Assembly: GCA_032358255.1 (NCBI GenBank)
Contig: JAULBX010009106.1
Location: forward strand, 47,684-111,683
Source of the DNA: Heterotrichella gracilis
Lineage: Eukaryota; Sar; Xanthophyceae; Tribonematales; Xanthonemataceae
Length of the DNA stretch: 64,000 nt
Reading direction: 5' to 3'
In this document: positions 1 to 64,000 of the stretch, piece after piece
How the letters are laid out: each line of letters opens with the position of its first letter
Position numbering within the stretch: the stretch's first letter is position 1
Translations under genes and position numbers: made by a program
The notes under the pieces: model-generated
The model's database searches: none
The model's input: only the letters and a program-made list of their open reading frames with translations
What the model was told of the DNA's origin: nothing

Positions 1-711
1 GCCCAGCCAAGGTCTGGTAATGGTCTGGGCTAGCTGGGACGGTGCCCTGCTTGTGTGGTACGAATCAGGTACTCCCCCACTTGCAGTCCCACTCTGGCAA
101 TAAAAAAGCACTCTCCCATCGACCACGAGGTTGCTTAGAGACTCGTTTCGGGAGCACGCTGGTTATCCCACTCGCGTTGCCAGTGAATGCGCGGTGTGGC
201 TAGGGGCTTACGCAAAGCTGGCGACTTGTATGAAGGCTGCCAAAAAGGTGGCTGAGGCCAAAAAGCTCACTTTGATTCACGTGGCGCTGGAAGATGATAT
301 ACATAACTACGGGAAAGTCGCGTTATCTAGGGCCCACAAGCAGCCGAGTGGTGACACGGTAGCTCCTCTTGGTGGCGCCAACGGTTTAGGAACGAAACCG
401 TGCCGACAACAGCATGTGAAAGGCAGAAAAACCACCTGCCAACCACCACAACGCAGCATTTCGTACACAGCAGCACTTTGCGCCCCTTGCCGACGCGCCG
501 CATCTGCTGCAAAAAGTCCCCACGAGTGTGTCAACACTCGGCTGCTACCTTTTTTGGCGCGCCAGGGTTTGCCCAGGCCTCAGCCCCAAACCTTTGCCTA
601 TTTGCACTCAAAGCACGAGCTGGCCGGCAGAAAACCCACCTTCCTTACCAAACCCCAACCCTCGCTCTTGCACCGATGAACGCCTCCTGTTCAGGCGTTC
701 AGGGGGGTCAA
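1..711. other. Left-edge region, no gene assigned
   Basis: This is the upstream flank of the RH3-like gene. An open frame of 182 codons (131-679, +) is present, but its composition is unlike a known protein and no domain is recognisable. It could hold a 5' UTR, a promoter or the end of a neighbouring gene. I see nothing I can support. Confidence 0.4.
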
Positions 712-3700
712 ATGACAGCGAGACGTACCTTGGGCCGCCAGGCCGTACGGGCCATATGGACAGCAACACACAGCACCAGCGTGCTGCCGCAGCCGGCCGC
801 CGGATGCCTGGTGCGCCCGAGCCTGTTCAAGTCCTCAGAGTCTTCCTTCAACGGCAAGGCCCTGTGGAGGCTTGTGGTGGGCAGGGCTGCGAGCACCAGC
901 ACCAGGCCCTCGGCACACCAGCAGAAGAGCTCGTTCGCCGTTGCCGTGAGTGCCTGCAACGCCCTGCCCTCGCCAAACGAACACAAAACCACCTGGTTGT
1001 TACACTCTTGTTGCGTACTGTCACGGTGTTTAAACCTCGTCGTGGTTTTGCTCCCAACCCTCGTGTGTGCAGCAGCCGTCGCCAGGCCTAACCAGCTTTT
1101 GCTTCGCTTGCTTACCGCGCTTTACTCTCTTTTGCTTTGGCGACAACCAGTCCTTGGATCCTTTTCTCCAACTTGTACTTTTCTCCCTGTTGTTGGCTGC
1201 CGAAATCCCGCAACCTCCCGATCCCGCCCCCACCCTCCGCCACTATGCATGCATATACGCTTCGCAACCCACACGACCCTCCTCCGCCTCGCCTGACACC
1301 CTTTTGACACCCACCACTTGCTCCGTTTAACAATCACACCCTTTCCTCCGTTCCAGGTCGAGGTGGAGCGCGAAGCCGCAGAGCTGACTGAGCAGATCCA
1401 GGCCCTGGAGCTGGCACTCGAAGTGCCCGTGCAAGAGGCTGCTGGCCCTGTCGACGAGTCACTCATGGTGCGAGACGAACCCAGTGCCCAAATAAGGCTA
1501 CCCTTTGAACCGCCAGTTCAACTCCAGGCTGCCAGCGCTTCTGTGTGCAAGCAGCCTGCGTGTGTGTCCACCTGCCCTTGCCCCCACCACAACGCCACTG
1601 TAGACGGCTGCCTGCGTGCACCCGGCAAGCCTTTTTGCCTTCACCCACCACCTACCTACCTTCCTCTTTCGCTCTACCTGACCTTGCTACAGCTGCTGCC
1701 TCCAGCCTCCCTCCCTCCCTCCCTTCCTCCCCGACCTGCAAATCCCTACCCACCACCCACCCACTCACACCCCTTGGCCCCCCTCCTTCCAGCTGGTCAA
1801 CTGCAACCTGTCTGACGAGACCATCAGGGCACTGGAGGGGCGCGGGATCACCTCCCTGTTTGCCATCCAGAAGGAGGTGTATGAGCCCGCAAGGGCAGGC
1901 AAGGACCTGATTGCGCGCGCCCGCACAGGCTCTGGCAAGACCCTGGCCTTTGCCCTGCCAGTCATTGAGGACCTGCTCAAGGTGTGAAGGGTTTTGGAAG
2001 GGTGTAGGGTTCCGATAGGTGCAGTGTGTGTGCGCCCAGGGTGAGGCAAGACCCTGGCCTTTGCCCTCTTGTTAGCGAAGACCTGCTCAAGGTGTGTGGG
2101 GTTTGGAAGAGATGTTGTAGCTGGGTAGGGTGCAGATATGCGGCTTTTGAGACCAGCCCTGTATGCTTTCAGGCTGTGCGGTTAGCCAGGTTTGACAGGG
2201 CAGTGCGTTTGTCGCCTGTGGCTTTGTGCGCCCCCTTTCGCCTGTCTGCTTAATGAAACTGCGCTGACATAGGGTGCTTTCTGCTTCTGCTCCCATCTCC
2301 CCAACCACACACACACACCACTGTGGCTGTGCGCCGTGGTCACCACCCTTACGCCCCTCCGCCCCCACACCACCCACCCCGCACCCCACACCACCGCAGG
2401 AGGACCGCGCCGCCGGCGTCAAGCCCCGCAAGGGACGCGCCCCCCGCTGCATCATCCTGGCACCTACCCGGGAGCTGGCCAAGCAGGTGGAGAGGGAGTT
2501 CACCGCCGCTGCCCCGGGGCTGCGGGTGGGGTGCTACTATGGCGGCACCTCCATCGTGCCCCAGGAGCGCGAGCTGAGCCGCGAGGGCGTGGACGTGGTT
2601 GTGGGCACCCCCGGCAGGGTGATCGACCTCATCGACAGGAACGTGCTGGACCTGTCAAAGGTAAGAAGGGTTTTTGGGTTGGCAAACCTGTAAAGGGTTT
2701 TGGGGCGCAGGGAGGGTGATTGTGTAGGGATTCGGGGCGCAGGCAGGGCGGGCCAGTGTGGTTTTAGTGGGTAGGTTCTGTGGTGGCTGGGCTACGAGGG
2801 GGAGCCCCACAGAAACGACCTAACAGGTTGGGGAGAAAGCCCCGTGTGGGTGGGATTCCCATCGCGCTGTGTGCATTTTAAGTGACGGAGCGGGGATGGA
2901 CCTAGTGAACAGGGGCACGCCTCCTTTACAGTGGCATTGCCAGCTGATGGAACCTGCCTGTCTGGACAAGCTTTCTGGCTGCTATCTGCCTGGGGAGCGC
3001 AAACAGCAGCCCGCTGGACCTCTACTAGTTGTGTTGGTGGCCAGGATGGATGCCGCAACACACCACCACCGCCGCCCCCCTCTCACCCCCCTCCCTCCTC
3101 CCCCGCAGATCCGCTTTGCCATCCTGGATGAGGCCGACCAGATGCTCAACGTTGGCTTTGAGAAGGATGTGGAACACATCCTGGAGAACGCCCCCCAGGA
3201 GCGCCAGTCCATGCTGTTCTCAGCCACCCTTCCCCGCTGGGTGAAGACGCTGGTGAAGCGCTTTTTGAACAACCCCATCACCATCGACCTGGTGGGCGAC
3301 GACCAGACCGGCAAGATGGCGGAGAGCATCACGTGAGTGGGGTTGTGTGGGTGGGTGGCTGTGATCTAGCTGGTCTGGGATGTGCAGAGGGGGAGGCGTC
3401 TGGTTTTTAAGGTCCCTTTCTTCCTCCTCCACCTATTCCTCTCTCTATCTGTGTTCCCAAACCCACTTTGCCTTTTTGTTGCGCTTCCCGTAACATCTCC
3501 TCTAGGGTGAAGGGGAGAGTGCACTCCCCTCTCACGCCCCATGTCACGTAGCGCCTTGGCCATCCAGGTGGCCCCTTAACCCCGAACCCTAAACCCTAAT
3601 TTCACATCCCCTCCCCCTTCGCAGCGCCTTTGCCATCCAGGTAGCCCCCGAGGCCCGCCGCTCAATCCTGGCCGACATCCTGACGGTGTACAACCAGGAC

Positions 3701-6700
3701 GGGGGCAAGGCAATCGTGTTCACGCAGACCAAGCGCGAGGCGGACGAGGTGGCGGCTGCCATCGCAACCACGCACCCCTGCGAGGTAACCAGCTACGGTC
3801 TGTTTGGGGCAAGGGTGTCGGGTCACTGCAGGCCAAGCGGGGCTGGTGGCACCCTCCATGCATCCGAGGCTGTTATGGCGCTGTGATGCCTCAGTGAGCC
3901 ATTAGCAAGGGTCCCAATCCTGGCGTGGCCACCCTACCACCCTACCAGTTCTCTTCTGTATAGTAAGGAGACGCTGCCGTGCTGGACGGGCTCAGAACCC
4001 TATTACCCCAGAACACACAGAGCCAAACCCTAAAAACCCTCGGCCCCACCGCAGGCCCTGCACGGCGACATCGCCCAGAAGAGCCGCGACGCAGTCCTTG
4101 ACGGGTTCAGGGCGGGAGACTTTACAGTTCTTGTGGCAACTGATGTGGCTGCCCGGGGGCTGGACATCCCCGAGGTCGACCTGGTGGTACACTACGAGCT
4201 GCCACAGGTGCGCGGGGTGGACCCTAGGGATGGGTTTTTGACGGGTTCCGGGGCGGGTGTGGGGTGAGGGTTTTCAATGTGCTAGTGATTGCTGATGTGG
4301 CTGCCCGGGGTCTGGACGTCCCCAAGGTTGACCTGGTGGTACACTACGAGCTGCCACAGGTGCGCGGGATGGACCCTAGGGAAGGTTTTTTTGCTGGTTT
4401 GTTTCCCACCTTGTGTGCATGTGGAGCGGCCGTGTGAGGTGGGAGGTCAATGTAAGAGTTCATCAACAGGTGAAACAGCTCCTGCACATTGACCTCACCG
4501 CGTTTAAGTGCTGGGCTACATCCAACAATAAAACCCTGCCCTTTGCGACTCCAACCCGCCTAGGATCCACCGGAGGAGGAAAAGCCCGAAACCCTAACCC
4601 CCCCACCGCAGGAGCCCGAGGGCTTCTTGCATCGCAGCGGGCGCACCGGGCGCGCCGGGCGCTCTGGCACCACCATCGCCCTGTTCACCCGCAAAGAGCT
4701 TGGCTACTTCAAGCGCGTGCTGCGTGAGACCGAGACCAAGAACATTACCATGGTTGGGCCGCCCTCGCCCCAGCAGGTCATGCAGGCCTCCACAAAGATG
4801 GTGCGTGGGAAACCCTAGGGTTTTGGCGGGGGCCGGTAGGGTTTGTGGTGTGGGGGTTGGATACGGCGGGGGACGGTACTAGGGTTTGGTGGGAACCCTA
4901 GCGGGTGCTGCGGGAGATTGAGGGTAAGAACATCACCATGGTGGGGCCGCCCTCGACCCAGCACGTCACGGAGGCCTCCTCAAAGATGGTTTGGGGAACC
5001 CTAGGGAGGGTTTGGCTGCAGGCGGTAGGGTTTGTGCTATGGGGTTGTTGGTTTTACAGGTGGGTGGGTGGAAGGGTTTGGCGGGGGATGAGGGTTTTGT
5101 GGGGTGGGTGGGCTGGTGTGGGCGAGGTATGCGAGGGGGTGAAGAACTTGGAACTTGGGTCGCAACATTTATTGGTCCACTGTGGAATCCAGCGTGGAAT
5201 TTGACAAAATGGGGCGCAGTGCACTCGAGAATGTGGCATATGCTAGTGGGCGCTAAATTACTACAATGTGGTATGCACACTGAACTCTAGGATGCCCCAC
5301 ATACGAATCCTTACATACACACACCCCTCCCTTGCCCAGGTCCTGTCCCGCCTGGACCGCAACCCTAGGGTATTGGTTGATTTTATCAAATATGTACATC
5401 TTGTAGCCATTTCGCTTACTCTTACTCTGAGTTACTCTGGAATTCAAGCTTGGCAAGGTTGACAATGGGCGGTGGCATAGTACGGACACCGTCAAAGCGC
5501 AAGGTTGGAAACATGCAATCCCCCGTCTGCTGACTCAATCCCCACCCACCCAGGTCCTCTCCCGCCTGGACCGCATCGACCCCGAGGTGCGCGACTTCTT
5601 CCTGCCCGCCGCCCACCTGCTGGTGCAAACCGAGGGTGACGTGACTGTCAAGATCGCAAAGGCCCTGGCCGCGCTGTCCGGCATGCGCCACATACCCCGG
5701 CCAAGGTCGCTCATCACACAGGTGGGTGGTGGGTGTGGAGGGGACGGTGTGGGTGTGGGGAGGGGACGGTGTGGGTGTGGGGTGTGGGTGTGGGGTGGTG
5801 AGGAGGGAGTGCCGTTGGTCATACTGTTGGGTGGGGGATGTGGCGGCGGCGGTGGTGGTGCTGATGGTGACATGGAGGTGCACAAAGCATGCAATATAAA
5901 TTTCTGACAAGCCTTTCACCTGTGCAGACATGTACGTCCTCACATGTACATTGTTTACCTGCTGACTCAGTATAGAAGGGGCAAACCTGGATTGAACCCC
6001 TCTCCTCCCACACACCCACCCCCTAAACCCCCCACTCACCACCCACCGCAGGAGTCAGGCATGATCACCCTGGCGATGGTCCAGGAGGGGGGTAGGTTGA
6101 CCTCCCCAGGCTCGGTGCTGGGCTCGCTCCAGCGCATGTTCCCAAGCGTGAACGTGAACCGGGTGGGAAAGATGCGCCCACTCACGTCGGCGGATGGCAA
6201 GCAGGGCTTTGCCTTTGACCTGCAGGTGCGCTTTCCCTTTAACTCTGAGCACTAAACCCTAAACTTAAACCCTTATCCAGGGTAGCAGGGCGTTACACGC
6301 AGTGAAATAAATGTTGAACGGCGCCAGGCAGTCGAGTCCTTGCACTGTTTTTTCCACTGAGCTTGCGTGATAAGGGGATGTGGATCAGGGGAGAAATGGT
6401 AGCAGTGATTACGAATAAAGCCTGTCCCTGGGACTTCAAATTCTAGACCATAAATCCTCCCCACCCTGGCTCTGAACCCCTGACCCTTGCGCTCGCAGGA
6501 GAGCGTCGCCCGGGAGATCCTGGCACAGATGAACGACCTCCCCGCGGGCGGCCCCAGCCTCTACCGCCCCGAGTCCCTCCCCATGGAGGAGGATGACCGG
6601 AGGGGCGGCCGCTCCTCAGACAGGAGCAGCTACGAACGCGGCGGTGGCGGCGGCTACGCGGCCCGCGACGGCGGCCGCGGCGGATATCGTGGCAGCAGCG

Positions 6701-7462
6701 GCGGCGGCGGCGGTGGTTACGGCGGCAGGGATGGCGGCGACCGGGGGCGCAGCAGCTATGGCGGTGGCGGCAGCAGGGGGGGTGGCAGCAGGAGCGGGGG
6801 GAGCAGGGGAGGCGGCGGCGGGGGCTACTCTGACCGCTCTTCCAGGGATAGCGGCGGCTACAGCGGGGGCTCGGACAGGGCTCCCCGGGACAGCTGGTAC
6901 GGCGGTGGGGATGGGAAGTGGTATGACGGCGTCGGTGGCGACAGGTGTGTGTGAGACTGTGGGTGTTCCCTCCTGTTAGGGTGTGAGTTGGGGCCTGTTT
7001 GTGGGTGGGGGGTGTTTAGATATCCATTTGGAGGGGGTGACGGGGGGTTTTGGAGGTGGTATGTAGGTTGTGTGCTGTGGTATCATCGACAGCTCCTGCG
7101 CAGGTTCTGTGCCTGGTGAGTGCTGCTGCATGCCTGCGCCGTCCTATGGGCATTCCGCCCTGGTTTCTCAAGCGCTACTTAACACTGCACAACATGCGCA
7201 TGTCACGCCCAGCTCCACACAATACCCTAAACCTGCTTCTCCCCTGTGCAGGTCCAGCAAGAAATACGAGGGTGGGCGCGACGGGGGCAAGGCGCCCTTC
7301 GGTGGCGCAGCCCGGAGGGGCGGCGGCGGTGGCGGCTACAGCAGCGGCGGTGGCTACAGCGGCGGTGGCGGGGGCGGCGGGTACAGTGGCGGCAGGTCAA
7401 GCGGGTCTGATGCGGGTGCTGCCTCAGGGCGCGGGTACTCCGCATGGAAGGACGCGTGGTAA
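712..7462 (+). CDS. RH3: RH3-like DEAD-box RNA helicase with GUCT domain and RGG tail, probably plastid
   Basis: An ATP-dependent RNA helicase of the plant RH3 type, which works in chloroplast group II intron splicing and ribosome assembly. Twelve exons: 712-945, 1357-1467, 1793-1981, 2400-2660, 3109-3332, 3625-3784, 4055-4207, 4612-4800, 5554-5721, 6052-6225, 6499-6944, 7252-7462. Joined they give 839 residues with every intron phase consistent (Arabidopsis RH3 is about 750). Visible motifs in order: Walker A ARTGSGKT (about 158), PTRELA (about 200), TPGR, DEAD (about 272), SAT (about 303), [10 protein letters not shown], and HRSGRTGR in exon 8. Exons 9-10 form the GUCT domain. The last two exons are a Gly/Arg/Ser/Tyr-rich RGG tail typical of RNA binding. 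The first 78 residues are basic and Ser/Thr-rich, like a transit peptide. An upstream in-frame ATG at 676 is an alternative start. Mitochondrial relatives (RH9/RH53) are the main alternative. Confidence 0.93.
1982..2399 (+). repeat. Exon echo in RH3 intron 3
   Basis: About 2041-2110 repeats, with changes, the 3' end of exon 3 and its donor (about 1930-1999). It keeps the stretches encoding KTLAFAL and DLLK and the following GT donor. It lies inside the intron and breaks the reading frame, so it is not expected to be coding. Confidence 0.8.
3541..3600 (+). repeat. Exon echo plus telomere-like motif in RH3 intron 5
   Basis: About 3547-3575 copies the acceptor side of exon 6 (about 3620-3650; codons for AFAIQVAP). 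It is followed by two CCCTAAA-type units at about 3580-3599, just before the true acceptor. Confidence 0.75.
4276..4388 (+). repeat. Exon echo of RH3 exon 7 end
   Basis: A copy of about 90-110 bp of the end of exon 7 (codons for ADVAARGLD through HYELPQ), the donor, and the first bases of the intron (about 4137-4235). Only a handful of substitutions are present. A second functional-looking donor results. Confidence 0.9.
4890..5000 (+). repeat. Exon echo of RH3 exon 8 end
   Basis: About 4900-4995 copies the last 25 to 30 codons of exon 8 ([10 protein letters not shown]...) and its donor. It has amino-acid changes such as Q to H and M to T. CCCTA/TAGGGT motifs lie on both sides. Confidence 0.88.
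5330..5375 (+). repeat. Exon echo of RH3 exon 9 start
   Basis: Acceptor-like CCCAG followed by codons for VLSRLDR, copying the beginning of exon 9 (5554). It ends in a CCCTAGGG-like motif. Confidence 0.75.
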
Positions 7463-9102
7463 AGCCCTGGCGTAGGGTTTTTGCCGGCGCGGGGAGGGTG
7501 TCTGTCTGGGCTGGGGGTGGAGCGTTGAACCCTAGGGGCGGCACAGTGTACCCTGCACTAGGTTTTCCCAAGGGGTTGCCGGCAGTGCAATGGCGGCGCA
7601 CGGCGCCCCTCCAACGGATGCGTGAATTGGAGAGTTTTTATTATTTTCTGGGGGGCGTGGGGGGTCAATTACTGATTATATTGTGGTTGACACCGCTGCA
7701 CATGCAGTGCATCATGGTTTGGGCTCCCCAATGGTCAATGTCATACACATATGACAGGGTTCTGGTCCACCTAGGGTAAATGAAGCCCTGTGGCGCCTAT
7801 CGCGGTGGCTGTACAGCGGGCGGCAACGTGCGCAATCATCGGTAATTTGTTTGCAGCTTGGGCTTACCTGCACCCGTTGTGTATGTGTTTGTTTAGTGCG
7901 GGCCCCGGGCTGGTTGCCGGAAATGGGCGCACCTTGTGTGCCCAAGGGGTTTTGTGTGCAATTTTGGAATGCCACAGTAGCCTAGGAGGAGATTATGCTA
8001 TTAGCCAGGCTCGAGTATACTGTCTACAATCTTCCATACATTGTACCAGTTGTGCAAGACTAGTCATGATTATGGTAGTAATATCCTAATGACTCCTACA
8101 AAACGTGGGGGATTTTCTATGACCGCCCTAATTGCCCGCTGGGGTTGCACCAAGTACAATAATGATTATCTGCAATCGGCACAAGACATTGCCAATGTAA
8201 CACTACAGTCATCAACGAATTTTAAGATGTGACATATGGCATTCAGCCAATGGTCCGAATCTGGATCTGCGTCAAACATGTCAAACTAGACGTTCTGAAC
8301 CACTTTCAACTTGAAGAAGTTTACAGTAAGTGTTGAAGTTTTCAATTGACCCCAAGTTAACACTAACGGTTGCAGCCGCATGCATACGCCGTTCGGAGCT
8401 AAAATTTATTTCACATTGTGCAGTATCAGTGCCCAGCCAAATGGAAGCTATGAGTCAAGAACTCGTCAACATTTGGCCCAGTGACACTCAAGAGGTCCAA
8501 GCTGAGGGTCCTCAGGCGTCTTGCCATCACCGGATCCATCATGTTGCATGCATATTATGGCAGGAGCCCAGCGCTGTAAACCGCGCAGGAGCCTGGCTCC
8601 TTGTGGAGGCTGGAGCTGGGCCAGGCAGCGCTGCAGGGGCAAACCATGATGCCAAAACAGGTCCAAGACTTGACGAATATGAAAAGGAAAGCTTAACAAC
8701 GCACAGACACAGTACTCGCGAGGTACTCCACATCGCCACCTGACAGCTCCTCGAAAAAGGCTTAGCATCTATCACAAGTCTGCCAGGCACACCTAGCATT
8801 CACAGATGATACCCATCCGATCCGTCATGCGGAGCAAATCATCCCTAGGCTAGGCGCTGCCATCAGCTGCACCACACCCCTCCACAGGTACTGCAACAAC
8901 CCCCCTCTAGTTCAAGCTGCGAGTGACTCCCTCAAGTCACTGGCAATCGCACGGCGCCCACTGCCTTGACATGCCACGCCCATGAACAAATTCATGCCGC
9001 GCTTGGCATGACAGCTTTCTGCGAATGTATGGTACATCCGATGTGCATTTATTACCACACATCTCCCCACCCCCTCCCCAGGCCTTTTCCCCCTTGGGGC
9101 CA
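7463..9102. other. Convergent intergenic region, RH3 / membrane protein
   Basis: This lies between two genes that end toward each other, so it should hold both 3' UTRs. Several open frames of 60-140 codons occur on both strands, but none shows a recognisable domain or a spliced partner. AT content is higher than in the exons. No gene called. Confidence 0.5.
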
Positions 9103-11829
9103 TCAAACAGCAGCAGCGGGCGGTTGCCCACCTGGGGCCCCCTCCCCTTGAATCCCCTCCGCACCCTCCCCTTGCACCCCCTCCTCAACCCCCCAGCTGG
9201 CGGGCGTCCCACTGGCCAGCGCAGGCACCCCCACCGCCGCCACCTCCCCACCCGGCTGCTGCTGCGGCTGTGTGGGGGGGCGTCCCTGCCCGCTGGCCCC
9301 CTCCGCCTCTCCACCCCCCTGCTTCTCCTCGCCCCCTTGATCAGGGGAGTAGTAGTACTGGGAATTCAAGGGGACCCCCTGGTACGGCTCCTCCCCTTGC
9401 CATTGGCCAGGAGAATAATATACATTGCTCCAGGGGAGCCCCGGTTGGGGCCCCTCCCCTCCCACCACCACCACCTGCATGGGGATGGGCCGGCGAGGGA
9501 CTGGGGACGTCATCTGGGTTGCCAGCCGACCCTGTGAGGGAGGGCACACACATATATTCGTCATAGTCAGCATCTATTATCACACATACGTGCCATCACA
9601 CAGCCACAGCCGATCACATGAGGACCTCCAGCTGAGATGAGCTGCTGATATGTGATCATGACATGTGATCATGACATGTGATCATGACATGTGATCATGA
9701 CAGGGAAGCACAGGCGTGCAGGAGACTGGCGTGCCAGGCCATGCCCTCCCCTTCTCCCCCTCCCGCATCCCCACCCCCCCCCATCCCACCTGCCCTACCC
9801 GCTGTTCCTCCCACCTCCCCCTGAAGCATGCCCTTGTGGAACCCATCCCACACCAGCACAGCGACCTTTAAACACACAGCCACCACCCGCCACAAACCAA
9901 CCCACTCCTTCCGTCCCCACCCCTCACCTGCTCCTCGTGGCTGCTGTCCCCCCTCCCCCCCCTCCCCCACTTTCGGCAGCATGCCATGGTGGAGCACCCC
10001 CATCACCAGCGCCTGAAGCACATCTTTATGACCCCCCCACTCCCACCACAGCAACCCCACAAACACACCCCCATACCCCACCAAAAACACACACTCCCCC
10101 TTTCCTCCCCACCCCTCACCTGCTCCTCGTGGCTGCTGTCCCCCCTCCGCCCCCTCGCCCACCTCCTACAACACGCCATGGTCGAGCAACCCCCCACCAG
10201 CGCCGCCCCACCCGCCAGGCACACCGCCACCAGCAGCGACATGGGCATGACGCGGGGGCCGGAGCCAGAGTCGGGGATTGAGCACGTGGAGGAGGAGTTG
10301 GAGGTGTCCGCGTTGATCTGCAGGGGGTGGGGGGTGGGGGGTGAGGTGGGGCGGACGGTGGGGGGGTGTCGGGGTTCCAGGGTTGTCGGGATGAGCCAGC
10401 TGCACCCTCCAGGTCTATCCACTGCTTGCAGTTGTTGTACACGTAGAAGTAGCCCGCGTACCCCTTGCAGACGCAATGCATTTCAAGGGACTCGCAGCTA
10501 GAGTCTTGCACCTAGGGTTTGCAGCTAGGGCTTTGTCCCAGCACCCACCTGCACCTCCAGGCTGACCCGCTGGTTGCAGTTGTTGTACACGTAGAAGTAG
10601 CCCGCATAGCCCTTGGAGCACACTTGTCCGCTGTCAAATTGCCCCCCTGAGGCCACCTCGTCTAGGGACACCAGAGCATCGGGGGGCGCTGCAGGGCACA
10701 GCCAGGGGGTCAAGGGGTAAATAGAATTTGGCATCAAGGGCCATCATGTGATGTCTTCCAATATCTTTGTGGGCGAACCAAATGAACTGAAAAAAACCTA
10801 AACCCTAAGCCACGGCCCCATCTGTGCATCTGCCAGTGCGTGCACAGGGTGCGCAAACCCGCACCATGCAACCTGGTTGGACGCGCCCGTTTGCACCCCT
10901 TCTGTGCACATTGCCATGGAATGCACCCGCACCTCTTGATTCAATCGCGTCGCATTGGAAGACCCCGTCTGTGATTGTGTCGTACGGGTTGCTGCAGAAG
11001 GTGGGTGAGGTGTTGTTGCGGGTGCTAACGCAGCTGCCGCGCATGTACAGCTTGGTGATCCTGCATGGGGTTGGGATGGGCGGAGAGAAATAAGTGCTGT
11101 TTAGGGTTTAGGGTTTTGGTTCCCCTCTGTGAAGGTGGGTCCACACTGGGTACAGCATGGGTGTGTGTGTGTTTGAGGGGGGAGAATCGACACAGGTGTG
11201 CAAGTGTAAGGGGGAGGGGTGGGGGTAGAGAAATAAGTCGGGTTTGAATATTGCAGGTGGGAGCGGTGGCGCGCAGGGGTGGGTGAGGCACAAGGTGTGT
11301 GCGTGCGGGGGTGGTGGTGGTGTGTGCAGACAACCCTAAACCCTAAGTCTAAACCCTGGTGCAGACAAGCGCAGGCGAAATAAACGCATGACTAGCTGCC
11401 GGGCGAGGTTGCAGTGGCTTTGCTAGAAGAGCAGCATCCCCAGTGGCTAAGAGAGTGGTAACTCTTATGGAGTGGAGTTTGCTGCAAAGTCTGTACCAAT
11501 CAGATGCCAAGTATCTAGTATCTGATGGTTGCGAGCAGAGTTAGCGTGCTCTGCACACGAGAGACTATCAACAAGGGCTTTTCCAAGGGTACAAGGGGTA
11601 CATACGTGACATTCTCTGGCGGGCAGTCGACGGGTATGGTGTAGTACAGCTTGGCTGAGTACGCGAAGGAGGTTTGGTATGTGGCAAACCCAAACGCCGC
11701 GCAGATGTTTGGTGACAGCGTCTCTGCTGATCCAGCGACCACTAGAAGTGCTAGCAGCAAAACCCTGGTGCTGTAGCCAGCTAAGGAAGGGTTTCTCCCC
11801 GGTACAGCTGGGGCCATCGCCAGTGGCAT
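9103..11829 (-). CDS. Type I membrane protein of unknown family, Cys-containing ectodomain and Pro/Tyr-rich tail
   Basis: Family not recognised. Five exons (11606-11829, 10933-11060, 10549-10688, 10120-10317, 9103-9531) join in consistent phases to 372 residues. The N-terminus has a signal peptide (STRVLLLALLVVAGSAET). The next 150 or so residues contain about ten cysteines and several N-glycosylation sequons (NVT, NNTS, NSSS), so they are probably extracellular or lumenal. A single hydrophobic segment of about 20 residues (MSLLVAVCLAGGAALVGG) ends in cysteines and a basic stop-transfer stretch (CCRRWARGRR). The tail of about 150 residues is rich in Gly, Pro, Gln and Glu, with YYSPGQW and YYYSPDQ repeats. 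This topology fits a cell-surface or endomembrane receptor-like or wall-linked protein, but there is no direct evidence of function. An alternative upstream Met at 12024 would make a longer leader. Confidence 0.72.
9650..9701. repeat. Tandem repeat, four copies of a 13-bp unit
   Basis: Four perfect, consecutive copies of atgtgatcatgac. Each contains the palindrome TGATCA. They sit in intron 4 of the membrane-protein gene, just upstream (in gene direction) of its last exon. Confidence 0.95.
9919..10016 (-). repeat. Exon echo of membrane-protein exon 4 end
   Basis: About 95 bp that copy the end of exon 4 and its donor (10109-10203). The shared part includes the bases encoding GDSSHEEQ and the following GTGAGGGGTGGGGAGG. 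It lies in the downstream intron. Confidence 0.88.
10405..10515 (-). repeat. Exon echo of membrane-protein exon 3
   Basis: About 10410-10480 copies the segment of exon 3 that encodes GYAGYFYVYNNC (10570-10615), with several substitutions. A CCTAGGGTTT motif lies between the copy and the original. The copy still encodes CKGYAGYFYVYNNCKQW, so the duplication is young or was briefly selected. Confidence 0.88.
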
Positions 11830-12440
11830 CTTGGGACCGCCTGTCACAAGTGCTTTGTCCCCAGCGCAGCCACTTGCTGCAGCTCCATGTGCAGGACTGA
11901 GGTGCTGAGTGGCTGAGCTGTCCTGGTGGCCTGGTTTGAAGAGTGGCTGGTGCTGTGTTGCCAGCTGGTAGACCTCTGGTGTAGGGTTGTCCAAGGGGCT
12001 AGCTGCACAACATTGGCCAACCAAAGGAGGGTTTACTGCTGCCAGTCTCCAAGCATGCCACTTCCTTCTGCCTCGGTGTGGTGAAACCCCCGGGCTGAGA
12101 CGGTTCCAATAGCCCCCTTGGAGGAGCTGCCACAGAAGGTGAAAGTGAGGGGCAAGCTGTCACCACCACACAGGGCTGTTCAAAGTCTCCACGCCCGATC
12201 CTCATATACCGTTCAGGCAGAGGTGACAAGAAGACGTAAGCCAAAAGTAAACGAGGTTGCTTAACTTGTAGTTCCTACAAACATCCAGCCACTAAGTAGA
12301 GCTACGTTTGCTGTTGAGAGAGTGGTGACACGTAACATACAGGATGTTGGCCCTGCAATCAAACAGCGCTGAGATGCTTGACAGACACGATGTCCACTCC
12401 TACGTTCACTTGTATTTGTGTCTAACGATGCTTTAATCTC
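11830..12440. other. Upstream region of the membrane-protein gene
   Basis: This should contain the 5' UTR and promoter of the minus-strand membrane-protein gene. Open frames continue upstream of the chosen start, but no additional exon can be supported. Confidence 0.4.
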
Positions 12441-12869
12441 GTATGCTTGCGGACTTTGTAACGCTGGGTGTTTTTTGGCCCTTGGGCTTTCTCGTCTAGG
12501 GAATCCTCCCCTCAGCGGTTTCATATAATGCCTCCGTTGGCCCTGCAATCATGCATGCATGCATCGCGTGCTTGCTCTTTCAGTCAGTTGCTGTGTGGGT
12601 GGCAGTTTGTACCCTTAAGCCTCCCCTTGCGTTGCACAATAGGGCTATGCGAGAGGGGGATAGCTTCACCCACTGTACACATACATACACTGGACACATA
12701 CGCACCCTGGACATTGGGGTGTACGCACGGAGTATCCCTATACAACCTGAGAGTAGCACGTAGGGTTGCAAACTGCCTGCATCCAGAGTACTGTTTGGAG
12801 ACCCATCTTCCATCAGTACCAATCACTATTGGGCAGTGACCTGAGCGCTTTGTCCATAGGTTGGTTTGC

Positions 12870-13225
12870 TGCGAATCAGTCAACCACCAGCAGTGTCCAG
12901 CCTTCCCTTACAGCAACGGTTCTGGTGTGACAGCAACCCAGACACCCAATGCAGGCAACACTGCAGTCCCTGTGCAACTTGACCCAGACCAGGCCATTGC
13001 ACAGGAAGACCCAGGCCAGGCCACTGCAATGGAGGCTTCCAGCGCCCCGGTCAGCGGTTGCAACTTCAGCTTGGCGTCCGTATTAATATAGTGGTTGCAA
13101 CTTCAGCATGTCGTGTGATATGTTGCTATTGGCTGCCGTTGTATTGCTAGTATTTATAATTCCTTGTTGCTTGGCTCGCTTTCAGGCCTGTCACAACCAG
13201 GCTGCTGACAACGGCTGGGTGTAAA
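12870..13225 (+). CDS. Putative small gene fragment in unit A, uncertain
   Basis: An open stretch from about 12861 to a likely donor after codons EASSAP (about 13048), then a second exon after TTTCAG (about 13185) encoding ACHNQAADNGWV and a stop. The copy in unit B has the same layout (EASSAQ, ACHNQTGL, stop), which is the main reason to report it. An alternative frame of the same DNA reads WCDSNPDTQCR in both copies, so the true frame is unclear. No family recognised; no start codon fixed. Confidence 0.25.
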
Positions 13226-13240
13226 ACAAAAAGGGGACAC

Positions 13241-13650
13241 ATGCAGTCTCGCCGTGGGTCCAAGTCCAGAGTGGCTGAGTTTGAGAACATGCTTATCCAG
13301 GCTGTGACCGGGGCGTTAGTGGCTTTCTCCATCTACTACGGCTACGAAGCGATCAGGTTGGACCACCTGGCGAAGGTGGTTGACGAAACCATTGAAAGAA
13401 GCGAAGAGGTTGACAGGCAGCGGAGCGAGAGGTTTGAACTCAAGATGCAGGAGGTGCCCCTGGACTCCAGGCTGGAGGGAACGACTCAGGTGCTGCTTGC
13501 AATTAATAGAAGTACTTTGAGCAAAGTGTGTGAACTGTGTGGCTTGGTGTCTAATTATTCGTTGTGACCAGGAAAAGGCCTATGAGGAGCCGTGAGCACA
13601 TGTTTATATTTTGCAGAGAGTAAACGACGAGGTGAAACAACTGGAACAGG
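13241..13650 (+). CDS. Putative short single-pass membrane protein in unit A
   Basis: Starting at ATG 13241 the frame encodes a basic, Arg/Ser-rich N-terminus, a hydrophobic segment (AVTGALVAFSIYYGY) and then a charged helix (DETIERSEEVDRQRSERFE) likely to form a coiled coil. A conserved donor follows CAG at about 13490, and a short exon encoding RVNDEVKQLEQ lies at 13617-13650 between good splice sites. The paralogous stretch in unit B keeps the same hydrophobic segment and helix (TGALVALSICYGYEATRLDHL), suggesting real coding sequence. The 3' end is not resolved. The topology would suit a small organelle-membrane protein, but no function is assigned. Confidence 0.4.
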
Positions 13651-14779
13651 TATGCTGGGGCTCTTGTGCTGCTCAGTCTTCCTGTCCTTTGAATGACTAG
13701 CCAGACACTGCATGTTTTGGGCAGTGTCAAAAGCGTTATTGTGCCTTGTGAAGGCTGAAGGCTTTCCGGGATTTGTGCTCACCTGCACCTTTGTTTATGT
13801 TTTGCAAGGGTGGATGAGCTGGTATTTGCTGGAGGCTGCTCCTTGAACGAGGTGTTGCAGACTTGAGCAACTTACTGAAAAATAATTGGGGATGAAAGGC
13901 GTGGAGGTGAAAGGGTGAAGCTTGGGGGATTTGCCTGGACTCACAATGCAGCCTTTCCCTCTATGCATTCGTCATCAGTAAGTGGTTGACTCGGACTAAG
14001 CACAGCAGCATAGGCAAGGTTTAGCCACGGGAGCCACACTGGACCTGTGGCTACCGCCGCCAGGATGTTTGTAGTCACTAAGGTAATAGCTGGGGGAGCA
14101 ACGAAAGATATTACACCTCCTGTTTGTTGCGTTTCGCCAGGGTGGCCACCATACGTGTGTATGTGCTCCCAAGTCACGGTGCTAGAAGTGCTGCAGTGCA
14201 GTATTGCTCAGCTGCACAAGCTATTCAGTAAGCGGGGGAGTTGGGGTTTTACTTCTTGTAGGCACTAGCTCCCAGTATGTCATTGTCGTATGACTGTAAT
14301 AAAGTGTGACGTGACGCGCACCAACACACGTGTGCTCGTAGTTAGTTGCACGCACTGCAGCCATACAGCCAGATAGGGGTCTTGCACATGCGGCGTCAAG
14401 CAGCTCAGTCAAATTGCCAGTGGATAAGATTCTTCCATGTTGTGACCTTTACTGCACGACTTGAGTCCTGCTGGATCAGGTCAGCCCATGCGGCACTTTG
14501 AAGTTGCCTGGCTGGTGGGTGAAGGGCGATGAGTGAAGGGCGATGGGGTGATAGACGAATTGAAAATGGCATTTATTTCAGTTGCAACTTATAAACCAAA
14601 ATGGCCTTTGGTTTAGAGAATTACACCAGACGATCGGGTTCCTATCAGGGAATTTCTTCACAATCGCATGGTGCCACCAAACTGTGTTGACAGAGTAAAG
14701 GGGGCGGCAAAATGGATAGGGTAAGCCAAGGCAAGGACCACATGGTGGGCTGACCTGCAGCAGAACCTCGACTCGCGCA

Positions 14780-17010
14780 AATTGCGCGCGGCGCAATATC
14801 AACAGTTTAGGAAAACTCTGCCAAGCACCAAACTGTTATGGCAAAAAGCCCGCACCATCAGCATGCACCGTTGGCTTCGCAGTCCAAGTGGGTCACCCAG
14901 CTCGTGCTTTATGCATGCATGCATCGGGTATTGCTCTAAAACTTCTCCCCACCTAATAAGGTGCTGTGTGGGTGTTGCCAGGTGACCAACACCGCTCGTC
15001 GTAATACAGTTGGTATGTATTACAAGCTTGGTTGTACTGTATTGGCATTGCTATTAATATTGTGTTAAAGCGTTTGTCAAGGTGAGGCTGTATCCCCCTC
15101 TCAGTTGGCCCCGCTGGACAGGTTGGGTATTTGGGTTCTGGAGAGTTAGTTTGGCAGGAAGTGTGCCTCACGAGCCTCCCCTTGCGTGCCACAACGTGGC
15201 TGTCCAGGGTGAAGCTTCACGCCACTGTAATCAACAGATGCACCCACTATGCACCCTGTACAGTGGGGGCAACGCCCCGAGTATGCCCACAAAACTTGAG
15301 AGTAGCACGTAGGGTTGTAAGTTGTCTCTTTCAGGAATACTGATTGTAGACCCATCTCCTATCCAGTATCATGCACTTATCAGGCAGTGACTTGAGCGCT
15401 TCAAATTTGTCTGTAGGTGCGTGTCAGTCCGGCTTGTTTGGTGAAAGCAGTCAACCCCCAGCAGTGTCCAGCCTTCCCTTACCACATCGGTACTGGTGTG
15501 ACAGCAACCCAGACACCCAATGCAGGCGGCACTACCGTCCTTCCGCAGTATAACCCATGCCGGCGCCACGCCAGTGCAAAGGAGGCTTCCAGCGCCCAGG
15601 TCAGTGGTTGCAAATCCAGTATATGGCGTCCGCACTGTGTGATGCGTTGCTGTTGGCTGGCGATGTGCTGCTGGTACTGTGGCTCCTTGTTTTTTGGTTA
15701 TAATTGCTTCCCTCCCTTTCAGGCCTGTCACAACCAGACTGGCCTGTGACAACGGCTCGACGTGGGCCTGGCATTTGCTAAGCTCGAGACCAGGCTTCTC
15801 CAGGCTGTAACCGGGGCATTAGTGGCTCTGTCCATCTGCTACGGCTATGAAGCGACCAGATTGGACCACCTGGTGAAGCTTTACGAAGAAACCATTGCAG
15901 AAAGCAGAGAGGCCGACAGGCAGTGGATCGAGAGGGGGAAGCTCAATGTGCCGGAGGTTGTCCTGGTGAGAACGACTCAGGTGTTGCTTGCAAGGACACG
16001 GCTTTGGCAAAACAGTATGAACTGTGTGGTCAAGCGTTTTTGGTATCTAACTGCTCTGTGTGACCATTTTAAAGGCGGTATTTTCAACATAGCTCATCAT
16101 CCAGGCGCTGCAATGTGACTTGAATGAGTTGTCGTGGCAACCAATGCCGCTGGGATATATGGATGTTATTGAAAGCAACTTGTGCGGCACCTGTCCAAGG
16201 CGGTAACTGTACGGTGTACGTACCTTGCATGGTTTCTGCTTGACGCCAGCCAGAATTTCTACGTCCTGTTTCATATGGAACTTCATGCCCGCGCCTTGCG
16301 TGGGCGGCATCATCATGATGCCTGAGTGACCCTGGCCACATGCCCTCAGGCTGGCCACTGTACAAGCCCAGCACTGTTAATAAAGTGTGTCACCTGCAAG
16401 CTGTATGCAAAACCTCATAACCACCGTGTTTTTTTGTGTCCTACAACTTGCAGCCTGCTGTTTGGTAATTTATAAGAAGCTAAGAACTTCTAAGTTTGAA
16501 AGTACCAAGCAGGCTGCAACTTGTAGTGCTTGTTGATCTATCACTACTCCCAACCACTGGGCAACGCCACTGGGCACTGTGCATGCAACCGTGCCCTTCT
16601 TCTCCAGTGGCATTTAAGCACGCCCATAATATTGCAGTATTGCTCAGCTGCACAAGCTATTTAGTAGGGGGGTGATTGGCTTCCCCCACCACTATGAGTC
16701 TTGTGAGCCCGGGTATACTCCTTTGTATGTGATTGGCATATGAACAATAATCTTGTAATAAAGAAGGCATACGCTGCAGGATTGCGACGCGACGCACACA
16801 AACGCATGCGTGCTGTTAGTCAGTTGCTTGCATGCATTCCAGCAATACAGCCAAATTAGCAGTTGGTCTTGCACGTGCGGCGTCAAGCAAATCATTCAGT
16901 GGTATAATGGTTCATCATCTATTGATTCTGCGCATCTTGAGTTCCTGCTGGTTCTGGTCAGTCCATGTGACACTTGTCAAAGTTGCCTACTGTGGGTGAA
17001 GGCGATGGGT
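14780..17010. repeat. Tandem segmental duplication, unit B
   Basis: The second copy of the unit at 12440-14560, in the same orientation. The beginning of a third, truncated copy (TTCGTCCAGGAAATCCTCCCC, AGCCCAAGTGG, CATGCATGCAT) appears at about 17045-17300, directly upstream of the CBP60-like gene. That gene's promoter may therefore derive from the repeat. Confidence 0.82.
15417..16125 (+). pseudogene. Unit B counterpart of the small membrane-protein ORFs
   Basis: It contains the paralogue of the unit A membrane segment (about 15765-15975: LLQAVTGALVALSICYGYEATRLDHL followed by a charged helix). The in-frame region upstream has a TGA and no ATG, and relative to unit A there is an indel before the segment. 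A decayed counterpart of the RVNDEVKQLEQ exon lies at about 16105-16140. It is either a degenerate copy or a gene whose first exon I cannot find. Confidence 0.35.
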
Positions 17011-17348
17011 GGAAGAAGAATTAAGAATGGCAAATGGCATTATTTTCAGCTGCAATTACAACAAAAAGCCTGGGTTTTTTCGTCCAGGAAATCCTCCCCC
17101 GCTTCATTTATAACCCCTCCACGTCTCATGTTGCCAACTGGCCCCACCAGTGATCCGTACGAACCTGCACACAGTTTCACACCAAGCACAACACGCCTGC
17201 ACCATAAAAGCACGCACATTTCGTTTCACAGCCCAAGTGGTTCCCAAATCCAGCTTGCAGCTCCGTCCCTAAAGACCCATGCATGCATATCATCCCCACC
17301 TGCCTTCGCCAATGATGCCCACCCCGTAAGAAAACACCCGTCGCCACG

Positions 17349-20300
17349 ATGCGGGAGGACTTGCTGCAGTTCGCTTCCACGCTTTCCAAGTGCATAGCCC
17401 CCCAAGTTGGGCTGCAGGTGGTGCAGCAAGCAGCGCAGGAGCTGTCGGATGCGTACCGGAACCCATCGTCCCCGGGACCCCTCAAGCTTGTGTTTCGCCA
17501 CTACTGCCTGTAAGAGACGTCTTGCACGTATCCACTGGAGTAAAAGGTCTTGGGTACACGTTGCTAACCCCCTTGTCGCACTGCACTAGGGTGTGCAAAG
17601 TGAACATGGGGGGGGATTGGCATGGGGTGGCATGGCAGGCCAGGGTGCATTCTGTGTCGTGGGTTTTGGTGCTAGTGCTAGCGAGATCGTGCTGCAGCTC
17701 CTACTTGCACTCGAGTTTAAAGTAGTGATTCGGACACATTGGGCATCAACCATTTTCCCTCCCCTCCCCTCTACGTCCCCCACTAACCCCCCACCCAAGA
17801 TTACCCCACCTTGTGCAAGCACCACCGCTCCCTTCCCCCCTACTTCCCACCCGGGTCCCACATTCACCACCCCAAACCCCCCACTCTCCAACCTTCGTGC
17901 AGCGGCATCACCTGCACCAGTTCCGCTTGCCCCCTAGGCGCAACAACACTAACGCCAATCAAGCGATATGCCACATAATCATACCCCCGCAAACCCCCCT
18001 CCCTTCCCCCTCCCCACCACCCAACCCCCCACCACCCACTCTCCCACCCCCCTTCGTGCAGCGGCATCACCTGCACCAACCCCGCCTGTCCCTTGTGCGC
18101 CAACAACCCCAGGCGCCGCTGCACTGAAGACTTCACCTCGCGATACCACGTGGACGACACACTCAATGCAAAGTGCGGCGCGGTGGTCAGTGTGGTTCTG
18201 GTGGATGGTGCCAGCGGGAAACACGTGGTGCACAACGTGCCCGATTACATACTTGAGGTGAGGGAAACCCTAATTGAAAACCCTATCCAAAACCCTGAAG
18301 CCTAGAAGGGGACATCACCTCGCGATGCCATGTGGCCGACACACCCTGAATGCAAAGTGCGGCGCGGTGGTCAGCGTGGTTCTGGTGGATGGTGCCAGCA
18401 AAAAACACGTGGTGCACACCGTGCCGGATTACATGTTGGAGACGAGGAAAACCCTAACTGGAAAACCCTATCCAAAACCCTGAACCATAGAAGAGGACTT
18501 TACCTCGCGCTGCATACTACCGGTATAGAGGTGAACTGAAACCTTAACAGACACCCTACCAGGCATCTGCTCACAAGGAGATGATCGAAGACCCAAATGA
18601 AAATCCTTAGTTAAACCCTGCACATGTGCTGCAACTGGGGGGGAAGAAAAAACCCAAAGGAAATAATTTGGCAAACCCTAGGTTCAGAGAGCTAGGGTTT
18701 TGCAGTACCAGCCTTCCTTTCTCCCCCTTTCACGACCTCACCGCGCCTCTGCCCCTGTGTCCCGCAGGTTTTCCTGCTGAATGAGAGTGACTTCAGTGCG
18801 GCAGGCAACTCGATGCAGGACCTGAAGCGATTTGCGGTGTTGAGGAATAGGGTAAGGCTAGGGTATGGGCTAGGGTTTTCCTGCTGAATGAGAGTGACTT
18901 CAGTGCGGCAGGCAACTCGATGCAGGACCTGAAGCGATTTGCGGTGCTGAGGAATAGGGTAAGGCTAGGGTAAAGGTTAGGGTTTTACGGTGCTGGGGAG
19001 CAGGGGAAAGGTAAGAGGAAGGCTAGGGTATGGGCTAGGGTTTGTGGTGCTCAGGGAGAGATTAAGGATAACGCAAGGGATAGCGGTAGGGATTGCAGTA
19101 GGGCTTGCAGCAGGATACATCTATGTTGCACAATGACAAAGCATGATGCCATCGCCCAGCAACCCATGGGCCATGATTGCGATGGCATCATGGGAATGAA
19201 AGGGTCATGGCCATTCCACACGCTACCCTTGGTTGTGCGGTTTACGGGTGAGTATGTTTATCCCTTTAAAGTCGTTATTCATTGGATTATTCTCGCCCCC
19301 TGCAGGAGAAGCCCATGATGGAGGCCAGGGGGAAAGCAACGCAGGGTCCAGATGGGACTGTGGTTGTGCAAATGGAGGTAGGGACGGAAACCCTAAATAC
19401 AAAACCCTAAACCCTAGCCCATGATGGAGGCCAGGGAAAAAGCCACACAGGCGCCAAATGGGACCGTGATTGTGCACATGGAGGTAGGGATGAAGCCCTA
19501 AGCAGTACCCTGCCCGGCACCCTACCCTGCACGGCTGGGCGCATGAACAAACAACATCGTTGACCAGAATAGTAACGGTCTTCCCTTGCCGGTGGCTTGG
19601 AAACCGTGGGGTCGGGTTCTCGCAACAATTCTGACAGTGCACATGTGCGTTTCCTCCCCTCCCAGGGCGGCGTGCTGCACCTCCCTGACCTCACAGTCAA
19701 ATGCATTAGCCAGGGCATCCGCTTACAACAAAAATAAAGCATCATTCCCAATACAACCGAAAAAAACCCAGAATTTTTTTTCTCAACACCCCTGTGAGAG
19801 TGTGTTTCCTCCCCTCTTAGGGTGGCGTGGTGCACCTCCCTGACCTCACCGTCAAGTACACCAGCCAGGGCATCGGCTCAAAGAGCATGCTGCGCCTGGT
19901 GGTGAGGGCGGTGGCGCCAGATGGCGGCCTGCCAGACATCGCACCTGCGGTGTCGGAGTCGTTCAAGGTGAGAACCCTAAACCCTAAACCCTAAACCCTG
20001 CCGGACATCGCACCAGCGGTGTCGGACTCGTTCAAGGTGAGAGCCCTAAGGGTCAATTTCTAGACCCTGAAGCATACTCTGTCGTGAGAAAATGTGCAGG
20101 GTTGCATTAGGGTTCAGTCCCATACGGGACGGTGGCTGAACCCTACAGCAACCCTGCACCTTTTTTCTCACCACAGAGAGAGCTCACACAGAGACCCAGA
20201 GCCCTAATCAAGGGTTCCCCCCCTCCCCCAGGTTGTGACCAAGCGCGCCAAGCAGGACAGCAAGCCGGAGGCCCCTAAACCTAACCAAGGGTCAAGAACA

Positions 20301-23300
20301 GTCCTTAAACCCTAACCAAGGGTTTTCCCCCTCCCCCAGGTTGTGACCAAGCGCGCCAAGCAGGACAGCAAGCTCGAGGTGCCCCGCCTGGTGGACCCAG
20401 TGGCCAAGCTGGAGGGCATGGGCAAGGAAACCACGCGCAAATTGCAGGATTTGAGGGGGGCGGCGGAGGAGGCAAAAGTGGCCCTGGATGCGCCGCTTAA
20501 CACGGTGGATACAGGTGGGTGTGGGCTATTAGGTTTTTAGAAATTTATAGTAAAATTCTGTAAAGTTTATGTTTGGGAACCTTGATTGCACACAATCACA
20601 GGCAAAAAAAAAGCGACGAGCACCAAATAAAAGCAACACCTAAGCACACCCACCGACCATGCAATCGCCCCCACCCCCCACAGTAATCGAGTTCATGTTT
20701 CTCATGGCATGGGGCCCAACAAGCCACTCTCCACATGCGCAGGCTGCTCCAGACCCTACTTTCAACGCACAAGATTGCATAAAGCGAGCCTCCTGAAGTT
20801 TTAGGGGGAAAACTGTGCCAAATTGCAACACTGAAAAAGCCCTGCAAAATATGCTAATTCCACGCGCCCACATCCCCACAGTTGACGAGTACAAGTCCCT
20901 GATGGCATGGGCCCAGCAGGACACCCTCCACGTGCGCAAGCTGCTCCAGACCCTCAAACTCACCCAGGATTGCTGGGAAGAGGCATGTGATCATGCCAAC
21001 CGCACATAAAATGCACAACAAAACGCGCAAAACAGCCGAAAAACACCTCAAACAGCAGGCTAACCCCACACCCCCACACAACCCCCACAGTTGACGAGTT
21101 CAAGGCATTGATGACATGGGCCCAGCAGGATACCCTCCACATGCGCAAGCTGCTCCAGGTCCTCAAGCTGAGCCAGGATTGCTGGGAAGAGGCATGTGAT
21201 CATGCCAACCGGGCGGTGTCTGCTGACGAGGCTCTAAGGGTGTGGTTCCCGGCGCACAGCGGGGGCGCCTTTGGGTTGCTGTATGCGGCAACGTGGGGGG
21301 AGACGGAACTGGACCGGCCTTCAGGTGGGATGTGCGGGGGTGGGGGGTGGGGTTGGAGGGGTTTCACAGGTATTAGCGGGCCTGGTAAGGGGGGTTTAGG
21401 TTTAGGGATCAAGGTTTGGTTTACGGGTGCTGTATGCTGCACGTGGGGGAATTGGAGCTGGACCGGCCTTCAGGTGGGGGGTGGGGAATAGGGATGGAGA
21501 TGGAGAGGGTTTACAAGTAGCGGCAGGGCCTGATAGGGGGGGTGTAGGGTTAAGGGAATGGGGTTTAGGGTTTGGGTTCTGTACGGCCACGTGGGGGCGA
21601 GACGGAGCTGGACCGGCCTTCAGGTGGGGGTTGGGGTTGGGGGTTGGGGGCCAGTTGTGGTGGTGTTGAGCTGTAATGGCGGTGGTTGTAGTGGTGGTTG
21701 TGTGGTGCATTGTGCAATATGGGGCCGCCTTTGGCTCGCTGTCTGCTGCCACATGGGGGGATGCTGAGCTGGACCAGGGATCTTGTGGGGTCGGGGACTG
21801 ATGGTAGCATGATGAGGCTGTTATTGTGGTGCAGTGGGTGGTGAATGTGCGCGCAAGGTGCAGGGCGATCCCAAGATGTAAATTGCTCGTCCCCTCCCTT
21901 CCTCTCTGCAATCATCTCAACCCCCTACACCTTCGCCTCCACGCCCAACCCATGCTCTTGATACCCCACCAAGCACCCACTTAATCCCCACTACCCCACC
22001 TTTCCAGGCCTGCTGGCCAGCGGCTTTGCCCCAGGGGCCTCCGGACCAGTCACGGTAGCAACAGGGAGAGCGTTACTATCAGGGGAGGAACACTCCGCCC
22101 TCAGACAAATGCACCGGGAGGCGCTGGATGCCTGGTGGCAAGAGGGCCACCCGGGGTGGAGGGTGGTACCCGTGTCTTCGCGCCTGCTCACACCAACCGC
22201 GCAGTTTGTGCTGCCCTGTGAGGTCCCGGGGAGGGGTGCTGGGGGGGGCGCCACAGGTGGGGTGTGGGGGGTTGGTGGGGTGTGGGGTGTGGGGGGGGGT
22301 GGGATGAAGGTGTAAGGGATGAAGGTATGCAAGGGCATTGTTGAAAGGCAGTGTTGGTGGGGCGTGCGGTGTCGCCGGGCGTCAAACCCTAGCCAAGAGC
22401 TCCGCGCTGGCCCAACCCTAAGGGCACCAGTGCGTATCGTTGCACAATGCAATTAAGAAGCATTACGTAAGCAATGTCTCAAGACAGACGTTTGTGCTGT
22501 GAAAACCCGTGTGCTGTCCATACGGTGCACACCTGGACCATACCCGACAGCATGCTGGCGGTGAAACCCCCAAAAATGGGACACTTGCTTACCCCCCTAT
22601 GTTGTGTACCACCGCAGCCCCCCACCCCCCACCACACGACGGCCTCGCACAGCAACCACTGCCACCCCCACCGCCAGGCGGCGGCCCCTCCAACCCCCCA
22701 CCACAGCACCAGCCCTACTATATGCCCCCCCCACCGCCACCATCACAGCACCACCACCACCATCCGCAGCACCAGCCACAGGCGGCGGAGTACCCACCCC
22801 CCCAGGGCGCCATGGGACCACCAGTGCAGGGCGTGGGGCAAGGGGGGAATACCATGCAGGGTGCAACAGGCAGCTTTGTACGCAACACCACCCCAACCGC
22901 AGCACAAGCATTTTTGTAGCATCTAGTCGGACGTGTACACACATAGACCTTCAATGTTCCAATGATCGGCAATTTATAACTGGCCCAGTTATTCCCCCCT
23001 GTCGCAACCCGCGCGTCCCCCGAAGGGCCTCTGGAACAGTGATCTGCCTTCCATCCTTGTTACTTGACCCTCCTGCCCTATCCTCCTGTATTTAATTGCA
23101 AGAATTTACAATTTCTGCTTGACAATCAAATTTTTAATGATTTTACTTTTGGGAATAGTTGTGTAGAAAAAATAATGCGTTATTATGCAACATTTAATTG
23201 TTTACTATTCCCAATGTCTGCAGGTGTTCACCAGTGGCTCCCTGCAGCAGCTCCTGTTTGAGAACAACAGCAGCGGGCCCCTGGCGCTGACGGGGTCGGT

Positions 23301-24449
23301 GGAATTGATGAATTTCCTGGACACATTCCCCTCGGTCACAGTGGCGAGGGGGGCACATGGCGACCACCCCCACCCCCACCCCCCACCGCAGCGCCAGCCA
23401 CAGCCACAGCACCAGCCACAGCAGCAGCATGCGGCGCCACATGGTGAGTGGGGAAGAACAACCCTGGTGCAACTTGTGCAGGGATGACTGATAAACTGGC
23501 TGTGTTTGGGAAACGCGGGGAAAGTGCGAACCTTAGCACATGCACACGTGCTGCATACCAACTGTGGTAATCAACTGTGCACAGGCACGTGCAAACCTCC
23601 TAACCGCTCGCATCCACAAAGTCTCCCTGCATACCACCCCTTCAGCCCCCCATGACCCCCCCGGTTCCCACCCGCAGCCGCCTTCTCCCCTGGGACCCAC
23701 TCCCAGACCTCCTATCCCCCAGGGGGGGCGATGGCGTCACAGGAAGAGGAGGAGGATTCGGACGATGCAGAGCAGGTGGACTACTTCCAATCACTCAAAA
23801 GGGTGAGTGAGATTAGGGTTGGGATTGGGGTCTAGGGTTCAATATGATGCAGAGCGGTGGACTACCGTACTTCCAATCCCTCAAAAGGGTGAGTGGGTTT
23901 AGGGTTAGGATTGGGATCTAGGGTTTAGCATGGTGCAGAGCAGGTGGACTATTTCCTGTCACTCAAAAAGGGTGAGTGAGTTTAGGGTTTAGGTTGTAGG
24001 ATTTGGATGGAGCAGAGCAGGTGGACTACTTCCAGTTGTTGTAAAGGGTGGGCGAGTTTAGGGTTAGGATTAGGACCTAGGGTTTGGCATGATGCACAGC
24101 AGCATGACTACCTAATGAATAATGCATGACACCCTGGAACAGCACCCACTCAACCCAACCCCACACCCCTCCCCTGGCACCCCCCACTCATTCCTCATCA
24201 CCCCCCTTGTCTCCGCAGCAACGCGAGTCCCTGAACGTGCCTGAGCCCCCGGCCAACCAGCAGCCGCCACCTGGCAGCGATGGGGTCCACCCAGGTCCTG
24301 CAGCTGACTCCCTACTCATGCTGCAAAATATGTCGATCGATGACATGCCGGGGCTGAAGCAGGATGGCGGGGGGGCAAGCCTGGTGCCCCTTGACACCTT
24401 CCAGCGCCAAATTGCAGACATGATGTTTGGTGGGGACAAGCCGAGTTGA
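17349..24449 (+). CDS. CBP60-family (calmodulin-binding protein 60-like) protein with inserted Cys cluster
   Basis: Probable nuclear regulator related to plant CBP60/SARD1 proteins, which bind calmodulin and DNA. Twelve exons: 17349-17509, 18062-18257, 18768-18851, 19306-19377, 19821-19967, 20340-20514, 21091-21324, 22008-22256, 22618-about 22877 (donor uncertain), 23224-23443, 23678-23802, 24219-24449; about 717 residues. Matches to the family's order of elements: PLKLVFRH; VSVVLVDGASGKHVV leading to VFLLNESDF; FAVLRNREKPMMEARGK; the GGVVHLPDLTVKYTS strand pair; ESFKVVTKR; DPVAKLEGMGKETTRKL; and CWEEACDHANRAV, which parallels the WExxxxHAxxCV end of the CBP60 core. Unlike plant members, a cluster C-x4-C-x4-C-x2-C-x7-C follows the first strand and may bind zinc. 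The C-terminal half is rich in Pro, His and Gln, with an acidic stretch (EEEEDSDDAEQ), as in activation domains. The call rests on pattern matching by eye. Confidence 0.72.
17880..17935 (+). repeat. Exon echo of CBP60-like exon 2 start
   Basis: TTCGTGCAGCGGCATCACC, identical to the acceptor and first bases of exon 2 (18053-18071), preceded by a similar C-rich tract. It leaves two competing acceptors about 160 bp apart. Confidence 0.85.
18280..18480 (+). repeat. Exon echo of CBP60-like exon 2 end
   Basis: About 140 bp (18310-18445) copying exon 2 from the TSRYHVDDT codons through VPDYILE (18130-18257), plus the donor region. Differences include a frameshift near the start and G to K. AAACCCTA motifs follow both the original and the copy. 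Confidence 0.93.
18852..18985 (+). repeat. Near-perfect echo of CBP60-like exon 3
   Basis: Positions 18875-18958 repeat all 84 bases of exon 3 with a single synonymous difference (TTG to CTG), plus the donor and about 14 bases of intron (ggtaaggctagggta). The junction is a ctagggt motif. The nearest AG before the copy would add one extra base, so splicing it in would shift the frame. Confidence 0.95.
19143..19191. other. Hairpin in CBP60-like intron 3
   Basis: A perfect 13-bp inverted repeat (atgatgccatcgc / gcgatggcatcat) separated by 23 bases. It could fold in the pre-mRNA. Function unknown. Confidence 0.8.
19405..19500 (+). repeat. Exon echo of CBP60-like exon 4
   Basis: About 19416-19488 copies most of exon 4 (PMMEARGKATQ...) and the GTAGGGA donor. 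It is separated from the original by AACCCTAAATACAAAACCCTAAACCCTA-type sequence. Confidence 0.92.
19640..19740 (+). repeat. Exon echo of CBP60-like exon 5 start
   Basis: A copy of the acceptor region and first 20 or so codons of exon 5 (GGVLHLPDLTVK). It precedes the real exon at 19821 and diverges after about 75 bp. Confidence 0.92.
19968..20045 (+). repeat. Telomere-like array between exon 5 end and its echo
   Basis: Directly after the donor GTGAG lies a run of three and a half CCCTAAA units (19973-19998). Then comes a copy of the exon end (codons for PDIAPAVSDSFK) with its own GTGAGAGCCCTAA. This is the clearest example of the exon edge / telomere motif / exon edge arrangement. Confidence 0.95.
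20084..20171. other. Long near-perfect intronic hairpin
   Basis: Arms of about 33 and 36 bases (20084-20116 and 20136-20171) pair almost throughout. The only interruptions are one short indel and two or three mismatches. The loop itself carries gtccc/gggac. It lies in intron 5 of the CBP60-like gene. It may be a small non-coding RNA precursor, a MITE remnant, or simply an inverted duplication produced by the same process as the echoes. Confidence 0.85.
20205..20278 (+). repeat. Exon echo of CBP60-like exon 6 start
   Basis: A copy of the polypyrimidine tract, acceptor and first 15 codons of exon 6 (VVTKRAKQDSKPEAP), about 115 bp before the true acceptor. CTAACCAAGGG motifs accompany both. Confidence 0.93.
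20680..21007 (+). repeat. Two exon echoes of CBP60-like exon 7 start
   Basis: Exon 7 (21091) is preceded by two copies of its acceptor and coding start. The one at 20881-21007 is intact for about 42 codons (VDEYKSLMAWAQQDTLHVRKLLQ...) and then stops. The older one at about 20684-20800 has lost the frame. The intact copy has a good acceptor in the same phase and could act as an alternative, truncating exon. Confidence 0.93.
21420..21785 (+). repeat. Three exon echoes of CBP60-like exon 7 end
   Basis: Copies of the 3' end of exon 7 plus donor (TTGCTGTATGCGGCAACGTG through CTGGACCGGCCTTCAGGTGGG) recur at about 21425-21485, 21575-21635 and 21715-21780, progressively degraded. Confidence 0.9.
23845..24065 (+). 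repeat. Three exon echoes of CBP60-like exon 11 end
   Basis: The end of exon 11 (GATGCAGAGCAGGTGGACTA ... CTCAAAAGGGTGAGT) is repeated at about 23848-23895, 23930-23980 and 24008-24055. Each is followed by GTTTAGGGTTAGGATT-like sequence, so exon edge and TTTAGGG motif form a compound repeat. Confidence 0.92.
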
Positions 24450-25635
24450 GGCCTGGATGTTTCTGTCTTAGTATGAGGTTTGCGGTCCCCAGTGCCACCA
24501 GACGGTCTGGTGGGTCGAGGGTTTAGGGTTGGCTTGCAAACCATGCTGTGGCATGTTGGGATTAAAGCAGGATGGTGCGGGGGCAAGTCTGGTGCCTCTG
24601 GACACCTTCCAGCGCCAAATCGCCGACATGATGTCTGGTGGGGACAAGCCAACGTGAGGGCTGAGCCCTTTCTTCTCTGTTTTCCTTCTTTTCCGGCCCC
24701 CACTCTTTGGTGGAGACATTGTCAAGCTCCAGTGGCTCCCCAGGCGGCCTCTGTTTTGGTTTTGCGGGCCTCATGGTTCTGAATCATTATATGGAGACAA
24801 TCAATGATTACATGACATGTCATTGAGAAGCCAGCACCATCATTAATTTGGAACCTCAATGGCTTTGTACGGAACGGGAATCCCAACTCTTAGAGCTATT
24901 TTCTGTGTTTGGATTGTCACGCAGCATTGCATCGTGCCGGCGGCATGCAAGACGATTGCGCATTGCAAACTGCAGTTGCCAATGGGAGTTATCGGTGCGC
25001 CTTACACTGCAGATCAAATTGGGGGTTGGATGTAATCAACATTGCTTGTGGAATGCAATACAATAGGCATGCACAGCGCATTATGTAGGAGCTTAGCCTG
25101 TCAGTGACGAGAAGCGGCGGTAAACAATTATAATGTACATGGTACATGGATGTGGTTGTAGGTACATGGAAATTCCAAGAGAGAGTGGTCGGGGTTGGGA
25201 TTTGAAATTATTACAAAATTGGTACTCTGAGAGGCCTGACGGAACAATATATTCATGCCACGTCCAAGGGTCACCGTTTGAGGGTTTTACCCTAACCCTA
25301 AACTAAAGAGTTGCAGGCAGCGGCTGCCGCTGCTGCAAGCTGATACCCTCCCAAGCTTACAAAACAGGCAAAGGGGAAGGCTGTAAATCATATGAGGCAA
25401 GGCTTGGGCAGAGCAACCTATATACATCTGCGCAAGCTTATTTTACAAACCATGAGCAAGAAAAGAGCACACTGGCGGAGCACACGGGTGCAGTTGATAA
25501 CCACGCGTAGGGTATCCGCACCATGATCAGCAGTAAGGGCATGCAGGACATGGTTCCCTTCTGTAAATATTATACAAAAAGCTACAGCTCAGCGTGTGCA
25601 GTGGGATACCACATGCACGCCATGGTGGCTGCTCC
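24450..25635. other. Convergent intergenic region with echo of the CBP60-like C-terminus
   Basis: Positions 24550-24657 copy the last 36 or so codons of the CBP60-like gene, including a TGA stop (KQDGAGASLVPLDTFQRQ...). The rest should be 3' UTRs of two convergent genes. CCCTAACCCTAAAC occurs at about 25290. No further gene seen. Confidence 0.75.
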
Positions 25636-27149
25636 TCAATGCCGCTCCCGCTCTGCCTGCTTGTTAAACCACGCCCAGCCACCATCATCTGTACAGCTTC
25701 CTCCAAAGGCGCTTGGCAGGTGTGTGGGATCCACCAGGTCATGGAGCGTGGTGTAGTCTGCACCAAACGCGCGGACCCTGTCCTTCATCTTCTTGCTGAG
25801 GAAGGGCCTGACGAAGGCCATCAAGATGGACACCACCACTGACTGGTGGAAGAGCCAGATGCCGCGCAGCCTGTTCATGCGTGAAGCACATGGGTTAGTT
25901 CCTGTATTTTGATTGGGTACATGGTAGGGACCCTGGGCTGCTATACAAACCTAAAGTATTTGCTTTTGGTTGGCGACTGTTGTGATCTGCATCCCAAAGC
26001 AAACTAATCTAATACAATGAGTGACGAAGGCCATCAAGATGGACACCACGGCTGACTGGTGGAAGTGCCAGATGCCGCGCAGCCTGTTCAAGCATGGAGC
26101 ACATGCACCAGCCACTGGCGTCATGCTGATATATGATCAAGCACATGTATTTTGTCCCTTCTCCATGCACGAGACAGGTGAGGTGATGGTGCGGTTTATC
26201 GATGGTGCGGGGATGTTGTGCTGGTGCCATTGAGTGAGCGCTCGGAATAACCATAGTGTTAAAAACGCTCACCTGAACGGGGCGGCGTTGTTCATGAAAT
26301 TCATGTTCTGCTTCATGATGTGGGAGGGTATGGTGCTGTGGCCAAAGCGGACAGCCTCCAGGAACGACATTCCCTCAAAGGTCTCGACTATTAGCTGCCC
26401 CTTGACTTGGAGGTGGGGGTCATGCACCGCCTGGTAGAGGCTGTACACGCTCCACTTGAGCAGGAGGGTTGGGTCAGGGAGCGAGCCTGGAGCAAGCTTC
26501 TTGGGAGTAAAGAGGATCACTGTCGATCCATCAGATGCGTGGCCATCCATGACTGTCATCCAGCCTGCCCCATACATTTCACGGAAGTCCTCTGCCCGGA
26601 ATTTGGCCCACTCTGGTGGTTCCCCCAGGTGCGCCACGTTGGTTTCCAGCCAGCGCTCCATTGCGTGCAGCCGCTTGAGGGCTTTGGCCACGTCGTACTT
26701 AGCCCACCTAAAATCAATTTAAAGATTTGGGTTTCGTGGTGGTGAGCTTGTAGTGCATTGCATTACCCGTGGGGTATGGCACCTGGGAGGCGTGCGCCTT
26801 TGGTCTCTTGTGTAAGGCGTTCCCAAAGAGTTCTGAACAATAACAACAAAGGAAGGGAGAAGAGGCATCTACGCAGCGTAGATGGTGTCAACACATGATT
26901 TTAGGACAGCAAGGCAACCCAAAAATACAATTGGTGCGGATACCCTACGTTGCCCCACCTCAGGAACATGACAAGGTAGGCGTCATCCTCGCGGTGCAAG
27001 GGACCTTCCTTGGCTTGGGACTCCACCAGCTTCTCCTTCAGCTGCAGCAAGGCACCCTGGCGAGAGGCTGGGTCCTCGTTCAGTTCCCGCGCAGCTATTG
27101 CAACAAGTTGGTCTGGTAGGTGAAACACGTCGGCTGGACTGGAGCCCAT
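25636..27149 (-). CDS. CRAL-TRIO (Sec14-like) lipid-transfer protein
   Basis: A soluble lipid-binding protein of the CRAL-TRIO/Sec14 superfamily. Three exons (26959-27149, 26273-26707, 25636-25870) give 286 residues, the usual size for a single CRAL-TRIO unit. The N-terminal helical domain has the family signature of a leucine-rich stretch followed by KYDVAKAL (MFLRW|AKYDVAKALKRLHAMERW). The lipid pocket follows: DGHASDGSTVILFTPKK, LIVETFEGMSFLEAVRFG and NAAPFR|LRGIWLFHQSVVVSILMAFVRPFLSKKMKDRV. It ends with the conserved LPSAFGG motif and a short tail. The nearest animal relatives in pattern are RLBP1, TTPA and clavesin; plant relatives are Sec14-like. The ligand cannot be deduced. No targeting signal is obvious, so it is probably cytosolic. 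Confidence 0.88.
26010..26102 (-). repeat. Exon echo of CRAL-TRIO exon 3 start
   Basis: About 75 bp copying the start of exon 3 (codons for LRGIWLFHQ...SILMAFV) and its acceptor (25813-25886). It lies in the preceding intron, with a few substitutions. Confidence 0.9.
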
Positions 27150-28280
27150 GGTGCAACTGTTAATATTGTCCCTTAGTTGCCCCTTGAGCCTCAGCTACCA
27201 CTCCCCGTTGGCCTTGGTTACCCCTTGGTTTCAAAGAAGTTTGCAAAGCTGTCACAACTACTGCAAGCTTGCTGGAGTGTCCCTGCACCTGCCCGCCTGC
27301 CCAGCACAGGAATAGGGTGGAAGAATGTGGAAACACTGCCACAACAAGCTGTCAGTGCTGTCTACAACACTGGGCGTTTAACAAAGACAACAAGGTTCAC
27401 CGAGCGCACAGAGAGTGCTGCAGCGTTGTTGGTGGTCAGCTTGTCCACCTTGATATGGATGCAGCGATACACGGGCCAAGCCAGGTACATGCACACTAGA
27501 TGCGCAGTGAACGAGTCGGTAAGGTTTACAGGGCACATCAGACCCAAGCGCAAGGCTTTTAATAGTGATTGGTTTCAAACATGCATGCAAAATGCAGAAA
27601 ACACGACCCAGCTCGAATGCCTGCGGGGTCGATGCCAGGTGTCACTACCTGGGCAATTCCAGATAATTTATCTCGCTTTGTGGGGAAATGTCCAACCAAT
27701 AAACGTCATCAGACCTGAGCAAAACACCAAGGGCACACAGGCCATGAATATATTTGTGCTAGGGAAAGCAACGAAGAGGTTGTAACCATTGGGTCGGAGG
27801 CTGCGGGGATGCCTCGCACCTAGCGAAACCCTGACAAACAACTTTCCCAGCACACTGTGCGCATTATCTCAAAACAGCCAAGCTTGTTACAGGCGGATAT
27901 GAAGCGGTGAGAGCACTTCGTAGAACATTCTGATTGTAATAGGTCCATCAAATCGCACCCCTGTACCCTACCCTAATTCGCCACCCTGCCTACAAAACCC
28001 AGTCCAGTGCGATCAGCAGTTGTGGTATTATGGATAAACAATTATACATGAGCCCTATCAAGCAGGAAGCAGCCCTCCTCATCACATTTATTAACTGAGA
28101 CAGCACAAAATCCTGCCACTGGCTGCAAGCGTATGTAAATACCCCACTTAACTTGCTACTCCATTCCCCACTCCCCATCCCCAGGCAAAACAGCCGTCAA
28201 AGGTTTTGGCACCTATCAAGCCCTCCCCAATAAGCACACCAGTCTACCTCAATCAAGGCACACCCAGCACTCGAGTGTAG
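27150..28280. other. Upstream region of the CRAL-TRIO gene
   Basis: It contains the promoter and 5' UTR of the CRAL-TRIO gene and part of the downstream flank of the GST gene. A plus-strand open frame of 202 codons (27177-27785) has no recognisable domain and is probably chance. No gene called. Confidence 0.45.
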
Positions 28281-28501
28281 GGATAAAATCAGGGTTCCAG
28301 AAATGTTCATAACCCTAGACCCTAGACCCGCCAAACCCTCCCTCACAATGCTGCAGCCCAACTCATTGAGGGCACTGCAAGCACTCCAATGGGTGTAGGG
28401 CTTCAGGAATTTTAAAACCCTATAAATACACCCTACACCTTGTACAGGTTGGCAGTGACAGAGTTGGATTAGGGTTCCAAAACTGTTCAAAACCCTAGAC
28501 C
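28280..28501 (-). repeat. Echoes of the GST last exon and 3' flank
   Basis: AACCCTAGACCCTAGAC-type motifs and copies of the last coding bases (CTTGTACAGGTTGGCAGTGAC) recur at about 28295-28330, 28430-28465 and 28490. The stop codon itself lies within a CCTAGAC motif. Confidence 0.8.
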
Positions 28502-30683
28502 CTAGACCTTGTACAGGTTGGCTGTGACGGAGTTGGCTGTGCCATCTGCATACTTTGCGTAGTGGTTGCAGAGCGCGCTGGAGTAGTCTGCTCCCTCTGG
28601 GTGCCACTGGGTGGCCTTGACGGATGGCCTGTCCTGGCAACCCTGCACCCACTCCTGCACCAACCGGGAGCAGATGGGTTACAAACCATTTTTCTTCTTA
28701 ATTGCCCGTCCAATCTGGTGTATTGCTGGAATGCATTCAGCTAGCTTCTGACTGGCATTGACATGGCTTGGCATTCCTTAATTGGCCTTCCTCGCAAAAT
28801 GACGTTCTTCGACAACCACGTACTGGCGCAGCGACCTGGCTGCAGTGAAAATATCTATACCTTGCAGGGCATTTGGAGATGTAGGGTTCCCATGTTTCAA
28901 GGTCCATACTGTTGCAGGTTTTGGGTTTAGGGTTTCCACCTCCAAATCAGTGTGCACGCAGCAGCCTATCCACAAGGCTTACCTGAAGCTTGGTGCCCTC
29001 CTCTGGCATGGTGAAGTTGCGGTAGAACTCCAGGATGTAGAAGCGCAGGAAGAAGGGCAGCAGCGCACAATCCACGTAGGAGAAGTGGTCGCCCAGGAAG
29101 AACGGACCTGCAGCCAGCGGCGTTCAGCATGAGTTTGAACTGCGGTGCACGTGTACGCTGCTGAAATCAGAGCAGATATGGTGGCACACACATCCTAAGA
29201 CTCTTGGTGTCAAATTTCACACAGGGAACGAAAGACAAATTGTGATCTTGGTGCTCAGCTCTATGCTTTCTTGTGTATGCAACCGTAGCTGGACCGACAC
29301 CCTCCAGCAGATATGCATAAAATCATTATAAAACAAATCAGTTCTATTTATCGGAAAAGGCCATTTTTTGTGACCGGCACCCTCCAGCAAATTGCCCCTC
29401 CAGCCACTCCAGCTCCACCTTGAGCTTGGCGCAGCACCAGCAAAAATATACCAAAAACATTTTGTTTACCTAATTTATAAAAAAAGGGCCTTTCATCGTG
29501 ACCCGCACCCACCAGCAAAGTTCTCCTCCAGCCACTCCAGCTCCACCTTGAGCTTGGCGCGGCACTCCTGCTGGTTCTGCGTGTCCTGGTTCACAAGCAG
29601 CAGCTTGTAGAAGGTGGGAACAAACTCCGACTCAAACCTGCACCATTTAATTACCGGTATGTTCAACGCCATGGCAATGCCAACACCAACACAGTAATAG
29701 TGCCATGCCGATGCCAATACCGATGCCGCTGTCATGTCCAATACCGATGACAGTGTCCCGAGTTTGATGCATTGATGCATTGATGCGTTGCCACATTAAC
29801 GGCAATTCCGTGCAGTGGCCAAGCTGATGTGAATACCACGTCCGGCGCCATTGTGCACTACCACTGACAGCTTCCAGTGTTTAATGCAATGTGTCACATC
29901 TGAGGCAACGTGCACACTTCCAAAAACCAACTCTTGCAAGTGTTCAGGCAGTGCATATGAGCTGGTATCAGGCATGAGCCCTTTTAGGGTTTAGGGTTCA
30001 GGGCAGCTGAGACGCGCCTGTCTGTGATCTCCTCAGCCTTGCCCTTCAGACTGCTCTCGCTCGGCACCAGTGGGGGCTCTGGGTGGAAGCTGTCGAGGAA
30101 CTTGAGGCAGACCAGGCTCTCAGAGATGCTCTCGGTGCCCCCACCTTGCTTCTTGTGGGCCAGGACAGGGACCAGGCCCTTGGGGTTGAGGTCCAGGAGC
30201 CACTGGGGCTTTTGGTGGGCCTGCCCATATGCATAGCAATTAGGGGACCTCAAAAAGGGACACAAGTATGAGCTTTCTGATTTGTGCTGGTTTTGTGCTG
30301 ATGGACAGTGTCAGCATCCACAGCCACACCCACAGCGTCACGAGGACAGGGCTACTGCTTTTGCAAAAGGTCTGCTACCACCACCGAATGGAAATCTCCA
30401 GGAACAGAACCCGGTTCCTTGCCTTCAACACATGTGATGGGCTCGGCGTTAGTCACTGGTGCCAAGGGCTGAGCATGCAGCATAAACTAGGGCTTCCCGC
30501 CACCTAGAGCACACCCACCTCGAACCACAGGCCAGTCTCTTTGTCTTTGAGACTCACTTCGTAGTACTCAAAGGGGGTGCTCTTCTCGCCCAGGGCAATC
30601 CACACTCGCTGGGCGTAGGGGCAAAACCAGGCGGACAACAGCGTGAGCTGTTGCTCGGATAGGCTTGGTCCTTCTCCCGCCAT
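28502..30683 (-). CDS. Glutathione S-transferase, Cys-type (lambda/omega-like)
   Basis: A cytosolic glutathione-dependent thioltransferase/dehydroascorbate-reductase-like enzyme. Five exons (30519-30683, 30018-30220, 29513-29637, 28983-29107, 28502-28654) give 256 residues. The thioredoxin-fold half has the active site WFCPYAQRVWIAL, with Cys in place of Ser or Tyr, the mark of lambda and omega classes. It then has the cis-Pro segment GLVPVLAHK and the glutathione-binding ESLV. The helical half contains GPFFLGDHFSYVDCALLPF, the N-capping motif of the GST core. The junction of exons 2 and 3 needs a GC donor (ACAG|gcgcgt); only this keeps the frame (ITDRFESEFVP). Class assignment between lambda and omega needs a tree. 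Confidence 0.92.
29365..29445 (-). repeat. Exon echo of GST exon 3 end
   Basis: A copy of the end of exon 3 and its donor (CCACTCCAGCTCCACCTTGA and neighbouring bases, original 29501-29570). It is flanked by repeats of GACCGGCACCCTCCAGCA. Confidence 0.88.
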
Positions 30684-31653
30684 GTTGACCGCTCAATTCG
30701 TGTGTGTTATGCTTTCAAGGCTCGTTTGCAGGTTGGATGAGAGAGGTTGGGCTCTGGTATGCATCTTTGTGAAAGGAGTAAGCGGTACTTATACGTATCC
30801 CTTCCACGGTGTTCCCTTTGGAGTGCTTCGCTGTAGCTACAGAGTGGATGCCCCTGCACCCTAAACCCTAAACAGTAGCTGGGGCATGCCTCGCAACTCC
30901 TAGCATGCTTACACTTACTGCGCACATCGTTTATTGCGCATAGGAAAACGTTTGAGTCAAAGAGAAATATGCTTCTTCTCTTTTCCGTGGCGTCCGGTCC
31001 AAGGTCTTGTGCATCCAGTTGCCTGGGCGAAGACACCAACAGATCTGAGATACGCTGTCATGCAAGCATATATATGTGCGCTTGTGCCACACTCAAGCGC
31101 ACAGTAAAGCAATTGCAGCAAGGGCCAGGTGGGTTACAGTGATTGGATATAATAAAGTCTGATTAATTACTGAAACCTGGTTCTATGGTCCACAATGCCC
31201 ACATTTGCTGCCCACATGCACAGCCTCAACCAAAACTGCCGCTGCGTGAACGCCCTATTCGCCCACCCCCAGCAACCCACAGGGGCCATCAAATGGAACA
31301 ATCAATGATGCGATGAAGCCTCCACTTGCAACCCTCACAGAACACACGCCACGCCCCACCGCCCGTGCTGCCCCACGCCAGGTCAGCAAACACACGCCAC
31401 CCAGGCTACCCACCTCCACTGTACGCTACCCCTACATCACACCATGCAGCCGCATGCCGCAGTGCTGCAAAATTGCGGGGCCACGTCCCCACTGGCAGTT
31501 TGGAGTTTAGGGTTCCGCGGCCCCAGCACCCACCTGCCCCATCAAGGTTCCCCCCATCATGCCTGCGCCACGTATGAGCAATGGCATTAGAAATAAGGTT
31601 TAATGATTGTGCGACCCCAGGAACCCTCCCCCACCCATCAAGGGGTGTCCCCC
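30684..31653. other. GST promoter region and TASH3-like 3' flank
   Basis: The upstream region of the GST gene, with ACCCTAAACCCTAAAC at about 30859. The segment 31505-31575 is an echo of the last TASH3-like exon end and 3' flank (CACCTGCCCCATCAAGGTTC versus 31630-31690). No gene called. Confidence 0.6.
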
Positions 31654-34600
31654 TCATGCCTGGTCCACGTAGGAGCAGGGAATGACCCCCGTGGTGCCAT
31701 CATCCCGCCTGCACTGGTACCACCCGTCCACCTCCGACAGGATCAAAATCCTCTCCCCTGCCCTCACGCTCAGCTCCTCAGGGTCCTCAGCATCAAAGGC
31801 TGCGAAAGGGGGGCAAAGAAATGAATAAATAAACACATCCAGTACATGAATGTGACATCTGATAAAATCTTAGTGTAAAATACCGACTCGGGAATATAGA
31901 TGGCCCTGGGGTGATACAAGGCGCACCAGACATAATTTTATTTAGGGCCAGGGTCCATGCCGCACCAAATTGCGGATGCATGGGCGCGGATCAATAGCAT
32001 CCATTGCGGCGTTAGGTATGATGCATGTCCCATGTAATGCGGATGCATCCAGCATTGGGCAAAGGTAAATGACGCCCTGGATTTGGGCTTGTGCGTCCCA
32101 TTGGGTACGCATTGGGTACGGTGCATGCCGTTTGCCCATTGGATGTAGATGCATGGTGTGCAGGCTGTTCAAGCACGGGGCACTCACCATATGCCACCTT
32201 GGCGTATCTACTCCCCGCAGGCGCAGCCTCCGATGCCGCCTCAGCTGGTTGGTTCCAGCGCGACAGGCCCTGCGCAGTGGAGGAGAGTGCTTAGGGTTGG
32301 GGGTTAGCAATGGGAGGTTATGCTGGGGATGGGAAGCCATTGGCGCTGGAGATGAAGATAGATGCACCATACAGGCTTGAAAAGACATTCATGCAGCTGA
32401 ACCATGCAGTCAATTCAACCTTAAGGCACAACCCTTGACAACAGTGCGCATCAAAAGAAGCCATCCACCTCCCCTTCCACAATGCCACAAAATGCTCATG
32501 ACCCCGCCACCAACACCACGCAATGGATTGCCATAACCCTCACAGTGGCCATCATGGCCCCACCATTGGTGGACCCATATACCACTGACAGTGCCAGGAT
32601 AGGGCTGACCAGCATGTCGGCGTTAGGGTTTAGGGTTTTTAGGGTTTTTTTAGGGTTAAGGGGTAGGCTGCTGCTATTCTGGCTGCTTTGCTGAAATGCA
32701 TGCTGAAATGCATGTAACCAACCCGGCCTTTCAACACCCCATCAAACCACTGCCCCCTTGCCACCACCCACCTCAGCCGCGTCTCCCTCCTTGCCACTGC
32801 TGGCCGGGGCTGCAAACTGGATCGTTTCCATCCCCCCGCCATCCCCATCGTCCCCACCAAAGGCCTCATCCAGGTCGAACGCCAGGTCAGATGCAGTGGG
32901 CTCCCTGCGGCAAGGGGCATCCAGAAACAACAATTATTCACAAGTTTTAAAGACGTGCGCAAAGGATTTCCTGAACCTCACTACAGGCGCAGAAAGGGGA
33001 CGTACGGGAGAGAAACAACTGATTGGACGAAGCCAAAAATATGTGGAACAAGGCAACTAGGGCACAGGCGACACAGAAACATTTAAGATACAAAGAACAA
33101 ACTCCAGGTAAAAAGTTACATGCGCGCACTCAAAAGGTACAAGAAACCATTTGACCTTATACGTACAGCTTACCTGCGGTGCCTTGGCTTGGGTGCCTGG
33201 GACTCCACCTCTGCAAATGGGTCATCACTGGCAACAGGGGGCGCCAGGGGGGCGCTTGAGGAGTTTGCAGGGGAGGAAAAGGGGTCGGCAAAGGGGTCGG
33301 AATCAGACACCTGGGACCCTGCGGGGTAAGGCAAAAAGAATGATGTTCAGTGAAGGGACTTGAAACACTGTTTTAGGGTTAAGGTTGGGACTCCATTGCT
33401 GCAACCGATTGTTCCTAATGCCAATGGGTCACAAGCTGGCCTCCCATTCTGGCCACCCTTCAAGGAGCCTTGACCAAACCCTACACAGCCCCTACATTCC
33501 ACCCAACCAATGAGGCAAAACCCCTAGCCCCCACCTGACATGCTCTTCTGCATTGATTCCCCAGTTTTTACGTAGCCGGACGGCACCAGCCCGCTTGCCC
33601 CCGACTAGTCCTTAATCAACCCGCACACCCTAACTCATCCACCGGCATACCTTCCCACCACAGCCTTTCATAACACAGCGCAACACCCTAGGCTTCCCAC
33701 CCCACCTGACATGCATGGACTTCTGCATTGACTCCCCAATCTTGATGTAGCTGGCGGGTACCAGCCCCCTTGCCCACTGCTGGTTCTTCACCAGCAGCCA
33801 GCCACCCTGGTCCTCAATTACCTCGCAACAACCCTAAGCAAAACCTTAAACTCCAACCCAGCACCCAACCCTAGGCAAAAACGCCAGGCGTAACCCCCAC
33901 CTGACATGCTCTTCTGCATTGACTCCCCAATCTTGATGTAGCTGGCGGGTACCAGCCCGCTTGCCCCCCGCTGGTTCTTCACCAGCAGCCAGCCATCCTG
34001 GTCCTCAAGCACCTCCACCTCCTCATATTGCACCACGTTGAGCTCCTCAGGGAGTTCAGACTCAAAACCGTGGACCACCATGCCGCTGCCCAGGGAACCT
34101 GCACAAGGGTTTAGGGTTTAAGGTTAGGGTTTAAGGGTTCAGCTCCTGTGCAGCTCCGACTCAAAAGTCGTGGACCACCATGCCACTGCCCAGGAAACCT
34201 GCGCACATTGATTTAGGGTTTAGGGTTTGGGGTTCAGCGTTTAGGGTTAAGCTCCTGGGGCAGCTCCGACTGGAAGCCGTGCACCACCATGCCGCTGCCA
34301 GGGAACACGTGCATGATGGTGTAGGGTTCAGGGAGTGTGCGCGAAAAGCTGCGCTCATGCAAAACGCTATGCATCCTGCTGCCCGTACGCTGTCCTAGAC
34401 CCCAACTTCTGACCCCAAACCCTAGAGTAATTGTCATTGCACCACAAGAGATGTTGCTCACAACATGTAAACAAAGGCACACGATCGCTGCTTCATTAGA
34501 GGTTCAGGCAAAGGTTGCAACTGTGCACATCCACCTGCTGACGGGGCAGTCGATTTGCCAGAGCCATAGGGGTTGTCATCATATGCGGGGGCCGCGTATG

Positions 34601-37600
34601 CGTCCTGCTGGCCGTATGCAGTGCTGGGCTCGTTGTACATCGGTGCCTTGTACGCCTCCTGGGTGGATGCGCCATAGTCGTAGGCCGACGAGGCGTTGTA
34701 ATCGTAGCTGTTGCTGTTGTAGCCGTTGTTGTTGGTGGTGGTGTCGTTGTACGCGTAGGATGAGGAGCCGTTCTGGTTGGTGCTGTAATCGTTGTTGTAA
34801 TCGTACTGCTCATCTTCATCGTCCTCTGAGCTGTCATGATCCTGCGTGGTGATTAGGGTAAGGGTTAGGGTTGATTAGGGTAACACAGGCGAAGGTCAGC
34901 GTGCTGCCATGACCCTGCACAGGCCATACTTCGAAGATCAGTGATTCAATATTCACTTTATGAATGAAATGGGAGGAATCTGATCAAAGCATGGGTGGTG
35001 GGAGGACCCTATCTTCCATTGAACCAATTGATGTTTTTGAGCTGTTACGTACCACCGCCCTTGTGTTTGTCATTGCCAGCTTGGCAGCATCCACGTTCTT
35101 GAACAGGTCCGCAAGGGTCTTGGGCTCCTCCTCGCCCTCGTTGTCGTAGCTGTCGTGGCGGTGAGGGGACCTGGGGGGGGCAGGAAGGGAAGCAAGTAAA
35201 TAGGTGGGTACCTGCTTTCCAGCTAGGAAACAAGGGTTCTGCATTTTTCTTTACTCCTACCCATTCCAACCCTATCCCATCCACGAAGCACTGCCGCCAC
35301 TATCCTCATAACCACCCTCAGGTTCCACACTCACCAAATCCTAAACAATGCACTTAAAACCCTAAAAAATTGCCTCCATCCACCTGGTCCTCATCCTCAG
35401 ATCCATCCCAGGATCCCCACCACAATCCAAACCCTAACCAGTACACCCCAAACCCCTAAACCCTAGACGATTGCCTGTACCCACCTGTCCTCATCCTCCG
35501 GCTCCTCCTCCTCTTCGGAGTCCTCCTCCTCCTCCTCCTCCTCATTGCTCAGAGCCTCAGACTCCTCATCAGTGGAGGCAGCACCACGGCCAGCCGCGTC
35601 CTCATCCTCCCGCCCGGTCAGCAGCTGGCGACTCACGGGGCCTGGTGCACGGGGACAGCCAGTCATTTGTTTTGTAAATGAATATAAAAATGTGTCTATT
35701 CGCGTTGCTAATCAATATGAAATACCAGGAATGTTTTTGTTTCTATATCTAGAAACATGGTATTGTATTGGCATGTCTGTACACGCGCCATGCATGGCTA
35801 CAGCAACATAGGGTTTTAGGGTTCTACAGGCCAGTCACCAGGGAGTCAACACCCGGTGGACGGGTGCCTCCTTTCTTGAGTAACTTTTTAAGAGATTAAC
35901 AAGAGACAAGCAGCAGCGCTCACCCAGTGGGTAGAATGCGTGCTCGTCCATGGCGCCTACTCCCTCCCTGATGCTCTGCAGCACCTCGCGGTTCCTCTCA
36001 CGCAGGCTCTTCAGCGCCTTGGGTGGCCACGCGGCTGCCTTGACACCGTACTGCGCACACAGCGCCTACGCAAAGGGGTACAATTAGGATTGCAGCGGAC
36101 TACGTCATTGACCTTCAAACTACAGAAATTGGCCAACAGGAACAAATATGGGGTCCCTGCTAATCCTTTTGCTAAAGCACCCCCGAAACTTTCAAGGAAA
36201 AAAAAAAATCTACTTCCACGCATAATGGCGCCAGTTGCTTGCGCATGCCTCCTCGGCATCAGGAACCGCTTCACTTAGACCCGCCACAATGCGGTATACC
36301 ACACAATCAGTGCGCCGCGCCTTCCATCTGCTTTCCCCCCACAAACTGCCCAGGGATCAAAAGAGCAAAGTGTCATGTTCTGTGATTCTGCGAGTCACGC
36401 CACTTGCCTGGAGCACCGCCTGGGGTGTAGTAGATCGCATCCAGCACCTGTTTCCATTTTCTTTCCATTCCATTTCTATTTATTCATTCCCATTTATTTT
36501 ATTCAACCACTTGCCTGGAGCACCGCCTGGGTGGAGTAGATCGCATCCAGGACAGCCACAGCGCCGGTGGCGGCGGCGTGCACCCCGAATGCATTGCCGT
36601 ATGGCCCGCCATCGCCCGCCGCCAGAGCCGACAGCACGCAGTAACACTGTATCCGGTAGGGCTCGTTGGAGCGCACCGCCACCTGCATACCACGACGATT
36701 TAAGGGTTTTAGCGTTTATGCTTTAGGGTTCACGCCGACAGCACGCAGTAGCAACTGTATCCGGAAGGGTTCATTGGAGCGCACCGCCACCTGCCCACCA
36801 TAATGGTTCAGTCTTCAGGGTTAGAGTTTTCATTCAGCCCGTTGACGTTCACAGTGCATCCTTTCCACTCATTTCTCACCTAGTGCAAGCTGGTCCCCAC
36901 CCATGCACCCATTCTTTGCGAGCACCTGCGTGGCAATGGTGCGGATATGCCACACGCCCCTCACCACCGCGTGCTGCAACCCCACCAGCACGCACCATAC
37001 ACCATGGAAATGCATCTGCAACAAACCCTTTGCAGCAATCGCATGACAGCGCATTCCCACGCCTAGAATTCCACATCCCCTCCCACACTCACGCCCTTGC
37101 ACCCACCTTGGCCAGCGCCTGCGTGGCGGTGGTGCGGACCTGCCACACGCCGCTCACCGCCGCATGCTGCAGCCCCGAAATCACGCGCACAAGCAGCGCG
37201 TTGCGGGGCGCACTACTGGCCAGCTGCTCTAGCTCGTTCACAGGCGGCTGCGGGGGTGGCGAGGGCGGGGGGGCCTCCCTGCCCTCGGGGGTGGCGGCGG
37301 CGCGGCGCCTGCGACGCTTGGGGGGCGCTGGCGGCTCCTGCGGGTGCAGACGAGTTCAGCCATTTAGGTTTAAATGGTGTGCTACGCCAGACAGCGGCAC
37401 TGTAGCAAGATTGGCAACTGTGGCATGTTGCAACCCCTGAGCGGCGTCTGCTACCCACATGCACAACCCCACACCAGTCCAGCATGCGAAGGGGCTTATT
37501 GGCAAGGCATTTCACCCCCGGGCAGATTGCGCTCGACCCCACTGCAGGCCAGAATGCAAAGAGGCATACCCAGCAGTTGCACATTACCCCTTACACATTC

Positions 37601-40600
37601 CGCACCACCCCCCTGCCACCCAGGGTTCAAGACCCCTTACCCACAGGTCACATTGTCTCCAGCAAATCCACGGCGGCCAACCACATCCTAGAATGCAAAG
37701 CGCCTCACTGGCAGGGCACAATGTCATGGAAAATTCCGCCACCCCTTTGCATCCCCGCAGTTGAGGCCCCTTACCGGCAGGGGCACATTATCCCCGGCAA
37801 ACTCCGCCACTGCCTCATTGGCGTGCTCTCCAACCCACCACGCCGCGGTGCGCTGGAAAACGGTCCATGCCGCGCTCTCTGCCGTCGCCGCGGCCACCTG
37901 CTCCGGGGTAGCGGCTGCGCACCATGGGCATTGACTTCGAAAGGTACTGAATGGAAGATAATGGAAGGTAGGGACGCATGGGCAGACCGCACCCAGCCGG
38001 GCCATATATCCATCCCCCTGACACCCACCACTCCCCTTCCCTCCCCCACCCACACAATTTCCACCAGCGCACACACCCACGCCCTGCCATCCGCCCTCCA
38101 CCCTCCGTCTACCCACCTGCCGAGACAAACGCCACCGGAGGGTACCCGTCCTCCAGCATCTCCAGGGCCGCCGCCACCGCTGCCTGCTTGGGCGCCTGTC
38201 CCAACCTCACACAACTGTCCCACAGGTGGAGCAGGGCGCTGTGGGGCACCTTGGAGGGGGCGGCGCGCACAAGGGAGGCGGCGTACGCTGGGGACGGAGG
38301 GGAGAAGGGGGGTGAGGCGTGGGGGAGAGGGAGGGGGATGGTTGCAAATTACAGGCATGTTCATCCCATGTGGCCTCCTATGCCTGCCAGTGGCAGTCAT
38401 TCAGCCAAAACAAACATTTGTAATTAGAATTTCCTAAACAGAATATCCTCATTTTCGATACTTCATTTTGATGATTGTTGTTAATGACCATTGTGGATAG
38501 CACAAGGAGAAAAAGAGGGGGGCGAAGTAGCAAGGAATTTTTGCACCGATTTCCCCTTCATGTAATTTGAACAAATGTAATTACACCAGGATATGGCTAA
38601 AGATTGAGTAAAATGGGGAACTCACCCAGGTACGTGGGCGCCACTGTGGGCGCCACCTTGAGGCACATGAGCAGGCTGTCAAGCAGCGACTGCAGCAGCT
38701 CCCCCTGCCAGGGCTCGGGCCGGTCCACCTTGGGCAGCGGCGGCTTGCTCCCACCCACGCTCACGAACCGCAGCAGCGCGCGCGCGCTGAAGGCCGGCTG
38801 CTGGCCCGGCACCGGCATCCAGAGCAGGGCTTGGAGGGCGGAGGAGCGCTCCAGCGCGCTGTATGGGCCCTCGAGCACGGCCAGGAGGCCGTCTTTGAGG
38901 GGGTCCATGAGGCCCGGGAGGGTGCTGGAGCCGGGCTTCTTGGCCAGGGTGCGCGCGCGGCCCTCTGCCAGCAGGCCTGGCAAAGCGGGCAAAAAGAGGG
39001 TGGTTGGCTGGATGCGTGCTGGCATTGCAGTTGTAAAGAGGCAATGCGTTGTAGTGCAGATGGAGAGAGGTGATGCGTGACGAGCAGTTGACTACATCTT
39101 ACTACCATAAGTGGCTGCAAGGCAACGGTCATCTAGGATTGAGGGTCCACATGAGGCGTCCACCCCAAGAGGGGGTAGTGTGCGTATTAAGTGCTTTGCA
39201 AGCTGCAGCCCTCGACAATAGTAGGTAGCCAGGCTGCAATGGCGCGGCCCAGGCACGATATGATGCCCCAACCAACCCCAAGCCACCACATCACCAACTG
39301 CTGGCAAATCCATCCCACCTAGGGCACGCATGTTAACTCTGACCGTAACTGCACCCACAGACTGCGGGCTGTGCATGCCGCTGTCCCCAGGACAGGGGCC
39401 CAGCCGGCTGCAAGACGTGGCCTGCTTAAGATCTCAGATGCTAATGATTCATGATGCAAACCCTTGACCCCCAGGAAATGGCGCTGTGCGTACCGACGGC
39501 TTTGCATGCTGCCGTGCGCAGCGACGGCGGCGCGGTGGGCTGCAGGGCGCGGCCCAGGCGCGACGCGATGGCCGCCGCCAGCCCCCCGCCGCCCCCCTTC
39601 TTGCCATCCGCGTTTTTCACCAGGGTGGTCCACGCAGTGACCCTGCGGGTTTCTTCGCTGGAGCTCATGGTGGGTGCGTCCTTGGAGTCCTCAAGGCTGA
39701 ACGTGGGGGCCTTGGCGGGCAGCAGGCCGGCCAGCGCCTTGATGGCCTCGATGCTGACGAAGTCCGAGGGGTCCCTGGGATGGGGGAAACGCAGGGGATT
39801 GGATCATTGGCGCACCAACAAGGCGAGAATGAACCGCATGACTTCTCACATCACGATTAAGTCATCTGCGATGGCATGCATTTGGATGATGCGCACGACT
39901 AAAACCCTCCACATTTCAGCTGGAAGTGATGGAAAGACCCCTGCGCATGCCGGATGCATGCGGGCGCAGCAACGATGCACCCTTCAATTGCAGTTGCACC
40001 ACCATACGCCCAATATGCAGGCGGGGATTGCAGGTTTGCAGATCCAAATGATTTGGTTTTGCAAAAGAAACAAGGCAAGCCCAGCGCCAGGAAGTGGTTG
40101 GCACTGCTTGTGCAATGGTGAATGGCTAACCTTTGCTGTACAACTGAAATGCATGTACATGACTACCAAAAGTTCATGCGTGGGGTGCAGTGTGACGTGC
40201 ATTGCTTAATTGGCCGTCAGCTCCACAAGCTTCAAGTTTGAGGTTCTGATGTACACATTCGCATGATTTGAAGTGATATGAAGTGCGCTGTCCACAAAAC
40301 CGCCGACGCCACCAGCATCCGTTTTCCAGGCCAGTTGCACGCGTGCATCATCTCAAATGACTCATTTGGTTCTACATGGCAATCATTTCATGTCATGAGC
40401 AATGTGATGCGATCCATGCCATGTGCACCGCTCACTTGACCGCCAGCGCCACCAGCATCTTCCAAAAGTCCGCCGCCGACCCGCTGGTGCTCCCCGCGTT
40501 CTTGCCCCCATACACCACCGCGGCGCACAGCCTGGCCAGGTACACACGCGCAAACCTGTCCGCCATGTTCAGCTCAATGGCCAGCACCAGCTTCTTGTCG

Positions 40601-42121
40601 GGCCCCACCGGGTGGTCCGGACCGGCCGCATCGTAGCGCTCCAGCGCGCTCTTGACCACCCGGGAGAGCTGCTCGATGGCGAGCTTGGGCTCGGAGTAGG
40701 CCACGTGGGCGGCCAGGGCGAGGGCGTGGCGCGCGCCCACGGGGTTGAGGCTGCCCACGCCCTGGAAGCTCTTCTTGGCCACGGCCTTGAGCCGGTTGCC
40801 TGCGGGAGCCAAGGGTTTATGGTTAAGGTTTGTTAGGGAGGACCCAGCGCTGCGTTGGGGTCCTATGTGTCATGGTGGGATGGGGTAGTGGGTATTCACG
40901 GGTTGGTGGCCTGATATGGTAAGTAAGTAAGTATCTGCATTTTTCTTTCCCCAGCTTTGAGCCAGATTAGCATGCTGGATATGCCTAACCCAGGTCAAGA
41001 GCCAAGGTTTGTTTCCAGTGTGGCCTGATATGGTGGCCAGGAAAACATGGAGAATATGTAGTTCGCACCATGCGTGGCCACCCTGATGGCGGCAAAGGCC
41101 AGGCGCTGCTGCTCCCACACCGACAGGATGGTCTGCAGATAGTTGTTCTTCTTGCCACCAGTGGTCGGCGCCTGCAGCTGGGACTCAGCCTGCGCCTTCT
41201 TGAGCGCGGCGTTCACAGCAGCTACCAGGAGGTCCCTTTCAGCTGGGTTGGCGCGCACCGCTGAGGCCAGCACCCGCATGGAGTAGTTCTGCTCCGTGCT
41301 GTCTGCATTGATCTGCTGCAGGGCTGCCACCGCCCTAGCAAGGTTCTCCTTCCCCACATTGGCAGCGGGGTCTCTGGGTGCAATACCTGCTCAGAATATG
41401 GATTGAGAGGGGTTTGTTACAGATGAAAAGGAGGTACAGGTGTTACAAGCAGTTGAGAGACCTGTGTTGGGTGTATTGGAGTATTACATGCCGCGGCGCA
41501 CCTTTCTCAGGGTCGCACACCGCTGGAGTGCCCGCATCCCCAACTCCGTACAGTATCTGCAGGAAATAGTACACAATCCGGACCAGCTTTCTGTTGCCGG
41601 AGGAGTTGAGGATGTTCAACAGCTGTGGGACAACTGTGAGGGGCGTCCCACCAAACTGTGCAAGCTGGGGCAACAAGCTGTATATCAGCTGCTTGGCGTT
41701 TTTGTCACCATTGTTGGCTAGTTCACCTGCAATATGGCCACTCCATCAAGCAGTGCTTGCTGAGCCCAGCAAGTATGGCAGGAGCAAGTGTGGGTGTGCG
41801 AGATCACAAAAAGTGGCACCACATGCATGCAATGGCAGGCACCCGCCCCTGCAACACTGTTACATAGCGACAGCCTTGAATACACATGTTACTTGAGTGC
41901 AAGTGTTCTTACCTAGTAACCGAGACGCATCATAAAAGCTCCCCGTCTGCATAGAAAAAGGCCATCAGTCGTGAACCAGCAGGGTTCCACCCTCGGTACA
42001 GGTTCTAAACACTGACAAACAACCGCACCTCTCCTTTCGGGAGCTTCGATTTGAGGTACTCGTTCAACGCAGGGCTGAAAACCTCGTACTGTCTTGATTT
42101 TCTGCTTTTGGTCCCCTCCAT
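31654..42121 (-). CDS. TASH3-like TPLATE/TSET-complex subunit with two SH3 domains
   Basis: Probable large subunit of the endocytic TPLATE (TSET) complex at the plasma membrane. Twenty exons: 42029-42121, 41913-41946, 41502-41726, 41069-41386, 40436-40799, 39494-39774, 38626-38976, 38117-38287, 37775-37914, 37107-37337, 36515-36682, 35924-36065, 35485-35641, 35053-35170, 34535-34841, 33901-34098, 33174-33318, 32772-32904, 32188-32269, 31654-31799. Joined they give 1,267 residues with every phase consistent (plant TASH3 is about 1,200). Residues 1-735 are helical, HEAT/adaptin-like. About 840-960 are acidic and 931-1033 Asn/Tyr-rich. SH3-1 (about 1045-1095) carries DQDGWLLVKN and GLVPASYI; SH3-2 (about 1220-1267) carries VDGWYQCRR and GVIPCSYV. 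Between them are DPFADPF and DDPFAE, motifs that bind adaptor appendages. Plant TASH3 has one SH3 domain. Exon 11 ends in a GC donor. The identification rests on architecture, so another SH3-containing trafficking protein is possible. Confidence 0.75.
33530..33835 (-). repeat. Two exon echoes of TASH3-like exon 16 end
   Basis: About 33700-33832 copies the second half of SH3-1 (CTTGATGTAGCTGGCGGGTA and flanks) and the donor (original 33901-34015). A shorter, older copy of the same edge lies at about 33535-33600. Confidence 0.92.
34100..34325 (-). repeat. Two exon echoes of TASH3-like exon 16 start
   Basis: About 34148-34200 and 34255-34318 copy the acceptor and first codons of exon 16 (GSGMVVHGF...). 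The copies and the original are separated by GGGTTTAGGGTTTAAGGTTA-type telomere-like tracts. Confidence 0.93.
36385..36450 (-). repeat. Exon echo of TASH3-like exon 11 end
   Basis: CACTTGCCTGGAGCACCGCC through GTAGATCGCATCCAG repeats the 3' end of exon 11 (36508-36553), including its unusual GC donor. Confidence 0.92.
36728..36998 (-). repeat. Exon echoes of TASH3-like exon 11 start and exon 10 end
   Basis: About 36730-36795 copies the acceptor side of exon 11 (CACGCAGTA...GCACCGCCACCTGC). About 36915-36985 copies the donor side of exon 10 (ATGGTGCGGATATGCCACAC compared with 37125-37155). Both edges of one intron are therefore duplicated inside it. Confidence 0.9.
37495..37765 (-). repeat. 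Three exon echoes of TASH3-like exon 9 end
   Basis: Degraded copies of the exon 9 donor edge (original about 37765-37810) at about 37485-37540, 37630-37685 and 37690-37745. They share AATGCAAAG and the GGCAGGGCACA/ATTATCCCCGGCAAA pattern. Confidence 0.65.
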
Positions 42122-43398
42122 TGTGGCATGGCCCAGTTGGGTTGCTGCTTCAAACGAACCGGGCTGTGCTTCGTCAGCTTTGCAGCGTCGCCATCAGCTT
42201 GCCCATCGGGTGCTTTGCAAAGGTACACTGCATGCTTAGGCAGCAGACTCCCTAACGCTTATTGCATTGCCCACCAAGCGTTGGGTGTTGCAGTTGTTGA
42301 GCTCAGGGGCCCAGTCAGAATCATTCCACAGTAAGGGTCATCCAATTAATTAAAATGGATTACTTAAACCCAAATTGCCCTTCAGGGTTTAGGGTTTTGG
42401 ATCTGGACTTCCAATTGGTTAACCAATGGCCAGTAGAGGTAAGATCATTTGGTCCAGGTGAGGGCATTTCCCAGTTAGCACACACAAATTATATCATTAG
42501 CCACCCTTGTCAGTTTTACGCCTTCGCCAAAGGATAGTTGGATCATTGCCGCCGCCGTTTCAAAGGCGGAGAGGTGCAAATGATTGGTACAATCGTCTTT
42601 ACACTTCCCGATATTCGTTTGGGGCATCCTATGGCCTTTCCTACCTTATACCTCTCAAAAACATCGTTTTTAGGGTAGGCTCCACGTACCCCCTCCCCTT
42701 TGTGGTGGTATAACTATCACCACCTTGAGAATTTTTCACATGGCACACCTTGATTGTCACCTACAAGTCAAAAGCTTTAATAATATGTGTGGGTTTGTAC
42801 CGATTAAAGGCATATTGCACATGATATGACCATTCCAGTAAGAGTTGGCCGATATATCGACCAAGGCCGGAGTAAGGGTTAAGGCATGGCATGAAATGGA
42901 CCTCCAAGCCGCCTACGCTCGGTGCCACCCCACCAACTGATTCAGAAGACGGTTGATATCTTCTCAGCTTGCATAGCATCCAAACAGCTTCAGAAGGGGT
43001 TCAATATGACTTGTGTTAGCAAGTCCAACTCATACACTTGGCGCGTAGTGGCAGTTACAGACATCATGCTGCCTCAGGCACTGGAAATATATGAAACCCA
43101 CAATTGGTTTGATGGTTTAGGTCATGAGTCATGATGAATCAGTGGCCCTCGTCCGGCAAAGCACACCCTTCCAGCTTGCGGCACATCATCAGATTCCGCC
43201 AAGGGTCCAATTGGTGATGTATTCCAATCCCCAGTGATTGGCCGCCATATAATACCCGCTGATCACCGTGTGCAAGAACAAGCAAACGGGGAAGACAAAC
43301 AAGCAAAACAGGTGTAGTCATAGTCGCCATAGTCACCACCAGGACCCAGATATCCAGTGGTTTGCTTCATTATGCATGGAAGAGCCGTGTCCAAGCAT
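42122..43398. other. Intergenic region, TASH3-like promoter and IFT52 3' flank
   Basis: It lies between two minus-strand genes. Several plus-strand frames of 60-70 codons occur without recognisable features. One TTTAGGGTTTTGG motif is at about 42387. No gene called. Confidence 0.5.
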
Positions 43399-45779
43399 CT
43401 ACAATCCTGTTGCTGCTGAAAGCTTGTACTTGACGATGTCTCTCAGGATGTTCTCAAGCACAACCTGCAGGCACATACCACTTGGGATGGGCTTGGGATG
43501 CATGGGGTCACACCCGATATTGCACCACACAGAGGATTGCACCACATGGAGGGGTTCAGGGTTACATAGCCACTGCTGTCAGGCCCTAATGATTGGCATA
43601 CACTGCCAGTACGCAAAATAAATAGATAAGTATTCACGCAGGCTGTCCTATAACAAGCGCGTCAGTGAAGAGAGGGTTTAGCACAGAGGAGGGCACTGCC
43701 TTCCTGTCCACTGTTTCCCATACCATTTGCCAGTGCGCATGGCCACCCATCTTGGTTACGGCACAATATAGAAAAAATCAATGGAGAATTAATATATAAA
43801 AAATGTCTACCCAATTTAAAAAATCTACAATGATGAAAATGGGCATTTTGGTTTTATCACTGGTTACCCACCTTGGGCGCGGCACCCTCTTGCTCCGTCA
43901 AGCCAACCACTTGTGCTGCCGATTGAATGAAATCATGGAGGCCTTGCTGGCTCCCACCAGAACCAGATTCCCGCTGTTCAATGTCATGGTACAAGTGGGA
44001 TAGTCGCACCTGCATACAGTACACCGCCAATTACTGCGCCAGGGGGAAAGAGGCACAATTGTATCGTCACTCCGTTCATGGATTTAAAAGCAGGCGCATG
44101 ATCTCAAAATTGATATCAGGTGCAGGCGCATGAATTCAAAATCGGATTCGAAGCTGGTTGGCGTATGGGCTAATAGGCGTAGCTACATCAAGTTGTCTCA
44201 ACCCAATTGGCTGTATTAACATTATATCTACGTGCATGTTGGTGACTTACAGTGGGAGGGGAGAACTCTTCGTCTAGGTCAAACAGCTCTAGCTCAGGCG
44301 CTGGAAGGTTTGGCAGGATCGGAGGGAACACCGCCATGTGCAGGGGGGGCGTGGGTGCCTCAAACTGTGGTGGGATGAGGTTGAGGGGACCAATCTTCAC
44401 TTCCAATTGATCGTACAGCTGCAACACATCTGGTAGCATGTGTAGCCCTATCTTGTGCTGCTTGCAATCGAACAGCAACCGCCAGTCCAGCGGTAAAGGT
44501 GCATCTTCCTGGACCCAATACAGTAAAACTTTAATTTCATGAATTTTGAAATAATGGCGTTCAAGAGGAATGTGCCACTACTACCAGGTGTGACCAACGT
44601 TGCTGATGCAGTCACCTGGAAGCAGGATATTGGCGTGTCAGCCAGGCTCCTTATGTCCGGAACAATCACTGGGTCACTCGGCTCTGGGTCAGTGGAAGGC
44701 ATCCCCAGCTCAACCTCGATGCCCTGGAAAGGTTTAATAAGAGGTGAGTAGTATATTTCTGCAGGAACGAGCCGCTAGGGTGGCATCAATAGAGCATGTC
44801 TGGTACATGTACCAGCTGCGGACTGGGGCGGGCTTTTCACAACAAACCTGTGTATTGTTGTTCTATTCTGTACATGTAGCATTCAATACAGCGTGGGGCG
44901 TACCTGGGACAGCCATTGGAACACGAAGTCTGCAAGCCTGGAGTTGCCAAACCGGTCCAGCCAGGCATCACTGAACATCAACGCGCTGCCAAACACGGCC
45001 ACCCTCCCCTGCTTGTTCCTGGAACAAAACGCTCCTGCACAGAAAAACAATGCGTGTTCACTACAGACCCAAAGATTAAAAAAGCAGGCTGTGCAGCAGT
45101 AAACTTGAGCACTTAAACTTGAGCAACTTGGGCTGACAAGCATACCTATTGGTCTGTGCGGGGGATGTGCCTGTCGCCCAGTTGACAGCAAGCGCACAGC
45201 AGGGTGTGAGACTGCCAGGGTGCACCCAAAAGGGAACATAACCATGGCTTGGTTTTCTGCAGATTGCTTGCTTTGGAGGCTGAAAGGAGCACCAGCTGGT
45301 GTGGATGGGAGGCTCCCACTCCTCAGGTCACCCAACGCACTCCGAAGCTGTTTGTTGTGGATGCCATCAATGGGAACCTCTTTCGGGTGGAAGGCCTTGA
45401 AAACGACGGAACCAACCACGCAATCAGGGTTTGCCACCACTCCAAACCTCTCCAGCAGCTTGTTCACGTTGCCCGAGGGTGGCTCCCCCCCCTCCCCCAG
45501 CAGCACCAGCAGACCGCCACCACCCGCCACATATTGGTCAAGAGCTTGCAGCTCGTCGTTGGTGAATGGCTGGGTGGGGCAACCCAAGACGACCACGGAC
45601 GCTCGCTTTAGGCTGAAAAGGTCGAACTGTGCTGCAGGTGCCCAGCGATCAACGGTGTAGGTGGTCCGCAGACGTCTGCACAGCTGCCTCAGTTGGCCCG
45701 ACTTTGAAGTAAAAGCTTCGCCTTTGGAGCTGTTGAAAGCTACAACAACCTTACGGTCTACGCCAACCTTGGTAGACAT
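43399..45779 (-). CDS. IFT52: Intraflagellar transport protein 52 (IFT-B core)
   Basis: A core subunit of the IFT-B train needed to build cilia and flagella. Six exons (45146-45779, 44904-45034, 44616-44723, 44251-44508, 43872-44009, 43399-43464) give 444 residues, as in animals and Chlamydomonas (437-454). The N-terminal GIFT domain shows FNSSKGEAFTSK, GGGLLVLLGEGGEP, LLERFGVVANPDCVVGSVVFKAFHPKEV, FPFGCTLAVSHPAVRLLSTG and VAVFGSALMFSDAWLDRFGN. The centre has DPVIVPDIRSLAD. The C-terminal region has LPDVLQLYDQLEVKIGPLNL, IPPQFEAPTPPLHMAVFPP and LELFDLDEEF, strongly diagnostic of IFT52. It is divergent from PTH, about 570 bp apart. Confidence 0.97.
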
Positions 45780-46352
45780 GCTCTTTTGTGCTGCCAGGCT
45801 TCAAACCATAGGCGATGTGCCAGATGGCATTCACACATGCGGCGGCGATGGGTGTTGAGCTTTTATTTTACCGGCACTTGACTCAATCGCCGGTGGCGGT
45901 GTGGTTGTGCGTTGCTGGTATCGGTAAGTGTGGTGTAAGGTGGTTGCGCAACTGGTGAACTCCAGTGTGATCGGCATTGGCAACAAAATGCTGATGGGTG
46001 GTTCAGCTGAGTTGGTGTCACTTTTGAGGGGGACTGCTATATATTGGCGGCTGTGGCCTGTTCCGCGGGAGACAATACCACCCACGTCAAGCTCAATCAA
46101 GCTTTTGTTGTTGAGAACTGTAGGTTTTAAATCTGGTTGTAAACCTGTGCTGACGGCTATTTTCACAAGCTGCAACGGCTGCATATGCATGCATGCAGAA
46201 GCATTTGCTGCACTTGTTCACCGGTGGGTCACCCTGCAGTAGTCTGTGCTTGGCAACGATATCTACGTCGTTCCTGAAGTCTTGTTAAAGTGCCGCCCAC
46301 CTTAAAAGGCACCACGCAGCAAAGTGTTGCCCACTGAGCCTGTTCCTTTCTC
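45780..46352. promoter_or_regulatory. Divergent promoter region IFT52 / PTH
   Basis: About 570 bp between the start codons of two divergent genes, so it must hold both promoters and 5' UTRs. It is more AT-rich than the exons. No specific element was identified by eye. Confidence 0.6.
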
Positions 46353-47894
46353 ATGTTGCTGCTGCCAAGTAACAGCGTTGGCCTTGTTAAAGCTTTCCTG
46401 CAAAAGCCCCGTGTGCAGTGGTTGCGCTCCACACAAATATCCATCAGATCTAGTGCCCCAGCAGCCTTTAGAGTAAACACATACACGTCCTTGACAGCAC
46501 GCACCTCCCAGCTTGGCATGGGGCAGTGGATGGGGAAGCCAAGAAAGCTTGAGCGCACTTCTGCAACCAGCGCTGCGGCAGATGCCTCGTTTGGTGAAGG
46601 TTCAGAGCTATGGCTGGTGGTGGGGCTGGGAAACCCGGGCCCAAAGTATTCAGACACTCGCCACAATGTAGGTGCCTGGCTCAAGCTCTATAGCTGCACC
46701 CTTCAGTTCACCAACGGCTACTGTCTCGTGGGATTGGTCACCGTTAAAATCTTGTTGTTATTTTTCAGGTGGGATTTATGGTTGTAGACGAGCTCGCCAA
46801 GCAAGAGGGGGTTACATGCAACAAGCTGCAAGAAAATGCAGCGGTGGCGCGCGCTACCATGTGCGGCAAGAAGGTTGTTTTGGCGAAGCCGATGACGTTT
46901 ATGAACAACAGCGGGGAGTCTGTTGGCAGGCTCGCAAGATTCTACAAGGTGAGGAATGCATTCAGTCCTGCTTTGCAACCCAGGAAGGGCTGGGACCCGG
47001 CAGCCGCCCTGCACTGCACCACTTGGCTGTCCTCTGCATATTTTAGCACTGCTGGAGTTGGCTAAAGCTGTGAGTAGTCCATTCATTAGCAAACACATGA
47101 TGCCACACTGAAACCATAACACCCATGTTTAAAACTAGAAGTCGATGTCGCAAACCCCCCTGCAATGTGGGTGCTCCTGTGTCACTTGACCACCTTGGGT
47201 GGTATGCGCCTGCAGGTCCCCACTGAGAGGATACTGGTTGTGTATGATGACCTGGATCTACCATCCTCTGCTGTGAGGCTGAGGGCCAAGGGGGGGCATG
47301 GCGGACACAATGGCATGCGCAGCATCACGCAGCATTTACAGGGGAGCAAGGACTTCCCGCGGATACGTATAGGTGGGTCCCAGGTGCATATCGGGAATTG
47401 TTGTTGACAATTCCCGAAACCTGATATGCCAAAAGCATGCACTGGGCTCGTCCTTGGATGTTGTTTGTGGGAAGGCACAAATGGAGAATTTTTATGCATT
47501 GAAGCATCAGTGCCTGAGGCTACAAGCTACACATCATCAATGAGGTTGCTTGCCAACTTGGGGGGTTAAAAATTCAGCATGCTGGTATGTGAGCTAATTT
47601 CAATGTGTTCAGATGACGCATCATGCAAGCGTCAGGTGAGCCACGCACATCTACATCCACATCCATATGCAGCCCGACCGACATGTGCTGAAGCAGGGTT
47701 TCATATTGCTGTCCTTCTCTGTGGCAGGTATTGGACGGCCCACCAATGGCACACCTATCGTCTCCTACGTTTTGCAGCAGTTCAGCAAACAAGAAAAGGA
47801 GGAGATGGACGTAGCGGTTCAAGAGGGAGTCGGCATTGTACGATCCATCATCGCTATTGGCATGGAGAAAGCGGTATCCGGAGTGCGTGTGTAG
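46353..47894 (+). CDS. PTH: Peptidyl-tRNA hydrolase, bacterial type (organellar)
   Basis: It releases tRNA from stalled or dropped-off peptidyl-tRNA in plastid or mitochondrial translation. Four exons (46353-46667, 46769-46948, 47216-47372, 47728-47894) give 272 residues, against about 190 in bacteria. The extra 85 or so N-terminal residues are Arg/Ser/Thr/Ala-rich, as in a transit peptide. The catalytic set is complete: the Asn of GLGNPG, the His of DTRHN, the Asn of FMNNSG, the Asp of YDDLDLP, and the [12 protein letters not shown] helix. The DFPRIRIG and [15 protein letters not shown] segments complete the family signature. Exon 1 joins exon 2 as RHN|VGF. Confidence 0.96.
47391..47417. other. 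Short hairpin in PTH intron 3
   Basis: A perfect 11-bp inverted repeat (tcgggaattgt / acaattcccga) with a five-base loop, about 20 bases after the donor. The outer bases (tgcatatc / gatatgcc) extend the pairing imperfectly. Function unknown. Confidence 0.8.
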
Positions 47895-49169
47895 CCGCTG
47901 GATGCAAATGTGCCACGGTCTCTGTCTTCCTAAACTTGCCTGCATTTAGAAAGGAAGGGTGCACGCATTACAGCTACAGACACACACAGTTCAAGAAGGG
48001 AGCACGCATTACAGCTACAGCTACAGCTACAGCTACAGCTACAGCTACAGACACACACACAGTGGAAACACCCAGTCTTTGGCGTATCGCCTTTTGCATT
48101 GCTACATCCATGGTCTTTAACGCTTGGTGAACCATGCCATTGTCGACTGTATTCCATCTGAACGAGTGCGGTTATTTGCGGCATTTTGAACTTGCCAATG
48201 GAGGCATTGCTGCTCGAGCACGCAACTCGTGTTGTTTCCCCATCGAGTGCTACTAGCACATGAATATTGTTTTACAATGATTGACTTATCCCTACATCTT
48301 GATTTGACACATTTTCAGGCAATACAGCCAGCTTATTGCAATTGCATTGTCATTTTGCTTGACCAGCCGTTCTGGCTGGTTGGTGCCCTGGACCAGGTGC
48401 GAGCCAGTGGCTTTTTAACTCCACCTTTACGCGTCCCCTTGATTGATAGCCAGCATGCATGGCAAGTAATGCAATGCATGCCATGTGGCAAGTAATCATT
48501 GATAATCATGGGCCATGTGCTTGGCATGTCCGACTCGGCCCTGGCGGCCACACGGTCGGACTCGGCCCTGGTGACCATCGTACTGAGCTCAGATTTAAAT
48601 CCACATTGGAAGCATTCGGAACGACACCAAGTAATCACAAGGATTCTGTAGGTGCATTGCGCAGCTGTGCAGTTGCTATATCTATAGATAGTACTCAAAA
48701 GGGCATAGCATGAGCTGACGGGAGGACAAATCTAAATTGGCAATGGCTAGAACCACCACAATATGCAGCAAATGACACACAATCGATTGGTTCTGAAACA
48801 TATAACACGCAATTAGTTCAAAGACCAGATGATGGAGCTGCCTGGGTATTTTGCGCACCCTCAGGCGGTAACAATACGCAGATCGGTAGTAGTATGCGCC
48901 ACTCAATCACTAGGTGCACGTGGTGCAGAGTCCCTGGCCCTAACCCTTGTCCCATAGCAGCTCATTGAGACAACCCTGGTCACCCCACTCACTGCAATGG
49001 CCAAAAGGCATCCAGGCGCCGCCCTCTTGCCCCACCTCCCATGTACACGGCACCCTCTTGAGAAAATCTTGGTGCTTGCCCACAACGGTTGCGCGCTCAG
49101 TGGTAATAGTCATTGAACACCTGTAGCACGCTTTCATTCCACTCGCCATGCTGCTTTTCCACCAGCTGC
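47895..49169. other. Convergent intergenic region PTH / GCL
   Basis: 3' flanks of two convergent genes. It holds a tandem acagct hexamer array (48011-48050) preceded by a copy of the same GCACGCATTACAGCTACAGA block at about 47961, and a direct repeat of GTCCGACTCGGCCCTGG-like sequence at about 48525 and 48552. An echo of the GCL end lies at 49095-49168. No gene called. Confidence 0.6.
49095..49168 (-). repeat. Echo of the GCL C-terminal exon
   Basis: A direct repeat of the last 22 or so codons ([17 protein letters not shown]) and the stop region (49170-49245). It is located just downstream of the stop, with about 85 percent similarity by eye. Confidence 0.9.
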
Positions 49170-52100
49170 TCAGTAGTAGTATTCTTCGCTGAACACCGGT
49201 AGCACGCTTTCGTTCCACTCGCCGTAGTACTTTTCCAACAGCTGCTCGGCCCGCGTGATCCCGCTCTCTGCAATGGGCACAAGGTCGTCCAGGAACTTGG
49301 CCTCCTGGCGCCCCCTCCGCTCCAAACCCTCTCGGGACAGCTGCAGCATCTTGATGGCCAGGTCCTGCACGGTGCCATCCCTGAAGGGCGTCTTGAGCGC
49401 CGTCCTGGGTGCCTGCACAGGAGGGTACACCACGCAGATTGTCAGCATTTGCTACATCAAGCTGATGCATGGTTAGAGCTGTGCCGACCAGTACATTTTG
49501 TACCTATGCCAAGTCCACCTTTCAAGAGAAAAGTGCACGCTTTATACGCTTCACCAGGTCCAAGCAGCGCCAAGGTGTTTTGAAACTTTGCACTTGGTCC
49601 AGCCAATTCCCAAGCAGTGAAGTAATATACAACACATGTTCAGCACCTGCCAACAGCTGCGTCGACCAGTACACTTTCTGCCTGTGCTGTTCTCCGCCTT
49701 TCACAATGAAGCTACACTGTTTATACACTTGACCAGGTCCAGGCAGGGCTAAACTTTCCTATAACTCTGTGCTTGATCCAGCCAAGTCCCAAGCAGTGAA
49801 GGAATGCACATGCATGACCATTTCCCATGTGGTAAAATAATTCCTTTTATCCCGCGAACGTCTTCCAACCAGCACAATATCCTGCACAAGGCCTTTCCCC
49901 AAAGGTTTCACAGCTGTTTCTATATTTTAATTCAATTTAGTCTCATCTGTTTAAAGAGCTCATCCACACCGGGCTAAGGCTGAAGATGGATACAAAACCA
50001 TCGCCCCATTCCATCCTCGTACCTCCTCCCGCAGGTACGCACGCTCCTCCGGGGTCCAGTCCTTGACCAAATCCCAGGCAGCATCCAGGGACTGGCGGTC
50101 ATACAGCAGCCCCACCCATAGGGCGGGAAGAGCGCATATACCCTTCCACAGCCCGCCGTCCGCCCCGCGCATCTCCATGTATCGCTTCAACCGTACCTCG
50201 GGAAAGATGGTGGTCAGGTGCGTCTCCCAGTCCTTCAGGGAGGGGAACTCGCCTGCCAAGCATGCACGTGGGTCAAGCTACATCCCCTTAAAACGTTTTT
50301 TAAAAACACACTTTAAAGGACAGCGAATGGTGCAGAAAATCCCAGAAAACACCTCTGTGCCATCATACGCACCCTCCTCCCCTCTACAGCACACACCCCT
50401 GTGCACAATTCCTGCCCCGCAATACAGGTCAACACCGGCCCTCACCCAGTGCAGGAGTGACAATTCCAATTTAACACCGCCAACCCCATCTCCGCTGTTC
50501 CCTTCCCCATCCTCAAGTGATTTCTCACCTGGCATGCCGGGCAGCTTCCCCTGCATGAAGTCCCTGAAAGACTGCCCCGTCACGTCGTGATAGACCCCGT
50601 CCCGGTACACAAAGTACATGGGCACGTCCAGCGCGTATTCTGTGTATCGGTCAAAGCCAAAGCCCTCCTCAAACACAAAGGGCAGGTCGCCGCACCTGCA
50701 CATAGCAGATATTTCCATTATTGATATCGTAGAGGACATAGTAGACAGGAGAGCATTGCCCTTCTCTCTGCTAATTCCTCTTCCTTACCCAACGCGCTTG
50801 TTCAAGGACAGGCCGCGTACCTATTTATTTATTTATTCATTATTGCCGTGGCAAAGCCGAGCCCTCTTCAAATACAGGTGCCAGGTTGTCACCATGCACA
50901 CGGGCATTAGATTATACGAAACCGCTGACCATGGTATGCGGGAAAATAATGATGCGACGGTGACCATCCATATGATCAAACTGTGCACATGGACTCCTAT
51001 GGAACCCCAGTGCAACTGCTTGGCTTGCTCATGCAAGCAGGAGGAGTGCGCCGATGAACCATCTGAAAAATATGCATCCCAACAATTGCTGCCATGACCC
51101 CAGAGACTGGAGTACTGCAGGACCGCCCATGTGCACGTACAGATGCTCCAGCACCTCCATGCGCTCGGTACCAAAATCAAAGATTAAGATTATAAAACTA
51201 AGATCAGAGACTATGCAATGGCGGACCCTGCATAGCCTCTGCAGATGCCCCTCAAGAGGCATCGTGTCCTGTAGGATTGACTGCCAATCTGGTTTTATCG
51301 CTAAACGCATGTAAAAATGTATACCTGTCGGGGTCTGTGTCCGTCCACACATGGCTCCTCCAGCTGAGGTAGCCGGTTGGCTTGCCCTCCTTGAAGGGTG
51401 AGTTTGCAAACAGAGCGGTGGCCACTGGCTGCCATGCCAGGCCCACACGGAACATCTTCACCATCTCCTCCTCAGTCTCAAAATCCACATTCACCTGGGG
51501 CGCAACACAGGAACGAAATTTGATCAGAGTTTGTTGAAATTCCACAATGTATATTTGAGAAAATCCACAATTTTCATTTGTGAGAATCCACGATTAAATG
51601 GTTTGTTTAAATGCCACATATGCCCAGTTGGATCTTCACCGTCTCCTCTTTGGGCCCGGAATTTACATTGACCTGGAGCGTCACCCAGGTACAGTTTGCC
51701 TCAAATTGCAAATTCCAGCTGCATTTTCAACACTCTGTCCTCAAGTTCAATCCACATTTGCTAACTGCATGCTTGGACTACGCTTCACGCCCCTTGCCTC
51801 TGGATGGTGCACGCCCCTGGATAGTGCGCTATCTAAACATCATGTGGCTAGTTAATCACCATAAACTCCCATCCACTCATCCCATTCAAGGCAATGCCCT
51901 TCCCTTCACTTACTGCTTTTCCATAACTGACGTGCCTGTTCAAAAAATGGTTTTCCACCACCGCTTTCCCTTCAAACGCACCTGGATTGTGCATGACCTG
52001 AACATCATGTCCCGCCCCAGGTCGCCCCGCTTGGGCATGTAGTCCCGCATGATGCGGTACCGCTGCTTGGGCATCACAGGCACCTCCTCAAAGGTGGAGA

Positions 52101-53348
52101 TGGGGTCAAATCCCAGGCCCAGGAAAGCAATCCCCAGGTCCTCGGCGATTGACTGGACCTAAAATGGGGCAGGCAGGTGGTCAGATGGGCTGTAGGTATG
52201 CATGGGAGCGGAGCAAAAGTTGTATGCCCGGTACAGAGTGCCAAGCCAGGTTGTTGCCTGCGGTATGCTGGCCCAGGGCGCCACCCTCTTCTTATCAAGG
52301 ACAGCATTTACGCGAGACTGACAAGCCAAAGGCCGGCAGGTTGCAGCAGTATCGGCGCCCAACTGGCTCCCACACCCACCACGCCACCCACAAACAAGCA
52401 GCCTGCTACACGCCCAGGCCACCAGACGCCAACTTTGGACCGTTGAGGGGCAATAATCATCTCCACTGATATTATATCCGTTCACCGGTATTTAACATTG
52501 AGATTCACCTCTAGTGCACAGCTCACCCCCCGTTTCCCACGCACCTGGTACAGATGGCTGTTGGTCTCAGCGCAGGTCTTGTGCAAGCTGTCCACTGGAG
52601 CGCCGCTCAGCTCAAACTGGCCACCAGGCTCTAGGGAGATGGACTGCCCATCCATCTCCAACCCGATAATGTGTTCTTTCTCCAAGACAGGCTTCCAGCC
52701 ATAGCGTTGCTGCAGGGCTGTCAGTAGCTGCTCGATCTTGTCGTAGGGCACCCGCTGTTGGGTCCCCAGCAGGTAGCCCAGTTTCTCATGCTCTGTGCCA
52801 ATCCTGCAGGGTCACAAATAACATCAACTTCAGATACATTTACAAGTGGTGTCGGCTGCTAGCTTTTTCGTGCTCTGTGGCAATCCTGTAGGGTTCACAG
52901 TCATACCTCTGCCACTGGCTTATGGCACAAAAATGCCCACCTATACACAGCTGATGTGCCGGTAAGTGGCTACCAGCCACCTAGGTGGCAGGGCAGACAG
53001 TGTGCACAATGCCTTTAGCTGGTGTGCCAGTACTTGGTACTACAACTTGGTGCCAGTACTGGTGCACATTGGCCTGGCAGCCTACCAGTACACATCCTGC
53101 TAATAGGCAGAGATAAGTGGCTACACCAGCTGTTAGTTTGCTGCCTACCTGAACTTGCTGGGAGGCTTGCACCCAGAGGCCAGGTAAGCAGACAGGTCCT
53201 TCTCAGTCAGGGGCTTCACAGAGGCTGGGCTTGAGACTGACTGAGACCGCACCACCAGGCGCTTGGCCAGCTGCCTGCGAGGTTCCTGGTTCGATGTGGA
53301 GCACGCCCCAGCATGCCTCTGGCCCCTGAACAGCTGTGCTGACTGCAT
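49170..53348 (-). CDS. GSH1: Glutamate-cysteine ligase, plant type
   Basis: It joins glutamate and cysteine using ATP, the first and limiting step of glutathione synthesis, usually in plastids. Seven exons (53149-53348, 52545-52803, 51982-52158, 51325-51494, 50529-50695, 50023-50252, 49170-49412) give 481 residues (Arabidopsis about 520). The first 50 residues are Arg/Ser/Gln-rich, like a transit peptide. Diagnostic stretches: [93 protein letters not shown] and WVGLLYD. The region matching the plant redox pair Cys349-Cys364 reads [20 protein letters not shown] here, with no cysteine, whereas the cysteines of TCAE and ICALP are kept. The GST at 28502-30683 would be one consumer of the product. 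Confidence 0.96.
49480..49800 (-). repeat. Internal duplication in GCL intron 6
   Basis: Two direct copies of about 140-150 bp (about 49483-49622 and 49657-49800), sharing CGACCAGTACA, CACCAGGTCCA(A/G)GCAG and CCAAGCAGTGAAG. Intron-internal, non-coding. Confidence 0.85.
51600..51850 (-). repeat. Exon echoes of GCL exons 4 and 3
   Basis: About 51645-51695 copies the acceptor edge of exon 4 (original 51450-51500). About 51795-51845 copies the donor edge of exon 3 (ATCATGT preceded by GGAT(A/T)GTGC; original 51980-52010). Both edges of intron 3 are thus echoed inside it. Confidence 0.75.
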
Positions 53349-54738
53349 GGTGCTGCTGGCTGTCCAATGATCTCGGTGGGAAATGGGCAGCCCACAACAC
53401 CCAGCACAGTGCAGTTGCCTCGAAGCGAGCTTGCTACGCCCAAAAAGGACGCCCAGGAGGTTGACCTAGCGCTCAAAGACAGTAGGGTTCGTCACTCGAC
53501 TAGACCCAGAGCCAGCCTAGAGCGAGGGTCGCTTAGCACCGGGCAAAAATGCAGAACAGCTCGAGTGCCAGAGGGTGATCCAGACTACTGGCCGACAACT
53601 TGCCGGGCAAACAATTGTAATGATGGTGGAACACAGGGCGACCTCAAAAGCGCGAGTGGTCAACAAGACAGGCAGTGTTCTAGAGGTGTTATGTAACTAC
53701 TTCGGAGCTAGAATTCTTTGTAGAGCACCTAAAAGCAACTCGTAAACCTGCGTAAACCACGACGTTTTGTAGAGGCGGAGGCCCGGCGGAGGCCAGCCCG
53801 GCGGCCGCGCGGCCTGGCAAGTTTGCGCGCTGGCACGCCCTTGTTGCTATCCTTGTTCTCTGCCAACGCCCTCTCGCCCGTTCAGTGAGGTAAACTGGGC
53901 GCACCGCAGCCAGTGGCACAAGCGCCACACAGGCGCCCATTCCGTCGCCAGCCGCATGCCAGGTGCATATGCATGCATGCACAAAAAGTCTAGGCTGAAA
54001 ATCTAGACTCCGCATGGAGCGACGTTCCAGGCCTCCTGGCAGGATCACTGGGTGCCAAGGTGCTGGTATCCCAACATAATGTCCACGTCGGTGCTGTCTA
54101 CCTCGATAAGCTGCCTCAAAATATTGCACCCAATACCACCCTCCTAGGGTATCTGGCAGTGGCAAAGTTTGCCCAGCTGGCATGCCAATGTGCCCAAACC
54201 ACCCGATACCCAGCCACCACGATTGTGGGCGACTGTTCTCCACCTAACCCAGATATGGTATGGTGTTACACTCACTGGCACAGTCTCTAAAATCAGGAAA
54301 CAGTCGCACTCTCCTGACTAGCTACACAAACAATAACTGCCTCCAAGCGCCACACATCCAGGACCTTGGAGTTTGACAACCCTGGCAGAGGATGTTTAAG
54401 GACCCACCCAAAATGGCTACTCCGTGAGATGTAGCCAACGCTTACTTGAACTTGCAACTGACCAGTACCAAAAGCAGTGCAATTTTAGCGTGCCCAAGCT
54501 GTATATCGGTGTGTATTCAAGGCTTCATGCGTTGCGAAACGAAGTGAGCAAACCCTTCTTGCCCCAATACTGACTGTTACCCCCCAGGCCACCTGCGCTG
54601 GTGCCTCCTCAGCACCAAGCAACGCTTGGGACCGATATGCATGCTAGGCTGGGGGTGGTGACGTTGGTAGGGTACCATAAGCAGCCCCCCTGTGCAGCAT
54701 CCCGCCAAGGCTGAACTGGCTGCACCTGGCTTCTGAGC
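53349..54738. other. Intergenic region upstream of GCL
   Basis: It contains the GCL promoter and the 3' flank of the START-like gene. An open frame of 184 codons on the minus strand (53689-54243) and one of 109 codons on the plus strand (53367-53696) show no recognisable domain. No gene called. Confidence 0.45.
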
Positions 54739-57118
54739 CTATATGTCGAGTTTGTCTGAGTCATCCTCTTCACCCTCGTCATACTCCCCCTCCTCATACT
54801 CCCCTTCCTCTTCCTCTTCGTCCTCCTCCTCCTGAACAGGTAGGGTAGGTTGAGTATGTGCATTCCAGAGATTACCCGGGCTAGCACGTGTTGGCCTGCC
54901 TCGCCCCAGCCCATGAGCCAAGGCCTCTTTGACATTGTTTCTAGGTAAAAGGGCACAGCATCAACCACATGACCTGTCATAGCATGCAAGCTTGTGCACT
55001 GGCGGTAGGTTGGTGGGGAAACATGATGGTTGAAGGCAAACAGGGTGCCAAACCGACGTCACACGCACATAAGTAGTGCTGTCCAGAAAATGTCTGCACT
55101 GATCCGAGTGGTGCAAAAACAAACACTGCCCGTCGACAGCAGGTATGTTCCGCCACTGACCCGCACAATCCCACCATGCAACTGAACACCTGCACGTGCC
55201 TGGCCACCGGCACATTTGCGAGCTCGACGCTTGAGCAACTTGCAGCCGTGGATGCAGCGTGCGGTAACTGGAGTGCATTGGGATTCCCAAGTCTGGGGCT
55301 GGGACACACCTCATCCCCAGTGTCGTCATCCTGGTCGATCATCTTCTGGACCTCCCCGGCAATCTCCACGCGCTCCGCCTCCCGCTTTTTGCTCAGCTCC
55401 TCCAGGTCAGTCGTCTCAACAAACTGCTTGTACATGTACATGTTCTCTCCCAAGATGTCGTTCACATCCCCAAATACCTGGGGGAACAGAGGGCTTCCAG
55501 TCATGCCTTGCGCATGACACAGTGCAATGATGCATTGACATCAATGTTCACATTGGTGGGCGGAGTTGAATAGGGAAATGCCCTCAAGGCACAAACCCGT
55601 CAGGAACAGCACTCATGAATCTGAATGAAGGTTGGTGGGTAGAACTTACCCCCACAGGCCCAACAAACTGCTGCAGCAAACCTGCAAAGCAGCAAACAGA
55701 TTATTTGTGTCAGCCATTGTGGGGCAAAGGGGTGGCGTGAGAGCATGAGGCTCCTGGCACTACATCCTGCCCTCAGTCCATGCAAAGGCCTCCTGCTTCA
55801 GCATTTCATAGGACCAAGGCTTTCGAAAGTGGGGCAAGTCTGGCCCATGAGGTGGCCTAACCTTCTGGGCCTCATCAGCCAAACTGTAAGCTGCTATATT
55901 GGGCAGCAATGCTACAACAGCTTGAATTGACTGCATACGTGTGCATCTGCTGCCAAATTGAACTCACTTGGCAGCCGGTACCCCACCCGAAGGGTGACGT
56001 CAGTGCCTGTCCCCTCCTCCTTGAAGATGACAGCGCCAATCAAGGGCATGCCCTCAACCGACTCCTCAATGATGTGCTTGTTTTCTACTTCCTCCGTCCT
56101 CTCGGTCACGAAAAACAACTCTAGGATGGGCAGCTGGCCTACAGCGTGCACCAAGCTAGTCAGCACGTCTGATAGCATTGGAGTGCACCACCAAAATCAC
56201 TGCATATGCATGCACATGCTGTCACTGCAAGTGATACTGACGGGCTGAAGGAACAGACGTACCCCATCGGTACAAGCAGTAGAAGGCTGCATATCTCTCG
56301 TCTTGGGATGTCACCCCCAGCTGCACAAGCAAGCACACCCATTAGCCCTTGAAAACTGACGATTGTGGCACACAATCAGTTGGGCGAGCAAGCTGTGCAG
56401 TGTGACACCACCCAACTTGGGTTAGTCCCTCACCTCGTCAATCATGTCAAACCACTCCAGGTAGTTCAGCCGGTCCTTCCACACGTGGTAGCACTTGCTG
56501 ATTGGCGCGTCCACATAGACAGACACCTCGTGCTTCAACTCCACATCAGAAAACTCAACAAACTCTGATGGCGTGTAGCCCCCGCCCCCCGTGCTCCCTG
56601 AGAAGTTCTCCTCTGCACCTTCTGGCAGCAGGTCTTCCAGCTCTTCTTGTGACAACTGCTGCCTGTCCCCAGGTGCTGTGGCCTCAGCTGCACAACTTAC
56701 ACTGTGTGGTCTCCTGCAATCACACCCACCATACGAACGTGAGTTCAAAACTAGTAATTTGTACTGGGTATCAGAGCCCAATTCCTTGACAACCCCAGTG
56801 ACAGAAGCAGCTACTGTAACAGTGTGAAGCAACTACTGTACAACTAGGAATAACCCTTCTGATGCACCTAGCATGCATTCCGATGTCCCCCAACAGCCCT
56901 ATTCAGGCGCCAAAGAAGCAGATTTCATAACACCTGTGAAAGAATGCATGAGCAGTGCACTTATTTTACCTGGTGGTAGCTGAGGTAGAAGGGAAGTGCG
57001 CCCTGGGAGCATGGTGGTGTAGTGCTGCACAGACCGGGCTTGCTCTCCGTACAGCGTTGCACGCCTGCCTTGTAACCCGTTGAGTATGCGATGCACTATG
57101 TAGCTGAAGGGAACGCAT
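54739..57118 (-). CDS. START/polyketide-cyclase-like (SRPBCC) protein, probably plastid
   Basis: A member of the SRPBCC fold (COQ10/polyketide cyclase-like), whose plant and cyanobacterial relatives bind hydrophobic ligands; substrate unknown. Seven exons (56970-57118, 56434-56713, 56263-56320, 55968-56168, 55650-55681, 55310-55477, 54739-54831) give 326 residues. The start at 57118 was chosen because only its frame passes into exon 2. It yields a 50-residue leader rich in Arg, Ser, Ala and His without acidic residues, a classic transit peptide. The fold begins HEVSVYVDAPISKCYHVWKD and LEWFDMIDE. It continues through RYAAFYCLYRWG, LPILELFFVTERTEEVENKHIIEESVEGMPLIGAVIFK, TDVTLRVGYRLPS and LLQQFVGPVG, where a C-terminal helix closes the cavity. 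It ends in an extremely acidic tail (about 30 residues of E, D, Y and G). Confidence 0.8.
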
Positions 57119-58320
57119 CGCAACCATCCGCGGGCAAATCAGCAAACTAGTGAGCTAGGTGTCGTGGAGCAAAGAATTGGGCCCCAACCCCCTCCGAAAC
57201 GGGCTGATTATGCGCTAACCTTATGCATGCAAAGCTGGGTTTGGAGGTAACGACCAGTGGTTGGTGGCTGCGGCGTTTGGCACCCTAGGCAAAAGCACAC
57301 AGCAGCTTAATCGCCATCCTGCCACCGCAAAACGTTTACTATTCGTGGGCTGGTTCCTCGCTTGGCGCCTCCAGCAGCCGGCGCTACCTCCTCGCACAAA
57401 CTGGCGTGCAACGTCTCCCCTTGTAGGGACCCCAGACTGCACAAAACCCTTCTTGAAACCCTGGCTTGCAGTAGTACGGACAGGACCTTTTGAAGGCAAA
57501 GCAATACATAACAGGTTCAAATACTGCTGCTGCTGGGCAACTGGGTCTGGAGCCTGGTGGGCACTCCAGGCATTTGTGCCCTTGCAAGCCACATCGCCGC
57601 ATTTCATGTGACAAAAAGTGCCACTGAAATCCTTGTCAAGTGGCCACAGCAGCAGGCAGCAGCACATTTGCAGCATGAGCTGAACCTTCGGCAAACAGGG
57701 TATTATGTGGACCAGACTTTCCTCTTGCCCCACTGGCGTGTCCACCTTGGTTATGGTGTGTAGTTGCCTCACGCCTCATCGGTCTGGTTGCGACAAGGCA
57801 GCTCGAGTGGGGTCATGGCACTGCCAGTGGCTGTCTACATCAACAGCACTGGTACAAAGCGTGGGGGCCAAGTGGACAGGATATGTGTAATATGATACAG
57901 ATGCCCCCAGAGTGACATCCCGGAAGGTCACATCGCACAATGCCATGTACATTCTGATTCAAAGACAACAAATTCAAGGATCTGCTCTTGCCAGCAAGGT
58001 GGCGCACCAAACACCACAAAAAAATACTAACGGGTCAATGAGTGTCATGACATGCTCGCAAACAACGGTGTGTCTTCCCTCTCTCAAAAATGAAATTCAT
58101 CTCTTAACTCTTGCATCTCTCCAATGACAGGGGACAGCCGTTGTCATTTTCACCATCCCACATACATTCCATCCTATCCATATTCTACAAAACTTTTAGT
58201 GCACGAAAATTTCAAGCATACTGTACATTCCACTGACTTACATAGCAAACATTTATCTCCCGCACTGGTGGCAGCTGGCAGCAGAACGTTGCACACTCGC
58301 CAAGCCTTGAGCAAGCGGTG
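57119..58320. other. Intergenic region START-like / GNAT
   Basis: The upstream region of the START-like gene and 3' flank of the GNAT gene. A minus-strand open frame of 183 codons (57221-57772) has no recognisable features and no convincing splice partner. No gene called. Confidence 0.45.
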
Positions 58321-59841
58321 TCATGCGGCAGGCTGGGAGGCGCATGCAGGGCGGCGCATGACGATCAGATTCTGCCTAGTCACCAGGAATGCCACCACGG
58401 TGCCTGCTGCTGCCTCAAACAGGAGCTCCCTGCGGGGAACAGACACCATCAGCTGACGGAACCAACTTGCAGTCTGTCAGCTTCAAAAGTGCACCACATG
58501 TCCGCACACCAACAATATTCTGCCCAGCCCTCTGCGACCGTGAACCCTGCTTCCTCAGACCATGCCCCAGTGCACTCCAGCATTGCCAGGCCCACTTCCT
58601 TGCCACATCGTATATATAAAAAGAACGACGATTTTATAATGAATTGCATCTAGAACAAACGACGTTCATCACCAAAATCTAAATCTAAATAGATCAAACA
58701 AAATGCATTCCAAGGGAGCGCACCTCGGGTACTTCGCCCACCCCTCCACTACCGTGAACCCCGCTTCCTCGTAGAAGGCCTTGGTGCTCTCCAGGGTGGT
58801 GAGGTACACATCCCTGTCGCCATGGCGCTTATCGGCCTCCTCAACCAGCCGATGCAGCAGTGCGCTACCAATGCCCCGGTCCCTGGGACAGAACAAATGG
58901 TTTACATACACAGAATAAATTAGGATTCATAGTCGGCACGCCTCGTCTCAAGGACGAGGGGTTTGGTTGATAAAGGACCTGCGCCCTAGAGACACACCGT
59001 CGTAGGGAGAGCTAGGCAGGCCGACAAAGAACCAGCCTAGGCACGCTGGTAAAGTATATGATATTATATTCACTAATAGTACTATATATTCACCTGAGTA
59101 TTCTGCCAAGATGGGGGAAATGCATAGGCCAATGCACTGTAAAGCATTGGAAGTTGTATTCTAAAGCATTAGCCTGAGCATCTTTCCAACGGTAGTGCAT
59201 TGGTCCCCTGGGATTTGGAACACTCGATGCCCCCATGCTGTGTGGCCCCCTCGTGAATGGTTGCACTGTTCACCTGTGAGCCGGATCCACGATCAGGGTC
59301 CTCAGCTCCACAAAGCTGTTGGCATCAGCGCCCACCGGCAGCAGCTGCCCAAACCCTAGGACGTGGCCCCCATCATCAGTGGCCACCACAAATCTGTCCG
59401 CTTGCAGGCCAAGGGGGTTCATTCTGGAGGGGCAGGCGGACCAGTAGGGCGTGAGCACACGGGAAACAAAGGTGCAATACACAAAAAAAATGGATTTTGT
59501 GTTTTTGCCATACACTCCTCAAACAACAAACCTGTGATCAGCTTTGACTAGATATATAAATGGAAGGGTGAGCAGGCCAACGTTGGAGGGAGCGCACAGG
59601 AAGAATAGGAAAAAAACGTTTTTGAAAGAGACCTGCCTGTACGTTGCTCCCACCCTCACCGTTCGTTGATCACCATTGTCCTGATGGTGGGCTCGTCCAA
59701 AGGCACCCCTTTCCTGAATGTGATGTTGGCAAGCAGTTGTGTGGAGGCACTTGCAAGTGGAGCCATTGATAGTCTGTAGACAGGTGTAGGCCGTGCCTTA
59801 CGAGGGAAAGGTTTCGAGTCTGGCTTGTGGCTCAAGGCCAT
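58321..59841 (-). CDS. GNAT-family N-acetyltransferase
   Basis: An acetyl-CoA-dependent N-acetyltransferase; substrate unknown. Four exons (59660-59841, 59274-59423, 58724-58882, 58321-58429) give 199 residues in consistent phases. The core has the strand pair RFVVATDDGGHVLGFGQL, the β4 strand FVELRTLIVDPAHR, and the acetyl-CoA pyrophosphate-binding motif R-x-x-G-x-G (RDRGIGSALLHRLVEEA). The YLTTLESTKAFYEEAGFTVVEGW segment is the typical end of the fold. The short N-terminal extension is basic (KPFPRKARPT) and could be a transit peptide. Confidence 0.9.
58475..58620 (-). repeat. Decayed echo of GNAT exon 3
   Basis: In one frame this intron segment reads EEAGFTVAEGWAEYCW, copying EEAGFTVVEGWAKYPR of exon 3 (58724-58800) with frameshifts around it. 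It is the copy of the exon's donor edge. Confidence 0.88.
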
Positions 59842-60901
59842 CCTCCTGGGTAGGCCTGTGCTGCAGACGTGTACCAGGTCTGCCCTGATAAACAGAGGGT
59901 GGAATTCTTACATTAAATCATGTAAAAACAGTATAGAAGTACTGCAAGAGTGCAAACCCTCATGTCTTCTTCACTTTCAACCTGGGCATTGCATGCTTGG
60001 GAATAACGCAAGCATGCTTGGTACATGCCGTGAGCTCCTAAGCTCTAAAATACTGCTCATCTTTTCTGTGCTGTCCATATTAGGGTCTTCAGAACTGGCA
60101 TCACAGCGCGTTTTTGGCCCAACAGATATTGACCCAAATTCGCAGTCAGTTACCTGGTGCATATCCTGGCCACAGGTGCGCTGCGTGCGCAGTGCGCCAT
60201 GGTCGTCAAGGTGTGCCTTTGAGTTAGGCTACTAGGTTGCAAGCAGATGCTGGTGGACAGTGTCTCCACATAATAACGCGAGTCACCGTGCCATCAGGAA
60301 TTTAGGGATGCATGCATGCAACACATGAAACTCGAGGCAAGCTGCATGCAACCACCCAGGGATGTCGCCGCTTGTACAAGCAACTGGTTGGGACAACAGC
60401 TGCGGCGTTGGGGTGTTTACAAATCAGACTGGGGGCTCACTGCATTGCGCTGCACGGGCATGCACAAAATCCGGATCGCTCTGCCATTTGCTGGACGCCA
60501 TGTGGCACCCGAGCCCGCCCACAAAGCGGCTTCCTGGCCTCTGGACCAGCCGCGGCAGCGTTTCAGCAGCACCTGCACAAAGCATATCTTTAAAGCACCT
60601 CCAAGCACAGGGTAGTCCCGTTTGCAGCAGAAAACACTCGTTGCTGTGGATTGTGACATCTTGCCGGGCGCCACCCTTTGTCATTTAGTCGTTGGAGGGG
60701 TCGCTACATGTGTGCCAGGCAGCAACTGCCTTCCGCTACAGTCACGCCATACCCATATAGGAAGATGAGAGCAGATATCTAGATTATAGCAGAAGATTGC
60801 CGCCCTTCCTTGACTCCTTCCTGTACCTTTTCTACCTAGGCCTGCCTGGCCCAATTGCCTGTGTCTGAAAACACCGTTCAGGGGCGCTGAGGGACTGCAC
60901 C
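59842..60901. promoter_or_regulatory. Divergent promoter region GNAT / AP2
   Basis: About 1.06 kb between divergent start codons. Overlapping frames of 85-110 codons at 60312-60690 on both strands lack recognisable features. No element identified by eye. Confidence 0.5.
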
Positions 60902-63900
60902 ATGCCGAAATCCTCGTACTTTCGAGGCGTTACCCTCTTCCGGCCAACTGGAAAATGGAGGGCACAGGTACTCTTACATCCTTGCAGAGCAGCTGCGCTG
61001 CTTTGCTACAGCTCGCTGCTTGCTCCAAGCCCCTGCCCCACGCCTGTCACTTCACTAGGGGAACGTATTCCCTGCCACCGCATTCCGCTCGTTTGGGGCA
61101 GAAACAACCTTGTTCTTGTTCCGGCCGCCCGTGCACCAACCTTGCGTGAGAAACTCGCGCTTTTCTCACAGCAAACCCTGTTTTCCTGCAGATTTCCGCG
61201 GGTGGCAAGACAACCAGCCTAGGTGACCATGATACCGAAGAGGAGGCCGCTCGAGCCTTCGACCGTGCAGCCATAAACAAGGCTGGCCCAGCGGGCAAAA
61301 CCAACTTCGACATCAGCGACTACGCGGACGAGCTCGAGACCCTGCAATGTAAGGCTTGCGCGGGTGCCTGCATGCATCTTGTTTGCACTTTGGGGCGACA
61401 TCCGGGGAGGGGGGCAGGACACATCTTGGTGATATAGGCTAGCCACCCACCCACCCTAGCCACAGGCTCCCTTTGCTGTTGGCGCGAGAGGGGGTTCTCA
61501 CAGCGCAACTCGTGGCATGAGGATAGTTTGGATGGGGTACCGTTACGCGCACCAGATGCTTAACCTTGTGAACCGTTGCTGTGCCTCTTGGGCGAGGGCG
61601 AGCACGTCGGATTGCAACGTCCCCCTCTCCGAAATCCACACAATGTGCCTCAAGCAACTTGTCTGAGCTGGGTTAGTAAGTGTCATGAGCTATTCAGAGT
61701 TGCGTTATGGCTACGGGTCGGGTGAATTACCACTCTTGGCGGCCATGGTCGGCTCTTTGTGCCCGTATGGCATGGTGATGGTACCCTCGACCGTTATCGC
61801 TTGGCTAGGCTAGTGCTGTTGGATTATATGCTTGCATACATGTTTTTCCCCCGGAATATGCTCTCTCAGTGTGCCTCGGTCCGTCCCACGCTGCCAGAAC
61901 GACCGTTGTAAGCAAGAGGAGCAAACATGTGCATGCATCTTGAAGTAGTGTTTTTCTTGGTGGGTAATGTCTTTCTTTCCTGAAGTAGACCTGCCTTACT
62001 AACAAAGAGGACTGAGGCCTTAAAAACCCAAGCACTTCGTTAGTGGCACACAGAGATGAACAACTTTTGTAGTGTTTGTTGAGTGGCAGCACTTTCCTCC
62101 GCCCAAGCTCCCAGTTGCGTTGCCAGTCCGGCACGCAACCCCCCTCCCGCATACATATGGCATCAACCCACAAACGTACCAACCTCCCTTCCCCTTCCAC
62201 TGCAGCCATGACCCAGCCAGAGCTGGTGGCTATGCTGCGGAGCAAGGCGCGCAAGTCGGGCACTCAGACCTCCCACTACAGGGGCGTCTCCCTCCTCAAG
62301 CAGACCGGCAAGTGGCACGCGCAGATCAACGTCGGGGGGAAGCAGGTACGCACGCCTCCCTTGGCAACCCATGTGGTCTTCTACCGCATACTTGCATTCC
62401 AGCCCGATCCCCTGACCCTGCTATCAACTGCTAAGTGAACCAACCCTTTGCTGTCCAGAGCACAGTACTACGTTTGTTGAATTACAGGTCTTCTACCGCA
62501 TTCCTGCATTCAAGTCCAGTCCAGCTATTGAAAGCACACTATTGTTGAAGCACAGCTCAAGTACCAAACCCAGATCTAAGTAATGTGCGACTGCTGTACC
62601 TCCACAGGTGCACCTGGGCTTTTTCCCTACAGAGGAGCTGGCTGCGCGTGCGTATGACCGTGCCGCCATCAACAAGGGGGCGCGCGAGGGTGGCAAGATC
62701 ATCACCAACTTTGACATCGACGACTACGGGGACGAGCTGGAGTGGCTGAGGGAGATCTCGCAGGAGGAGCTGGTGCAGGCGCTGTCCAGCGAAACGTGAG
62801 TGGGGTGGTGGTGGGGGGTGGGAAGGGGGGAAGGGAGGAAAGCACGTGTGTGAGTGTGGCAGTATTATGTGGGAAGGGGGGGGAGCATGGCCGGAAGGAA
62901 GGAAGGGGCAGGGTTTGTGGGGCGCAGGCATGTGCTCTCACTGGGGCAAGCGCGCTGCCAGTTGGGCGGGTACACCTTGCACTGTGCCTGAAGCATAGCT
63001 TGATGTCCAGTAGTTGCACATCTACTGCACATTTGCACATAGCACTGCAGCCTGTGTCTGGCTGCACAGCTTGTACCTGACCAGGATTACCCTAACACAG
63101 TCTCTAACCCTACACCCTCTGGTCATCCAGGCACCGCAAGCTGACCATGGAGATGCTGGCCGAGGGCTTTGGCACCAAGGCAGACAGTGTGTTCGGCAAG
63201 AACCTCAACCGGCGGCCCGCCACCGCCACCGTGGACGAGCTGCGCGCCAAGGCGGAGCGCGCCACGCCCAAGCCCACGGCCGCAAACCCCATCTACCCCG
63301 ACCTTGGCAAGAAGCCGGCGCGTCCCTTGCACAGCGGGTCCACAGTGACCGACACCAGCAGCGGGAGGGTTTCTGGGGAGGGTGTTCCCCCCTTGGGGAA
63401 ACCCACCGCGCTGACCCCTACCAAGGGGGCGGCGCCCGACTGGCTGGGGAGGTCGTTTGCCCGCAAGGGGGGCAAGGCGAAGTACGGGGAGGACCCCGAC
63501 TGGGCGCCGCTGGCTGGCGACCCCCCCGCCAAGACGTTTGTGTCCCCGAGGAGGGCTAAGAAGCAGCGGGTGAGCTACCGCGACTCTGACGAGGACACAG
63601 AGGAAGATGAGGAGCAGCTGTGGGAGGTGGGGGTGGGGGTGCGGGGGGGGGAAGCGGACCCCAAGCCGCAGCGCAGCAGGAAGGCCGGGGGAGGGCCCCT
63701 GCATGGGCTGCTGGACCACGGGGAGTGGCACATAGGCCCGCTGCCGCCCGCCGCCGCCGATGCCGGCGCCGCCAATGCCGACGCCGCAGTCATGTCGCCG
63801 CAGCGCACGCCTGCCAAGGGGCCGCGCCTGGGGGTTCTTGTCCCCACCCGGGTGCTCCCCGCCAGCCCCGTCCTGCGCACGCCGGAGCAGCCGCCGCAGG

Positions 63901-64000
63901 CCAAGCGCTCGGCGCGCCGCACGCTGCTCATGGGCGCCGACGTGCCCATCGTGTTTGGCGGCGGCATGCCCGCGGAGCGCCCGCGCGCGGGCGGCAGCGG
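60902..64000 (+). CDS. Double-AP2-domain transcription factor, 3' end outside window
   Basis: A nuclear DNA-binding protein of the AP2/ERF superfamily (AP2 type with two domains). Exons: 60902-60967, 61192-61348, 62206-62345, 62608-62795, and 63131 to the window end, in consistent phases and still open. AP2-1 (about residues 4-65) shows YFRGVTLFRPTGKWRAQI, SLGDHDTEEEAARAFDRAAI and TNFDISDY. AP2-2 (about 95-160) shows HYRGVSLLKQTGKWHAQI, HLGFFPTEELAARAYDRAAI and TNFDIDDY. Both keep the YRG and RAYD elements. The long C-terminal exon is low-complexity (Lys, Pro, Gly, Ala, with an acidic patch DSDEDTEEDEEQ) and has no recognisable domain. An intron starting inside it (for example GTGAGC at 63570) cannot be excluded. 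The first AP2 domain starts only four residues after the Met, so an upstream exon is possible. Confidence 0.94.
62346..62607 (+). repeat. Internal duplication in AP2 intron 3
   Basis: Two diverged direct copies (about 62370-62480 and 62487-62590) share GTCTTCTACCGCAT, GCATTC and AAGCACA/AGAGCACA segments. Same type of local duplication as in other introns, but not touching an exon. Confidence 0.7.

What the first reader, a model, noticed from the sequence alone, without database searches (positions are those of the whole stretch)
712..62607. Systematic 'exon-edge echoes': introns carry tandem copies of the neighbouring exon end plus its splice site
In at least eleven genes, 30-180 bp copies of the donor or acceptor edge of an exon, including the splice site and some intron bases, lie a short way into the same intron or 3' flank. 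I count over 30. They range from one mismatch in 84 bp (exon 3 of the CBP60-like gene) to barely recognisable. Copies almost always stay in the intron, in direct orientation, and on the side of the edge they copy. Known routes such as tandem-duplication intron gain or replication slippage may contribute, but the density and edge preference are unusual. The inference is an active local process that duplicates exon-intron junctions and lengthens introns.
Basis: partly seen in the sequence, partly recalled or inferred. Interest (0 to 1): 0.9.

Follow-up and report, generated by a model that had tools for sequence, protein, structure and literature searches.

The report
Exon-edge copies inside neighbouring introns
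In this stretch of what looks like a green alga's genome, introns are littered with decaying short copies of the neighbouring coding edge, left by local DNA duplication, far more often at coding edges than chance and selection predict, which hints at an unrecognised way that introns grow.

Summary
A self-trained gene model and self-BLAST give 35 local direct-repeat families (four low-complexity or paralogous pairs set aside); 32 have a copy crossing a coding edge (27 splice edges, 5 at stop codons), against 14.2 +/- 2.7 for shifted annotations. Uncurated: 31 of 38. Local pairs are 46 direct, 3 inverted. Edges match their own intron 27 of 162 times; mismatched introns 0 of 11,072.

The copies are dead: equal mutation at codon positions 1 and 2, frameshifts, new stops, about 74-96% identity. 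Offsets stop at 214 bp in 27 two-copy pairs.

Random tandem duplication with selection and decay predicts about 46% at edges (maximum 73% in 360 simulations), against 91% here. Stop-codon cases show that splice sites are not required. Spacers are unusually telomere-like (9.3%; matched introns 2.4%).

Best reading: short staggered-break or template-switch repair duplicates 69-214 bp, often with telomere-like filler, and occurs or survives preferentially at coding edges. Why the edges is unexplained. The evidence is one 64-kb window, without relatives or RNA. One junction-crossing duplication is published in potato; I saw no report of such density.

The parts
1922..2109 (+). donor edge of exon 1793-1981 (copy 1922-2000) and its echo 2033-2109
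   Evidence: 82% identity, offset 111
3547..3648 (+). echo 3547-3575 of acceptor edge at 3625
   Evidence: 29 bp, 90%, offset 73
4140..4399 (+). donor edge at 4207 (4140-4247) and echo 4292-4399
   Evidence: 91%, offset 152, splice site kept
4712..5085 (+). donor edge at 4800 (4712-4893) and adjoining echo 4900-5085
   Evidence: 78%, nearly complete tandem, offset 188
5335..5575 (+). echo 5335-5361 of acceptor edge at 5554
   Evidence: 27 bp, 96%, offset 214
9812..10204 (-). donor edge at 10120 (10004-10204) and echo 9812-10013
   Evidence: 77%, offset 192
10396..10618 (-). donor edge at 10549 and echo 10396-10470 (donor GT lost)
   Evidence: 85%, offset 149
17869..18107 (+). acceptor edge at 18062 (18024-18107) and echo 17869-17947
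   Evidence: 80%, offset 155; acceptor moved by hand from 18113
18129..18513 (+). donor edge at 18257 and tandem echo 18311-18513 (donor GT lost)
   Evidence: 87%, offset 182
18767..18986 (+). 84-bp exon of the CBP60-like gene with donor edge, and tandem echo 18874-18986
   Evidence: 96%; exon part 83 of 84
19310..19501 (+). donor edge at 19377 and echo 19416-19501, telomere-like spacer
   Evidence: 85%, offset 106
19645..19878 (+). acceptor edge at 19821 and echo 19645-19723
   Evidence: 86%, offset 155
19928..20049 (+). donor edge at 19967 and echo 19997-20049, spacer of near-perfect telomere repeat
   Evidence: 92%, offset 69
20202..20379 (+). acceptor edge at 20340 and echo 20202-20271
   Evidence: 93%, offset 108
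20666..21211 (+). acceptor edge at 21091 with two upstream echoes (period about 197)
   Evidence: 74-78%
21261..21775 (+). donor edge at 21324 with downstream echoes (period about 151)
   Evidence: 77-85%
23753..24111 (+). donor edge at 23802, about four tandem copies with telomere-like intron part
   Evidence: period 82-86
24341..24663 (+). stop-codon edge at 24449 and echo 24549-24663 in the 3' flank
   Evidence: 84%, offset 208; exon end set by hand
25809..26105 (-). acceptor edge at 25870 and echo 26022-26105
   Evidence: 93%, offset 213
28288..28536 (-). stop-codon edge at 28502 with echoes 28427-28467 and 28288-28328 (two families)
   Evidence: 90%, offsets 69 and 180
29346..29565 (-). 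donor edge at 29513 and echo 29346-29437 (donor GT lost)
   Evidence: 85%, offset 127
31517..31677 (-). stop-codon edge at 31654 and echo 31517-31580
   Evidence: 78%, offset 94
33525..34015 (-). donor edge at 33901 with two echoes (period about 171)
   Evidence: 74-84%
34037..34333 (-). acceptor edge at 34098 with echoes (period about 100)
   Evidence: 77-79%
35357..35498 (-). donor edge at 35485 and echo 35357-35398
   Evidence: 83%, offset 101
36400..36553 (-). GC-type donor edge at 36515 and echo 36400-36447
   Evidence: 94%, offset 107
36627..36800 (-). acceptor edge at 36682 and echo 36734-36800
   Evidence: 90%, offset 107
36900..37176 (-). donor edge at 37107 and echo 36900-36983 (donor GT lost)
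   Evidence: 83%, offset 194
49095..49247 (-). stop-codon edge at 49170 and tandem echo 49095-49171
   Evidence: 82%, offset 73
51454..51692 (-). acceptor edge at 51494 and echo 51632-51692
   Evidence: 74%, offset 178
52782..52899 (-). acceptor edge at 52803 and echo 52864-52899
   Evidence: 86%, offset 82
58522..58794 (-). copy of exon sequence 12 nt inside the donor at 58724; counted as not crossing an edge
   Evidence: 76%, offset 214
49477..49805 (-). the one clear long intron-only repeat pair
   Evidence: 74% over 151 bp, offset 178
62375..62517 (+). short intron-only repeat pair
   Evidence: 87% over 31 bp, offset 112

Best explanation
These are real, non-functional fossils of many independent local DNA duplications. 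In each, 69-214 bp around a coding edge was copied in place and in the same direction, most simply by repair of a staggered double-strand break or paired nick (fill-in of the overhang, then end joining), or by a short there-and-back template switch. Telomere-like filler was often left between the copies. Duplications inside an exon are removed by selection. Those crossing an edge are tolerated, because one intact coding edge stays in use and the second becomes intron or 3' flank, where it decays neutrally and lengthens the intron. Shown here: the duplications, their neutral decay, the excess at coding edges over neutral models, the size cap in two-copy pairs, and the telomere-rich spacers. Inferred: the break-repair route and a role for telomerase or telomere-end machinery. 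Not explained: why non-coding duplications of the same kind are so scarce. Some feature of coding edges must raise either their rate or their persistence.
For: 32 of 35 families cross a coding edge against 14.2 expected; 31 of 38 uncurated. Edge windows hit their own intron 16 of 81 and 11 of 81 times, controls 0 of 11,072. GC-matched windows predict a 32% edge share. Neutral simulations predict 43-51%, maximum 73% over 360 runs. Neutral decay over 31 pairs: mismatches 8.6, 8.4 and 19.8% at codon positions 1-3 and 17.4% in intron parts, close to the 1:1:2:2 expected if copies were identical at birth; 1-2 nt indels; 95 nonsynonymous (3 of them stops) and 83 synonymous changes in 579 codons, splice dinucleotides kept in 22 of 27. 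Offsets of 27 two-copy pairs stop at 214, a cap kept by 0.015% of permutations. Spacers 9.28% telomere-like, sequence beyond the echo 3.21%, matched segments of echo-free introns 2.36 +/- 1.23%. Local pairs 46 direct against 3 inverted.
Against: In 20 of 31 events (measures retyped by me) the aligned length is under 0.8 of the offset, where neutral tandem duplication predicts 22%, so spacer origin is unproven. In 6 of 22 pairs the spacer weakly resembles the sequence beyond the echo, including 4 of the 7 with at least 90% identity, which favours eroded plain tandems over inserted filler in those. A model in which copies already differed at birth fits somewhat better (delta lnL 3.9, driven by intron parts; no difference on codons alone). 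Weak intron-only similarity exceeds controls: 26 of 367 tiles against 5.3 at score 24, 14 against 1.3 at 30, 2 against 0.7 at 34. 9 of 22 spacers lack a telomere-like hexamer, and by eye the motif shows no consistent orientation in the spacers listed.
Confidence: 0.5

Rival explanations
1. An edge-directed mutational process: something tied to coding edges, such as polymerase pausing at exon ends, RNA-DNA hybrids or exon-positioned nucleosomes, concentrates breaks or fork stalls there, and repair leaves the duplications.
For: Edge bias unexplained by neutral models or base composition. The edge lies in the middle half of the duplicated unit in 26 of 31 events against 57% in simulations (p=0.0015). 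Intron-only events are scarce at strong scores.
Against: No direct evidence for any such mark. Stop-codon edges are not RNA exon ends. The median position of the edge within the unit equals that of random spanning (0.447 against 0.444; whole distributions do not differ, p=0.25).
Confidence: 0.25
2. Ordinary random tandem duplication. The bias arises only because exon copies are anchored by selection while purely non-coding pairs are lost twice as fast.
For: Short tandem duplication is common (recalled); 11 of 31 events are complete or nearly complete tandems; neutral decay fits; 4 of 7 high-identity pairs keep weak spacer similarity beyond the echo, for which I raised this from 0.12 to 0.15.
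Against: Six forward-simulation settings, 360 runs, give mean edge fractions of 0.43-0.51, maximum 0.727, against 0.914 observed, or 0.82-0.84 with all 38 families. By an upper estimate from aligned lengths about 47 intron-only events should be visible at score 40 before loss by deletion; a scan of introns shows two pairs and a 13-bp array.
Confidence: 0.15
3. The two copies come from two diverged versions of the gene, either joined wrongly in assembly at haplotype boundaries or recombined unequally in the cell, so similarity survives only in coding sequence.
For: Would explain the scarcity of non-coding repeats and abrupt intron-side ends, and agrees with the delta lnL of 3.9.
Against: Echoes carry frameshifts, dead splice sites and many amino-acid changes, so they are not intact alleles. 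The share of third-position changes is homogeneous over events (p=0.94). In 16 of 22 pairs the spacer does not resemble the sequence beyond the echo, although intron parts within copies differ by only about 17%.
Confidence: 0.1
4. Echoes are functional: alternative or mutually exclusive exons, or splice-site decoys that regulate splicing.
For: 22 of 27 echoes keep the splice dinucleotide, and my gene finder used some as mini-exons.
Against: Retention matches neutral expectation at about 8.5% per site; codon positions 1 and 2 mutate alike and clearly; frameshifts. No internal stop appears in any of 11 models without the mini-exons.
Confidence: 0.03

Closest known systems
Potato RdRp intron gain by a tandem duplication that crosses an intron-exon boundary (PMC4974935; passages, abstract among them)
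   Same: A local tandem duplication containing the 3' end of an intron and the start of the next exon, splice signals included.
   Different: One event that created a new intron. Here about 30 events in 64 kb, and the copies lie inside existing introns or 3' flanks.
Short tandem duplication at staggered breaks by CST-guided Pol alpha-primase fill-in (PMC8355091; passages); patch-mediated repair in rice and paired-nick duplications in plants (recalled)
   Same: Direct, short, local duplications from overhang fill-in; the enzyme complex is the one that fills in telomere ends.
   Different: I know of no preference for coding edges there; spacers here are often tens of bases long and telomere-like.
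Interstitial telomeric insertions at repaired breaks (PMC7215372; passages)
   Same: Telomeric repeats inserted at breaks, a few with direct duplication of the target from staggered ends.
   Different: Those were found in horse and other mammals. Here the telomere-like sequence is mostly degenerate, is found in 13 of 22 spacers and sits at coding edges.
Internal direct repeats in new Daphnia introns (PMC4202315; passages, abstract among them)
   Same: Repeats in introns attributed to repeated staggered breaks, with a trend to longer introns.
   Different: Those are internal to new introns; here copies of the neighbouring coding edge lie in introns not known to be new.

Membership tests
Staggered-break or paired-nick tandem duplication | Copies in direct orientation and close together | tested here: met
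   46 direct against 3 inverted local pairs; offsets 69-214 in 27 two-copy pairs
Staggered-break or paired-nick tandem duplication | Whole unit duplicated head to tail | tested here: inconclusive
   11 of 31 events align over at least 0.8 of the offset, 20 of 31 do not, against 22% in simulations; spacer resembles the sequence beyond the echo in 6 of 22
Staggered-break or paired-nick tandem duplication | Empty ancestral site carrying one copy | not testable with these tools
   No genome is held for the window; two viral-contig scans found no relative
Interstitial telomeric insertion | Telomere-type repeats at the junction | tested here: inconclusive
   Enriched in spacers, but present in only 13 of 22 and mostly degenerate; the species' own telomere repeat is not known here
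Tandem-duplication intron gain (Rogers model) | New intron whose two ends are the two copies of one exonic segment | tested here: not met
   Echoes lie inside existing introns or 3' flanks; none of 35 families joins a donor edge to an acceptor edge
Introners | Near-identical inserts shared between unrelated genes | tested here: not met
   Only 7 far direct and 10 far inverted pairs in the window at E<0.05, none near-identical over an intron; those touching spacers that I noticed are telomere-like
Mutually exclusive or alternative exons | Second copy keeps frame and coding constraint | tested here: not met
   Equal rates at codon positions 1 and 2, 1-2 nt indels, three new stops
Assembly or haplotype misjoin | Both copies are intact alleles | tested here: not met
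   Frameshifts, 95 nonsynonymous changes in 579 codons, 5 of 27 splice dinucleotides lost; raw reads not available

The most novel reading that the evidence does not exclude
Coding edges are themselves hotspots of a local duplication process in this lineage. Breaks centred on exon ends are healed with telomere-like filler and fill-in synthesis, so every intron is repeatedly extended by dead copies of its own exon edges, and intron growth is driven by the exon edges and not by mobile elements.
Probability: 0.3. Interest if true: 0.82.

Novelty: new variant of a known kind. Interest (0 to 1): 0.62.

Why it matters
How introns grow and where their sequence comes from is an old question, usually answered with mobile elements or random drift. 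Here 27 of 162 splice edges and 4 of 11 stop edges carry a recognisable copy of themselves next door, at a density that the neutral duplication models tried do not reproduce. If it holds genome-wide, it would be a mutational process tied to gene structure, would supply introns with ready-made decoy splice sites, and could be dated and tested by comparing strains. It would also mislead gene prediction, which took several echoes for exons here.

Tried and rejected
Base composition: GC-matched windows give a 32% edge share, so rejected. Faster visible decay of non-coding pairs: only about 1.4-fold from measured rates, and 86% of simulated intron-only events stay visible at score 40. Anchoring by selection: none of 360 simulated runs reaches the observed edge fraction. 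Complete tandem duplication followed by erosion: left open. It fits the 11 of 31 complete events and perhaps the 6 of 22 pairs whose spacer resembles the sequence beyond the echo, 4 of them among the 7 pairs of at least 90% identity. But in most the similarity is far weaker than an intact copy of that age would give, one of the four (4140) scores as well in reverse complement, and another (19928) has a telomere-repeat spacer. Copies already diverged at birth: mixed evidence. Apparent excess of exon over intron part (23 of 27): partly alignment loss on the intron side (6 of 21 flanks); measured against the offset the geometry does not differ from random spanning (p=0.25), so I do not claim it as exon targeting. 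Intron-gain and introner readings: rejected. Identity of the organism: Mesostigma considered and set aside (published mean intron 1142 bp and exon 329 bp); left open. Two searches for algal relatives among viral contigs found none.

Papers: ten searches, whose listings show only the top 4 to 25 of 4 to 284 papers each. I saw these listings plus passages of PMC8355091, PMC6947507, PMC10487979, PMC7215372, PMC4202315, PMC7789003 and PMC4974935. What I saw did not describe systematic exon-edge copies; the library holds open-licence papers only.
Full report
What the window is. Composition is 48-64% G+C in 2-kb steps. I wrote a two-strand gene finder trained on the window itself; it converged on 11 genes, 101 exons and 90 introns with a clear donor (AG|GTGAG) and acceptor (CAG|G) pattern (median intron 329 bp and exon 145 bp). 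The 11 models were given to Pfam as 10 proteins; 8 had a match at E<=0.001: DEAD-box helicase, CRAL-TRIO, glutathione transferase, an SH3 protein, IFT52, glutamate-cysteine ligase with a GNAT domain, AP2, and a weak Calmodulin_bind match below its cut-off for the 'CBP60-like' gene. IFT52 with plant-type genes and abundant TTTAGGG-like sequence (18 matches against 0.02 expected) suggest a flagellate green alga; this is inference, and no genome is held for it.

The repeats. Self-BLAST at E<0.05 gave 66 pairs, of which 46 are direct and within 1.5 kb and 3 are local and inverted, two of these palindromes. I set aside four direct pairs: 22725/23364 and 47969/48040 (low complexity), 21322/22254 (G-rich) and 61233/62628 (two AP2 domains). 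The rest form 35 families; 32 have a copy crossing a coding edge, against a circular-shift mean of 14.2, sd 2.7 and maximum 23 in 20,000 shifts. The three misses are 49477/49655, 58522/58736 (12 nt inside an exon) and 62375/62487. Nine predicted mini-exons, most of them echoes, had been dropped and two boundaries moved by hand; no internal stop appeared. With no curation and nothing excluded the count is 31 of 38, null mean 15.6, maximum 28 in 4,000 shifts. In the Pfam-supported genes alone it is 19 of 23.

Edge by edge. Windows of 80 exon plus 20 intron bases were aligned to their own intron. Scores of 40 or more occurred at 16 of 81 donors and 11 of 81 acceptors; against introns of other genes 0 of 5,536 and 0 of 5,536; reverse complement 0 of 81 and 0 of 81; intron on the wrong side 0 of 70 donors and 3 of 70 acceptors. 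Four of 11 stop-codon edges and 0 of 11 start-codon edges carry an echo. Splice-edge events fall in 7 of 11 gene models, 10 of the 27 in the CBP60-like gene.

The copies are dead. Over 31 representative pairs, mismatch is 8.6, 8.4 and 19.8% at codon positions 1, 2 and 3 of the source exon and 17.4% in intron or flank parts, with 1-2 nt indels common. That is close to the ratio expected if copies were identical at birth, the echo decays freely, and the exon changes mainly at third positions. Among 579 codons, 95 changes are nonsynonymous (3 make stops) and 83 synonymous. Splice dinucleotides survive in 12 of 16 donor and 10 of 11 acceptor echoes, about the neutral expectation. The share of third-position changes does not vary detectably between events (p=0.94). 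These facts speak against functional alternative exons and against misjoined intact alleles.

Is the edge bias more than selection and survival? Within-exon duplications would be lethal as a rule, so some bias is expected. Uniform placement of the aligned lengths predicts a 33% edge share among tolerated events, GC-matched windows 32%. In steady state an intron-only pair, with both copies free to decay, should last half as long as an anchored pair, so this can cost at most a factor of about two (my argument). Forward simulation of random 69-214 bp tandem duplications with substitution, indels, large deletions and rejection of exon damage gave mean edge fractions of 0.43-0.51 over six settings of 60 runs each, maximum 0.727; observed 0.914, or 0.84 (curated) and 0.82 (raw) with all 38 families. 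By an upper estimate about 47 intron-only events should be visible at score 40 before deletion; a scan shows two pairs and a 13-bp array outside edge families. Against this, weak intron-only similarity exceeds controls at low scores: 26 of 367 tiles against 5.3 at 24 or more, 14 against 1.3 at 30, fading to 2 against 0.7 at 34.

Anatomy of an event. In 27 two-copy pairs (multi-copy arrays left out) the distance between copies runs from 69 to 214 and never more, although aligned length and spacer each vary widely; shuffling spacers among pairs respects that cap in 0.015% of trials. So the distance is probably the size of one event. The coding edge lies at a median 0.447 of it (simulated 0.444), with 26 of 31 events in the middle half against 57% simulated. 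The exon-side end is abrupt; the intron-side end keeps weak similarity in 6 of 21 cases. 11 of 31 events are complete tandem duplications. In 6 of 22 pairs with a spacer it resembles the sequence beyond the echo (p<0.05), 4 of them among the 7 pairs of at least 90% identity (4140, 5335, 19928, 28427). 28427 looks like a complete tandem with an indel; in 4140 the reverse complement scores as well, and in 19928 the spacer is telomere repeat. Other high-identity pairs show none (25809) or borderline similarity (20202, 36400). So some partial pairs are eroded tandems, and others seem to have been born with an unrelated spacer.

Telomere-like spacers. Telomere-type hexamers cover 9.28% of 22 spacers, 3.21% of the same length beyond the echoes and 2.36% (sd 1.23) of distance-matched segments of echo-free introns, reached by 0 of 5,000 draws; 13 of 22 spacers hold one against 4.3 expected. 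Degenerate 14-mers (up to 2 mismatches) occur in 12 of 26 echo introns and 8 of 55 others (p=0.005). One spacer (19981-19996) is almost pure telomere repeat. Gene-to-gene differences in motif density may contribute. Insertion of telomeric repeats at staggered breaks with direct duplication is described in horse (PMC7215372), and the telomere fill-in complex makes short tandem duplications at breaks with complementary 3' overhangs (PMC8355091), so the link is plausible but not shown.

Judgement. The building block, short local duplication during repair, is known, and one junction-crossing case is published for potato (PMC4974935). The density at coding edges, the stop-codon cases, the 214-bp cap and the telomere-like spacers together are new to me and were not in what I saw of the ten capped search listings.

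Noticed in passing
12618-14601 and 15173-17066: A tandem pair of regions, 68-70% identical DNA over the longer stretches, with a short predicted protein without Pfam match (13241-13595); no echo family was found in these regions.
   Followed up: partly
window-wide, introns and intergenic DNA: Degenerate TTTAGGG or CCCTAAA stretches scattered through non-coding DNA; within 50 nt of acceptors they are almost all in the CCCTAA direction of the gene (4.4% against 0-0.5%).
   Followed up: partly
43617-43726 and 50726-50837: A dispersed inverted pair, 75% identical over 112 bp, possibly a mobile-element remnant.
   Followed up: no
20077-20178 and 16441-16526: Imperfect palindromes of about 90-100 bp; the first lies in an intron between two echoes.
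   Followed up: no
36515 and 36408: A GC-AG type donor that is itself copied with its exon edge; both copies still read CAG|GCAAGT.
   Followed up: partly
49170-59676: My gene model fuses a GNAT acetyltransferase with a glutamate-cysteine ligase; possibly separate genes.
   Followed up: no
9646-9702: A 13-bp unit repeated 4.4 times at 97% match within a predicted intron.
   Followed up: no
18852-19305: The intron start of the 84-bp exon occurs a third time further in (about 19019-19061), so echoes can chain.
   Followed up: partly
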